Part shown: positions 1 through 64,000 of the stretch, piece by piece | Layout: each line of letters begins with the position of its first letter | Numbering within the stretch: position 1 is the stretch's first letter | NCBI GenBank assembly: GCA_963575645.1 | Contig: OY754470.1 | Coordinates: 29,680,501-29,744,500, forward strand | DNA: 64,000 nucleotides | Origin: Xanthostigma xanthostigma | Taxonomy: Eukaryota; Arthropoda; Insecta; Raphidioptera; Raphidiidae | Direction: 5' to 3' | The notes under the pieces: model-generated | What the model saw: only the letters and a program-made list of their open reading frames with translations | Databases searched by the model: none | Told to the model about the DNA's origin: nothing | Translations under genes and position numbers: made by a program

Positions 1-593
1 TGTAAATAGATTCAAATAAAATATAACATTGTCAACAATGCGTCTCAAATCATTAAAATTTGGATGTATAAGATATTATTATATTAAAATATTACTTAAA
101 ACTAAAATAACAGAATTTATCATATAGGTAAATACAGAAAAATATTTTGAATCGATTTGAAACAAAATTAGTAATAACATTTGCTATCGTGCTTTTTTTA
201 TATTATGTTTAATTGACTACGTAATTTTTTTAAGAAATTATTTAACAAAACTAATTAACATATTTTATTAAACAATTATATTTATTTCAACTAGAAAAAT
301 TATTCCAAAATTGTAGATTTGAAAAAATAACAGTTTCCGTTTCTTTAATACTAGTTAACTGCTTTCAAGCAATTTAGGTACCTCAATATATATATATTTT
401 CATATTTTTCTCATTAAAGTCGCTTAAATATAACTCTAATAATTGATATAATGTGCCTTCTAAGTCATCATCTTTTATTATTACAACAATCAATACGTTT
501 CCTAATCAATAGCTTATTATCACCTACAGTCTATTGGACTCAAATACTATAATCAGTGTCTTTAGTACCAGTACCGAATTTCTAACTATTTAT
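1..593 (-). other. ChAT 3' UTR and downstream flank
   Basis: This is AT-rich non-coding DNA after the ChAT stop. AATAAA hexamers on the minus strand overlap and immediately follow the stop (593-598 and 589-594), and another is at 474-479. No other gene is seen. Confidence 0.5.
474..479 (-). terminator. Candidate ChAT polyadenylation signal
   Basis: A minus-strand AATAAA lies about 115 bp beyond the ChAT stop. It is the best-spaced hexamer in the window. Use is inferred, and the site could lie beyond the window edge. Confidence 0.3.
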
Positions 594-809
594 TTATTTC
601 TTGACAGATTTAGCATTACTCAATAAATTTTGCATAGCAAGGAGACTCTCTTCTAAACTATGTGCAAACTTCCACGTACTGGTCAGTTCAGACGAATGAA
701 AAGAAGATAAACAAAATATTACTGTATCCGGTTTGATATTATAAGATGCACCATATCCATCTGGTACAACCGGTCCATAGCCCATAAAGCTATCAGTAGT
801 AGTGGAAAC
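594..809 (-). CDS. ChAT: ChAT terminal exon (residues 591-661 and stop)
   Basis: It encodes [20 protein letters not shown], the CoA-side C-terminal block, then [20 protein letters not shown] and the end NAKSVKK. The acceptor is ttttcacag. The stop TAA sits at 594-596 and overlaps an AATAAA hexamer. Confidence 0.96.
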
Positions 810-3800
810 CTGTGAAAAGCACATTGTAGCTACAGTCGATTGGTTTTTAAAACAGATCAGAACATTATAAATTAAATTGTAAAGTTAAGAGCTTAATAAA
901 GTCATTTCATATTATTAGGTAAGCACCAACAACAATTGTTCATATAACAGAGTGTAGCTCAGTGATGCTGCAGAACAACCAAGATCTTAGGTACTTCATA
1001 ATTTTAGAATGAATTTTCATATTTAACCAACATTTCATTTTAGCAAACAGTGTAATAGTTACACAGTCAATGCTAAAGATTACCGGCCACTAGCAGACCA
1101 CAAAGCTCGTGTATATTTTGTGTGGCAGACTTTCTTGAGTTCAGCCGCTGGTCTGCGCTCCGAAGAAACGCACTAAACGTCATGAGATATCCTTCGTGCA
1201 ATACGGTTTAGGCATATATAAACAGCTTCTTAAGTGGTATTTCAATTGATTTTAATATTAGAACAAGTTTGAATTTGACTTACTTGGCTCGTGGAAAGTA
1301 AAAATGCGTTGGCAATTCTATACGTTTCATCAGTAAATATTTCTGGCAATGGATGAGCCGCCGTTGGAGCGGTGTCCCGTGCTGCCTCTCGCAGTCCAAG
1401 AAGATGTATATCTATACCTTGACCATTAATTGCGTCAAGCATTACTTCTGTTTGTCGTTTAATTGCGGCTTCCCAAAATTCTAATTTCTTTTGTTCCTAA
1501 AAAATAAACGGATTTAATTACGAGAAATTAAAATTTTTAATACGCTTGATAAGAAGTATTATAAATTCTACCATCTTTAAGCGTATCCAATGTGTCTTTT
1601 ATTTTTTTTTTATTTTTTTTTTTTATTTTTATTTATTTTAATTCAACAACAGGGTATAAACCCCAATTACAGTTGAAATTGTAATACAAAATATGGTGAC
1701 TTACTGTATATAAGCTAAATGTAACTTTTTTTGAGGTGCTGAGTAATTCCTCATCGCTGGCGTCGCCTTCGTTGACGCTGCCAGTACCGCCTTCACCTTG
1801 GCACATCGCAGTTGCCCAGTTCAATGCTTCCTGAGTGGCCGAACGAATGCAGTCTACACGACCGAGTAGGAATCGTCTAGTTCCTGCACTCTCGTAGGTA
1901 GTTACTAGATGTCCATACAGTCTAGTAGAAAAAAATTACATCCAAACATACAAAAAGTGTAATGGCTAGTGCGATAGTCTTTGGATCAGACTGTCATGGC
2001 ATTGAATCTCACCCTCCGCTTAGTTGTTTTGTTCAAATAATATTGTTGCGTGCTCCCTGATGGGATGATAATGTGTTCCATAGAACGTTCCATACCACGA
2101 CAACAACAACAATAGAAAGCAGGTAAAAACCCGACCTTCTTAGGATTGCCTGGAGAAGGCAATGCATGTAAATGCATGCTGAGAGGCTTCTAGAACATTC
2201 TACAGGCGAGCGGAGTGGTTGGCAAGGCAGTCAGTCAGTCAGTACAGCGCGTTAACAGCAAGTGGCAAGCTATGTGTCATAAATCATTCAATGTCGGTAC
2301 AGCAAGACCGAGGTATCTGCTAAGATAGAAGATAAATGAGCTGTGTAAACCATTCAGTGCAATTATATAAATCTGGTTCTACATAAATAGCTTCTGTGTT
2401 GTAAATAATCGTGTGAATGTAGTTAATAGACAAGGGCGAATAAGTGTACTAGATAAACTTTAGTGTGTTTTGTGTGTTGTAAATATTTTGTGTAATTAAT
2501 TAGGACTTTATATTCTTCTGTTACTTAGTTTTCTACTTTAATATTTAGAACTATTAGTTTTGTTTCTGTTAACGTTATTATTACTGTTTGTTAAAGAAGT
2601 ACGCTTTCGTTGTTTGTGTGTTTAACTGTTTTGTTAAACGTTATCACTATTGTAAATAAATAATTTTTACCACGAACTAGAACAGTTTTGTTACAATATA
2701 ATATACGTTAGGTATTAAAAGTAATGCACTTATTACCCTAAGTCTCAGAAATACCATGTTCGTTTCACTAACAGAAGTTATTAATCATCTCGCAATGACA
2801 ATTAGATTTTGAACAATTTTTAGAAATGATGATGCTAACCAACCCAAATATATAATATTTAATTACTTACCTAAAATACGCGAGTTGTAGTGCCAGTTGA
2901 ATATAAGCATCAGGACTAACTTGGCATGATTTAATAAAGTTTTTGCCATAACCCGCAAATCTGTACACGCAGAAATCTAAATCCTCTATTACGCTATAAA
3001 AATACCATATTGTTAACAAAGTGAATATCTTAAATGTATTTTCAACTGCAAATTGCTAACCAGTCAACAGTTTGAGCAGCTTCTTGGATAGACCGATGAG
3101 CTCTTGAATCAAGCTGCCATTCGAGTCTTTCTGGAGGCGGTAAACAGGAACTTGTGGTCGCTGGAGCAGCTGATCCTGGTGGCATGTCTTCACATCGTTT
3201 TAATAAGTCCTCCATCAGCTGTATTACAGCTATGCCTTCAGATGGTGAGTGTTCATAACAAATTCCACATACGCCATCGTTTGATATAATCAACTAAAAT
3301 TTAAATGTTTGTTAGAATTTTTGAACGTCTATTTTTTATTCAAAAATTTATAAAATATTCTTTTTTTATTCTACAAGTAAAGCTTGAATCCCACGACTGG
3401 TGTACTTGACAAACATTTGTCACATCATGAGAACGGATAGTACAAGTATAGGTACAAATGTTTGCCGTTAGTTTTTTCTTGAAATAATTGTGGAAAGACG
3501 GCAAATCATTAATTGTTGCATACTTGACAAGATTATTACTTTTTTATTCGATTACTATCCTTTTTCTGATGAGGGTTGTCATGATACATTCCCTCGCCAG
3601 TGTCATGTAAAACACTGTACTGTCATAAAAATGATCGCAGCAACCATTTGATAAGTAAATATACCCAACGACAAAAATATTTACCAAATATACCAGTCTC
3701 GGAAATAGTTTCATAATAATTACTACTTTAGTTTTTACACAATGCACAATTATTGGCATAAAAATGGTTTAAAAAGTTAACCTTGCTTTATATCTAGAAA

Positions 3801-6800
3801 CTGAATATGGACAATAAGAAAGTTGCACATAATATTACTATAAACTATTAAGTTTAATAAATTAAGGGTCAGTTCATTTTTACAAAATTTTATATTACCT
3901 TTAATTGATAGTTGGGGTCGAATATAATTTTAACAGTACGAGCTTTTTTATGATGATTATTCATCATCAAAATTTCCGTAACCATCCAGTCACCACCACC
4001 ATAAACGTTCCGTCTCTCACACCATCCAAAATACAATAATTTCATATCATACTAGCGGTCCTGCCCGGTTTCACCCGGGTGCAAAAGAACGAATGGGGGG
4101 AAGGGACATGAGTATAGTACGCGCCACGTATCTAAAAGATTCGGAAGCTAGTCACAAACAGCGTCGTAAAGACACATTTTTGGAGCCGTTGATACTCCCA
4201 CCACCTACCTACCTGCACGGAACGTGCGCTCGTCGGTGATTGGCCGTGATCGCTCGTTGCCTTTGTCACTTGTCAATTTTATTGAGTTGCGAGTTTGTAG
4301 TTTTTCAACAAACTGTACAAGCTCAAGCCTGCATTCGCATCTAACTTCCGAGCCTTTTAGATTCGTGGCGCGTACTATACGCACGTTCGTCTTAGTGTTA
4401 ACCGAAATGAATGTTGTGTCCAAATTTCATGATGATCGGAGTTAACGTTCAAAAGTTTTTGTTGGACGCACAAATTTTGAGTTATATTTTGCAACATTTT
4501 TCATTGATGCTACGCTCTTATTGGCTTTAGCGTGATATTATATAGCCTATAGCCTTCGTCGATAAAAGGACTATCCAACAAAAAAAATGTTTCAATTCGA
4601 ACCAGTAGTTCATGAGATTAGCGCGTTCAACCAAACAAACTCTTCAGCTTTAGGTATATATTAATATACTAGATGGATATTAATCTTGTGATTTATTTTG
4701 TTTCATTAATTTATATATGCCATATTTGTACGAATGTGCATAGAATAGTTCTTTATCTTAAATAATCTTAAATAATTTTTTTAAACGAACCTGTATAGTC
4801 TTATCGAACCAACGATTAGCGGAATTGAGCGAACTACCTCCGCCGTGTATCATATGATGGGCCATGTTTGTTTCGTCTCTAAGGCCCATTGTGTGGCCCG
4901 CGCCGCATTTGCTCATTACCGGATCGCCGCTCGCACGCAAAGCTCGACTGTTAAAGCTGGCTGGCAAAGCTTCATCAAGACACACTATGACTAACGACTT
5001 TGATATTAAATCGAGATTACGACGGTTTCTGTTGTCTGAAACGAATATAACAACATAAATAAAATTACGTAATTAGGAAGTTGGTCGTTAAAGCATGTCG
5101 TGTACTACAAACGAAGCTGTGTTGTGCCGAGTCTAGCGGACTAACCGATTATCTGTTGCTGTTTTTAACGGCACCACACAGCCTGGTACATAGTAGACGG
5201 CGGCTTCACATATTCTTATTATCAATGGTCAATAACAGTAACCAAAATTAAGAAAAATCAGTGAAAAGAAGAGTGATAGATAACCCCAATAAAAAAAATA
5301 TGAAGTTTCGCTGAATATGAGTACAGGCGGACCTCTACTTACGAGCTCAAAGTCAACAAATAATTCGTATTTACCGTCACTAAATTCGCATAGAGCTGAA
5401 AATTGGGACCGGAAACTATTACAAATAAAATATCAAAGTCCCCACCGATCCTATATCTGCTTCAAAATTTATTTAAGGTCAAAGGTTAAAACTGTCAGTT
5501 TTTTGCACTTTTCTCGTAAACAGTAAATGCTATCTAAAAATAGGTCAGACAAAAATTGTAGATCATGCAATTGTCTACAAAAATTGTTTCTATATTTTTT
5601 TCCTACGAATCACTACTCCTGAGATATGGGACCAAAATGCCTATGTACGTACTGAACGTATTTATCAAAAATAACGTTAAATATTAATATGTATATTAGT
5701 ATTTTAGATGCATAAACTCACCATTTCAAGAGAATGGTGATTCGTAGGAAGGAAAAGTATACGAACAATTCCTGTATGATCTACAACTTTTGTCTGACCT
5801 ATTTTTAGATAACATTTGCCGTTTACGAGAAAAGTGCGAAAAGCCGATACTTTTAACCTTTGACCTTGAATAATTTTTTTAGCGGATGTAGAATCGGTGG
5901 GGACCTTTGATATTTCATTTGTAATAGTGTACTTAAGACATGTACCAATTTTCAGCTCTATGCGAGTTATTGTAAACCTACCACTATTTTCTTGTCTATT
6001 TTGACCGGATTATTATGATGAAATTTTTATTAAAAAAAACATAAATTTAACTTACGAACATTTAACTTACAAACCCATTTCAAAGAACAGATTATGTTCA
6101 TAAGTTAGGGTTCGCCTGTATTACTACTTCCATTTACTTTGGTATAAAGATTCCCGAACTTCTGCCCATTTTCGTCGATTTTCGCCAGTGAGTAGTCCCA
6201 CTGGTGGGGGACTTGCTAAGCAGGGCGCGTCGTTCAATATGTGAACAAACTGAGAGCAGATTTCGTCTTCATTCAATCTTCCGCGATCGTCTGCTTTTAC
6301 TGGTACGCAATAAAACTGTAAAAAAATAATAACACGGCTATAACAAACGGTCCGACAAAACTCGGACTTACTTTCCCATATATAAGTAGAGTTATGGCCA
6401 TATTCACCGAACGTAAGTAGTTATTTATTCGGCTCATTTGTTCTTCAGGTAACTATTCCTCCGAATAAATAGCGATAATTCAATTCACCAAACATTATTA
6501 TGTTTACTGCAGGTATAAATCTATTTCTGTCTTACTTCAAGTTTATAAATAATAAATATTTATTCGCCTGATAAAATAATAATGGCCGCCACATAGATCA
6601 TAATTCTTAACCTATAAACATGGAGTATTATATCTACAGTTGTTCTTGTGAATTTATTTGTGTTGTTTATTAACCTTTTGTGAAGTGTATATAGTTGTAA
6701 AATATTAAAGTTAGTGGAAGTTTTGTGTGCAGTTGGGTTAGGATAAAACATTATTATTTTGTAAAACATTTTTTTGACGTTGGGTGTACGTCAAAATATT

Positions 6801-9800
6801 CAACAAAAAGAGCAAGGAGTATAGTGCAGTATTTTTTAATATAAATATATATTTATTTTTAAAACTTTTCTATCTGATAATTTGCTTGGTGAATTGAAAG
6901 TAAATTTTATTTTAACGAATAAATTTGTTCAAAGATTAGTAATTTGTTCCAAGATTAGTAGCTTCTATCTTTAATAGTGTTCGGTGAATATGGGCATTAG
7001 ACAGTCAGGAGCGGATGGGGTATATAAAATAGCACCGGGACAGATGAGACCGACGGCTCACACGGAGGGCTGCGAAGTCGTCTCAATAGTTTTTTGAGGA
7101 GTTATACTTCTCTCACATTTGTATCAAGTAGGGTATTAATTTGTGTTTTTATTACAATGACACATTTTCGGTAAATAACGTAGACACGGGTAGCTAAATG
7201 ATAAGTCAATTACCTGATTCCTGCAGGCGACAATTACATGTTCATTGAGATTTCCAGGCGTTTCCTGTAGATCAGAAAGACGCGAATAAAGAGTATCTCG
7301 CACTTTTCCAGGTATCCTACAGGACGTCAACAGTCTATAGTACTGTGCCATGCAAAAAGGCTGATCTTTTCCGTGTGATTTCGCTCGTTCTACGGGAAGT
7401 TCTTTTCTGTAAAATTGCAACACAACTTCTATAAACAGATTTTAATATTGCTATTGAATATTTTATTTTGTAAAGTTTATTTAAATAATGAAATTAAGAC
7501 TGTGGGTCAACAAAATGCTTAATATACAGGGTGTGTTCCGAAATATAACCCAGTATACTGGCCAGTGTTGATGGCGTCATGAATCGACATTATTATACTG
7601 TTGAATCGTTCCTAAATATACTAGTCAGCGCGTTGACGTATTATTATTTCCCTCGTGCGCCAAAAGTAATTGTTTACTTTGTTGAGAAGCCATTATTGCA
7701 AAAAACAAATAATAAAATAAAAAATTCCACAAAGTCTGACGCACATACGTCTAGTTAAATATTTATGCTACGTCACATCTGTCTCACCAGTACAATTATA
7801 GTGTCGGATTCATGACGCCATTAGCACTGGCCAATATACTGGGTTATATTTCGAAACATGCCCAATACCCATTACATACCAGTATATCTATAATAGTAGG
7901 TACGTAAAAATGTGTTAGAAATTCGTTCAATTTACAAATTGCAAATTGCTCGATAAGATACTTAATAGGTGGGTCAGACAAAGATCACGTAAATCGAATT
8001 CGCGTAATGCGGAGTGTAAGTAGCCGCGTAAATACGAGTCTCGTGTATGTCGCAGGTATTGCTATGTATATTGTATTTTTATAAAAAGCGATCTAGGCGC
8101 ACAATACAATTTCAACTGCGGTCGCAAAAGGCATTTTATTAATAGTTTATAAACTGTGGTTTGCTTTAAAAAATTGGGTTGTTTCTTAAAAATGTTAAGA
8201 AACTTTTTTCTTTTAAAGAATGTATCAAAAATCGTGATATTTGCCAATATTTCTTTACAACACGACATGAGATTTCAAATCACGGGAAGTCTAATTAACA
8301 TTTTAAAATTTACAGTACGTTAAAAATACTGAGAAATTTAACTTCCTCAACAATTTTTTTAATTTTTTTTTTCTGCACTTATATAAATTTCTGTTAAGCT
8401 TATGCCATTTTTGACCTGATTATTGAAATCATTCATTTTAAATCTAATATATAAAATTCTCGTGTCACAGTTTTCGTTGCCATACTCCTCCGAAACGGCT
8501 TGACCGATTTTGATGAAATTTTTTGTGCTTATCCGGTATCTATGAGAATCGGCCAACATCTATTTTTCATCCCCCTAAATGTTAGGGGTAGTCCACCCCT
8601 AAATTTATTTTCTTCCTTCCCCATTCGTTCTTTTGCACCCGGGTGAAACCGGGCGGGACCGCTAGTAATATATAAAAATCTGACCCAGACTCATGTGATA
8701 CCTACATACTTCTAGTTTATTTTGAAAGCGTTACCATCAAAAATTGGAAAAGGTTTTTCATAGAAATTAGAGGTTTCTGGAACGGGTTCTCATACATTTT
8801 ATATGAATACTCATTCAAATTCTCGTAAAATAGAGAGGCTTTCATTTATCGATGATTTGTGCTCTTTAACTTTAACGAATGTTGAGTTTTATATTTACCT
8901 ATCAAGGATTTCTTTGTGATCTAAAATACCGTCAATCATTCGGGCCGCAAATCTAGCCACATCATGGACTGTTGTGAATTTTCTAGGTGGAAATACCATG
9001 CCAGGGTTGGAGTTCACAACGAGAGGAATTGGCACATCGTAATACATGTCGTTGATCCAATAGTCGTACGCCTAAAACAAGAAGATTTTTTTTATAATAT
9101 ACATAAAAAAATGGGAATTATAAAACGGTCGAATAAAAAAAAAACTTGGTGACTGATGATGAGATACTGTTTTAATAACTTGAGATATTAAAATAATAGT
9201 TGGGTGATTAAATTACTAAGTGAGCGACTAAATTACTAAGTGTGCGACTAGAATGCCTTCGGTAATTTTGAAGCAGATATTTTGTTGATATTTGTTTTTA
9301 CTTTTTATTTTTTTTTCACTTTGAGACTACAACTTAAAACTCACATTTTCATGAAGATTGAAAACCACCGCTTTTTTTGATAAAGGGGTATGCGAATTGT
9401 CTCGCAGTGAAACGCGATGGGGCAAAGGTGGAGTTTTTAAAAAAATAATTCCGGGGTGAACGATAAACGGGCATGCGAATTGTAATTCCGGGGTGAACGA
9501 TAAAGGGGTATGCGAATTGTCTCGCAGTGAAACGGGAAGGGGCAAATGTGGAGTTTTTAAAAAAACAATTCCGGGGTGAACGATAACGGGGTATGCGAAT
9601 TAAATAGTTAATTGTTTGAATAGAACTGCGTTTTCTAAAAAATGTATATTTAATTGACAGTCAATTAAATGTATATTTTCTAGAAAACGCAGTTCTATTC
9701 AAACAATTAACTATTTAATTAGGTCGCTCAAATATTATGAAGCTTCCCATTTTGTATTTTAAGTAACTCAAATGGATGTTTGTAAGTTGCTGTTCTGTTG

Positions 9801-12800
9801 ATTTCTCGTCACGCGCAGTCAGTCGCTCACGTAGTAATTCAGTAACCCAAATTGATTATATTTGTCACCCAAAATTGTAATTTACAGTCACTCGTTAATA
9901 CTACCCATAAAAAAATATTATGTTGATTGGTTTGTTTTAGGACAGTCAATAGAAAAACTGCATGAATGTATTATTTATAGATCCAATTATTGATATAATT
10001 GAGGCACTGTTTTTAACCGACGAAAAACAAAAACGGAGGAGGCTCTCAATTCGACGCGTATATATTTTTTTTTTATTTATTTATTTTTTTTTTATTTATG
10101 TATGATTACGCATAACTTATTACAGAGTAGTCCGATTTTGATAATTATTTTTTTGTTTGAAAGGGTATACCCCGAAGTTGGTCCCACATAAATTTGGTAA
10201 AAAAATTCCAACCCTAAGGGTAGGAAAACAGGGGATGATTGATTGTTCACTCACTGATTGTAATGTATGACCACACATAACTTTTTACAGAGTGGTCCAA
10301 TTTTGATAATTATTTTTTTATTGGATAGGGTATACCTCGAGGCTCGTCTCATATAAATTTGGAAAAAAAACTCCTACCCTAAGGGTGGGAAAATAGAGGT
10401 GATTTATAGTTCACTCACAGATTTTCATGCTTTGTGTATTACAATTATAAATTATATAGCCACAAAAAATTATAAAATAAAAACTTTTTAACAAAAATAT
10501 TAAACCGCCGAAAAACTGAAAAGCAAAAAATAATAAATCTTTTTATTTAACTAAGTTCTATCTAAGTAGTTGAACGTATGTGACAGTCTAGTATATATCT
10601 AAGTAATTTTGAGTCGGCGTCAAACCATCAATGAACAATTATCACTAAAAGAAATAACCAAATCAAATTAACAATGATACGTGAAATCTCCAGCGATAAA
10701 CATTAACATTCCAAACATGCGCTCTCCACACGACCACTCGCAAAGACGTGTGCCCTCAGTGTGCCCGTTCGGGTTGCTCTGTCGCTGACATTAACTTGGT
10801 GAACGCTCAGAGATTTCCGGCGAAGGATTGTTGACGCCGACTCAAAATTACTTAGATATACTAGACTGTCACATACGTTCAACTACTTAGATAGAACTTA
10901 GTTAAATAAAAAGATTTATTATTTTTTACTTTTCAGTTTTTCGGCGGTTTAATGTTTTTGTTAAAAAGTTTTTTCAATTTCCAAATTCTGACGGTTGTAT
11001 GGGTCAGTAAGTTTTGACCCACTTCCCGTTACCAATCGACCTGAAATTTCGCAAACAGCTTCGGTATTGATGGCAATACAATATAACTTATTTAATTCGC
11101 TCTAAAACTAGTTTGGCGGACGCCCCAAGATGACCCCTTACTTTTTTGTCACAACCTTCTTGAGATGTGTATGAAATAAAATGTATTTTTCCAATTGTAA
11201 TAAAGTTGTATAAAATTTATTAGAACTAAACTTAAAAAATAAACAAATTAAAAAAAACCCAAATGTAAAAAATATTTTTTCTCGGTGATTATAAGTTGAT
11301 CAGAATAATTTTCAACATTTGTAAAAAGAAAATCATTGAGCACTCATAAAATATTACTGTAGCCAACTGTTTTCTTTTTACAAATGTTGAAAATTGCCAT
11401 CGATATGATTATATTCCAAATCCAATAAACTCTGTTCTTAAATATACGCGAAAACAAAAAAGAAAAAAATATTGCATTAAATTTTTCGCTTAAATATGAA
11501 ATCTGGCAAATCCTATAAGATAGACCTAATGAAAAATAAATCATTCATTATAAAAACGTTTAAGTCAAGAGGGTTGTGCGTGTGAGAGAGACGACGTGTA
11601 TGCAAATTGACGAATAAGAGTGAGAAAGGCTATATTTGCATGAGTTCATTCAATATTCGTGATTTATTTGCAGGCGTACAAGACATAAATATCGACTAGA
11701 GCATAAGGAGATAGGAGGCCGGGCCTCTGTCGCTTGCCCGGGCGGACCTGCGTGTGTTCGCGATATCCCTGATTGGACGCAACCCTCTCTTTGGGACTGC
11801 TGTGCGGGTGGCATACAGCAGTTCCTTCCTTTAATAGGGATGATGAGGATGTAAACGCCTCTACAGTATGATTTTTAATCGTTCTTTTCGGGAAGAGAGC
11901 TGTCTCTCAGGAATCCAATCAGTTTATCATTTTATGCTGGATGCAGAAAGCGTTGTCAAAATACTGTACAATAATAATTTATTATATTGTTTAAAAAAAA
12001 TATTAGCTCTCAAAAATAATAAAATAAAATCGTTTATAAAAATTAAACTACTGATGCATTTCGGTGAATTTGAACAGGGTTCTAGTCTGATGGAAAACAA
12101 AGTGAATAAAATATAAACCAAGGCGATTCATCAAAAATTGCGATCTGTAGAGCTCGGATGTACGTACGTACAGATTAACTGATAACTGCTGTTCGCGATT
12201 TTCAATTACAATTTCAGGAGTAATTATGAACACGAATGAATTTAAAAATTGTTCCGTTTTACAGAACAATATTCCATTTTCAAAAAGCTACAATTTGAAT
12301 GGATCTCGGCTCCACCATACTACACTATTATTTGTCGGATGTCTGCGATTTTTAGTATCATCTAATATAATCCGACCTTTGACATTTTCTTTTAATTTAT
12401 AGATTTAAGTGTTTAATTCCCTTAGGGCAGTGGTAGCGAACCTTTTGAAGAAGTGGGTCAAATTTTTTTAATTATTTTTTTTAGTACTAGCTCGTGGGCC
12501 ATTAAGTCAGTGGCGTTACGTGTAAAGGAAGAGGGAGGATGGTTAAAAACTATTTTTTTAAGTTCAAAACTTTATAAGTATAATTATTTTGACAAAGTTG
12601 CGAAAGATTTCGGTTTTCATCAAACGTCACATTTTTTTTAAAGAGGTATGCCTTGGATCAAAAATCGAATTCTTTAATATACTTTTGAAATTGAGAATGC
12701 TTACAGAAAAAAGTACGCTCAAATCAATGAGCGTAAACAAACGTCTGTATCTCTTTTAGTTTGGAAACTACGGCCATTCGAAGGTTTTATATGATTTTGT

Positions 12801-15800
12801 AAAAAATGTAAACGCAAATAACTTATAAACCAAAAGACATACAGACGTTTGTTTGTGGTCATTGGATTCAGAGTGTTATTTTCTATAAGCATGATGATTT
12901 TGCCAAAGTTCCGAAAAATTTGGATTTTTGTCAAAAATCGCATTTTTTTCAAGGGGTATGCCATGAAAAAATTGCAAAAATTGAATTCTTTAATATACTT
13001 TTGAAATTTAGAAAGCTTACAGAAAAACAGTACATAACAGCTCTTAGTAATGCAGTGTCCGTCTTTTTTTTAGTATTATTGACTGTTCTCTCTTTTATGA
13101 TATGTATAAAAAATGAGTTTAAATGAATTTAAAAAGCCTGCGTGGGTTATTGTCTGACCCGCGGGTCATATATTCGTCATCACTGCCTTAGGGGATGGAT
13201 TTCCAAAAATCCTTTTTTAGTGCTCACCTATGTTATAAATGAACTCCTATGCAAACTTTCATGTCTATAGACCCACCGCTTTGGGCTATACGTTGTCTAA
13301 TAGTTAGTATAGAGTTTTATTAAATAGATGAAGTAAAGATTTATTTTTCCTATACCCTCGACTCCTCGAGTATAAAACAGGATCCTACGGCCGTATGTGG
13401 ATTTCCACATAAGTCATAAAAGTATTTAACCAGGTAGAGCATTAATAATTTCTCTTTAGAGATTTGTCGGAATGATCATCTTCAATTTTAGAGGTAGATA
13501 ATATGTATACATTATCAGGCAGTGAACTTTATAAGTACGAAACGTTTTGTATTTGCTTTCATGTGAAGTTATTTTTGATAGGTATTTCGTAAAGTGTATA
13601 TTTACTTCTGTAATTAAATTCATTATTTAATTATAATCCTAACTATTGAAGTATTCTTAATTGAATGTTTTATTTAAGCAAACTTTCATTACGAAAAGCT
13701 TTGACAAAATATTTGAAAATCAGCTAGATAAAATAAGTAGGTATTATAATTTCATATCTGAATAAAATAACTAATTTATAAACAAAAGTAAAGAGTTTAT
13801 ACTCTTAGAAAATGCTGAAATATAAATAGTAATAAAAAAAAAAATAAAAATATAACCCATGACCCTATTAGATTTTGTTTCATCATCCCTTCTACAATTA
13901 GTATGCAGTTGAGGTCTTTTACTCAGGTACTCGTTTATATAGAATTAATGTTGTAGTCCTAAAACTTAGTATAACTCTAGGCTTCTGCGGATGAACTGAC
14001 ACAAGTTTCGTGTAATCTTTCGAATAATACATTATATTGTAGAATTTTTCAAGTGTATTTATTACTTAACAGTATTATTTGTGTGGCTAAAATAATTTTC
14101 TTTGCTGAGCTTTTTGTGCAACAATTATTGAAAATTATTTAACAGTGATGAAAACCGAAGAAAATGAATTTTTGTTCGGAAAAAAACACACCAGTTTAAT
14201 AATTTCCAGTGATGGGGCTCGATGGCCAGTCAATAAGAAGTGCCTCAAAAAATTTCCACGTTTCGGAATAACAGATAAGAACTACAAGTCAATAAAGGTT
14301 ATAGTGTCACCTTATCCATTTCACGTGTTACTTGGCTGTTTGCGGGCCATTCACAATCTACCAGTTGGAATTCTTGATGACATACATGCAATAGAATACT
14401 TAAGAGCTGCTAAATATTATGGTATTGATAATTTGAAAACCCGGTGCAGATATTATCTCTTATCATCAAATGAACACTTAAAAACATCAATACATATAGT
14501 TTTAAACTATTTTCAAAATGAAGGAATCAATTTTCTGGGAAATGATAAAGATGAAAAAATACGAATTGCATTCCGATATCCGAAAGGATTTAGAAATATA
14601 GCAGGTTATAAAATTGACGGAAGATTAACCACAGATTCGATTGAAACCACCGTGCAGACGATTAAGATTGCTGAGAAGTTTAGATTGCATAAATTGCTGT
14701 TTTATTCGGTACATAGCCTTTTATATGGTGATATTGGCCCTGTCAAGACGTGCCGAAATACTGAAAGAGATTGGATAAAAACTTTATGGTTGCTAATAAC
14801 ATATGAAGCTGGATATATGTTTTTTAGAAAATTATTAAGAGAAATTTTTAGGAATATTGGAACAATTTTAAAAAATGGCAGTTATAATTTTCTAATGATA
14901 TTCTTTGAAATTCCTTATCTTTTAAGGACGTAGGTCAGTTTTCAGGATCGTTTCGAACCCTTATTTCAGGATTTTTTTATAACAAAATAAGATACATTCA
15001 ATTCAATTATATGTAATTTAGTGAACTTTGTTACTCAATAAATAAAATTATCGACCAATTTTTCAGACAAATATATTAACAAAAAAATATAAATTTAATA
15101 CATTAACGTTTCGGTCCGGATTTGAATCTTCTTCAGAACTGATCTAAAAAATATAAAAATGAATTAATATTTAGTATTGGTTGATAATTTTATTTATTGA
15201 AGAGTTCTAATCAGATGTTAATCAAAGATTTGAACTTTGTTATTTTTATTGTATTTTTGTTATATGTATGAACAATATATTTTAAAATTAAAACTTGTCA
15301 CCAGATCGATTCTATCTTGTAACTACTTCAAACAATAATTAATTTGTTGAACTCTCCTATGTAACTAATTGTCACTAACGTGTTTTCATAACAGTTATTA
15401 AAAATTTAAACTCGAAATGTTAGCGGTTCAGTTTCTTTAAATTGATTCTGTGAATAAAAAGCGCACACGTTTCAAGTTTCAAAATCAAAGCCACGAAGTT
15501 TTCAAGGTAATGTATAATTTATATTTGAATTTGAACTTGTTTAACATATATCTCAATTTTCAAAATGTGTTACATTTTGACTTGAGAAATAGTTTTGTTC
15601 AAAGAAAAACCATCCGATTATTTACTAAAGACGATTTTAATCAAAAATCTGCGATAAACCTTTTTTAAATGGCTTGTTAAGAGAATCACGCAAGCTGTCG
15701 TCCCGTACAAAACTTATCCAGTGTTTTACATACTGTAAAAAAAACTGTTCTAGTTCGTGGTGGAAATTATTTATTTACCCAAACGAAAAGTACTTCTTTA

Positions 15801-18800
15801 ACGTAACAGAAACAAAACAACAAATTCTGACTAATATAATAAAAGAATAAGTAACGAATAATATAAAGTCACTAATTATGTACACAAAATATTTACAATA
15901 CAGGAAAACACCACAATTTTATTCACACGTATCTATTAACTATATACACACAAGAAGTTATTTATGTTAAACCAGATTTATATAACTGCACTCAATGGTT
16001 TATTAAACCACACTACACTACTGTACCGACTGAACAATTTATGTCACAGCTATTTGTATACCGCTGTAGGATATGTCTGCGTATCACTGTATCAATGAAT
16101 GCCGACTCTGACTGACTGACTGACTCACCGAGCTCGTTATATTTATAGGCGTTGGGTAGGCTTTCCAGAATGTTCTGGAATTCGGCAACAAAGCCCTTTT
16201 TATCTATACGCATATTGTTGGAACATTAAGCCGATTTATTTGCCCCACAACAATCTGTGTATCATTGTCAGAATGACGAGCCGATTGTTGTTAGACATAA
16301 ATGTGTGTCTTTGTTAGAATGACGACTCGATTGTGGGAGTGTGTAACAATAAAAAATATATGAACAAGGAAATCTTCATATAGAGTTCGTTCATCATTGA
16401 ATTTTCGTATTCATTATGGATTAATGAGCCAAAATGTTCTAAAAAAAATGTAGTATATAAACCAATTTGTTCTAGTAAGCTTGGCGTGATCTTTCCATAG
16501 ACATTCTAAATTTTCCCGTTCATTCATGGTGGATGCACAGTCAAATACATAGATCCAATTATAATTTTTAATCTCTTGGGGGTTACTGTAACTGCGCAAG
16601 CGAAAGCGCATGTTTGCACACTGCCTTCCCTAAAGGGATAAAGAAAAATGACAGCTTCTAGACCTTTCATTCGAACAGAAAGTAAATCGTTGTGGATATT
16701 TTATACACAAAACATTAATTGAATATTAACACAATCTATATCAATATTAATTGTCAATAAGCATTTTAAGCGATATTTATTTTTTGTACCATTTTAAAAT
16801 TTGTATGGTTTAAAGTATTTAAATGCCATGGAGTTTAAGTGAATCATCGAACCATGTTAAGAGATATATTTTTTAGAAGGTGAAAACAAATTGAAACCCA
16901 AAAAAATAACGACACACATTCTGAACCAAATTGCGTTTAAATTTTTCAAATCGGTTATCTCTTCGAAAAATTATGGCAGAACAAACATTAAAAAAATATA
17001 TATGTTACCGGCCAAACCCGATTTCAGGACAAACTAGTTTGGCATACTATTCTTACTAGGCCAAACTAGTTTGTCCTGAAATCGGGTTTGGCCGGTAACA
17101 TATATAATGTATTACGAATATTAAATAACTGCGGAAACTTTAGGCTATTTGATCCTTATTTTTAAATTGTCTCTAAATGTTCATATTGCAGTATAAGTAT
17201 TAGTTCATAGGCATTTTTAATTCACTTAAATGTAATCGTTTTATAGGATAAAAAATTTTAAGTTGGCCCAAAAACACGAGCCGCCATGTTTACATACTCT
17301 GATGTCATTCTTGTAGTATACAAACAAATGTCACTCGGTATCATTTACACGAGGCTCGTTTAGTGTTTACTCATGTTTGTGTATCGTGTGTTTATAGTTT
17401 ATACGGGTAAATGTGTGTTTACTATACAAGTCTTACGTCACACTTCAAGCCAACATATCGAGAAGCGTTTTATGACATGTCAAAAAAATGCGATTTTACC
17501 ATTGAAACAATAAATTCTTTAATCGATAAATTGCCGTATTCACATTAATAATTTATTTTGTATATAGTGTCAAATAGCCTATTTTGTTGTTAGTGAAATG
17601 TCTAGGTAGAATAAATCGTAGATAGTCGAGGGTGAAGAGTGAGAGAATTATACAGAAGGGGAAGTGGAAAATACAACATTTACTTTCCGAATCGGTGATC
17701 AAACAATTTTCATAGTTAACAAGATCACGTTATGTATAGAATTGAAAGCAGGGAGACTGTATAGTTTCTGGGTTTAGTCTAGGTATGTTTCACCTAACGG
17801 TCTAATGTTTCATTTTGTTAGTCATCATCAATCATTTCATTACCGGACAATATTAATTCTCGTGTTAATTGTTATCACCCACTAGTTTTCATTACCAAAC
17901 TATTCCTTTACATTAATTGTGAAGTAATCATTAAAGAGAAACTTGATATTTTCTTCATTATTAACACAACTTCCACAAAGTGAAATCTTTACTAATATTA
18001 TAAAAAGGAAGCGTTTGCATGTTTGTCACGGGTAATCTCAGGAACAACTGTACTTACTGGTTTCAAAATGTTACTTCTTCCCGAGTAGGGTTGCCAGGTG
18101 TCCGGCTTTTGCTCTGTGTACTTTTAATTAAAGACTTTTTGATATTTTTCAAAAGTCTGCAATTGTTATTTTTTAATAAAGATCTTTTCGTTTTTATCCA
18201 AAAGAATGGATAATATTTTTGATTTGGTAAACTATGTTGTGTTGATCTTCTGGGGCAAATGGTTTTCGAAATAAAAAACAAGTTTTTTTAAACGACGTTT
18301 CGTCGACTGGTGTGTCGACCTCTTCAGGCTTTTAATGACTAAATTCTATTGATTACATGACAAACTTATAAACAGGTAACAACAGATTACTAAATGAATT
18401 ACAATAGAATGCCATTAAAAGCCTGAAGAGGTCGACACACCAGTCGACGAAACGTCGTTTAAAAAAACTTGTTTTTTATTTCGAAAACCATTTGCCCCAG
18501 AAGATCAACACAACATAGTTTACCATACTACATGGAGGGCGAAAAAAGATTCAATAATATTTTTGATTTGATTGACAAAAACTATTAGTTTTTTGTATTT
18601 TATAAAAAGAGGGCTACATTTGTTTGTTTGTTTGTTTTTTTTTTTTTAATTTATCTAGGTACTAATAGCATCAATATCATAGGTATAAATACATATGATG
18701 ATATAGGTAGGTAAGACTGTTTGTTGAATGTTCTTAATGTTGTAAGAAAACTATGATTACCACTATTAAATAATAATTAATTAACAACTTTAATACAACC

Positions 18801-21800
18801 CTAACAGAGTTTTTTTTATTATAAATGTGATACCCGGCTTTAAAAACGTATGTATCGCTTCAAAAAGGCATGTTTCATTAAATGTTCAAAATAATTCGTC
18901 ATCGTCACGAATAACGCGACGAATTGTGTTTATTCAAAAACGTATATTTTTCACATCTAACAAATAAACGGTGTGGCTCCCCAACAAATCGCTGAACTGA
19001 TATTTATACAGAAATAAAAAAGGCATTCCTAATTTGAAGAGTAAATTGTTATTGAAGTATGTACCTTTTTAAACGCATGCGAATATATTTTCATAGACGA
19101 CAGTACAAAACATTCTACCTGAAAAATTAAAAATATTTAAATGTTCTAAATTAATCATTCGCACAAAAAAACCCTGTCAACGTCTCTACAACCGACTACA
19201 GAGCGAGCTCACTGCTCAGTCTCTCCCACTAGCTTCACCACGGGGTTCCCGACCAGCGCAGCGTTTCGTTACAATCGCATGAATCAAAGTTGCTGTACCG
19301 TGCGTAAAGAAGTTTCACTCAAAATATATTTTAGTAGATATAACGTTTTAAGGGAATGGATAAAAAATCAGCATAAGCCATAAATGAATCAGATTTCCAG
19401 GCAGCAACATGGCAAGGTTTTCATTAAAAGGCCATTCCGAAAGTTGAGTGAAGAACTACTACAACTTAGTAGAAACAATCTTCGTCTCGTGGTAGGCCTC
19501 CTGACAGGACACTGTTCCCTGAAAGGACACCTCCAAAGAATCGGACTGTTTAAAGGGGACTTAAAGTGCAGACAGTGCAATAAGGAGACGGAAACAGCGT
19601 ATCATATTCTGTGTGAATGCAGAGCTTTGGATCGTAGAAGACAGATAATAATTTATGGACAATGTAGAGTGAGTCTAGAAGATTATATCAATCAATTAAT
19701 AAGAAAAATCGCAGGATTGTGGACAAAAAGTTAGATTTATTAATGTCTAAATGGATAAATCTATAGATTTAGACTTTTTCAAGTACAATATGAAAATTCC
19801 AAGCAATTATTTTGAAAATAAACATTAATTGCTAACTGTTAGTAGAAGTTTTGCTCCAAAATATGTACTGAAGGAGATTTATTTGGTTGAGGAACAATTG
19901 AAAATAAGCTTTACCAGTGTATCGCTTGTGGCCAACGTTTCGAAAAATATATTTTCATCATCAGGGCCTATGAACATGTATAATATTCGTTACATATATT
20001 ATTATAATTTCTAACTTACATTATAAACATGTTTATAATTATAATTTCTAACTTACATTATAAACATGTTTATAATTATAATTTCTAACTTACATTATAA
20101 ACATGTTTATAATTATAATTTCTAACTTACATTATAAACATGTTTATAATGTAAGTTAGAAATTATAATAATATATGTAACGAATATTATACATGTTCAT
20201 AGGCCCTGATGATGAAAATATATTTTTCGAAACGTTGGCCACAAGCGATACATTGGTAAAGCTTATTTTCAATTGTTCCTCAACCAAATAAATCTCCTTC
20301 ATTAATTGCTAACCATATAATCTGACTTTTTGTCCACAATCCTGCGATTTTTCTTATTAATTATTATCTGGATGGAGACGATATCTAATATATATCAATC
20401 ACCCAATTCACGGACTGCACAAACTAGTGCAAGGAACGAGGATACTGGACCGAGTGATATAAGAGATTGGGAGATAGCACAATAAGCCCAAGAGGCTGCG
20501 ATGTTCCCGGTGACAAGCCGATTCCCGTTAATTAAAAAAAAGATATAGTGTTATTGTAAACATATTCTGGTAGCTACCATAATGTTCAGCAATTAACTGG
20601 ACTCATGTTTCAAACAGAAATTGCAGTTAGGAGATATTGATAGAGGGCCCGTGATGCGTAGGTATTTTCCTGTAATAATCCTTACGATACGTCGGCAAAT
20701 ATAAATACTTCTAGAGCATCTATAAATGTGTACATAATAACATAAATGTTAATTTAGTGAAGTGGCATAAGCAGTTTGGATTGCAATAGGCTCCAGTCCC
20801 CTGTTTTTGTTGTGCGTCTTACAGTTCGGAGTTGCTATCAGCAACTAGATGCCTTTTGATGTTCACCGACCGACGGTGTACTTTACCCTCTACTACTCGT
20901 ATATCTAAAACAAGTTTTTACTCAATCAAGGGTTATCGACTGAATATCTAATAGAATTTTAATAAAAATACCATTCTGCTATTATAACAAATAAAAAAAC
21001 CGGCCAAGTGTGAGTCGGACTCGAACACCAAGGGTTCCGCACAACGTGTACTTATGTAAATAGTTCGTCCATAACGGGAATCGAGACTCGAAGATTTTTC
21101 CCGCTTAGCAGTTTGCCAACAAAGCATGTAATTGCAATGAGTTCAGATAGACTACTGAAGTGTATTGTAACTCGTGGCTATATCTGATAGCCTAAATGTC
21201 GTACCATGTCGTATGCGAGAGTTATCATATACGCACCGGTAGCTCCCGTGTTCTTGTTATTTTTTACCAGTTCTACTTCATCACTATAGAAGTGGTTACT
21301 AAACGGCTACTTTCATTGTTTTATATAATATGTCACCGGGATATTGTCAAATCCGTGATATTGTAATTTCACTAGTGAAATTTATTACAATATCACGATT
21401 GACAAAGAGTCGTGATATTGTAATTTCACTAAGTGAAATTATAATATCACGGGTTTGACAATATCCCGGTGACATATACACATATGTTTTTGGAATCAAA
21501 AGAAGTGTTAGTTCTTAAAAGACGGGTGGGTAGTCACTACGCGCGTTGAATAATCTCACATGCTAGGACTGAAAGCATAACGAAAATTGAAACACATCCG
21601 TCTTAACTTACTAGCGGATTACTTCGTAATCCCCTCTCCCGTGCCTTTCACTGACGCACGTGGAGAGTATATAGATGTTTCACTTTTCGTTATGCTCTAA
21701 TTTATTTGAATGTAAACTAGTGATGTGTCGCTCCTGAGCGAGTCGTTCATAATGAACGACTCCTTTCTCGGAGCAGAGCGAGTCGCTCTTTTTTTTGTGA

Positions 21801-24095
21801 ATGACTCACTCCGAGCGCCATTGCTCTGTGCTGAGCTATTCTGTACTGTTGCATTCGCACATTTGCAGAGCGCACACAGCTCAGGGCACTAGTGAACTTT
21901 GCACGTACGGAGTTATCTTTGCTGAGTCATTAGTGTATTTGCCATAAGGCACTTACACTATTGGCGTCGGTCAGATGAAACACAAGTTTCTGATATGGAT
22001 TTGCATACTGAATAGTGTATATCATTTGGTACAGATGTTGAATTGATATGTAGTTTTGAAATGAACTAAAAAAATGTTGTTTTATTTTTTTTATTTTGCC
22101 CAAAAACAAAGTTAAGTTCATATAAGAGAGCCACACTGCCTATAAAAGCAAATACACTATATTGTCGGCAAGGTTTGGCACTGCGACCCGGAGTTATTTT
22201 TAATGTTCAATTACACACTGTTTACAGTGACTTAGACCATTCACATTGACGTCGTTGACAAAGATATAATATTGTAACAATAAACATTATTATTGTTAAG
22301 CTTTTATTATACTTTATAGTTTATCCGAAATGTGAAAAATATAAGATCAAAATCATATGAAAATGAGCTCAGAGCTGAGTGTGTGTGTTGTGCTGTGCAA
22401 TGCTAAGTGACTCCTGAGCATGCATGATGACAGTTCACACCTCTGCAGTCTGCACTCTTGTGTATTTCGTACTGTCTAGTGTCGGTCCTTTGAACGACTC
22501 CCTCTGAGCGACTCTTTTTAGTGAGCGGAGCGCACGGAGCCAGCTCCCAATAAAAAGTCATGTGGACACATGACTAATGTCAACTTATAGAATTTCCCTT
22601 AAAAATCAGGCGATTCTGACGGATTTTCTTTAAATAGGTAGGTGTTTGTGACGTGATGATGAAAACAAAATTAATCCGTTAAAATTCATTGCCTACGCAT
22701 ATCGTATAATGCAAAGTTGGAGACCCTGATCAGTTTCAATTTACTTTGACACTTTAAAAAGCTCGTAGAACTTTACTGTAACAATTCAATTACCTTTCTC
22801 GGTGAACGTAAATACAAATTCAAATGTAAAATGAAATTTAATATCTGGGTGAAGTGTTTCAATGGAAAAGTTTACTTCAAAAAATAAATAGACCCAACAT
22901 AAAAACAATAGAAAGTATAAAACCAATAAAAGATAATATTATTATTATCGGACTATAATATCATTTCTTTTTTAAAAGTAAACTTAGTTTTCAACTGAAA
23001 CACTTTACCGATATATTGAATTTCAGTATTAGGTATTATTTTTTGAGAAGATATCAAAATTCACACGATGATCCAACGGTAATGTTGTTGTGGCCCATTT
23101 TGTCGCTAGCCTATATTGTTTTAAATTTTCAAGCGGCGTGCCACTTTCAGGATCTAGATCCCCTCGGCACACAATCGAAGTACCATAAACTCTGGAATCT
23201 ATTTGAAATAGGAACAATCGGTAGGTAATTAACCTTCAAAACTGTCTAATCTAATCTCAATCCTATCCCAGACCCAATAGGACCATAAAATCTACAAGGC
23301 AATTTATACCTGCCTGTAAAAGTGTCAAATAAATAGTATAAGTTAACATACAGGCAAAAGTTCATATAAATACGATTACTGGTCATTTGCCAACGTCACG
23401 AGTCAAGACAATAATAAAAAATTTCAAAAAATAAAAAAAAAACGATCGATTAGTAAACAGAAGGATTCTATATTTTGAAATTGTTCATATTGATAGATCA
23501 ATAATCCAGCGAGACTTCGCCCTGAGAATTGCAGTAAAATAAACTATAAACTGGAAAAAACTAATCATGTTTAATTTAAATATATTCGATTCCAATAATG
23601 CAGATCAATATGAAACAATTGATGAGTGAAGAATCGATGCGTTTTGTGCAAATATAAAATTATTTTTGCTACTTTAGTATAAAATCTTCGCTATAAGGTT
23701 CCCTCCAGGAAAAAAATGGAATGCGGTATGCATTCCAATGGTTTTTTTTTTGTAAATTAGCGCTTCCAGAAACCCGAGCTTGTACCAGTCGGTTTGTGTG
23801 TAGCTGGTAGACAGTTTCTTTTATACACACATAGATGCTGATCTGTAATCTACAATCTCTCTCCAGTTACAAGGTTTTCATTAAAGGAAGATCATATTAC
23901 CCAGTTATCTTTCAGATTTTGTTGCTCCATCAAATACTGCTGAAGGCGAGTGCCGTGAGCTCCGGGTGCGCTGAATGCTTTAACGAGTTGTTTGGTGCGC
24001 TCCAGTTGGGGGGCCGACACGATCGGTTGCATGGCCACCAGGTAGCGCTCCATCGTCTGTTCCAAAGGCGGCACTGGTACTTTCGGCAACGCGTT
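594..24095 (-). CDS. ChAT: Choline O-acetyltransferase, ten spliced exons, N-terminus missing
   Basis: The enzyme makes acetylcholine from choline and acetyl-CoA in cholinergic neurons. Ten exons with GT..AG introns join in phase to 1,986 nt, giving 661 residues and a stop. Numbering from the first visible residue, the N-terminal choline/carnitine acyltransferase signature [17 protein letters not shown] is at 3-19. The catalytic histidine is H343 in CYEHS, and the C-terminal STSQV motif spans the join at residue 590/591. The segment GRVDCIR (467-473) has the ChAT form; carnitine acyltransferases have T-[ED]-T-[VI]-R there, with an Arg that binds the carnitine carboxylate. From memory, Drosophila ChAT is a little over 700 residues, so roughly 50-80 N-terminal residues should lie on one or more exons upstream of 24095. 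No frameshift or in-frame stop is seen. Carnitine acetyltransferase is the only serious alternative and is disfavoured by VDCIR. Confidence 0.95.
810..1283 (-). other. ChAT intron between the last two exons
   Basis: A 474-bp intron with donor gtaagt and acceptor cacag. Nothing else is recognised in it. Confidence 0.85.
1284..1496 (-). CDS. ChAT: ChAT exon (residues 520-590)
   Basis: It encodes [20 protein letters not shown], then [15 protein letters not shown], and ends [15 protein letters not shown]. The [10 protein letters not shown] block is diagnostic of the family. The acceptor is ttttttag and the donor gtaagtcaaa. Both edges are phase 0. Confidence 0.96.
1497..1704 (-). other. Short ChAT intron with T-tract
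   Basis: A 208-bp intron. The plus strand carries a long T/TTTA tract at about 1600-1640, which is A-rich in the transcript. Confidence 0.85.
1705..1921 (-). CDS. ChAT: ChAT exon with VDCIR motif (residues 447-519)
   Basis: It encodes [20 protein letters not shown] and [20 protein letters not shown], then an acidic loop [14 protein letters not shown] before [12 protein letters not shown] occupies the position that separates choline from carnitine acyltransferases. The acceptor is ttctactag and the donor gtaagtcacc. Confidence 0.96.
1958..2695 (-). mobile_element. Solo LTR, inverted, in a ChAT intron
   Basis: Read on the minus strand, it starts TGTAACAAAACTGTTCT and ends CATTACA. It matches the plus-strand copies at 15734-16348 and 61786-62377 over most of the 5' half, then diverges. 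No internal retrotransposon region or convincing target duplication is seen. The 3' boundary near 1958 is set by the CA terminus and is approximate. Confidence 0.6.
2871..2993 (-). CDS. ChAT: ChAT exon (residues 406-447)
   Basis: It encodes [20 protein letters not shown] and then [20 protein letters not shown], the strongly conserved substrate-channel region. The acceptor is tttttatag and the donor gtaagtaatt. The intron to the previous exon is only 67 bp (2994-3060). Confidence 0.95.
3061..3293 (-). CDS. ChAT: ChAT exon with catalytic His (residues 329-406)
   Basis: It encodes [20 protein letters not shown], containing the catalytic histidine H343, and then a less conserved Pro/Ala-rich stretch ([20 protein letters not shown]) before the conserved LEWQLD. 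The first codon is TTG following acceptor aattttag, and it reads as Leu in the spliced message. The donor gttagc splits a Cys codon after TG. Confidence 0.95.
3294..4052 (-). other. Proximal part of a ChAT intron, no element recognised
   Basis: AT-rich intronic DNA next to the catalytic-His exon, with no coding or repeat signature that I recognise. Confidence 0.6.
4053..4675 (+). mobile_element. Interspersed LINE-like 3' fragment in intron
   Basis: It begins ACTAGCGGTCCTGCCCGGTT and contains GTGATATTATATAGCCTATA. It ends with TCATGAGATTAGCGCGTTC and AACTCTTCAGCTTTA just before TA-rich DNA. This is the layout of common lepidopteran LINE (RTE-like) tails as I recall them. The start of the family is also present, inverted, at 8457-8665. 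Confidence 0.55.
4791..5035 (-). CDS. ChAT: ChAT exon (residues 247-328)
   Basis: It encodes [20 protein letters not shown], continues DEALPAS, and ends [20 protein letters not shown] plus IQ. The HGGG..N..NRWFDK block precedes the catalytic histidine in this family. The acceptor is cgtttcag and the donor gttcgt, a weaker but valid GT donor. Confidence 0.94.
5388..5965. repeat. Imperfect fold-back in ChAT intron
   Basis: Arms of about 220-240 bp (about 5388-5610 and 5740-5965) are inverted copies sharing GCATAGAGCTGAAAATT/CAGCTCTATGCG, GTCCCCACC/GGTGGGGAC and AAAAATAGGTCAGACAAAA. The arms differ at many positions, so it is old. It lies wholly within one intron. Confidence 0.75.
6138..6315 (-). 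CDS. ChAT: ChAT exon (residues 188-247)
   Basis: It encodes [19 protein letters not shown] and then [20 protein letters not shown]. The acceptor is tttttttacag and the donor gtaaatg. It ends one base into an Asn codon. The [14 protein letters not shown] block matches the conserved LT..RKWA region of ChAT. Confidence 0.93.
6402..6989. mobile_element. MITE with ATTCACCGAAC termini, copy 1
   Basis: A 588-bp element in a ChAT intron. The termini are ATTCACCGAAC and GTTCGGTGAAT, and it has no coding capacity. A second copy at 32948-33429 shares most of its length, including AATGGCCGCCACATAGATC (here) against AATGGCCGTCACATAGATC. The superfamily is not assigned. Confidence 0.8.
7214..7406 (-). CDS. 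ChAT: ChAT exon (residues 123-187)
   Basis: It encodes KELPVERA, then [17 protein letters not shown], and ends [10 protein letters not shown], all strongly conserved in ChAT and its relatives. The acceptor is gcaattttacag and the donor gtaatt. It begins with the last base of a split Arg codon and ends in phase 0. Confidence 0.95.
7527..7865. mobile_element. Mariner-like MITE with long terminal inverted repeats
   Basis: The ends are nearly perfect inverted repeats of about 57 bp, starting CAGGGTGTGTTCCGAAATAT and continuing ACCCAGTATACTGGCCA. It is flanked by TA dinucleotides and has no ORF. It sits in the intron between the 7214 and 8899 exons. Confidence 0.7.
8457..8665 (-). mobile_element. 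Short interspersed repeat with possible 12-bp target duplication
   Basis: The segment runs from TTCTCGTGTCACAG to ACCGCTAG. It contains CTCCGAAACGGCTTGACCG and is related to the start of the 4053 repeat in reverse. TAATATATAAAA occurs directly on both sides (8445 and 8666). That may be a target duplication, or part of the element inserted in TA-rich DNA. Confidence 0.55.
8899..9071 (-). CDS. ChAT: ChAT exon (residues 66-123)
   Basis: It encodes [20 protein letters not shown] and then [11 protein letters not shown] and [13 protein letters not shown]. The acceptor is cttgttttag and the donor gtaaatat. It ends with two bases (AG) that complete an Arg codon with the first base of the next exon. 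The WINDMY block is typical of the family. Confidence 0.94.
9362..9600. repeat. Direct repeats of a short phrase
   Basis: The phrases GGGGTATGCGAATTG, TCTCGCAGTGAAACG, GGAGTTTTTAAAAAAA and CCGGGGTGAACGATAA recur two to four times in the same order. The period is mixed because one copy has an internal deletion. Confidence 0.75.
9598..9720. repeat. Near-perfect 123-bp palindrome
   Basis: Two 60-bp arms (9598-9657 and 9661-9720) start AATTAAATAGTTAATTGTTT and differ at about four positions. The loop is only 3 nt. It abuts the direct repeats on its left. Confidence 0.9.
10006..10425 (+). mobile_element. Lepidopteran 'AACCGAC..GGAGGAGG' interspersed repeat with internal duplication
   Basis: It begins TTTTTAACCGACGAAAAACA and continues GGAGGAGGCTCTCAATTCGA, a family I recall as abundant in Lepidoptera. 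A block of about 165 bp is then repeated in tandem (10098-10260 and 10264-10425), each with ACCCTAAGGGTRGGAAAA. Confidence 0.6.
10475..10973. repeat. Inverted repeat with ~145-bp arms
   Basis: The arms at 10475-10625 and 10830-10973 are reverse complements sharing CTAAGTAGTTGAACGTATGT, GACAGTCTAGTATAT and ATTTTGAGTCGGCGTC. The spacer is about 205 bp. The outer sequence (AACCGCCGAAAAACTGAAAA) resembles the end of the adjacent 'AACCGAC' family. Confidence 0.85.
11304..11397. repeat. Small inverted repeat
   Basis: ATTTTCAACATTTGTAAAAA and its reverse complement flank a spacer of about 35 bp. The arms are about 25 bp. Confidence 0.8.
11398..12427. other. Intronic DNA without a recognised element
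   Basis: A less AT-rich patch at about 11700-11830 (GAGGCCGGGCCTCTGTCGC and neighbours) stands out from its surroundings and may be an unidentified transposon end. No coding signal is supported. Confidence 0.4.
12428..13185. mobile_element. Non-autonomous hAT element with perfect 8-bp target duplication
   Basis: The ends are CAGTGGTAGCGAACC and GTCATCACTG. CCTTAGGG occurs directly on both sides (12420-12427 and 13186-13193), the 8-bp duplication expected of hAT. The interior has a partial duplication around TTCTTTAATATACTTTTGAA and no transposase. Confidence 0.85.
13194..14147. other. Intronic DNA upstream of the BTB-like ORF
   Basis: AT-rich with no recognised repeat. The stretch just before 14148 reads ttatttaacag, which would serve as a splice acceptor, so the ORF could be the last exon of a longer transcript. 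No TATA box or start site can be called with confidence. Confidence 0.35.
14148..14933 (+). CDS. Putative BTB/POZ-like protein nested in ChAT intron
   Basis: An uninterrupted 261-codon frame, by far the longest non-transposon ORF here, lies on the strand opposite ChAT. ATG at 14148 is preferred over the in-frame GTG at 14145. Residues about 13-100 have BTB/POZ-like features: an N-terminal strand-turn ([18 protein letters not shown]), then [18 protein letters not shown], then [20 protein letters not shown], which resembles the closing helices of BTB folds. Residues 100-261 match no family I know; they include [20 protein letters not shown] and an aromatic/basic C-terminus. No zinc fingers or Kelch repeats follow, so it would be a stand-alone or divergent BTB protein. 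It could be a young retrocopy, a transposon passenger, or a decaying gene. AATAAA occurs at 15037-15046. Confidence 0.45.
   Translation: MKTEENEFLFGKKHTSLIISSDGARWPVNKKCLKKFPRFGITDKNYKSIKVIVSPYPFHVLLGCLRAIHNLPVGILDDIHAIEYLRAAKYYGIDNLKTRCRYYLLSSNEHLKTSIHIVLNYFQNEGINFLGNDKDEKIRIAFRYPKGFRNIAGYKIDGRLTTDSIETTVQTIKIAEKFRLHKLLFYSVHSLLYGDIGPVKTCRNTERDWIKTLWLLITYEAGYMFFRKLLREIFRNIGTILKNGSYNFLMIFFEIPYLLRT
15036..15232. repeat. Hammerhead-bearing repeat, inverted arrangement
   Basis: It starts AATAAATAAAATTATCGACC, contains the ribozyme-like motif at 15105-15136, and is followed by an inverted copy of its own start (GGTTGATAATTTTATTTATT at about 15178). It is closely related to 43825-43975. A short piece of its start also occurs near 40858. 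Confidence 0.75.
15105..15136 (-). ncRNA. Hammerhead ribozyme-like motif 1
   Basis: The minus strand reads CTGAAGA, A, helix GATTC/GGACC (one mismatch), then GAAACGTT. All conserved core bases are present. Stem I can form only about 2 bp. It is in sense with the ChAT transcript. Confidence 0.5.
15734..16348 (+). mobile_element. Solo LTR in the large ChAT intron
   Basis: It begins TGTAAAAAAAACTGTTCTAG and ends GTGTGTAACA. It shares with the 61786 copy GTTATTTATGTTAAACCAGA, GCAACAAAGCCCTTTTTATC and GCCGATTGTTGT. It is flanked by ATAC and ATAA, an imperfect 4-bp duplication. It has a short (GACT)n run near 16112 and no coding region. Confidence 0.75.
16349..16996. other. Intronic DNA, nothing recognised
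   Basis: AT-rich, with short ORFs only. No family or repeat was recognised. Confidence 0.5.
16997..17106. repeat. Perfect inverted repeat, 47-bp arms
   Basis: The arms 16997-17043 and 17060-17106 are exact reverse complements carrying GGCCAAACCCGATTTCAGGA and CAAACTAGTTTGGC, around a 16-bp loop. The perfect identity suggests a recent origin or active correction. Confidence 0.9.
17107..18224. other. Intronic DNA, nothing recognised
   Basis: No gene or element was recognised. Scattered short ORFs are not supported. Confidence 0.45.
18294..18327 (-). ncRNA. Hammerhead ribozyme-like motif 2 (left arm)
   Basis: The minus strand reads CTGAAGA, G, helix GTCGAC/GTCGAC with loop ACACCA, then GAAACGTC. 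The core is intact with the classic GTC cleavage triplet. The bases after it (GTTT) can pair with AAGC before the core. It is in sense with ChAT. Confidence 0.55.
18423..18456 (+). ncRNA. Hammerhead ribozyme-like motif 3 (right arm)
   Basis: This is the mirror copy of motif 2 on the plus strand: CTGAAGA, G, 6-bp helix, GAAACGTC, with the same short stem I possibility. Confidence 0.55.
18536..19383. other. Intronic DNA, T-rich start, otherwise unremarkable
   Basis: A (GTTT)n/T tract lies at about 18618-18648. A GC-richer patch at 19190-19280 leads into the LINE fragment and may be part of it, but no frame is open across it. Confidence 0.4.
19384..19734 (+). pseudogene. Non-LTR retrotransposon C-terminal fragment
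   Basis: A 116-codon frame contains [20 protein letters not shown] followed by [21 protein letters not shown], the basic helix plus Cys/His block typical of the C-terminus after the RNase H domain in Jockey-like LINEs. The reverse transcriptase core is absent, so it is 5'-truncated. The last part (ATCGCAGGATTGTGGACAAA) recurs inverted near 20330-20350 and in diverged form near 47635. Confidence 0.7.
19934..19964 (-). ncRNA. Hammerhead ribozyme-like motif 4 (left arm)
   Basis: The minus strand reads CTGATGA, T, helix GAAAA/TTTTC, GAAACGTT. GGCC on both sides can form a 4-bp stem I. The core bases are intact. It is in sense with ChAT. Confidence 0.55.
20206..20236 (+). ncRNA. Hammerhead ribozyme-like motif 5 (right arm)
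   Basis: The plus-strand mirror of motif 4, with stem I formed by GGCC at 20202-20205 and 20237-20240. Confidence 0.55.
20320..20545. pseudogene. LINE 3'-end debris, partly inverted
   Basis: 20325-20365 repeats the end of the 19384 LINE fragment in reverse (TTTTTGTCCACAATCCTGCG). The following TGTTCCCGGTGACAAGCCGA and neighbours look like LINE 3' sequence, but no frame survives. Confidence 0.45.
20995..21055 (+). repeat. Lepidopteran ACCGGCCAAGTG repeat fragment
   Basis: It reads AACCGGCCAAGTGTGAGTCG and then GACTCGAACACCAAGGGTTC, a short repeat I recall from many moth and butterfly genomes. It is used here mainly as a taxonomic clue. Confidence 0.65.
21329..21476. repeat. Nested palindromic fold-back
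   Basis: The outer arms share TATGTCACCGGGATATTGTC. Inside, GTGATATTGTAATTTCACT occurs twice directly and also inverted, so several alternative hairpins are possible. No ORF is present. Confidence 0.9.
21718..22576. mobile_element. Non-autonomous hAT element
   Basis: The ends are TAGTGATGTGTC and GACACATGACTA, flanked by ATGTAAAC and ATGTCAAC (7 of 8 identical). The subterminal regions are rich in GAGCGAGTCGTTC-type phrases, as in hAT elements. No transposase ORF remains. Confidence 0.7.
22577..23900. other. Intronic DNA next to the first visible ChAT exon
   Basis: No gene or mobile element is recognised. Short ORFs at 23016-23228 lack any family resemblance. Confidence 0.45.
23901..24095 (-). 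CDS. ChAT: ChAT exon, first visible (residues 1-65)
   Basis: This exon carries the acyltransferase signature [17 protein letters not shown], followed by a helical stretch ending QQNLKDNW. The acceptor reads ttcag just above 24095 and the donor gtaatatg just below 23901; both edges are phase 0. It joins to AYDYW of the next exon. The first codon here is AAC, so an upstream coding exon is required. Confidence 0.93.
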
Positions 24096-24244
24096 CTGAA
24101 ATCAAAATGAATTACGAAATTAAACTTTTAATAATCTAAAACCAGAATCGATATCGATTAAGACTGCATATGCTATCGGTATTTAGAAAAAGACGAACGG
24201 TGCTCTCTCATATTAATGTTGTCATCACTACATTATATAATCTA

Positions 24245-24740
24245 ATGGTGACATGACACTATCCCGGAACCATTATCCCCGACGACAATATCCCCGATTT
24301 TAATCCCCGAACAACATTATCCCCGACGACAATATCCCCGATTTTAATCCTCGAACGACATTATCCACGATGTCGATATCCTCGCAACAATATCCTCGAT
24401 TTTCCGGGTTATATTACGATTTTATCTGGTTTTTCGGAATTAAAAAGCCCGGTTTTAGTAACCTGATACGGTCGGTAATTATTCTGTTGGTAATCTATAG
24501 GATTTGGTTATTTTTTACTATAGGGTTATTTTTTTCAAGTCAAGTGAAAATGTTATAGTTTTGAATAAAATGTATTATTTGTTTGTGTAATTACATTTAT
24601 ATTATTATATAATTATAATCAAGCGAATATAATGAGTTATTTTCGATAAAAAATGATGCCGTCGTGGATATTGTCGTTCGAGGATAATGACGCGGGGATA
24701 ATGACGCGGGGATAATGTCGCGGGGATAAAGACATGGGAT
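24245..24740. repeat. Fold-back built from short 'TATCCCCG' phrases
   Basis: At 24260-24400, CGACAATATCCCCGATTTTA and variants (CCCCGA/CCTCGA) repeat every 15-25 bp. At 24655-24735, the reverse complement (GCGGGGATAATG) repeats about every 15 bp. The middle is AT-rich. This resembles a MITE with tandem subterminal repeats; the exact ends are unclear. Confidence 0.65.
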
Positions 24741-24845
24741 CTTATCTAATATAGCGAATACTAAAGTCTACTTATATAGGTACTATTCTCTTTGAATTGA
24801 ATAATAAAGAGCTTCTGTCAATAAATTAAATCAGGAACCAAACAG

Positions 24846-25227
24846 GGTGGCGTAGCGGGAGGTACCGGGTTCGAATCCCGGCGGGGGCAGATGTGACTAG
24901 GACTTTTTCCTATACTTCCTCTCGCCGAGAAACGGTAATTCTTGTACCGGCCATCTTACTGAGGTTTTTCATGGTTTTCCTCAATAATTCCAGATAAATA
25001 TCGAGATGGTTCCTTATTCAAGGACATGGCCGATTACCTGTCAAACTCCTATACTCAAAATTTGCCTACCATATCCTTAATTTCCTAATAATTTCTTCAT
25101 TCGCCCATTGCTATTATTTAAGCTGAAGATTAAAAATTTTAGAAAATAACGGGAAGTGTGGTAAAAAAATAGTAATGGTGCGAATGGCGTCTGTTATGAC
25201 ATAAAATCGAGAAACGGACGTTAAGCG

Positions 25228-25263
<36 letters not shown>
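24846..25263 (+). mobile_element. tRNA-derived SINE, copy 1
   Basis: It has an A-box-like TGGCGTAGCGG and a perfect B-box GGGTTCGAATCCC with a shortened interval, then a body including CATGGCCGATTACCTGTCAA. It ends in an (ATT)n tail at about 25229-25263. Diverged copies lie at 29499-29665 and 46952-47140. Confidence 0.75.
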
Positions 25264-25264
<1 letters not shown>

Positions 25265-25871
25265 GCGAATGCTAAGTCTATTTATATACTATTGTCTTTG
25301 TATTGAATAATAAAGAGCATAAATTAAATCAGGATATACTTACGTCTCTATCTTGGATGTTAAAATTTTAAATGTCTATCGGGACTTGTGCACCAATCTC
25401 AATTCGCTGTTGACATCTGCCATACCTAACTCAACCGGACTGGGAGTTTAGATATCTACTCCTGAACCCAACAGTGACTTAATTTTAGACGCGTTTGCTT
25501 ATATCCTATTTCATTTATTTTATTTGTTCAAAGACGTCTATTTTTTTAAACTACCCCCTATAAAATAGCTGCTTTACATAAATATATCCATAAAGTGACC
25601 CATAACGCACTAGTGCAGTAAAGTAAAACAAAACTGATCTCGCTATGTGGATTCCGTAGTTAATCAATGTTTGTCTATCAGTTGTTTTTTGTAATCTACT
25701 TTTAGAAGTGACGTTTGCTCAAAATTGAACTGTTAAAAGTTTTTAAAATGAACTGAAAACCAACTTGCAAAGAATACTCGTGCGTATTGGTATTACGACT
25801 CGTGTGACAGTTAAAAGCCGCTCCCCCTCGTTTTAAACATAATGTCACAACTCGTCGTATTACAACCCATA

Positions 25872-26310
25872 TAGGGTGTCATAAATACCGGGGCGATCAA
25901 TTATTTCGAATACTGCATGTTGAATTTAAAAACAAAAAACATGTGTTCAATATGTTTAAAAGATTTATTCAGCGACACTAAACTTGACCCCCCCCCTCCT
26001 GAAATGGGTACCCCCAATTTTTATTACAAATTGTATTCTACGTTGAAAAATAAGACATTTTTGTCTTAACATTTTTTCTAATTCTGAGTAGAAGTCGCTG
26101 TAAATGACGGAGAAAAAACCAATCAGGAAACAATATCTTGTCAGGTAGGCGACATGAACTAACGCCAACAAACCAACATGACGTCATTCTGTTCAGACAA
26201 CAGACAAGTTTGACGTTTAAAAATACTGGACACGTGCATTTTTGTTTCTTAATTCAACATTCAGTATTCGAAATAATTGACCACCTCGCTATTTATGACA
26301 CATTCTGTAT
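25872..26310. mobile_element. MITE with ~55-bp terminal repeats, carrying a nested fragment
   Basis: The ends are AGGGTGTCATAAATACCGGG and, at the other side, the complement around CTATTTATGACACATTCT; the arms include ATTATTTCGAATACTG. Inside, 26094-26213 matches the AAGGCCGCTGCAC family in reverse, so that element inserted into this one or was captured. Confidence 0.75.
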
Positions 26311-27576
26311 AATCTACTATTGTTAAACATACATATAGAAGCGCTTTCCTATTTTCGAATAAATATACGAATGTACACAAATGTACCTTTTTAAAATTAA
26401 AATGTATTCACTAAACTTTCATATTAAAGCTCCTCGTTATATTTTTATTTATATCAATATTTGTTTCACAAATATCATTATATCAATGCTCATTGTAGAG
26501 AGAATCACATATGCATTGTGTAAGTATATTTATTTATCAATTCTTTATTAACGTGTTCAAACATTTTTATCGTCGTTGAAACAAAAAGGCGTACGTCACT
26601 TTTTATAATTTGACAGCAGATCGACAATACTCTTTAAAAACGTGTACAACCAATCTCGACTTTAAAGATAAGCCTAGGAGTGGATGGGAGTTATTCCGGT
26701 TTCATTATGAATACCAAGAGCGTAGACTTTTTTCGCGAAACTTCCGTCAATTGGAGAAACTCCGGTTAACTGGGGAAACTCCCAAAAATCCGATGAACCC
26801 ACCCGTCCCTGGATAAGCCTTTTCGTCTAAACGACGTTAATATATTTTGTTTTTAATAATCGTAATTTATAGGCATCTAAATAAATTAGTAATCGTATCT
26901 TTAGTTTAAAGCTATCATGATTAGTGTAAATAAAACTTTCTTTAAAATGTCTCTCCTTTAAAAAAGACTGACTTAGTAAACTTATAATTTTCTTAATATG
27001 TCAGAAAACTCTGCGTCTATTTCGTTGACAACTACAGTTATTATTAAAAGAGGAATTCAAACGTCAACACAGCACTTTTGTCGTCAGCGGAGCTCAATGA
27101 CGTCATATGTCATGTTTTAATAAATGATCGCGTTTCAACAATTCGTTCCATTTTTTTCTCAGATTTTAGAGCTTTACTCGCATTGATGAACATTTTCGTT
27201 CTGTATAACGAAAAATCTAAATCCATGCCAGAACTATATCATCAAAGACATTTCAATGAACGAGTGTGTTGTTTTGATAAATGAAACAAACGTGTTATAA
27301 TACTTTACCGCTCATACCTACAGCGTATTTTGTAATATTGTTGAAAGCCTGCCATAATGGTTTAACTAATTAGTGTTTTGTTTATTTTGCATAGCAGTTT
27401 GTAAACAAAATCCTCACCAACCATATATATTCAGTAAGTATTTATTTAATATAAGCTAGCATACGTAAGCTAGGTGGCAGAGCTGGGCAATGCTGAGAAC
27501 TTTGTGCTTATAATAATGCTTAAAGCATTTTGTAAAACAGATGATTAGAGCACTCGCATAAAGACTTGTTACTTAT
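26311..27576. other. Non-coding upstream ChAT DNA, nothing recognised
   Basis: AT-rich, with short ORFs only. No family was recognised. Confidence 0.45.
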
Positions 27577-27905
27577 TAAGGCCGCTGCACTCGAGGCTGG
27601 TTTTGCCGCTAGATTCTTTGCTAGATTTGGCTTTAAGGTCTCAAGCAAGCTGCGGCGCTGGGTTTCATGATGGCTTTTATGTTTTTGCTTCACACGATGC
27701 ATTCATTTAAGCTGATTTTGTATATGGGCCTAGTTTACCCGCAGTGACAGTTCGAATGTTAACAAAAGTGAACGTTTATTGTATCTGTACAGAACACATA
27801 CTATAGCGCCGTGTTTATTGGTGGGAGTTTGTCCATGTGACAAGATACTGTATCTTGCTCAAAACAAACACAAAAATAGCCCTGGTTCTAATTTTGAATA
27901 TTCAA
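27577..27905 (+). mobile_element. AAGGCCGCTGCAC family, 5' part
   Basis: It begins AAGGCCGCTGCACTCGAGGC and runs to CAAAAATAGCCC. Compared with the complete copy at 30027-30477 it lacks the 3' end. Confidence 0.7.
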
Positions 27906-28024
27906 ATTTTAATGTTGATTAACTACTTAAATTTAAGTACTTTATGTGATTGCCAGGCATAGTAGATATTTATTAAGCTGAAAATGTGAAGAAATTCTTT
28001 CCAAAAAAAAATTATTTTTAATTT

Positions 28025-28055
28025 GAGCGCTTTCGGACAATTAGTCCATATTAAG
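28025..28055 (-). ncRNA. Degenerate hammerhead-like motif at Penelope 3' end
   Basis: The minus strand reads CTTAATA, T, helix GGAC/GTCC, GAAAGCGCTC. Two core G positions of CTGANGA are T, so it should be inactive. It lies about 490 nt beyond the endonuclease stop, where Penelope-like elements carry their terminal ribozyme. Confidence 0.5.
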
Positions 28056-28540
28056 AATTTTTTTTTTAATTTTAAAAAACAAAATAAGCGAATCAGCAAC
28101 TAAGACCATTATCGCAAAAACAAATACATAATACGGTAAGTATAAATATTAAATAAATAACATATTCAGTAATTGCAGATTTCAGGTAAGTACAATTTAA
28201 ATATGTAGGTACTAGGTATGTATATTAATTTATTACCATCTATATCTTCAGAATTGTCTTTTTATAAAAATAATTAAAATTATCATAATAACTTAAAAAT
28301 CTATCACTAAAAAGTAATTAAAGACTGGCTGCCCATAACGAACTGATTGATAAAATAGATTTAAATATAACCTCTGTGTGTCCTTGAAGAATTGAATTTT
28401 TAAAATTTGTAATGAATGCTATTATATGAATGAATGCTATTATAATAAAATTTATTATTATCTAAGTCATCCAAATTATGTTAAGATTTTTTTGTGGTTC
28501 TGTTTTGATGACGTCTAGCAATATATGAAATTTTTCCAAT

Positions 28541-29333
28541 TCATTCAGTGGATTTATGTTTGAATTCTAAAATTTGAAAATAGTTACTAGGATCGTAATT
28601 ATAGTTTTCATTATTTAAATGAGAAGCAAAGCTGGACTTATGGCTGTAAATATTTTTTAAATCTGTAATGTGTTCTTTAAACCTGGTACGGAAATTTCGA
28701 CCGGTTTGGCCTATGTAGCTTGCTCCACATTCACAAAGTAACCGATAAACACCGCAATTATCTAAAATATCGTCCTTATCTTTAATTTTCACTAAATATT
28801 TTTGTAAATTCTGAGAATTTTTGAAAGAAATGTTAATATTGTAACGTTTAAATATATTTTTTAGACTATAACAATTACTGTTGAAAAACGGTAAAGAATA
28901 AAATTTGGAATGTGGAAAAATCTCTGAAAACATGAGTGTACTGTTTGAACTTAAGTGATTTTTAAAAAGAAATCTGTTGTAAATTTTTTTTAATGAAATC
29001 AATTGGAAATTCATTAGTGGTGCCTATCTGGATGATAGTTTTCAATTCTATTAAAAAATTTTGTTTATTCAAGGGGTAATTGAATAGTCTATGAAAAGCA
29101 CTATTATGTTGTATTAGATGATTCGAAGAAAAGGGTATGCAGTGATCTGTATGGGTCTGTTTTCGGAATATTTTAAATTCAATAAAACCAAAATTATTGC
29201 GTGAAAGAGTCAAATCTAGAAAATTTAAGCTTTTATTTGATTCCACTTCTAAAGTGAATTTTACTCTATTGTTATAAGTATTCAGATTATTTAATAAATC
29301 AATCACTTCGTTACGTTTGTACGTAATACGCAA
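28541..29333 (-). pseudogene. Penelope-like retroelement fragment: RT thumb plus GIY-YIG nuclease
   Basis: Two overlapping minus-strand frames represent the end of one Penelope-like polyprotein. The first (29333 to 28962) has VKFTLEVESNKSLNFLDLTL and HTDHCIPFSSNHLIQHNSAF, typical of the region after the YxDD motif of the reverse transcriptase. The second (down to 28541) has CGVYRLLCECGASYIGQTGR and then FRTRFKEHI, the GIY-YIG endonuclease. The frames are offset near 28962-29014, implying a frameshift. The RT fingers/palm and YxDD are absent, so the copy is 5'-truncated and dead. The degenerate hammerhead motif at 28025-28055 is in its expected 3' position. Confidence 0.85.
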
Positions 29334-29498
29334 AAAAAATTATTTCTTAAAAAAATGTTTGTATTAAAAATTTTGTGTTCATATCATGTTTAATGGGTAT
29401 GTGTTAAAACTTTGATACTGAGAGTTAATTCGGCTAAAGAAATAAATGAAGGAGGTAAAAATATCACTTTTTGCTTTTGTTTAGATTTATTCTTTCGT

Positions 29499-29665
29499 GT
29501 CAAAAAACTGTAATTCCTGTACTGGTTTCCTAGACTAAGGTTTTGCATGGCTTTGTTATAAAAATCAAATCATTCCAAAGTCGTAGCCGATAATCTCTCT
29601 AATTCCTGTGCTCATATTTAGGCACTTACCTTATTCAGGTTTTCTTTCATTCACCTGGATGTTGC
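29499..29665 (+). mobile_element. tRNA-derived SINE, decayed copy
   Basis: Body-only similarity to 24930-25100: TGTAATTCCTGTACTGG, TTTTGCATGGCTTTG, GTAGCCGATAATCTC and TTCATTCACC. The tRNA-like head is not recognisable. Confidence 0.5.
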
Positions 29666-29749
29666 TATACTGACATGGTTAAAAAGAAACAAAAATAGGA
29701 ATAATTAAAAGTTTTTTTTAAACGTAAATTAACTATTTATGTAAAAATG

Positions 29750-29992
29750 CTGTTTGTTTTGGGCGTTTGTCCATGTCATTCACGTGACAAGATACTGTTT
29801 CCTGATTGATTCTTGCTCAAAATAAGCAGACAAACAAGCACGAAAAATAGTTATGCTTATAATTTTTAAGTCTATGTTGTGACCACGCACGCGAGCCCGC
29901 AGTGACGTATTTCCATCCTCGTAGCCAGCACGCCAGCCAGCACAAGTCTCATTAGTGATTCCAGCGACAAAACCAGCCTCGTATGCAGCGGC
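29750..29992 (+). mobile_element. AAGGCCGCTGCAC family, 3' part
   Basis: It runs from TTTGGGCGTTTGTCCATGTC to the terminus CCAGCCTCGTATGCAGCGGC. It lies 35 bp before a complete copy. Confidence 0.7.
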
Positions 29993-30026
29993 CTTTATTT
30001 GATAAATTTCTAACTGCTACCTATAA

Positions 30027-30477
30027 ACCGCTGCACGCGAGGCTGGATTTGCCGCTAGATTCCTTCCTAGATTTGACTACTAATTTTCTAGAGCACATTT
30101 TCTTAATAGCTTTTATGTGCTCGCTTCACGCGAGACGTCTTTTTAAGCTTGTTTTGTGGATAGATCTGGTGCGCACGCAGTGACAGTTCAAATATAAACA
30201 GTGAGCAAAACGTGTCTGCTGTCTGACTCTGAGCAGAATGACGCCTTGTTGCTTTGTTGGCCTCTGTTCAAGTCGCCTACGTGACAAGATACTGTTTCCT
30301 GATTGGTTCTTGCTCAGAGCAAGCAGAGGACCTATTAAGAAACATAGTCCCTGTTATAATTTTCAAATCTATCTTGTGAGCTATAGCAGGCGAGCCCGCA
30401 GTGACGCCATTTCAAGCCTCGTACCCAGCGTGCCGGCTAGCAAAGTCCAGTGTTCCAGCCTCGTGTGCAGCGGCCTT
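30027..30477 (+). mobile_element. AAGGCCGCTGCAC family, complete copy
   Basis: The ends are AAACCGCTGCACGCGAGGCT and AGCCTCGTGTGCAGCGGCCT, terminal inverted repeats of about 22 bp. The interior has no transposase; the ORF across 30238-30540 is incidental. Relatives lie at 27577, 29750, 34556, 57868 (inverted) and 26094 (fragment). Confidence 0.8.
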
Positions 30478-30881
30478 AAAACGCAAGGGAGAGGCACTTC
30501 CAGACATTCAAATTCTCAAATGAGGAACACGTACGCGTAATATAAATGTGCCTTTCTCAGAAACTTGAGAAAATCCGTTACCAGCTCTTTGTCTGTATCG
30601 CGTATGCTGCAGGAGCTACAGACAAATTGAATGATTCATGTAGATCTTAATTGGCCTCGCCTTTATTATGGGGTTGCGCTGTTTCTAACGCCGGGTGAGG
30701 TCTGTTTGTCTACTGTCAAATATCTACACAGCAGACACGCGTTAAGTAATTAACACGCAAACAGAACGGTAATATCGCGTCGCATTGTATTCTTTTTTTG
30801 AGATAACTAATTCAACGTCATTTTAAGATAGTACTAGTATCAAGGCAACTTTAAATAAAAGACTTGATTTTTTTAATTTTT

Positions 30882-31095
30882 CGGTAGATGGATGATATGT
30901 TTTCATTGATTTCTCCAAAACTAGTCGGTGGAAATTAAAAAAAAAAAAAACTATTTAAATTAAAGTTAAAACCTTAATAAACTATTGAAAACCAAAAAAA
31001 ACCCCGTTGTGCCCGACTAATTAAAAAGATATTTAATCTTTTTAATTACTCGGGCACAACGAGTTTTTTTTTGAAAACATATCATCCATCAACCG
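30882..31095. repeat. Two nested inverted repeats
   Basis: The outer arms are TAGATGGATGATATGTTTTC and its complement (30882-30904 and 31073-31095). The inner arms are CCGTTGTGCCCGACTAATTA and its complement (30994-31030 and 31035-31072), with one base inserted in the right arm and a loop of only a few bases. Confidence 0.85.
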
Positions 31096-32264
31096 TTTTA
31101 CCATAAAGCCAATGTTAAATATGCCTACTTTTGAAGTCATTTATTTATTTAAACAATCGGGTAACCGCCCCTAAAATTTTCAGTATTGGTTTAGACTTAG
31201 TCCAACTTCATATAAAAAAATCAAACCTTTTATTTAAAATTGCCTTGGTGTTCGTACTACCTTAAAGCATTTTAAATGTAAATTTCCAGTTCAACTAATT
31301 TACATTTTTTATTAATTAACATCTTCAGTTGTATTTATTTTTACTTGTTTGGAAATTCAATTTTGAAATTATGTAGCCTTTTCATAAATAATAAAAAAAT
31401 GTATGTAATAATAAGTGTTTTTGGTATATTAGTGTAGTCTACATAACAAAGTGTACGTTAGATATATAATTATTCATGGATTGTATAACAAAGGCGATGG
31501 TGTCAAAAGTGTTAACACTATTTGTGCTGGACAACGACATCAAATACACCTAATAGGCTGTGTGCACGAAGCCTATTAGCGCCGCTTGTGGGTAATAGAG
31601 AAATATTGAACTCAGTTTTTATGGAAATCGCGACATGTTTCTAAAGTAATAAGTCATAAACTTTAGTTGGCCATGATGTATAAAAAAAAATTCAATAAGG
31701 AAAACTGATGTTAATTTGCTGACACTGACAGCGGAACGCCAAATTAGAGCGCCAATGGTCTTTATTAGCGCAACAGCCCGGAACACAACAAGCATTTCCA
31801 GATCGTTTAGTTTTCCTATGTTTCTTTGCAATTAAAAAACTTTATAAAAAAAAAAAACTACTTTCACTTTTAATAAACATTGCTCACTGAGATACGGAAA
31901 ATTTGAGTTTCCCCTAGTGCTCACCACAAACGCTAGCGCATCGATAAATTTGTAACTCCGCCTCCTGCACATAGCTCATAGGTGCCTTTGATTTTCTGTT
32001 ATATTTAAATACTTCTAATATTTCTGATCTCAGGAATGACGAAGAGGATTTTGAAAGTACATTTTTTGTCAAATTTCGGGTCGAAAATTCCTTTGCTATT
32101 TATAAATAAAAAAATTACATTTTCTGTACTCATTTTAATTGTCTTTTGGCGCATTTTTATCCTCTCAACGAAGTGTTCACCTACTTGAATGGCAATTTCA
32201 GTCTTGCTTTAACGATTCGATTCATTTCACATCCACAGCGTTACTTCTAGGACACTGTATAGAC
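31096..32264. other. Non-coding DNA, nothing recognised
   Basis: AT-rich, with no supported gene. The short minus ORF at 31619-31831 resembles nothing known to me. Confidence 0.45.
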
Positions 32265-32518
32265 CAGGCCTGGGCAAATGGCGGCCCGCGGGCCGGATCC
32301 GGTCCGCAGTAGAATTTTATCCGGCCCGCGAAGCATTTTATAAATGATTATTAAGAGCGAAAATAGTTTGCCAATATAATAGCAAGGGCCACAACAGACG
32401 AAAAAAGACCTTTTTGTTGCAGAAATGAAAGTTTTTTTTTTGCTTTTCAAATTGCTGGCCCACGGTCAAATTTTCATCAGCAATGTGGCCCGACGATCAA
32501 AAGATTTGCCCGCACCTG
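32265..32518. mobile_element. Short hAT-type MITE
   Basis: The ends are CAGGCCTGGGCAAA and TTTGCCCGCACCTG, and the interior has GGCCCGCGGGCCGGATCC. The flanks GTATAGAC and ATATAAAC match at 6 of 8 positions. Confidence 0.7.
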
Positions 32519-32947
32519 ATATAAACAGAATGTACCTATTGTTTTAATGTGTAAGACAGCCAGGTAAAACGTGTTTTTTTGCTAAAATGTCGGCGTACAA
32601 TACTTTGTAAAGCTTGTTAAGACATAGCAAAGGCAATTGAATTTTATTATCACAGTATTGGCGTTTTTTAAACTATTATTAAATTTAATTTCAAAGCTTT
32701 AGAAAATACATATAAAGCGCGCCTATCTAGATTAAAATAAAAATATATTTATTTGAAAATCACTTATAAACTTTAAATTAAAGATAAAAACAAACTAGAA
32801 ATAAAATACTTTTAGAATCTATTTCATCAATACTTACTTATTTCTTAAGGTACATGACTTGACTGCAAATAAAGTCAATTATAAATTTGATACGAGACCT
32901 GAGGCCAAATAACGAACTTACGGTTTCATCTTACTCCGTAAGCCAAC

Positions 32948-33429
32948 TTCACCGAACGTAACTATTCCTCCGAATAAACAGCGTTAGTTCTATTCACCAA
33001 GCATAATTAACCTGCAGGTATAAATCTATTCTGTCTTATTTCGAGGGTATAAATATTTATTGGCCTGATAATATAATAATGGCCGTCACATAGATCGTAA
33101 TACCTAACCTATAAACGTGGAGTATTATATCTACAGTTGCTTTATGAATTTATGTTGTTTATTAACCTTTTGTGAAGTGCTTAGTTAGTGGAAGTTTTGT
33201 GTGCAATTATGTTAGGATAAAACATTATTATTTTGTGAATTTTTTTTTGACGTTTACACTAACGCCATCGGTCGGTCAAAATATTCAACAAAAAAGAGCT
33301 GTGTGTATTTATTCTTTAACTAACTTTTCTATTCGATATTTTTCTTGGTGATTTGAAAGTAAATTTTATTCTAACGAATAAATTTGTTCCGTGATTAGTA
33401 ACTTCTATGTTTAATAGTGCTCGGTGAAT
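32948..33429. mobile_element. MITE with TTCACCGAAC termini, copy 2
   Basis: It matches 6402-6989 over its length with internal deletions. It ends in GCTCGGTGAAT. Confidence 0.8.
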
Positions 33430-34005
33430 AAAAAAAAACACGAGACAGTAATGATTGATACTGCGATCCTTCTAAGATATTGGTCCTTCCTGTATTCTGC
33501 GTGAAATCAACAAAAAGTTCTATTCCTTGAATAAATTATGAGTTTCATCAATACGAAGACAGGTAAAAGAAGAACTGTGATCGCTCCATGTATAGCAGAG
33601 GGGTTGAATATTGAGGGGTGAGGTGATGATGCACCATCGTTATAGGTATCTTTGTATATTTTATTAATGAACGTCGTCCCCTTTTTACAAGCCGCGCGTG
33701 TGTATACTTGGTTAGTGGACCCACAGTTGACATTAGTGTACGCTCCGCACAGGGAGGGTGAATTCTGTATTGCATGTTCGAGTGACGTCAAAACAATGGT
33801 CCTGTCAAAAATATACATGAAACTGTTTTTCTCGAGCATCAGGCAAACGATCCTTTGACGATATATCTATGGACTTGCAATGTTAGTTTCACTCTGGATT
33901 CCAAGACCTGTGGCGACACGTCGTTCCAATAGCGGTCAGCGCCGTAAACTTAAACTGACAACCAGGGCCCACGCAAAATCAACAATGCAATTATGATTGT
34001 TTTCC
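33430..34005. other. Non-coding DNA with two overlapping minus ORFs, not supported
   Basis: The frames at 33507-33839 and 33548-33775 overlap on the same strand and match no family I recognise. They are not called as genes. Confidence 0.4.
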
Positions 34006-34402
34006 AAATCTTCTTGGTTTCCGGGCTTGTATGCCGTGGTTCATTGGTATTTCTACCTGTCGTTTCGTCTACAACTGCAGTAGACATTATCAAAGGCGAT
34101 GTGGTAGCGGGCGATGTGTCCTTCTTGGCTGCTCACAGGTAAGTGTGTCGACAAATGTGGTACTTCCGTCTTTTATGGTCAGCGTGCTCGTGTTCTCTAC
34201 TCGGTCGTAATATGCTCTTCTGTGATTGGTCGTTCCATTCAGTGGGTTGGTATTGCACAGTGCTGGTGTCCAGGTTTTACTTAGATTCAAACCTTCATCT
34301 TTGCCACATCACCTTTGATAATGTCTACCGCAGTTGTAGACGAAAAGTCAGGTAGTAATACCAATGGACCACGGCATACAAGCCCGGAAACCAAAAAGAT
34401 TT
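34006..34402. repeat. Fold-back with ~99-bp arms
   Basis: 34006-34104 and 34304-34402 are reverse complements sharing CCGGGCTTGTATGCCGTGG, TCGTCTACAACTGC and AGACATTATCAAAGG. The spacer is 199 bp. Confidence 0.9.
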
Positions 34403-34555
34403 GGATCAACACCGGCCGTGAAAGCCTACACACTTGAATATGATTGTTTTGTTTTAATATACCAAGAACCAAAATTTTAAGGCCGCAACTTTTGCGAAAT
34501 CAGAATCTTTCCATGGATGCCGGTGAATTAAGCTACAGCCCTAGTGGCGGTAAAG

Positions 34556-34982
34556 CTAAAGACCGCTGCACACGACGCTGGATTTGCCGCAAGATTCCTT
34601 GCAAGATTTAACTTCTAGTTTTATAGCGCTGGTTTTCTTGATTGCTTTTATGTGCTCGTTTCACACAAGACGTCTATTCAAGCTTGTTGTGTAGGTAGGT
34701 TCGGTGCGCGCACAGTGATAGAACGGTAACAAAAGTGGACGTTTATTGTCTCTGAACAGAACACACACTATGGCAGTTTGTTTGTGGGGGCTTGTTCATG
34801 TCGCCCACGTGACAAGATACTGTTTCCTGATTGGTTCTTGCTCAGAGCAAGCACAGATACAAGTAAGAAAAATAGCCCCTGTTCTAATTTTAAAATCTAT
34901 CTGTGAGTAGCAGGCGAGCCCGCAGTGACGTCAGTTTCAGCCTCGTAGCCACCATACAGAAGTCCCAGCAGTGTTTCTAGTT
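34556..34982 (+). mobile_element. AAGGCCGCTGCAC family copy
   Basis: It begins TAAAGACCGCTGCACACGAC, contains GTGACAAGATACTGTTTCCT, and ends with a decayed terminus at CAGTGTTTCTAG. Confidence 0.75.
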
Positions 34983-35855
34983 AAGCAGTTCAGATCCTAG
35001 AGTATATTTATTTGCTGGGAAAGCGCTTCTAGTTTTTCTTTTCGCTTATCACATTTCTAACGGTATTCGCCATTTATGCTGGGACTCGGGCCTCTTTCTA
35101 ACAATCAAACAAGTTTATGTGACCGGTTATGCTATATGGTTATTGTGGCCATCGGACTTGCTACAGGATTGTCTTTACGTGTAATCGAAGCGGATCCACA
35201 AAACAAGAAAAAGAAATAACTGTTTTATCTATTTTTGTAAATTTATTTTGCCTTATAAATAATTTAAATAATTGTACATACATGCTGTTAGTCACAATTA
35301 ATGACTAAAATAAATTATTTAACAAGATATAAAATGTAGGATCCGTGGCAATTTCTTATTCTTACTACACTCTCGATTTGTTTTGACACCGTGATATCAG
35401 TTATTTTTGTCATGCAATTTGCACCCATGAACTTCAATTTTATATTATTTTTTACCGAGTCACTAAAGCAGAAATATGGGGAGGGGTCGTTGTCAGTGGA
35501 ATATGTTTACACGTCAATAAAATTAATAATGACCATAATTGTTGAGAAGTTTGCCAGCCACTGCCGTGTTCATCATGCATGTCATGAAAATGTCATTAGA
35601 CAGTCAAGCACCTCTCAATCCGTAAGCAGGTAGAGAATTGCAGGAGACCCTCTCACACAACACGGCAAAGGGTAGGCACTAGGCATGTTCTAATATTCAT
35701 TAGTTTGCATTTCGTTTATATCTTTCCCCCTCTCTCTCGCTCACATAATTCTGTTTCTATTTGCTGATTGAATATCCCTTTTTATATATACACGTATGCA
35801 TATCAATTAGAAAAACCGAATAATTGCTCTCGACAAATCAATACTACGTATACGT
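34983..35855. other. Non-coding DNA, nothing recognised
   Basis: Mixed composition; a CT-rich run lies at 35722-35745. No gene is supported. Confidence 0.4.
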
Positions 35856-36610
35856 ACAACACAAAATTTATCCAGTTATTGTCGCCTTTTTCAAACCGCT
35901 ATATGAATCGGGACTGTATATATAGTTTAGTGGCACAATATTCGTAATGTTGTGAACATGAAGTCTATAATCAGGAAACCTAGCTTCCTATGCTTGCCAT
36001 GTTTAAAAACGGACCGTTTTTTGGCGCACGCGAGATGGCGCTGTTATCACTACCGGAGAAAACTTAGGTTCTTTCCACCAGTTTTCGCTATATTTACCAA
36101 AGTTGTTACAACACAAAATTTATCCAGTTATTGTCGTCTTTTTCAAACCGCTATATGAATCGGGACTGTATATATAGTTTATTGGCACAATAATCGTAGG
36201 TTGTGAACATGAAGTCTATAATCAGGAAACCTAGCTTCCTATGCTTGCTGTGTTTTGAGATGGACCGTTTTCTGGCGCACGCGAGTTGGCGCTGTTATCA
36301 CTACCTGGGAAAACTTCGGTTCTTTTCACCAGTTTTCGTCATATTTACCAAAGTTGTTACAACACAAAATTTATCCAGTTATTGTCGTCTTTTTCAAACA
36401 ACTATGAATCGGGGCTGGATATATAGCTCAGTGGCACAATAATCGTAGTGTTGTGAACATGAAGTCTATATAATCAGGAAACCTAGCTCCTATGCTTGCC
36501 GTGTTTCGAGACGGACCGTTTTCTGGCGCACGCAAAATTGCGCTGTTATCACTACCTGGGAAAACTTTGGTTCTTTACACCTGATTTCGTCATAGTTACC
36601 AAAGTTGTTT
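35856..36610. repeat. 251-bp unit repeated three times in tandem
   Basis: The phrase GAACATGAAGTCTATA recurs at 35954, 36205 and 36455, giving periods of 251 and 250 bp. Each unit has GGCGCTGTTATCACTACC-type and AACACAAAATTTATCCAGTT phrases. Two units share a short ORF beginning MNMKSIIRKPSFLCL, which I read as a by-product of the repeat. Confidence 0.9.
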
Positions 36611-36836
36611 AACTTCACAGACACTACACACATGTAAGCCATGAACGTGTATGCGTTATCTAGTAACTGACGCCATATTGGTTCATGCGACAGATATCGG
36701 TCCACCGCTACGCTCGAGCTGGGTCTCCCGGTTACAGAATTCGCGGTTGTGAATTAGTTATCGTAAATTATTGTCGCTCAGCAACTGCGTTTATGCGAGG
36801 TATGTATGTATGATACAATTGGATTCAGCTGTGGAT

Positions 36837-37294
36837 TAGAGACGTCAGACAAGTAAACTTGGGCATTTTAGTTCACTAAAAAGAACCACAAACGATACTC
36901 TGGTAAAGCTTATTTCAAGCTTGTTCCTCAACCAAATAAATCTCCTTCAATACTAAAAAGAACGTTTAATTTAGTTCATTGTTCTTCCGCGAACTAGTTC
37001 GCTCTTGTAGTTCGTTCGTCTACAGGCTCGAAGAAAAATTAGAATAAGGTAGTGAAACTTACGTAATAACGGACAGAAATGTCAATTCAAGAAATAGAAA
37101 ATTTGTTAGTTTGTTTTTGGAAGGGTATTTAACAAATAAAAAAGCATGATGCACAATATTAATTTATGTCGTTCGCCATCTTCATCGAGTGGTAAATAAT
37201 AGAACTAAAGAACTGATTTTTTGATTACCTGCGACCTAGTTCACTCATAAAAGCGCTCTTCAGAACTAGTTCGTTTACAAACTACACATCTCTA
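36837..37294. mobile_element. hAT-like element remnant with a nested repeat fragment
   Basis: The ends TAGAGACGTC and ACACATCTCTA resemble those of the 21718 element. The subterminal regions have repeated GAACTAGTTCG phrases. 36899-36957 is a fragment of the outer arm of the 19869 fold-back. No flanking 8-bp duplication is found. Confidence 0.5.
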
Positions 37295-37723
37295 GTATAA
37301 TAATTACTAAACAAAGCTAGATTTTTCTTTGACTAATAGATGCAGCTTTTTTATCTCTAAATAGTACCTACCTATTTACTAATGTCAAATATCGAAATGT
37401 TGACAATGAAAATATATTAAAAATATAAGTAAAACCAGTGGGAGTATATGCCCAAGTAATTCAAGAATTACAAGGCGCGAAATTTTACGTCATATACCCC
37501 GGTGTTTTGTTTGAAAATCGGTGTATATATAATTATATTTAACGACACTTGGAGAATAATATAGTATAACTTAATTTACTTATTCTAAGAAAAAAATAAC
37601 AGTTGAAAATAATGAAACACAGAAAGGAAAATATAATTTTAATAATTTCATGGTTCTCTATGTAATATGTTATTGTGTCATCCAAAAATTAAACCTAACT
37701 AACATCTTCAGAACAAAAGAACA

Positions 37724-38203
37724 ACAGATTTTTTTTCAAAATATTTCTGAAATTATGAGTTTAGAAAAAAAATTTCATAACTTTCTTGTAAAAACAGATA
37801 GAAAAATAAACCGTTATGAAAAGTACCCAATTATTATATAAAAACAACTTTATAACATACCTATATGTGCCGACTTTAGCTCAAAGAATTTTTTACAAAA
37901 CTTTCTTTAAAATAAAATAATAAAACATTATAAAAAGTACACCATTATTATATAAAAAACAACGATGGCATGTATCTCTTTTGCGCATGCGCCGATTTTT
38001 CCCAAAAATTATACAAAACTCTTGTAAAAATAGATCGAATAATAAACAGTTATGAAAAGTATACCATTGTTATATACAAACAACTTTATAACTTATACCT
38101 CTTCTGCGCATGCGCCGACTTTCCCTCAAAAAACATTTACAAAACTTTCTTGTAAAGTAGAATAATAAAACATTATAAAAAGTACACCATTATTATATAA
38201 AAA
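37724..38203 (+). repeat. Diverged ~125-bp tandem units with GCGCATGCGCCGA
   Basis: About four units share ACAAAACTTTCTTGTAAA, TATGAAAAGTA and ACCATTATTATATAAAAA; several have GCGCATGCGCCGA. A related unit follows the 120-bp array (40481-40622), and an inverted one lies at 61472-61612. Confidence 0.75.
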
Positions 38204-38395
38204 AATTGGATGTCTGTAAAGTCGGTTTACGGACGATAGTTTTACGTGATAAAGTATTCCGCTCGAATATCATATTTAATAATACATTACTGCGCTCTCG
38301 CTTGCGCGCACAGGGTCAGGCGGAACGTTACACTTTTTCGTGCGTGCAGCTGGTGTTTCATCAATTTATAAGACGTTATCACGTCAAAAACTTAG
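38204..38395 (+). mobile_element. Dispersed element with ACGTGATAACGT subterminal inverted repeats, copy 1
   Basis: It starts TTGGATGTCTGTAAAGTCGG, includes GTTTTACGTGATAAAGTATT near the left end, and ends ACGTTATCACGTCAAAAA. The 120-bp array starts immediately after it. Other copies: 49752-50296, 54899-55486 (split) and 55726-55973 (inverted). Confidence 0.7.
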
Positions 38396-38400
38396 TCCAC

Positions 38401-40481
38401 CTTCTTTAGAAGTCCGTCATATTGGATTTAGAGTGACGTCACTTTATTTTTCGAGTTATTCTCAGCAAGCCCTTTCATTTGATACCCATATTGTAGGAAA
38501 GCATAATAAAATTAGTCCGCCATCTTTAGAAGTCCGCCATATTGGATTTAGAGTGACGTCACTTTATTTTTCGAGTTATTCTCAGCAAGCCCTTTCATTT
38601 GATACCCATATTGTAGGAAAGCATAATAAAATAAGTCCGCCATCTTTAGAAGTCCGCTATATTGGCTTTAAAGTGACGTTACTTTATTTTTCGAGTTATT
38701 TTCAGCAAGCCCTTTCATTTGATACCCATATTGTAGGAAAGCATAAAAAACTTAGTCCGCCATCTTTAAAAGTCCGCCATATTGGTTTCAGACTGACGTC
38801 ACTTTATTTTTCGAGTTAATCTTAGCAAGCCCTTTCATTTGACACCCATATTGTAGGAAAGCATAATAACATTAGTCCGACATCTTTAGAAGTCCGCCAT
38901 ATTGGATTTAGAGTGACGTAACTTTATTTTTCGAGTTATTCTCAGCAAGCCCTTTCATTTGATACCCATATTGTTGGAAAGCATAATAAAATTAGTCCGC
39001 CATCTTTAGAAGTTCGCCATATTGGATTTAGAGTGACGTCACTTTATGATTCGAGTTATTCTCAGCAAGCCCTTTCATTTGATACCCATATTGAAGGAAA
39101 GCATAATAACATTAGTCCGCCATCTTTAGAAGTCCGCCATATTGGATTTAGAGTGACGTCACTTTATTTTTCGAGTTATTCTCAGCAAGCTCTTTCATTT
39201 GATACCCATATTGTAGAAAAGCATAGTAAAATTAGTCCGCCATCTTTAGAAGTCCACCATGTTGGATTTAGAGTGACGTCACTTCATTTTTCGAGTTATT
39301 CTCAGCAAGCCCTTTCATTTGATACCCATATTGTTGGAAAGCATAATAAAATTAGTCCGCCATCTTTAGAAGTCCGCCATATTGGATTTAGAGTGACGTC
39401 ACTTTATTTTTCGAGTTATTCTCAGCAAGCCCTTTCATTTGATATCCATATTGTAGGAAAGCATAATAAAATAAGTCCGCCATTTTTAGAAGTCCGCCAT
39501 ATTGGATTTAAAGTGACGTAACTTTATTTTTCGAGTTATTCTCAGCAAGCCCTTTCATTTGATACCCATATTGTAGGAAAGCATAATAAAATTAGTCCGC
39601 CATCTTTAGAAGTCCGCCATATTTGATTTAGAGTGACGTCACTTTATTTTTCAAGTTATTTTCAGCAAGCCCTTTCATTTGATACCCATATTGTAGGAAA
39701 GCATAAAAAACTTAGTCCGCCATCTTTAAAAGTCCGCCATATTGGTTTTAGACTGACGTCACTTTATTTTTCGAGTTAATCTCAGCAAGCCCTTTCATTT
39801 GATACCCATATTGTTGGAAAGCATAATAAAATTAGTCCGCCATCTTTAGAAGTTCGCCATATTGGATTTAGAGTGACGTCACTTTATGATTCGAGTTATT
39901 CTCAGCAAGCCCTTTCATTTGATACCCATATTGAAGGAAAGCATAATAACATTAGTCCGCCATCTTTAGAAGTTCGCCATATTGGATTTAGAGTGACGTC
40001 ACTTTATGATTCGAGTTATTCTCAGCAAGCCCTTTCATTTGATACCCATATTGTAGGAAAGCATAATAACATTAGTCCGCCATCTTTAGAAGTCCGCCAT
40101 ATTGGATTTAGAGTGACGTCACTTTATTTTTCGAGTTATTCTCAGCAAGCTCTTTCATTTGATACCCATATTGTAGGAAAGCATAATAAAATTAGTCCGC
40201 CATATTTAGAAGTCCGCCATATTGGATTTAAAGTGACGTCACTTCATTTTTCGAGTTATTCTCAGCAAGCCCTTTCATTTGATACCCATATTGTTGGAAA
40301 GCATAATAAAATTAGTCCGCCATGTTTAGAAGTCCGCCATATTGGATTTAGAGTGACGTCACTTTATTTTTCGAGTTATTCTCAGCAAGCCCTTTCATTT
40401 GATACCCATATTGTAGGAAAGCATAATAAAATTAGTCCTCCATCTTTAGAAGTCCGCCATATTGGATTTAGAGTGACGTCA
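38401..40481. repeat. 120-bp satellite-like array, 18 units, CRE palindrome in most units
   Basis: Eighteen units are in exact 120-bp register. Each contains GCCATATTGGATTTAGAGTG, TTCTCAGCAAGCCCTTTCAT and TTGATACCCATATTG or close variants. TGACGTCA is intact in 15 units; units at 38641, 38881 and 39481 have TGACGTTA or TGACGTAA. Because 120 is a multiple of 3, one frame stays open over 159-218 codons in three blocks (repeat SYSQQALSFDTHIVGKHN), interrupted by stops. I see no independent evidence of translation. Confidence 0.95.
38434..40481. promoter_or_regulatory. Regular series of TGACGTCA sites
   Basis: The first site is at 38434-38441 and others follow at multiples of 120 bp. TGACGTCA is the established consensus for CREB/ATF bZIP dimers. 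Whether the sites are bound or act on the ChAT locus is unknown. Confidence 0.35.
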
Positions 40482-40622
40482 CCGATTTTCCCCAAAAAAA
40501 TTACAAAAATTTCTAGTAAAAATAGATAGAGTAAAAACCGTCTTAAAAACTATATTATTATTATATAAAACAACATTATAAGAGATATATTCTTTTACGC
40601 ATGCGCCGATGTTCCCCAGAAA
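40481..40622 (+). repeat. Single ~125-bp unit closing the array
   Basis: It begins CCGATTTTCCCCAAAAAAAT and ends near ACGCATGCGCCGATGTTCCC, the same family as 37724-38203. The 120-bp array thus sits between members of the second repeat type. Confidence 0.7.
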
Positions 40623-40656
40623 CAATAGTCCACTTCATATTTGCATATCAAACATC

Positions 40657-41340
40657 CTCCCAAAATTTGGTTTTAATCCGCTCATCCTTGGTGTCGGAAT
40701 GATAAGAAATGTCAAAAGTGACGTTTGCATCTGTCAAAGTATTAAGTTCTAATAATTAGTTATTCAAATTGTTAACTTAGAAGGCGTTGCATTTCAGAAA
40801 TATTCGAAACGGCATCCGTTTTTGAACAAATGCTATCTTTTAATTTCATTATTGTCATAAATAAAATTATCGACCAATTTTATTTTAAGACTGAACATAC
40901 GCAATAATTATATTACCATGTTATACCGTGCAACAGAGAGAGATAACCGAAAGATGTTTGCTATCGGTTATATCAGATTGAATTTATTTCTATATAAATG
41001 TGTATAAAAAAACTGATTGGGCGAATTCTGTTGTACGAAATTTTTATGTAAAATTTTCTCCTCTTTCGTTTAAGACAGGTTTCGAACCGATCTGATTTAA
41101 ATTGAGCGAGTTATAAGCGAAAAACTTCGTTTTTTCTAAATTGCTCCCCTCTGGAGCAAAAATTCAAAAATCGGGCGACGTTAGGATTTAAGTTACCCGG
41201 AGACGAATCGAACAAAAAAAAGTTTTTTAAAATCGGTTAAGGCGTTTGGGCTGTACGCTGGATACAAAAAGCGTGACTCACAGATTCACAGATTCACAGA
41301 CAAAGCGAGTACATATAGGCGCTTTAGCTTACGCTATTCG
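40657..41340 (+). mobile_element. LINE-like interspersed repeat, copy 1
   Basis: It contains CCTCCCAAAATTTGGTTTTA, AATGATAAGAAATGTCAAAA and, later, CCGATCTGATTTAAATTGAG, and ends with GATTCACAGATTCACAGACA. 54971-55325 is a second copy. No frame survives. Confidence 0.6.
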
Positions 41341-41388
41341 CGCCTAAAAACTCAATATTTTATTGAAATTTGGTAAATGTATTGTTGA

Positions 41389-41871
41389 AAAGATTTTTAA
41401 GAAATGAAACCAACTCCAAAATGTGTTCTTTATAAAATTCATAACAGTATGTAATTCCTTTAATATGATAAGCTGCTTTCGTAACACATCGTTACATCCT
41501 CAAATGTATATGTCTAACAAATTAAGAAATTAAATTTTTTTTTGGAACTGTATCCATTTACATTAAGAATTATTTTTTATAAAAACAACAAATTCTCATT
41601 TTTTTATCAAATCATTTTATTTCCATTGTGAATTATTGCCAAGTATCGTTAAATGATTAAAAATTAATGATTTTTCACATGTTGAAAATTTATTTACAAT
41701 TTTTAAAATAAATGACTTTTAAAGCCATGTTACTGCGCACAGGTACATCTTTTTTTCAAGATGTAACGATGTATTACGAAAGCGGCTTATCATATTAAAG
41801 GAATTACATACTTTTATGAATTTTATAAAGAACGAATTTTGGAGTTGGTTTTTTCTTAAAAATCTATTCAA
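41389..41871. repeat. Inverted repeat with ~110-bp arms
   Basis: 41389-41498 and about 41760-41871 are reverse complements sharing GTAATTCCTTTAATATGATA and CCAACTCCAAAAT/ATTTTGGAGTTGG. The AT-rich spacer is about 260 bp. Confidence 0.85.
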
Positions 41872-43824
41872 TATGGTTCGCCAAAAAATCTCAATTTCAA
41901 TAAATGTATTGTGTTTGGTGTGTGTGTGTTGTTGCTATTTAGTGAAAAAGAACCTACTGTAGGTTTTCCTTTTTCTGGAAAAGGTAAGGTTTTGATTAAA
42001 ACTGAAAATATATAAAAACGCGGAGTAACATGTCCATAGCATTTATCTTATTTATTACCTAAGCTTTTACAAAGCAAAATATTCTATAATTTATTTCTTT
42101 AACATGAAAATTTGTGTAAGACAATTCTGCTTCCATTCCTCTTTAATAGTCTTGAGACTTACACTTAGCTAATTCACTTAAAAATATTACCACTGAAAAC
42201 CTGCGCCTTCACCGCATTACGGTGGAAGTGCAGAAAATACGCACATAATAATATGGTTTTAACATTTTTGGGGTAAAACAAATGAATCGAGCTTTAATAA
42301 ATTTAATAATAATTTAACAAGCACTTTAGGTTGCTTTACCTAAGGGTGCAAGTTTTTTGTATCTTCAATACATTCTAAATTTAAAGTTACATTTAGTCTC
42401 GCATTTTAAACCATCTAAAAAACTATATTACCAAACTGATCCGAATTATTGAACCAACTACAACACAAAAAATATCTGACATCAAAACTGACTACCGAAT
42501 ATTGGGATCCATACAAAATATCGAATCAAATTCGTGCAATTGGGAATTTTCTCTGAGGTTGTGCATTTGAAATTGGCGCGTGTCGGTCAAACAGTGCGGT
42601 GCGCATTACAGATAATGTGCTACAGAAGAAAATGTCAATACGTCATGCGCGGTGATACATTGCGTCGCTGTTGATCGTCAGTTGTTTGTGTGCGTTTACA
42701 CTTATAACACAGATAGAGCCAGAGTTGGTAGCAACGACACGCAGAACTGTGTTTACCAATGACATCATCACTTACTAGACTGTCAACTGTTCAATTTATT
42801 ACGCGATTTAAAATACTACTTTTTTTAGCCAACTATGAAATTTCTAGTATAGTTATTTATTTATAATTGTCATATTATGACTTTAAATTCTCATTATCGG
42901 CAGAAATTAGCTTTAGTTACAACAAAAAAAATTATTTACAAATAGGTATAGATCGCAGAAAAAAATAATCATTTTATAAATATCTTTGACAGGTAAATCC
43001 CAAAGTAAAAATCATTTTTACAGGGGTTGAACTGTATTTCATTTGTATTCCCTAATAATAATATCAAAAACATTAATACACCTCTGACAGTTAAAAACAG
43101 TGAAATAAAATACTGCCACACATACATTTACAGAAAATAACATTAAAACTACGCGACATAATACATCTGTCTCTTTTTTAAATCACAATTATAGGGCTAT
43201 TGCACATTTTTTTGAAAAGTATTTTAAATGAATCCTAAAGTGATAAAGAAGCACTACAATTTTTATAATAACGTTTTATAACTGAATAGTGCCATAAAAA
43301 CACCTTTTAATTTATCATTATGAATGTTGGCGCGAAAACGTCTCGTGACGTCACTATGATTGTAAATAATAACGATAGTGTACAGTAACTATAGTAACAC
43401 TGTACGATTAAAAATTTTTAAGATTGCTGTGGTTATTACATTACCAGTGTATAAGTATAAAAATTAGTAAAACTTTATTTATTTATTAAACGTATTTATC
43501 CTTGGCAGATTAGCACTTTCTGCTTTTGCCAAACCGTTTTTCAAGATGCGAAACCAATAAAATACGCAATAGAAGTTTATAAACGTGATAATAATTTGAA
43601 ATAACTTCAAAATAACACACAGCACAACATAAACGAAGGTAGTTTACAGACGAAGTGACGTCACGCCGGAATCCGACATGGCGAACAGCGTTTTAGACTT
43701 TTGAAGAACAAATTGTAAAATACAATTCTTAAAATTGAATTATAAAATTTATAAGTGCATTACAATAAATAGAAAACAACATTTCTCGTTTGCTTTTTAC
43801 AAGATCTATCAAGAATATGTTTTA
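41872..43824. other. Long stretch without a recognised element
   Basis: Mostly AT-rich. A GC-richer patch at about 42570-42780 (TTGGCGCGTGTCGGTCAAAC and onward) contains a TCAGTT initiator-like motif near 42679 on the plus strand. No ORF or splice structure supports a gene. Confidence 0.4.
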
Positions 43825-43975
43825 AATCTTTGATTAACGTCTGATTAGAATTCTTCAATAAATAAAATTATCGACCAATTTTTCAGACAAATATATTAAC
43901 AAAAAATAATAATTAATACATTAACGTGTCGGTCCGGACTTGGACCTTCTTCAGAACTGATCTAAAAAATGTAAA
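43825..43975. repeat. Hammerhead-bearing repeat, second copy
   Basis: It matches 15036-15160 and the inverted flank at 15180-15232, starting AAATCTTTGATTAACGTCTG and continuing AATAAATAAAATTATCGACC. Confidence 0.75.
43923..43954 (-). ncRNA. Hammerhead ribozyme-like motif 6 (core mutated)
   Basis: The minus strand reads CTGAAGA, A, perfect helix GGTCC/GGACC, then GACACGTT. One catalytic-core A is C, so cleavage is not expected. The perfect helix helps establish the consensus. Confidence 0.5.
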
Positions 43976-44599
43976 AAATTGAAGAATATGTTTTATTGGA
44001 TTTTTTCTTACACGGTGCAAAATACCCTAAAAAACAAAACAAAATTAAAACCTACGGACCAAAGGTTAGGAAGTCAACTCGCCTATCCTACAGGAACGAC
44101 ATTTCTAATGTGTCATCTCTATTAAATTGATGCTAAGACGCACAGTTGTAATTTATAAAAACTATTTTTTTTTAAATGTATCGTATGCGTTAAGTTCACA
44201 GTCTAGTATTTGGAAAGGTAGGTAAATAGGTCATTGGTATGAACACAGTATTAGATGTTTACGTCCTTACCGAAAGTGAATACAATGTGTCGAAAATTCT
44301 CTTACACTTGGAAAGCATCGACTATATAGTCGCAATGCATTCAAGTACACTGTGCACACGTTTTGTAAACTTTCACAATAGTATATATAGAAGTAGATAT
44401 AACGGCTGTAATCAAATTATTACGGCTGTATACGTGACGGGAAACGTTTCTTCCTGTCAATAATAAGTCAGCAGTGTCGGTGTGTATGAAACGCGAAGGC
44501 CCAGGACGACCTGTACGACCCGCTCACAACTGCTCGTTTTCTATCGATTTTCTACCCCAATGCTACACACATAAGAATGGTTACTCTGTATTATTCGCT

Positions 44600-45795
44600 G
44601 TGTGCGTGTGTTTGTCTGGTACACTGACATTCATTTCTTTTAGGTTATGTTTTGTTGGTGCAGAAATTAATCGTTGCATTGCTGGTTTCGTTGCTGTTTA
44701 AATACATAATTTATTCTTGTTATATGTGTCTGTATAATTATTAAATTAATTCATAAAATCTAAGCTTACTCTAGTACATTGTTGAAATTAAATTGCAATT
44801 AGAGATTGCAGAACCAATACTGAAACCGAATTTTATTTCCCGGTACTAGAGGAGATCTAGTACCGAGAAATACCGGGAAATTCGATGCTTTCGGTACTAG
44901 AGAAAAAGTGTGTTAAATGCTTGTTGTGCGTGAAATAAAATGTTAGAAATAGTTTTGAAGAAGTTTAATCACAACACAAATCACTAAATTACTTTACGTT
45001 ATTCAATAAACTTTAAATATTACAAGCAGTCTCAATAATAATCTTTGATAATCAACAAACTAAGTATTATCTTAACTTAACTTTAACAAAAAATAATCAT
45101 TCTTGTCATGAAAAAGGACTCTTAAATTCAAATTTATTAAATTGTACCTATTCAGTCTGGTTTTGAAAAATTCACAAAAACTCTAAACTCGTAGTCGTAA
45201 CTTAACAGAAACTCGTATGATCGTAATAGACAGTCACTTTTTTACATAACGACAATTGAAAGAAAAAATGATTTACGTATTCTAAAAAGAAATTGAGGTA
45301 AGGTCACATGGGTGTTATTTACTTAAATAAAACCATTATGTTTTAAATCACCGGTGACGATTTACAGGTTTACAGGTTGAAAAAATAGTTAAAAGATTTA
45401 AATTAGTATAGTTTTTTGTACTACCGGAATTACCGGGAAATTCAGTACCGGGAATTCCCGGGAGCAATCCCTAAATGCAATATTATAAAAATGTTATTAT
45501 CCAAACAATGTCACTGTCGGGACTAAACCCCAAATTTTCTACGATCGCGATAGCTGTTATATAATTTATTCAACAGTGACATATCTAAACAGTCAACCTT
45601 TCTCATTGTCTGATACACTAACAACCATTTTTGTAGGTTATGTTTTGTTGGAACATAAATTAATCATTGGATTACTGGTTTCGTTGTTTCAAATTATGGG
45701 AAAATACAGAAACAATCTGTTTGGTTTCTCTTGTTTATGAAGTAAAATATATAACAGGATTTAAAAATAATACTCCGGTACATTGTTTTGTATGT
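44600..45795 (+). repeat. Diverged duplication flanking a hAT element
   Basis: 44600-44785 and 45595-45795 share GGTTATGTTTTGTTGG, CTGGTTTCGTTG and GTACATTGTT in the same order. A hAT-type element occupies the space between. Confidence 0.6.
44800..45473. mobile_element. Non-autonomous hAT element with CCCGGTAC-type subterminal repeats
   Basis: The ends TAGAGATTGC and GCAATCCCTA are flanked by ATTGCAAT and AATGCAAT (7 of 8). Subterminal repeats of TACCGGGAAATTC occur near both ends. Confidence 0.7.
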
Positions 45796-46950
45796 GCTAT
45801 AGAATATACAAAGCAAATGACATAACAGTATTGTAGGTACATAAACAGAGTAATTTGTCATCAGAAAATCTCATTTCACGCTATTATTGTTATTTTTCAG
45901 ATTACATACTACGTAGCGTGAACTGTGATTGGGGTCCAAAAAACATAAATTTAGAATATACGGTTATCATTTGAAAAAATACGAACCATAATTACAAAAA
46001 AAATTAACTTATCTTTTAAAATTCTATGCTACAACTGTTATAAAATATCCTATGACGGTTGACCCGTTTTCCCCCACCATATTTTAAAAAGTGCTCGGCA
46101 TTTTTACATCTGTGTCGCATTCATTTTCAATAGTTTATGATACCAATTTTCGTTTGTTTTTAATAAAACTACCCGTTCTTCCACCATATAAACCGGCTCT
46201 TCCACCATATCGTCAAAAATATGCGGTTGTTACGAGATACGATCTTGAGCATTGGCCTAATCGATTCAACCTACTTTTTTCAATCAGACAAGTTAGTGTT
46301 AAGCATATCTCAGATATTTATATATTTTTCCAATTATCGTAAATCTTTTCATGTGTTTTGCAGATCTGCAACTTTTCAGCACACTAAGCGACTTTTGGCC
46401 CATTTTATATTACTTAAGAAAAAGTCGAGCTGAATCGATTTCGACTATCCGCAGCCCTGTGTCTCTTTTCGTTTCAGAGATAAGCATTTATATATATTTT
46501 TTAGAAAAAACTTAAAAACTCCATACCTTCTAAGCGAAGAAAGATACAGGTGTAGGAGTGATTGGAATCGATTTTGTGCATTTCATAAGAATAATCCCAC
46601 TTGTAAGTCATGATGTAAACAATATCTATAACAGATTTTTATTTTTTTTAAATTAAAAAAGTAAGAAGAGTGCTCCCTTCTTAAACAATTGAGAAACTTT
46701 TGAAAAACTAATTTTCTTTATTTCCGTTGATAGTAAGTACACTTATAGAAAAAATCATGCTGAATCGATTCCGACCATCCGCAGCCCTATATCTCCTTTA
46801 GATACAGCCGTTAAAAGCTATTTAAATTTTGATACCGTCATAGCTTTTACCCGTGAACATTAGTCAAATATTTTTAAGTTACCTTGATGAAATCGTTGGT
46901 TTGTTAAAAACATGTTACACCGTTGTATTAAATCAATTGTCATTTATCTG
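45796..46950. other. Non-coding DNA with a short dispersed duplication
   Basis: GCTGAATCGATTTCGACTAT at about 46430 and GCTGAATCGATTCCGACCAT at about 46760 are direct repeats about 330 bp apart. No gene is recognised. Confidence 0.4.
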
Positions 46951-46951
46951 A

Positions 46952-47140
46952 ACGGGGTGGCGTAGTGGTAAGAGATAAATATAGAGATGGTTCCTTATTC
47001 AAAGCCATGGCCGATCACCTGTCAAACTCCTATGCTCAAAATTTGCTTACCTTATCCTAATGTTCTAAAATTTGTTCATTCGCCCATTGCTATTAATTAA
47101 GTGGAAGTTTAAAAATGTAGAAAATAACAGAAAGTGTATG
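46952..47140 (+). mobile_element. tRNA-derived SINE, copy 2 (internally deleted)
   Basis: It has A-box-like GGGTGGCGTAGTGGTAAGAG and then jumps to the distal body (ATGGTTCCTTATTCAAAGCC). The B-box region present in the 24846 copy is deleted. Confidence 0.7.
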
Positions 47141-47143
47141 GTA

Positions 47144-47354
47144 GAGAAAGAGAATTAATGTAACAAAGGTTGCTACATTAACACCCCCCCTACGCGTGGG
47201 AAAAATTGATATGGAATGAAAATTTTCCAAGCCAACTGCAAAAACCCACGCGCAGGAAACAAATAGAGATATATCGCATTATATTAAAAAAATCAAAATA
47301 ATGTACAAGTTAATAAAAAAGAGAAAGAGAATTAATGTAACAAAGCTTGCTACA
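47144..47354 (+). repeat. Direct repeat pair, 177 bp apart
   Basis: GAGAAAGAGAATTAATGTAA begins at 47144 and again at 47321, each followed by CAAAGSTTGCTACA. They may be the ends of a small unidentified element. Confidence 0.6.
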
Positions 47355-48419
47355 ATATGAAGGATTCATATTTGAGATGACTCGAGGGTATTGAGTATTT
47401 TTTATTTTACAGTCATTAGAAAATAAGGTTTTGGTTAATAAATGCGAATTATTTTCATAGGAGCAGTCAAGCTCCATTTTTCTCAAATTTTAATGCTGAG
47501 TTGTTTTTCATTCATTCTTTCATTTTTCGTTTTACAAACCAATCCATAGATTATTTCTAAATAATATGCGTACTTGAAAAAGTCTAAATTTATAGACTAA
47601 ACGTCGTACATTAAATAAATCTAATATTTTTGTCAGCAATCCTGCGATTTTAATTATTATTATTCGTATAATTTTTATTTCGCTGTTATAAAGTAGATGG
47701 CACATAAAACAATGCTATGATGTCAAGCTATGTTGTTATTCTGTGTCCACTTTGTATATTTATGACATAATTTTGTACGCAACCCCGCGGACAAGCATCC
47801 AAGCAGAAGAAGCACCTTGTATGCGGCAGTGTGGAGTGCACTGTATAGAAGCACGTGTTCAGTTCGCACATATATCACGTGTCCCGCCCTCCGTTCACGC
47901 TGTCTCCATAATGGAATCATGATGATAGATAAATGATACGACATGTACACATTGTTGTTGCAATAGATCCTGTCGTCGTGCCTTTCTTTCGTTCGTTCGA
48001 CGGCCAACGACGAGGGCTTCTCTTCTCACCAAGTCGGCTCTCTGCTCTGAGACTTTTGTTATTCTTAACTACGATCACAAGGCAAAATGGCTTAAGTTGC
48101 ACAAACATTCTGGGATTTGTTTTTGGTTAAATTGATCGAAAATGGTCTTATTTTATAGTTTAAAGGTCCATAGACGCATAGCCTAAAAATCAATAGATTT
48201 TTGGCTACGGATATGTTTAGCGAGATTTTAGATATATTTAATTTACAAACACGTTCCATGTTCAACATTATTGTGCTTTTTTTAGAAATAAAAAAAATAG
48301 TCAAAAACTATGTTATGTTGTATCAGCCTGTATAAAATAATAATGTCATATTTTGATTCAGCGCACTCGAAACATATTTCTAAAACTTAGGATTTTTTAA
48401 GATTGTGAACTTAAGCAGT
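47355..48419. other. Non-coding DNA with a LINE-tail trace
   Basis: 47575-47660 resembles the end of the 19384 LINE fragment (AATCCTGCGATTTTAATTAT). Overlapping ORFs at 47723-48130 on both strands are not supported. Confidence 0.35.
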
Positions 48420-48700
48420 TTTTAACCGACTTCAACAAAAAGGAGGAGGTTCTGTGTTCGTCTGTATATTTTTTTTTTTATGTATGTTCACCGATTTCTC
48501 CGTCAATTATGGACCGATTTTCAAACTTTTTTTTTATTCGAAAGAGTGCACCTCAGAGGTGGTCCCATCGAAACCAAGTCAGGATCTGATGGTGGAATCC
48601 GGAGAAATCGAGGGAAACTCTCAAATTTCAAAGAAACGCATAATGTTTTTTATGTATGTTCACCGATTTTTAGTGTTAGATTAACACTAAAAAGAGAAAA
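48420..48700 (+). mobile_element. Lepidopteran 'AACCGACTTCAACAAAAAGG' repeat
   Basis: It begins TTTTTAACCGACTTCAACAA and continues AGGAGGAGGTTCTGTG. TTTATGTATGTTCACCGATT occurs twice within it. It is related to 10006-10425. Confidence 0.65.
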
Positions 48701-48905
48701 ATAAAATATTTTTAACAAAAAAATTGAACCGACTTCACACTAAAAAGTAAAAAATATTTGCGTAATGAAATGTTTTGGAGTCGGTGTAGTTCTCGGAATA
48801 GATTTCATTTTGGCTGACACCGACTCCAAAACATTTCAATACGCAATTATTTTTTACTTTTTAGTGTGAAGTCGGTTCAATTTTTTGTTAAAAATATTTT
48901 ATTCT
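48699..48905. repeat. Inverted repeat with ~90-bp arms
   Basis: AAAATTGAACCGACTTCACA is at the left and its complement at the right, with inner arms CCAAAACATTTC/GAAATGTTTTGG. The right arm contains the reverse of the adjacent 'AACCGAC' repeat start. Confidence 0.85.
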
Positions 48906-49751
48906 TAGTGATCTTTAAACTACAAAATGAAACCATTTTAGATCAACTTAACCGAGAACCAAATCCCATAAGTATTGTGCGGGGTCCTTTATCACGTAAG
49001 TTGATAACAGAAGTAACGTCACACGTATGCTTTAAATATGTACATAAAACGACCACGTGACGTCACTGACCGAGTATATCTGTTTAAACTGAAGCGATCA
49101 ATGTTCAATTATGACATCACAAGACACAAACTTTCAATAAGTACGCTCGCTCCGTTCGTATATTAAACAGGGTAACTAAAGTTCAGCGTGCATCATTTCT
49201 AACTTTGTTAATATTAGAGTTTTGAGTTAGGTTAAAAAGGGCATTTATTCATATAATAGGCAATAGAAGCTGATAGTGAAGAAACCTCTTTCAAGGTAAT
49301 TGAAAACGAAGATCGCTGATGAAGAATTATTAATTATGAGTTTTTGGTTTGGAAAGAGGCTTTCTATTTTGATTTATGTAATGATTTTCTACTCTAGGAT
49401 TCTAATGTCGTTTTTTATGAATAAAATTTTATTTCACAAAAATAATCGTACATAAACCTGCTTTCTTTGTGACCACCGATATATCAATATTGAAAATGCT
49501 TATTCTATTACTTCATCGCCTTCTTTTCTTACATTATTCGTTTTTATAACGCGTCATCCACGTAATTGCTACTGAAAGATTTTCTTCGGTTATAATAGGA
49601 AAACATAAAAACGCAGAGTATTTATTGAGCTTTATTTGTTCAGATTTTGTGATTTTTGTCATATAATATGGTAGACTTAAACATGATTTTTCAAGTAGGA
49701 AAATGATTATTAAGGAACTACTTGGAACCTAAGAAAAATAAAGAAAAAAAT
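48906..49751. other. Non-coding DNA, nothing recognised
   Basis: AT-rich, without supported ORFs or structured repeats. Confidence 0.4.
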
Positions 49752-50296
49752 TGGTTGTCTGTAAAGTCGGTTTACGGACGATAGTTTTACGTGATAACGT
49801 ATTCCGCTCGAATATCATATTTAATAATACATAACCTAAATTTTAGTAGCTGTCAAACTATATTTTTACCGACTAATAATTTGATCAACCAAAGCAAATT
49901 TTTAAGCAATTATAAAAGACATTTAAAAGAATGTATATATATTATATATTTGTTAACAAACCGTATAATTTATCTGCTGTTATGAAATGCAGATATCTCC
50001 CAAGATTTGTTTTTGATACAAAATGTAGCTGCGTTTGTGTACAAACTATCAATTGATCAATACATTTCCATTCGTTGTGAATAATATCATATTTTATCCA
50101 TAATGACGGCGATCAGTTATTTTTAACAAAATAAAATGACATTTATTAATTATTATTAGCGCCATATTGCCATTGCCGATCGTGCCTCTCTATCGCTTAT
50201 ATCGCGCTCTCGCTTGCACGCTCAGGCGGAACGTTACACTTTTTCGTGCATGCAGCCGGTGTTTCATCAATTTATAAGACGTTATCACGTCAAAAA
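49752..50296 (+). mobile_element. ACGTGATAACGT element, copy 2 (longest)
   Basis: The left part begins TTGGTTGTCTGTAAAGTCGG and the right part ends ACGTTATCACGTCAAAAA, with about 350 bp of interior. No ORF is of interest. Subterminal motifs TTTTACGTGATAACGT and ACGTTATCACGTCAAAA are inverted to each other. Confidence 0.7.
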
Positions 50297-51563
50297 ATCC
50301 AGGAGGTTACAAATGAGAGTCTCATCATTTCGGAATGGCAAACAATTAAACAAATAAGATTAATATACCGTGTAAATGAAAAATTTCAATAATTTATCAA
50401 AAAAAAAAAACACTGTTAAAAAAATATTTTATCCATTTATATTTTGTTGAACCTAGAGTCTATCTTGTAATAGTTAGGACAAACATTACGCAACCTTAAT
50501 TACTATCGTTTACATAACATATTGTGAGATTTGTGACGTCACACAGCGTTCAGATTTAGAAACAGTCCTCGTCGACGCGTCATTGAATTTCTTTTGTAAG
50601 CAAAATTTTAGAACGTTATAATTTTAATATATTTTTATTTTCTTATGATTTGCCGATGCACTGACAAAATACTTTTAATTAAATACCTAATTAATCGATA
50701 AATAATTTTTTTTGTTCAATTTTTTGTTAATTTCTTTATAATCGCTTAACACAAAAGTGTGCATGAACATTTTTTAATTGTAGTTATAAATATTTCGAGT
50801 CTCTCAACGCTCGAAGTTCGAGTGAAACAGTCTTGTTATCCCCACCTAACTTTTAAAAATTTTTAAACATTTAAAGCCATAGAAGTTTTGTTTTAGATAT
50901 ATGTCAATCTAAATCTTTCACCGAATTTAAAATTAACCCACGGTAATGACCATAATCTATTTCTTTATGTACCACATGAATTTGCCGATTTAGTTCTGTT
51001 ACATCTTGTATAATTTTACGAAATAATATTTCAGTAGCACCTAGCAAAGTTTTCTGGTAGTATAAAGTACTTCTGAAATGTGCCTTCTAGCTTTTCACCC
51101 ACACTGAAGTTTAAGATAGGTCCCCACAAACACAAAACTTCTCCTAAATTTATTGTAGCGTACTATGTGTAAGTCCCAGGTGTTTGCAAAGATCTTCCTT
51201 GGAAATGTCTACCTTCTATCTTCGTAAATCTGTCAACAGAACATTTTCACCACCAGACTGTAGCCTCACTGTTTGTTGACATCACAGTCTGATGTAAAAT
51301 AAGTCGCCCATGGTATTCTATAATGGATTCTCTACTATCTATTTCAAAGTATTGTTAACTATTGAATTACATTATTCATGCCACTGCTCTATGACTTACA
51401 ACTTCAACTGTTTATTTATTTAAATCGCTTTTCAAAATAACAAAACAATCCATAACAAATAAAACAATTTAAATTAAAACCTAGAGATAGTTGTAGACAA
51501 ATTTTTGCGAATTACAATATTCTGACCTTAGCGTGTATTATAATTTTAAAATCGGTCATCTAT
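50297..51563. other. Non-coding DNA, nothing recognised
   Basis: No family recognised. The last part may belong to the LINE fragment that follows, but no frame is open. Confidence 0.4.
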
Positions 51564-51902
51564 GTGAAATTAAATATTGCTTCTTTCTTGAAACATAATG
51601 ATTTGCATAATTACGCCACTCGAAATGACAATAAACTGGTAATTCCGAAGCACAATAGGGTTAAATATTGCAATTCTCCGAATTATAACTTTATCAATTT
51701 ATATAATGGGCTACCTCAAAATCTCAAATATATTGACAACATTAATAAATTTAAATATGAAACTATAAGCAATTCTTGTTAGGAAAAGTTTTTTATTCTC
51801 TACAGGAATATTTAAATTGTTAATCTATTTTAATCTGACTGATAATATGTACTTTTGTATAAACACATTATCAATAGGTAAATATGTTATGTTATGTTAT
51901 TT
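51564..51902 (+). pseudogene. CR1-like LINE 3' end with microsatellite tail
   Basis: The 72-codon frame has HNYATRNDNKLVIPKHNRVK and then LYNGLPQNLKYIDNINKFK, the C-terminal tail of CR1/L2-type reverse transcriptases. It is followed by about 100 bp of 3' UTR and a (TTATG)n run near 51880-51902. It is 5'-truncated. Confidence 0.65.
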
Positions 51903-52100
51903 TATTGAATCGAGTGATCGGTTCATAGCTACTTTAACTTGTGGCCACCTATTTCAATGCTTATTAATTACATTAATCAATTAATTATTTATTACATAAA
52001 AACACAGATAAACTCCAAGTAAGTAGTTTTGAGGTTATACGTAAAAACACAAATGACAGTTTCATGAAGCGGTGTACATGATAACTATTTTTCTTTATAG

Positions 52101-52208
52101 CCGGTCGAAAGTACGTATAGTTCCGGCATCAGTGCGTGTAATCCCACCAATGCATAAATGGACTTTCTGCTTTAAAATTGATGCCGAAAGTACGTACTTT
52201 CGACCGAG
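52101..52208. repeat. Short fold-back with 30-bp arms
   Basis: CGGTCGAAAGTACGTAT and CGGCATCA are mirrored by TGATGCCG and AAAGTACGTACTTTCGACCG. The loop is about 47 bp. Confidence 0.8.
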
Positions 52209-52299
52209 GTATATGAAAAAAAATTATTATTCAAACAATATCACTGTCTGGATTCAAACTTAAATCTTCCACTATCGCGGTGAATGAATTAGCTATCTA

Positions 52300-52839
52300 C
52301 TGTGCCGGATTAACCTATAAGCAAAGTAAGCAACTGCTTTAGCATCACATCTCAGGGGGCACCAAAAATCACAACTCAGAATCGAAAAGTACCTCACTAG
52401 ACTGTGTCAACGATTTTTTTTTCTTTTTGTTATGTTCTCAAAAATTTGATCTAATGATACTGTCTTTAGAAGTATAGAAGTTAAAAATAAATAATAATTT
52501 ATTTTTTAAAACGAAATAAAAGAAAAATTTTAAGGGTCCATTTTTTTAACTTTTAAGTTTTTTTCTATTAAGTAAATGTATAAAAATGCCTATAAGAACC
52601 GATTTTATAGACAGTCAAATTTTCAAAGACACTGTATTGATTGTAAAATTTTTTTCCTAAAGTTCTATGCTTTTTAACTTTTTTCTATCAATGTTAAGCT
52701 TGACATTCACAATATTTGTAAAAAAATTATAAACTCAACATAACAGACAGATAATATTAGAATTTTTTAGACTGCTATTAGAGATGAAGCCCATAGGCAA
52801 GAAATGCTTAGGGCATCAAGGAGTCTTAATCCGGCACTG
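52300..52839. mobile_element. Non-autonomous hAT element with perfect 8-bp target duplication
   Basis: The ends are CTGTGCCGGATTAA and TTAATCCGGCACTG. GCTATCTA is present directly on both sides (52292-52299 and 52840-52847). The 540-bp interior is AT-rich and non-coding. Confidence 0.88.
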
Positions 52840-52847
52840 GCTATCTA

Positions 52848-53460
52848 GGTCTTGCGATGCAATCGTAACGAAAATTATTAATTAAAAATATTTAACCTAC
52901 CGCTTTATTTAGGCGGCGCTATCATCTTTTAATTGACCGAGTCTGGCAGCACTGACTGTAAATATAAAAGTAATTGACCACAGGTCGAGAACCAGTGCTT
53001 TTATCAATTTTACATCCACGTTTACTGTCGGTTATTTCTATATATGAGTCACTATAACGTTTCTCATAATAGGCTAGTCTTAATTATGAAAAGTTTTCTC
53101 CCTCGGGAATTTGAGAATTCACTTCTGCTTGACAACAGCAAGGTGAAGTTCACAATGTGTGGGAATGTTACAAGTCGACGTCAGGTGCGTCCGAAAAACC
53201 TCCCGTTTTCATTTCATACGTACACACAGACACGCACACATCATTCCCTGAGTCACGCCGTATTATCTATTGTATATTATTATAGGTACGGTGAATAAAT
53301 AAAAATTGTATTTACAGGGTGTTTAGCGACTGTTTTGCATCAGAATATCTCGTAGTAATTTGTTTTCAACTAAACGAAAGTCTCCGTTTAGTTAAAAACA
53401 AATGACATTCTTAAATATAGATTTAAAGCTGAAAGTAATATCAGAAGCTCAGCAAAAATA
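52848..53460. other. Non-coding DNA with a small hairpin
   Basis: 53359-53403 forms an 18-bp hairpin (TTTGTTTTCAACTAAACG and its near complement). The ORF at 53044-53298 is not supported. Confidence 0.4.
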
Positions 53461-54530
53461 TAGATAACTAGTAGCCCAGGCCGGCTTCGCTCGATTTTGT
53501 AGATTGCCACCTTTTTGTTTCGTCGACTTACGTTGCAAAATTGATATCCACGAAAAGCGTTTAACATTAAAATGGGTATAGTAAGCTATCCTTAAAAGAT
53601 AGACATATGCCATCGCGGATTTTTGTGTAGACCTATAAAGGAGGTACAATTCCACTATACATTGTTGTTATATCTCAAAGGGATTAGGCAGCGTTTTCGA
53701 TGAAAACTCCCAGTTGACTTGATTTCTTCCGACATCTTCAACAATCATCGTCATGTTTCAACCAATTTACACAAAACATTAATGAATTATAGGGTAGGAC
53801 GGGGGAATGGCGTTAACTTAAGGAAAACATAGTGTATTTTTTAAATTATTTATTATAAATCAAAATTAAGAAGAGTAACACAGTCTTTAATTATCGAGTA
53901 ATCAACAATTTAACCACAAAAGCATATATCTTTCACCTACTTGTAGTAGGAAAACATTATTAAAAAAACATGTTTGAGTGGCATTGCCCCTGACCTTGGG
54001 TAATGCCGCTCAGGGTCTCATAAAGAAGTGTACCCAATCCAATCCGGCTGTTTTGATGCTTTGATCAAAATTGTTTTTTGATATTGTTGCGCTCAGCAAA
54101 TTTATAAACAAATTTACGCAAATCTGCAATACTGAGTCCATAGTATAGCGAGCCCAGCAACTTAACTTGTGTAGCACCTAATTAAAAATTAGATCAGCAC
54201 GGCCGCAAACGAAAAAACACCCTTCACGGTCACATTACGCGAGCTGACTATCCGTTTGCATCGCTGTCTATTAGAGGCCTCCTCCCCTCGCGCTTCACGC
54301 GACGTGACGTGTTGCTACGTTCCTTTTTGACAGAGTTACAGAGGTGAGCGCCATTACCCAGTGAGCGCCATTCCCCCCTCCCTCCCCTACACATAAACCT
54401 TTCTCTTGAATCACTCCGTGTATTGATGAAAACCGTATGAAAATCCGTTCGGTAGTTTTTAAGCTAATCGCTTTCAGGCAGACAGACAGACTCGCGGGGG
54501 ACTTTGTTTTATAATATGTAGTGATATAAA
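53461..54530 (+). mobile_element. RTE-like LINE remains, interrupted
   Basis: It starts AACTAGTAGCCCAGGCCGGC with TTCGCTCGATTTTG. It ends with AAAATCCGTTCGGTAGTTTT, then CAGACAGACAGACTCG and ACTTTGTTTTATAATATG, a 3' end I recall from lepidopteran RTE-type elements. The middle (about 53800-54400) is foreign to it and includes a repeated 'GAGCGCCATTNCCC' phrase. Confidence 0.5.
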
Positions 54531-54898
54531 TTGTAAACTATAAATTAGACTTGCAACATAAATATGTATAGTGGATCATTAATTACTAATGCGACAGTTT
54601 TATCACTAATTGTATAATTAACATGTATCCACTAGTATCTAAACAGAGATACAGAGAGGAGTGAAATATTGGAGGAAACACACGTACTTATCTGATAACT
54701 ATATGTATATACAGAATGGTTCAAATATAATAGTCTTTCGATGATGTATTTCCAATGCTCATGTATTTATATTTTATGTGTTTTTTTTTTTGTATTCTAT
54801 GACCCTTATAGTTATGTTGTATACATAAATAAAACTGAATCAAAATTGCACCAGCGATTGGAATGGTATGATCCAACAGGTATAGCAAAACAAAAAAA

Positions 54899-55486
54899 AT
54901 TGGTTGTCTGTAAAGTCGGTTTACGGACGATAGTTTTACGTGATAACATATTCCGTAATACATAACCTAAACCTCCCAAAATTTGGTTTCAATCCGCTTA
55001 TCCTTGGTGTCGGAATGATAAGAAATGTCAAAAGTGACGTTTGCAACTGTCAAAGTATTATGTTCTAATAATAATTAGTTATTCCAATACTTAACTTAGA
55101 AGGCGTTGCATTTCACAAAATACTAATGTCAAAATTTTGAATTAAACATTAGAAATGCAGCCGTTTTCATGTTGCATTTATACAGCTATTTTTCTATATA
55201 AATTTGTATAAAAAAACTGTTTAGGCAAATTATGTTATGCGAAATCTATGTAAAATGTTCTCCTCTTTCGTTTAAGACTGGTTTCAAACCGATCTGATTT
55301 AAATTGAGCGAGAAATTAGCAAAAAGCACGCACAGGGTCAGGCGGAACGTTACGCGTTACGAACGCTAGGAACGTTACGCGTTACGAACGTTACACTTTT
55401 TCGTGCATGCAGCCGGTGTTTTATCAATTTATAAGATTGGTGATTCATCAATTTATAAGACGTTATCACGTCAAAAACTACTTGCA
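54899..55486 (+). mobile_element. ACGTGATAACGT element, copy 3, split by a LINE-like repeat
   Basis: The left part (54899-54970, TTGGTTGTCTGTAAAGTCGG) and right part (55328-55486, ending ACGTTATCACGTCAAAAA) are separated by 54971-55325. That interval matches 40657-41100. Confidence 0.6.
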
Positions 55487-55487
55487 C

Positions 55488-55640
55488 ACTTCCTTTCAAA
55501 ATGATGGCCAAATGAGGGTACAACTCGTTCCGAAAACTATTAAATTCACCCCCGACTTCCCCAAGAATCGCTTCCAGAAATCGCTGCATGCTCAAAAAAC
55601 ACGACTGGTCATTTTTTCGACCATTTGATTGCACTGAAGG
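55488..55640 (-). other. Unique segment with open minus frame between inverted element copies
   Basis: The minus-strand frame reads SNGRKNDQSCFLSMQRFLEA, then EVGGEFNSFRNELYPHLAII. A ttccttcag acceptor-like site lies just upstream in that orientation. It does not look like a transposon protein and I cannot place it. It may be a captured exon fragment. Confidence 0.3.
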
Positions 55641-55725
55641 AAATTATACAAAAAAGTATTTAAATACATAAATAATCTATACCTACAGGTACACAGTTAC
55701 GAAAATATTGTTCCATTCGATCAAT

Positions 55726-55973
55726 TATTGACGTGATAACGTCTTATAAATTGATGAAACACCAGCTGCACGCACCAAAAAGTGTAACGCCGTGACGTTC
55801 CTCCTAACCCTGTGCGTGCAAGCGAGAGCGCAGTATAAGCGATAGAGAAGCACGATCGGCCCAAGTTTGACAGCTACTAAAATTTAGGTTATGTATTATT
55901 AAATATGATATTCGAGCGGAATACGTTATCACGTAAAACTATCGTCCGTAAACCGACTTTACAGACAACCAAC
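55726..55973 (-). mobile_element. ACGTGATAACGT element, copy 4, inverted
   Basis: It runs (minus strand) from TTGGTTGTCTGTAAAGTCGG to ACGTTATCACGTCAATAA. With copy 3 it forms large inverted arms around 55488-55725. Confidence 0.75.
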
Positions 55974-56118
55974 TTTTTTTTTAATCAAGATCGATAAAAA
56001 ATTCTACAATTTTTTTTGAAGTAAAACTCCTTTTGGCACGGCAGGGTAAAATTCATTCTTAAGATTGAAAATTAAACGAACTTGTCACAATGTTCGTATA
56101 TACCGTATACTATAAAAA

Positions 56119-56204
56119 ACCAACTGTAGAACATTGAACAAAGCTGGAGACCTACTTGTATCGTAAGTTAAAAGTTGTAGGTTCGATTCCGCTGGTTGGT
56201 GCCA
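56119..56204 (+). tRNA. tRNA-like sequence, probably a pseudogene
   Basis: The acceptor arms ACCAAC and GTTGGT pair, the B box GGTTCGATTCC is intact, the 3' end reads GCCA, and a T7 run (Pol III stop) follows at about 56211. The T stem pairs poorly and no A box or clear anticodon arm is seen. It is more likely a tRNA pseudogene or SINE head than a working tRNA. Confidence 0.3.
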
Positions 56205-56731
56205 TTATTATTTTTTTCTTGTATTTTTTTACAATTATATCAGTTTTACTTCTGTTGTGTGTAGTGTAAACACCATTTCTTTTATAATCAAGAAATGTGT
56301 GTGGCCAAAATCCATTCAGATTTTTAGACAACGCGTTTTGAAATCTAGCATGAGAAACTTATTTTTGTTGGAGTTAAAAAGCCCCAATGTGAAGACGGAG
56401 ACTGAAACACAGAGGTCTGCGGTTGGCATTGATTAAGGGACGAATTGGGGTAGATAGAGAGTTGGTGGTAAACTCTAACGAGTACACGTGTCTGATAAGA
56501 AGCGTGGCAAATTAAGTCGAATAAAACGATTTCATACTATGTGTGTGTGTGTGTGAGCACATAGTACTACACACTAAAACTTTTATTGACTATAGCTAGA
56601 AGAAAAGTACGGTGCAATATTTTGACTTTCTCATATTATAATTATACGAAATATATTTGAGGGAAATTTTGCGATCGTGTAAAAATTCAATTTCAGGCTT
56701 TTTGTGATTTTGGACCTAAATCCAAATTATT
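56205..56731. other. Non-coding DNA with a GT microsatellite
   Basis: A (GT)n run of about 15 bp lies near 56541. Nothing else is recognised. Confidence 0.4.
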
Positions 56732-57240
56732 GTGGCCTGGGGTCATAGTGTCTCTTTTGAGGGCGTTTTCATCAAGGAAAAGGCTATAGTGCGTGCCATG
56801 TTCAATTTAAATAGTAGACAATCATGTAGGGACATCTTTCCGCGAGAAAAGATTATGACAGCTCCATGTATCTTTCTCTTTTGCTTGTTGCTTTTCGCTC
56901 ATAAAAATATGGCAAGATATGCTTTGGTAGAGGATGGGCATGGTCATAATACTAGAGGTAAAAAAGCAATAAAACTACCGTTGGCAACAAAAGACATTTA
57001 TAAGTATTGTTCAGAAAATTATTCAGCCTATATTTATAATAAATTGCCTGAAAGGCTGAAAAACAGTACCTTTTCACTTTTTAAGAAAAATATTAAACAT
57101 TTTTTAGTAGAACGGGTCTTTTATAGTATTAATGAATTTTTATGTTGCTTATAGCTTTATAATTTTATCTTGTATTTCGTTGACGTCTCAACTGACCAAA
57201 TAAACTGACCAAATCTATCTATCTATCTATCTATCTATTG
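56732..57240 (+). pseudogene. CR1-like LINE C-terminus with (CTAT)n tail
   Basis: The 140-codon frame shows the C-terminal pattern of CR1-type LINEs: an early WG, RQSCRDIFPREKIMTAPCIF, GHGHNTRGKKAIKLPL, IYNKLPERLKN and FYSINEFLCCL. It is followed within 60 bp by (CTAT)n at 57205-57238. The catalytic RT domain is missing. Confidence 0.75.
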
Positions 57241-57255
57241 TTTATTTTTTTAAAT

Positions 57256-57440
57256 ATCTGTGTCTGTAATTGCACGTAGCGTGCAAGCCACTGTATAGAT
57301 TTTGGGGTTGAATTTTCAAAAATTCGTTCTTCATAATAATTATCTTTGTGCCAAATTTCAGCCCTATTCGTCAAGTGGCTTGAGCTGTGCGTTGATAGAT
57401 CAGTCAGTCAGTCACCGTTTTTTTATATATTTAGATACTT
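57256..57440 (+). mobile_element. LINE 3'-end fragment
   Basis: It contains TGCACGTAGCGTGCAAGCCA and CAGTCAGTCAGTCACC, a pattern common to RTE-like tails. Low-complexity DNA bounds it. Confidence 0.4.
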
Positions 57441-57867
57441 ATGCAAACAAAAACACGTTTCAGCATATTTGTAATCAGTATTAGCATAATTATTGTACAC
57501 AACACATAATTCAGCACCTAATACGATCAAACATAGAGGTCACGTTGTGTACGACAATTTTTTTCTTTTGAAATATTCCCACCGAAATTAATATTTTTAC
57601 TATGCTGTCCTCTTTTACGACATCTATATCCTTTAAATTTATAGAAAAAAAACAATTATATATATAATTTTAAATAAATTAATAAGCGCCTAAATATTCA
57701 TTACCAACTATTTCACTGAGTGAAAAATTATATTACTTATATTTAAAAGACTAAAAAAATTTTTTATTTTTATTACAACAATTTTTTGAAAAAACGATAA
57801 TTTCACGCTCCTGAGCACATAATTTTGTCGCCCAATAATGCCAACACTGTTTATAATATAGATTCTA

Positions 57868-58326
57868 AAGGCCTCTGCACACGAAGCTAGAAACGCTGCT
57901 AGGAGTTCTGCTAGCCGGTAGGCTGGGTACGAAGCTAGAAATGACGTCACCGCCGGCTGGCCTGCTGCCTCACAAGATAGGTTTAAAAAATAGAACAGGG
58001 GCTATTTTTCCTGCTAGATCTGCTGCTAGGTATGAGCAAGAACCACTCAGGAAGCAGTATCTTGTCACATGGGCACTGGAAAAAAAAACGCCCACCAACC
58101 AACATAGCGTCATTCTGCTCAGAGTCAGACAACAGACACGTTTTGCTTTGTGTTTATATTTGAACTGTCACCGCGCGCGCACCAGATCTATCCTCAAAAC
58201 AAGCTTGAAAAATAGTCTCGTGTGAAGTGTGCACTTAACAGCAATCAAGAAAACCAGTGCTAGAAAACCAGTGCTAGAAAACTAGTAGGCAAATATAGCA
58301 AGGAATCTAGCAACGTTTCTAGCCTC
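57868..58326 (-). mobile_element. AAGGCCGCTGCAC family, inverted diverged copy
   Basis: The ends read GGCCTCTGCACACGAAGCTA and AACGTTTCTAGCCTC. The interior carries the reverse of the family (AAGCAGTATCTTGTCACATG). It has expanded GCTAGAAAACCAG repeats near the right end. Confidence 0.75.
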
Positions 58327-59396
58327 TCTCAACTCTCAAAAGAAAAAGCGTAGGACTAGCTCATATTATCGATGTAGTCGTGGTATTAAGATGACAATTC
58401 TTTGATTCATTCTTGCACTGAACTTCACTATACTAACAACGCGAACGAAGCTATTACATAATCTGGCATGTACACTAGATGCAAATTCATGACGAAACAT
58501 TAGGTATGCAAACAATGTAGGTACAGTGTAACGTATTTACGACGTCCCAGGAGGTTCATGCAGGTCTAGATTAGACTCTTGAACTGAATGAGTTCGCTTG
58601 CCTTTGAAAAGAAGTAAAAGCACGATGCATGGCGTCGAAAGCTGACATTGTGATTTGAATATATACTTGCTTCTTTGATACAATATTGTAACATTACACT
58701 TTCTCTTAGATGTTATTGTCTACACTACCTACTTAAATATTTATGTTTTTCAAGAACGAATTGTTTCAAATTGCATTTTTATAATTTTTTTGCACGATTC
58801 TCTATAAAAAGTTTTTCATGTGCACATAGCGGTAGATTAAATGATCCGTTTCGCACTAGTGCCTATAAAGTAAAGCAAAAGAAGTTCAATCCAATAGTAA
58901 TTTCTCTGTCTGGTGCCATTTTAAGCCATGTGAGCAACAGATACAGCAAAGCAGGCGTGGTCTTTCACAGATTTCAATATTTAAGTGTCAGATATATACT
59001 TATTATGGAGTGAAAATCAGCTATTTCATAGAAGGTACGTGCCAAATATTTAGTATGTATCTCGAACTCGTATGTCTATTAAAATGTGTTAGTCACTCGT
59101 TTCAACATAATGTCACGCTCGTACATAAAAACTGCGTTTACGTTCTAGAGTCTAGACACATGAACTACTACTAATATAATCACATCCTGAAAGGGGTTAC
59201 ACAGCAGCCAAAAAACTGACAGTAACGCGAGCGAAGTCGCGAGTAAAAACTATACAAAACTGTGTATTTTACACTACACACTATAGAAGTATATGTATCT
59301 ACATTGCGATAGCATTTTCAACCTCATGAAACAATTTTACCTTACCATGTCAAAAAAGAGTGTAGACTCATCGCCTTCCGTTAATTTTTTACTGCC
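58327..59396. other. Non-coding DNA, nothing recognised
   Basis: A 112-codon frame at 58675-59013 has no recognisable domain and is not called. 59215-59245 (GCGAGCGAAGTCGCGAG) looks like LINE 3' debris. Confidence 0.4.
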
Positions 59397-59399
59397 TTA

Positions 59400-59727
59400 G
59401 GCTAGGTTCACACTATACGGTTTTTCCTATTCGGAATTCTTATACGATTTTACCGTATACAGTAAAAACATATTCAGTATTCACATTCATACGTTTTTCT
59501 TATACGGTAGAATCGAAATACTATTGCCACTGAGAACGTTTCGTGTTTTGTGCCGTACGCGGCTCACGGTTTTCAGTGACAAGACACGGCTGCAAAAATA
59601 AACGAAGCTGTTTTTTTTACCGCATTCGGTTTTACCGTATAGTGTGAATACGTGTATATGTTTGCATTTGCTACTGAAAACCGCATATGAAAAACGTTTC
59701 GGTAAACCGCAAGGTGTGAACCTAGCC
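59400..59727. mobile_element. PIF/Harbinger-type MITE with TTA target duplication
   Basis: The terminal repeats GGCTAGGTTCACAC and GTGTGAACCTAGCC are perfect and flanked by TTA on both sides (59397-59399 and 59728-59730), as expected of PIF/Harbinger. The interior has several TACGGTTTT/AAAACCGTA-like phrases and no ORF. Confidence 0.85.
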
Positions 59728-59730
59728 TTA

Positions 59731-60690
59731 GCGAGTTAATTCCTTTTTACTATTAGCGCAATTGTAAGTCTTTCTCCTTACACCCGTCAAGCTTTCTCCA
59801 CATTTCTAGCTACCGAGCCTAAGGAAGTTTCACTTCAAAAATGGTTATCAAAGATCTACGAAAGAACCGAGAAGGTGACAAATAAAACTCGTAGTTAAGT
59901 CCTGCGGCATTGTTCATAAAAGTGAGAGAATAAAGTTGGAGAGAAAGATCGTTCGTCCAACTTTTATTATGTATAAATATTTTATTCATTTCAAAACATT
60001 AGCTGTCGTTGTCAGAAATAGAAACATAAAATGCTTGACTGATTGTAGCCGAAGTAACGGCGAACGTCCTGTTTGTCCCTCGGGAGATTAAACATGTAGA
60101 TGGCAGAACGATGTATCCGTTTACTATACGCTCTATAGCAGAGTTTCCCAAACGTATCATCCAGACGATCATTTTTAAAAATGAGATTAAAATCTTGCAT
60201 ACGTTAGCAGACATACTTTGAAGGTCAAATGGCTACCAAAAAAGTTAAACGCGCAGTTCGGGTCCGCGCCGTAGATTTTTAGTCGCTCCAATTTTAAATA
60301 TAAATTGCCAACTTTGACGAATCATTTCCTTCCAGTTCCTGATAGGGAGATGCATGGGGAAGCGGATGAAATAAGAAACAGTTCAACGTAATTGTATAGT
60401 AAAAATTATGAGTGATTCAGAAAGAGATGGTAAATTTTTTGAAAGTCATTAAAAAATTAAATAACAATTAACTTTCTAAATATTGTTGCATTGTTGCAAT
60501 ATAAGGGGTGCTAATTCTAACAAATTTAAAAATTTAATTTTTACTTTGCTCAAAATACTGCTTCATAAAACTGCTTTTAATTTTTATGTTTAACATATAT
60601 AATCTACAATCTATCTTTTACCATTCCAACCCACTATTGGGGAATGGTACAAGTTTATAGGTAAGAATTCACTTTACAAAAATTTTGCAA
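59731..60690. other. Non-coding DNA, nothing recognised
   Basis: Two overlapping minus ORFs (59999-60214) match nothing known and are not called. Confidence 0.4.
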
Positions 60691-60699
60691 TATTTTTAA

Positions 60700-61360
60700 C
60701 TTCCCGCTTTAAAAAAAAAAAAAAAATTTTTCAAAAGTCGGGAAATTATTGGTTTTACCCCGATTTTCGAAATTCGAGTTTTCGCCAGATCTCGACGTTT
60801 TGAGGTCCTAGGAAGCTATTGAAACTATTTTGGCGATGATGTCCGTAGGGCTGTATGTGTGTGTGTGTGTATGTATGTATATAAACCTTTTATATCTTTT
60901 GAACGAAGTGTCCGACTGAAACGCGGTTTGCGGCATCTGACGTGATCTTGGTGAACTTAGACTTCCTGAAAATTTGAAACGATTCGGCCCAAAAAATTTT
61001 GAGAAATCTTAAACAAACAAGTTTCAAAAATTTTTTAAAATTTGTTTTTGTAAAATATTTTCTAAACTTCTAAACCGATTAATTCCAAAATCTAATCAGC
61101 TCTTCTCCTTAACAAACTGCGTCGATTTCCGCAAACCGCATCAAAATCGGCTCATTTGTTCATGAGATATCGTGAACGAAAAGTGTTTTTTTTTGAGCTC
61201 GAAGAGCTAAAAAATAAACTTCTTGCTATATTTTATATATTTTTGAGCGTTTTTAACTCGAAAATAGCGGGAAGTTACAGGGATGGCCTGCAGGATCAAA
61301 CTTCTTTTCAAATTTTTTCGTTTTGAGTTCCCCCGAATCCAAAAAAAAAACATATTTTTG
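60700..61360 (+). mobile_element. Interspersed repeat of LINE-tail type
   Basis: It contains AACTTCCCGCTTTAAAAAAA, TGAAACGCGGTTTGCGGCAT and CTGACGTGATCTTGGTGAAC, with a (TGTG)n run near 60850. It ends around GCGGGAAGTTACAGG. I recall similar text as an insect repeat but cannot name the family. Confidence 0.4.
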
Positions 61361-61471
61361 GAAAAAACTCTGTGCGTTTGTTAGTCTGTGAGCACGATAT
61401 AGGTCAAACGGATAAGTGGATTAAAACCAAATTTTTGGAGGATGTTTGGTGTGCAAATATGAAGAGCCCTA

Positions 61472-61612
61472 TTGTTTTTGGGGAAAATCGGCGCATGCGC
61501 AGAAGAGTTAAATGCTATAACCGTGTTTTTGATATAATAATGGTACACTTTTCATAACGGATTATTATTCTATTTATTTTTTCAAGAAAGTTTTGTTAAA
61601 CATTTTTTTTCT
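61472..61612 (-). repeat. Inverted copy of the GCGCATGCGCCGA unit
   Basis: The plus strand reads GGGGAAAATCGGCGCATGCG, then TTCATAACGG and CAAGAAAGTTTTGT, the reverse of the units at 37724-38203. Confidence 0.7.
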
Positions 61613-61785
61613 AAACTTTATAGGTCGACCATCATTAACACCATTATTGAAAGAGCAGCATAACTATTTTTTTTAGATCGTATATAGTGTCTTCTTGTAA
61701 TCATTTCACATGGAAAACGAATCATGCGGTGTTTAGGACAGGAGTTTGAGTATATCCCTCTGGTTACGCCACTGTATGTAGATAT

Positions 61786-62377
61786 TGTAACAAAACTGTT
61801 CTTGTTCGTGGAGGAAAATATTTATTTACAATAGTATAACGTTAACAAAACAAATAAACAATTCTAACTAATAAAATAAAATTATAAGTATATGTAATAA
61901 AGAATACAAAGTCACTATTTATGTACACAAGAACACTATACAACTATATACTCAAGATTATTTATGTTAAACTAGATTTATATAAATGAAATAAATGGTC
62001 TATCAACCACTTCGCACTATTTATTTTGCGCACTGTTTATTGACACTGTTCATATATCTATTTATCTCAGCAGTTACCTCAGTACTGTTCACGGTACTGA
62101 CTGTCAATTTATGTCACAACTATTTGTCGATTGTTAACTCGATAAAACACATGATACCGAACTGTTCGTCCACTATCGCGGGGATATATATATATGCGCT
62201 GGATAGTTCTTTCTTTTTCTTGCATTCATCGTTGTCTAGAATTTGGCAACAAATCCTTTTTATCTACGCACATTATTATTGTGTAAACAACGAAGCCGAT
62301 TGTTGTGTGTCATTGTTATGAACCGATTTTTGTCTCACGAAATTCTTTGTCGTCGCCTACTGGGGGCCTCTGTTACA
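61786..62377 (+). mobile_element. Solo LTR with perfect 4-bp target duplication
   Basis: It starts TGTAACAAAACTGTTCTTG and ends GGGGCCTCTGTTACA, flanked by ATAT on both sides (61782-61785 and 62378-62381). No internal region is present, so it arose by LTR-LTR recombination. The superfamily (BEL/Pao or Gypsy by target size) is undecided. Confidence 0.88.
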
Positions 62378-62395
62378 ATATAAACTTTCTTCTCT

Positions 62396-62640
62396 TTATT
62401 TCAGTGCCGTTAAACCACCTGTATAATTAATGAGAGTTCGTTTATGAAATGCTCTTCCGTACAGGTAATACACTACTCTGGTATTGATCCACACAAAAAG
62501 CAAACAGACCAGCTTTACCTGTTCGTCACACACTGGTCTGTTATGCGTGTTATAAACCCGGGATTCGAACTGGGAACGAACGAGCATTCCCTTTATACGA
62601 TGCCCGGAGTGTAGGCCACCATCACACGTCGATGTCAAAA
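62396..62640 (-). repeat. Unassigned repeat-like segment with B-box
   Basis: The minus strand has AGTTCGAATCCC at 62560-62571, a Pol III B-box, within an 80-codon frame that matches nothing. No A box could be placed. It is possibly SINE-derived. Confidence 0.3.
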
Positions 62641-63010
62641 CGCGTTTTCTATTATTAGATTAGAATCGATTTAACGGTACGTACTTCATGTTATCTATTT
62701 TTTATTCCTATAAACGTCTATTTGATTTTTCGTTCACGGATTTCATTCTGACATGTGGAAAGGTGATGGAAAGATATTAAACTATTTTAGTACAAGAATA
62801 AAGTTGATCAGGTTCCATAAGGAATACAGTCGAACCGGGACAAGCAAGGGTTCAAGAGACCGCGATCTCTTTTTCGCTTGTGGAGGTTTTTCACTAACCC
62901 GAGTTTCTAACTTATAGAGGTACAGGAGTGGCCTTTCTCACTTATAGAGGTCTATAAAAATACAGCAAATATGTAGTGATAAACATGTATGTACGAGCCC
63001 CGTCCCACTT
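62641..63010. other. Non-coding DNA left of the Tc1 element
   Basis: Two phrases of CTTATAGAGGT about 35 bp apart near 62910-62950. Nothing else is recognised. Confidence 0.35.
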
Positions 63011-63233
63011 CAGTTGGCCCACTTACAAAAAACTCAATTATTAGTCCTCAATTAACAGAAATCGAAACACTAGCGTAATATAGGTATTTTTTATTTTGTA
63101 CCAAATATTTTACAGACTTTTTACACAACCTAAGCCTACTAGATAATATATTCTTACTAAGATAAAAAATTAAATAGAAAACCGAATAAAATATGCATTC
63201 AGACAAACTAAAACTCGAAACGTATTTCAAAAG

Positions 63234-64000
63234 TTACCATTGGGTAACATCACCTTTATTGGTTATAACGGCCATTATTCTTCGAGGCATAGTATTAACT
63301 AAATTCTGGCAGTCTTGTGGAGTAAAGTTATCCCATATTTCTTTGAGTTTTTGTCTTAGATCTGAGACCGATCTAGCGGGAGTAACACGTAAGCGTTTTT
63401 TCATTTCATGCCAAAGTGTTTCAATTGGGGACAAGTCAGGGCTACTGGAAACCCACTCTAAGAGTGGAATAGTGTTCTCTGAGAACCATTTTTTAGCTTT
63501 TTTTGATGTATGGCAGGCAGCTCCGTCTTGCTGAAAAATAAAATTCTCTCCAGAGACCAAAACTTCTTCCATTGTTGGCAGCAGAGACTCTTCTAATATG
63601 TTTAAATATTTGTCTGTATTAACAATGCCATCAATAAAGTGCAGTTTTCCTACACCTCTTGCAGACATTGAGCCCCATACCATAACAGATGCTGGAAATT
63701 TCACTTTCCTTTTTAAACAGTCGGGATGGTATGCTTCATTTTTTTGACGAATAACTCTGCTCCGACTGTCACCTACACAAACTTCAAACCGAGACTCATC
63801 ACTCCAATGTATGCTGTTCCACTGTTCAAAATTCCAATTTTTGTGTTCTTTTGCCCATTGCAATCTGTTTTTCTTTTGTTTCTGTGTCAACAATGGCTTT
63901 TCCTTAGCCTAAACAAATTACGTATGTTAGTTTTTTGCAAATTTAAATTTAAGACAGCGGATTAAAAATATGAGTAATACCTTGTACGTTCCAAATCCTA
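63234..64000 (-). CDS. Tc1-like (DD34E) transposase, possibly with a 72-bp intron, truncated by the window
   Basis: The minus frame below 63908 runs uninterrupted to a stop at 63234. It carries the DDE catalytic triad: D in HWSDESRFEV, D in FQQDGAACHTS, and E in SPIETLW. There are exactly 34 residues between the second D and the E, which defines the Tc1 family. Upstream, GFGTYK (63981-64000) and AKEKPLLTQK (from 63908) would be contiguous in a Tc1 transposase. They are separated by 63909-63980, which begins gtatta and ends tttgtttag in phase 0. The N-terminal DNA-binding domain is outside the window. A candidate element end is CAGTTGGCCCACTTACAAAA near 63011. No stop or frameshift is seen, so this may be a young copy. 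Confidence 0.88.

What the first reader, a model, noticed from the sequence alone, without database searches (positions are those of the whole stretch)
15105..43954. Seven hammerhead-ribozyme-like motifs from four repeat families share one layout with a covarying helix
Seen: CTGANGA, one base, a self-pairing helix, then GAAACGTH at 15105-15136(-), 18294-18327(-), 18423-18456(+), 19934-19964(-), 20206-20236(+) and 43923-43954(-), with a decayed form at 28025-28055(-). The helix is GATTC or GGTCC/GGACC, GTCGAC/GTCGAC, GAAAA/TTTTC and GGAC/GTCC, so pairing is kept while sequence is not. That is evidence of selection on RNA structure. Known: the hammerhead core is CTGANGA..GAAA..TH, and Penelope-like elements carry minimal hammerheads. 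Unusual here: all have one extra base between CTGANGA and stem II, and stem III would be a single pair closing CG.
Basis: partly seen in the sequence, partly recalled or inferred. Interest (0 to 1): 0.8.

Follow-up and report, generated by a model that had tools for sequence, protein, structure and literature searches.

The report
Minimal hammerhead ribozymes of Penelope retroelements
The repeated motifs match the small self-cutting RNA modules of Penelope-type jumping genes, a known kind, here lying in old, mostly two-armed insertions and present in about 20,000 copies in this genome.

Summary
Five of the seven listed sites hold the layout exactly, one has a single core change, and the seventh (28025-28055) is a decayed copy, shown by homology to intact relatives. 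Three more likely sites, with a U3-A8 core, were missed (34059-34093 -, 34315-34349 +, 47574-47605 +). In the 623 Mb genome the pattern occurs 20,908 times against 108 for the reversed pattern. In 17 chosen families stems I and II covary strongly, each with one unpaired base after CUGANGA. Stem III reads as a zero-loop palindrome that can pair only between two copies. Of Penelope-like (PLE) loci, 14 of 14 in one set and 4 of 12 in another carry the motif near the ORF at E <= 0.01.

So these are the published minimal type I hammerheads of PLEs: a new member of a known kind. The window copies lie mostly in two-armed insertions with target-site duplications. In 27 of 29 scored two-arm insertions of one family, one arm has the long tail and one lacks it, as two known reverse-transcription start sites would give. 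Copies do not pile up at the predicted cut site. Cleavage was not tested.

The parts
15105..15136 (-). Hammerhead, family A copy 1; core intact, stem II with one A-C mismatch, stem I 3 bp; in an insertion whose second arm is a short piece of tail (about 15176-15234), between 12-bp TSDs (15022-15033 / 15231-15242)
18294..18327 (-). Hammerhead, family B, left arm; core intact, stem II GTCGAC/GTCGAC, stem I 4 bp
18423..18456 (+). Hammerhead, family B, right arm of the same insertion
18210..18570 (.). Two-armed insertion B with its 17-bp target-site duplications (18210-18226, 18554-18570), tails outward
19934..19964 (-). Hammerhead, family C, left arm (long-tail arm); stem II GAAAA/TTTTC, stem I GGCC/GGCC
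20206..20236 (+). Hammerhead, family C, right arm (short-tail arm)
19823..20313 (.). Two-armed insertion C with 14-bp target-site duplications (19823-19836, 20300-20313); a 37-bp tandem repeat lies at its centre
36886..36953 (+). Family C tail only, single-arm insertion with 12-bp TSD (36875-36886 / 36952-36963); its mapped 5' end lies 3 nt after the predicted cut site
43923..43954 (-). Hammerhead, family A copy 2; stem II intact, core GAAA changed to GACA
28025..28055 (-). Decayed hammerhead, family D, downstream of the PLE ORF remnants; intact in relatives (CTGAAGA..GAAAGCGCTT)
28541..29339 (-). Penelope-like ORF remnants: C-terminal RT part and GIY-YIG endonuclease (two frames); identity by my reading of the GVY..YIG motif and by genome relatives; no relevant Pfam or PDB match
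34059..34093 (-). Likely hammerhead with U3-A8 core, left arm; stem II 6 bp, stem I 4 bp with one G-U (read by eye), U16.1 changed (GAAACGAC); not found by model R1
34315..34349 (+). Likely hammerhead with U3-A8 core, right arm of the same insertion (GAAAAGTC); stem II 6 bp, stem I 4 bp; 12-bp TSDs 33992-34003 / 34439-34450; not found by model R1
47574..47605 (+). Likely decayed U3-A8 hammerhead (G12 changed), stem I 4 bp, stem II 5 bp; R1 match at 47568-47611, E 3e-4

Best explanation
The motifs are minimal type I hammerhead ribozymes belonging to several families of Penelope-like retroelements (PLEs). In parent elements the motif lies 250-510 nt after the ORF and, where a second unit follows, again just before or at the start of the open frame, so a transcript through head-to-tail units holds two sense copies. 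Each copy alone lacks stem III; the palindrome from A15.1 to U16.1 (ACGU, AGCGCU, ACUAGU, ACAUGU) would pair between two copies to give a double hammerhead that cuts after H17, or the element's own protein would assist folding as in the lizard PLE. The window copies are remnants, several with core changes: they are 5'-truncated insertions made by target-primed reverse transcription on both DNA strands, which leaves two arms head-to-head with tails outward between target-site duplications. Shown here: covariation of stems I and II, link to PLE ORFs, two-armed insertions with TSDs. Inferred: that RNA cleavage happens, that it needs a dimer or the protein, and the both-strands route of insertion.
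For: Genome count 20,908 versus 108 for the reversed pattern. Over 98 distinct copies (not all independent), stem II of at least 4 bp occurs with exactly one extra base in 79, with none in 0 and with two in 1; for 121 pattern matches in viral contigs the same counts are 15, 11 and 5. Over 17 families stems I and II pair in 90.3% of cells; covariation 0.912 against at most 0.173 for slid partners. PLE loci L141-L154, found by protein and so not chosen by the motif, have a match to model R1 at E <= 0.01 in 14 of 14 (about five sequence families; two of the loci gave sequences to the model); in L141, L143, L144 and L146 two sense copies lie 2.7-3.1 kb apart. Stem III middles read as CG, GCGC, CTAG and CATG are exact palindromes with no loop. 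Neighbours closer than 2 kb among the first 100 listed genome matches: 20 minus-plus, 3 plus-plus, 1 plus-minus. TSDs in the window and in relatives. Published precedents.
Against: None of 24 Rfam matches at E up to 10 is a hammerhead. No activity data. Copies were mostly found by the core letters, so core conservation among them is by construction; only the PLE loci found by protein test it. The 17 families were picked by me and some are related (A, A2, A3; K, K2). 5' ends of family-C copies do not pile up at the predicted cut site: exact starts at +1: 20, at +3: 13, at +5: 28. Family PLE143 (GAAAUGUA) has only a wobble palindrome, and two C copies read GAAACATT. The scan also lists non-palindromic middles, most of which I read as other registers of the same sequences or as chance. 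The window's own PLE family has the motif at E <= 0.01 in only 4 of 12 loci. R1 misses 28025, 34059 and 34315. Folding programs do not return the hammerhead as minimum for every monomer.
Confidence: 0.92

Rival explanations
1. The motif is a PLE hammerhead by descent but is now kept for another RNA role, such as a protein-binding or packaging structure of PLE RNA, and ribozyme activity is lost or marginal. (Not exclusive of the family membership claimed above.)
For: No family read has a looped stem III; the lizard PLE hammerhead cuts only with its protein and inserts equally well with a dead ribozyme; no pile-up of 5' ends at the cut site.
Against: In PLE families found by protein search the core CUGANGA / GAAA is kept while both helices differ, and in one family C3-G8 is replaced by the pair U3-A8, which fits the hammerhead fold rather than a plain hairpin.
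Confidence: 0.2
2. They are classic three-stem hammerheads or retrozymes whose stem III has simply decayed.
For: Metazoan retrozymes also carry type I hammerheads with weak helix III. One canonical-looking sequence without the extra base exists at G000:C1:5417291.
Against: PLE copies with long open frames have no stem III loop and have the one extra base; no Rfam hammerhead hit. Retrozymes are direct tandem repeats; here 20 of 24 close pairs are inverted.
Confidence: 0.04
3. Chance matches or DNA-level repeats (transposon terminal inverted repeats) without any RNA function.
For: The pairs in the window look like terminal inverted repeats.
Against: 20,908 versus 108 in the control; covariation in stems I and II; tails outward, one long and one short, and the link to PLE ORFs fit retrotransposition, not a cut-and-paste transposon.
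Confidence: 0.01

Closest known systems
Minimal type I hammerheads of Penelope-like elements (Cervera and De la Pena 2014; Luense, Weinberg and Breaker 2017; neither held, known from passages of PMC7761336, PMC6155905, PMC6466107 and from recall)
   Same: Core, stems I and II, no helix III nucleotides beyond the core, in pseudo-LTRs, thousands of dispersed copies, expected to act as dimers
   Different: Here one extra base after CUGANGA in the 17 families chosen; whether those papers report it could not be checked
PAc, Poseidon element of Anolis carolinensis (PMC11167929, main text section read)
   Same: [quoted passage not shown] cut site 26 nt downstream of the start codon, which equals A9 to H17 in family C (inference); both DNA strands cut and extended; two RT start sites bounding the tail
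   Different: Activity was measured there; sequences differ; the PAc ORF begins inside the hammerhead, while in L143 and L144 the first Met of the frame lies after it
Penelope copies of Adineta vaga (PMC3846280, passages read)
   Same: Inverted pseudo-LTRs head-to-head, TSDs of 8-10 bp, tail on one of the inverted pLTRs
   Different: Authors suggest self-priming on an antisense template; no hammerhead in the passages read
Hammerheads with U3-A8 in place of C3-G8 (PMC3088659, section 8 read)
   Same: Same paired core change, seen in nature before
   Different: Here in a PLE family (L141 and relatives) and in three likely window sites, with no stem III

Membership tests
Minimal type I hammerhead of PLEs | Conserved core CUGANGA / GAAA / UH (or paired C3-G8 to U3-A8) | tested here: met
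   By construction for copies found by pattern; independently in PLE loci found by protein. Window: five sites intact, the others with changes
Minimal type I hammerhead of PLEs | Stem II pairing kept by covariation | tested here: met
   81 of 85 cells over 17 families; slid controls
Minimal type I hammerhead of PLEs | Stem I pairing next to C3 and H17 | tested here: met
   47 of 51 cells for the first three pairs; at least 3 bp in 63 of 98 single copies
Minimal type I hammerhead of PLEs | No intramolecular helix III; palindrome allows a dimer | tested here: met
   PLE143 only by wobble; some copies mutated
Minimal type I hammerhead of PLEs | Lies in the pseudo-LTR of a PLE | tested here: met
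   14 of 14 loci L141-L154 and 4 of 12 loci L129-L140 at E <= 0.01. For families A, B and C no ORF-bearing parent was sought
Minimal type I hammerhead of PLEs | Self-cleavage after H17, as dimer or with protein | not testable with these tools
   needs transcripts; the genomic footprint test was negative
Three-stem hammerhead (Rfam Hammerhead families) | Match to an Rfam hammerhead model | tested here: not met
   24 matches at E up to 10, none a hammerhead
Three-stem hammerhead (Rfam Hammerhead families) | Looped stem III | tested here: not met
   no loop in the families read
PLE insertion | RT plus GIY-YIG ORF in relatives | tested here: met
   GIY-YIG read by motif, Pfam gave no relevant match for the window fragments
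PLE insertion | Target-site duplication and inverted pseudo-LTR with tail on one arm | tested here: met
Metazoan non-LTR retrozyme | Direct tandem repeats of about 150-300 bp with one hammerhead each | tested here: not met
   20 of 24 close pairs are inverted tail-outward, 3 are direct, 1 is plus-minus

The most novel reading that the evidence does not exclude
PLE insertion is an obligate two-strand, two-start-site reaction: each two-armed insertion takes one arm from the distal and one from the proximal reverse-transcription start site, never two alike. In family C 27 of 29 scored two-arm insertions follow this; of the two that do not score so, one looks to have a decayed long tail (L180) and one is cut off by the end of the fetched piece (L269); the window's element C fits as well. 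With thousands of copies, this genome would fix the order of events in PLE integration, and the minimal hammerhead, unneeded for insertion, would serve only to separate units of tandem transcripts.
Probability: 0.4. Interest if true: 0.6.

Novelty: new member of a known kind. Interest (0 to 1): 0.42.

Why it matters
[quoted passage not shown] This genome offers over 20,000 exact pattern matches in many families, so core, helix and palindrome constraints, and the way PLEs integrate, can be measured by counting. Two such counts were begun here for one family: copies do not start preferentially at the ribozyme cut site, and two-armed insertions carry one long and one short tail.

Tried and rejected
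Rfam hammerhead models: no hit; the 24 rows are below their gathering scores, and the best are microRNA models matching palindromes. PDB and Pfam for the PLE fragments: nothing relevant. At least seven of the 15 are variants of one sequence; L054 (7 bp) and L080 (4 bp) do resemble the layout and were not followed; L045 and L097 look canonical. PLE protein in viral contigs: none confirmed.

I first took 28025-28055 for chance; homology with relatives overturned that. I first took an excess of 5' ends near the cut site among 111 family-C arms for cleavage (9 arms within 3 nt of the site; by my own estimate 3.9 expected from 49 arms over 76 nt). Whole-genome counts at +1, +3 and +5 (20, 13, 28) do not support it. 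If I leave out forms that GGCC repeats or double transitions could explain, 9, 9 and 20 remain (my reading of the lists). These counts are crude and miss starts whose neighbour letters happen to match. A fourth count, at -5, did not complete. Free folding of monomers and dimers was not informative.

Rows dropped before a count: of 19 sequences named as family representatives, two without stems (L122 at 1501, L166 at 2039) were left out of the 17 as chance matches. In one search, 3 of 69 copies with an inverted match had it downstream, leaving 66 of 98.
Full report
Observation. The pattern CTGANGA..GAAACGTH has 5 exact matches in the window where shuffles give 0.01. A scan allowing mismatches but asking for a stem II of at least 4 bp adds 43923-43954 with one core change; it drops 15105, whose stem II is broken; five Markov-simulated windows gave none with at most one mismatch. 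None of 24 Rfam matches at E up to 10 is a hammerhead.

Genome. The window lies in an unnamed assembly of 623,323,696 bases in 28 contigs. The pattern occurs 10,371 + 10,537 = 20,908 times; the reversed pattern 108 times. The organism was not identified; I take it for an animal from its transposons (inference).

Structure. In 98 distinct copies from fetched loci and the window (both arms of insertions and members of the same family included), stem II of 4 bp or more appears with exactly one unpaired base after CTGANGA in 79, with no such base in 0 and with two in 1; that base is A in 54, T in 40, G in 3 and C in 1. Stem I is 3 bp or longer in 63 of 98. In viral contigs, 121 matches to a like pattern give 15, 11 and 5 for one, no and two extra bases. 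I picked 17 families by tail and stems, leaving out two stemless sequences; A, A2 and A3, and K and K2, are related. Stem II is paired in 81 of 85 cells (shuffles mean 48.0, highest 60) and stem I, first three pairs, in 47 of 51 (mean 24.9, highest 36). On an alignment of the 17, 90.3% of cells pair and the covariation score is 0.912, against 0.120-0.173 when partners are slid. This is selection on RNA structure. The core letters were part of the search, so their conservation is evidence only in loci found by protein.

Model. A covariance model R1 from the 17 finds six of the seven listed sites (E 4e-9 to 2e-7; copies of B and C are in the model) and 47568-47611 (E 3e-4); it does not list 28025, 34059 or 34315, and lists six weaker places with E from 0.09 to 2.3 that I did not pursue.

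Stem III. Between A15.1 and U16.1 the families read as CG, GCGC, CTAG or CATG, each an exact palindrome with no loop; PLE143 has UG, a wobble palindrome. The scan also lists other middles, which I read as alternative registers, single mutants (GAAACATT twice) or chance. A genome-wide search with four free letters there gave 5,557 matches against 1,866 in the control; of the first 100 places about 80 were shown with letters, most look like chance, and the recurring hammerhead-like ones have GCGC. These palindromes cannot close as a hairpin but can pair between two copies. A review states that the dimer form needs palindromic sequence at stem III and, in eukaryotes, tandem copies (PMC6466107, passage).

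Core covariation. The PLE family of L141, L146, L147, L152 and L154 has UUGAUAA, that is C3-G8 replaced by U3-A8. The window probably holds one such pair (34059-34093 -, 34315-34349 +; stem II 6 bp, stem I 4 bp, one change near the cut site in each, 12-bp TSD) and one decayed copy (47574-47605 +). A simulated sequence of the same total length gave 2 motifs at the looser limits of that scan, and a few other U3-A8 rows in the window look like chance. The paired change is known in nature (PMC3088659, section 8).

Link to PLEs. A protein search with the window's endonuclease fragment scored 150 of 1,206 candidate places, seven of them in open frames of 804-873 aa. I fetched 14 loci with long or paired frames; they fall into about five sequence families. 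In 14 of 14 R1 matches at E <= 0.01 (L143 and L144 gave sequences to the model), 250-510 nt after the open frame. In L141, L143, L144 and L146 a second sense copy lies 2.7-3.1 kb away, before or at the start of the frame, and inverted copies follow. Of the 12 loci L129-L140 nearest to the window's own PLE (the window copy included), 4 have the D-type motif at E <= 0.01 and others weaker or none. The window's decayed motif D aligns with 11 of 11 relatives. ORF-bearing parents of families A, B and C were not sought.

Insertions. Among the first 100 listed genome matches, 24 neighbour pairs lie closer than 2 kb: 20 minus-plus, 3 plus-plus, 1 plus-minus. Of the 98 copies, 66 have an inverted copy of their tail within 1.3 kb upstream. 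Of 22 close pairs, 12 have a direct repeat scoring 12 or more in the outer flanks; in 8 of these 12 it exceeds the best of 20 random comparisons, and in the other four it does not (in two because, it seems, the random draw hit a related repeat). In 11 of the 12 one arm is at least 18 nt longer than the other. In the window, TSDs of 12, 17, 14, 12 and 12 bp flank A copy 1, B, C, the C tail and the 34-kb pair. For family C a tail 25-mer with up to one mismatch has 3,412 copies (control 0). The first 100 places were examined, in 80 pieces fetched and four loci already held; with the window this gave 111 arms. An arm was called long if the long-tail letters follow, and short otherwise. Among 29 two-arm insertions (24 within one piece, 5 joined by position), 27 have one long and one short arm and 2 score as short-short, one with what looks like a decayed long tail (L180) and one cut off by the end of the piece (L269). 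In two of the 27 the short arm ends oddly (L304, L309). The window's element C also has one of each. Overall 46 of 111 arms are long. This matches the two start sites of reverse transcription and the cutting and extension of both DNA strands reported for PAc (PMC11167929, main text section), though no start-site difference between strands was seen there in vitro. In Adineta the tail lies on one of the inverted pLTRs (PMC3846280, passage).

Cleavage footprint test. If the ribozyme set the 5' end of templates, copies should begin just after H17. Whole-genome counts of family-C copies that begin exactly at +1, +3 and +5 are 20, 13 and 28. Of the 20 at +1, 11 have the form AGGGCC or GAGGCC, which recombination or foldback at the GGCC repeats of stem I could explain; 4 of the 13 and 8 of the 28 have letters that double transitions could give (my reading). 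So there is no sign that cleaved RNA is the usual template. This agrees with PAc, where a dead ribozyme does not affect insertion and no RNA reads begin or end at the cut site.

How it works. In the parent PLE, a tandem transcript holds sense hammerheads at unit borders; two of them, or one with the element's protein, would fold and cut. The truncated, inverted copies of this window cannot offer two sense copies in one transcript of their own, so they are expected to be inactive in cis (inference).

Novelty. Minimal type I hammerheads without helix III in PLE pseudo-LTRs, present in thousands, are published (PMC7761336 and PMC6155905, passages). The extra base after A9 has a precedent in a viroid hammerhead (De la Pena and Flores 2001, title seen, position recalled). 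The two key papers on PLE hammerheads were not held, so I cannot say whether the extra base is reported there. A search for hammerhead ribozyme, Lepidoptera and Penelope together found no paper, which says little.

Noticed in passing
window 38388-40482: A 120-bp satellite-like tandem array of 17.5 copies, read through in long frames.
   Followed up: no
window 5383-5968, 48697-48906, 9598-9720: Large palindromes without a hammerhead pattern match; the latter two attract microRNA models in Rfam below their gathering scores.
   Followed up: no
window 35855-36609: Three tandem copies of a 251-bp unit, 91% matches.
   Followed up: no
window 63237-63908 (-): Tc1/mariner-like transposase fragment (DDE_3, E 1e-9).
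   Followed up: no
window 19384-19734 (+): Fragment resembling the zinc-binding end of a LINE reverse transcriptase (zf-RVT, below cut-off) next to element C; an inverted 44-bp repeat flanks element C (19694-19737 / 20319-20362).
   Followed up: no
G000:C1:5417291-5417321 (+): A hammerhead-like sequence with canonical layout (no extra base, stem II GTCC/GGAC, GAAACCAGTA) in the list; possibly a different hammerhead class in the same genome.
   Followed up: no
L121 and relatives (family A2): In this abundant family stem I is only one adjacent pair (ATTT / ATC); how it pairs is unclear.
   Followed up: partly
L054:11740 and L080:12754 (viral contigs): Sequences with the same layout, one extra base and stem II of 7 and 4 bp; their context was not examined.
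   Followed up: no
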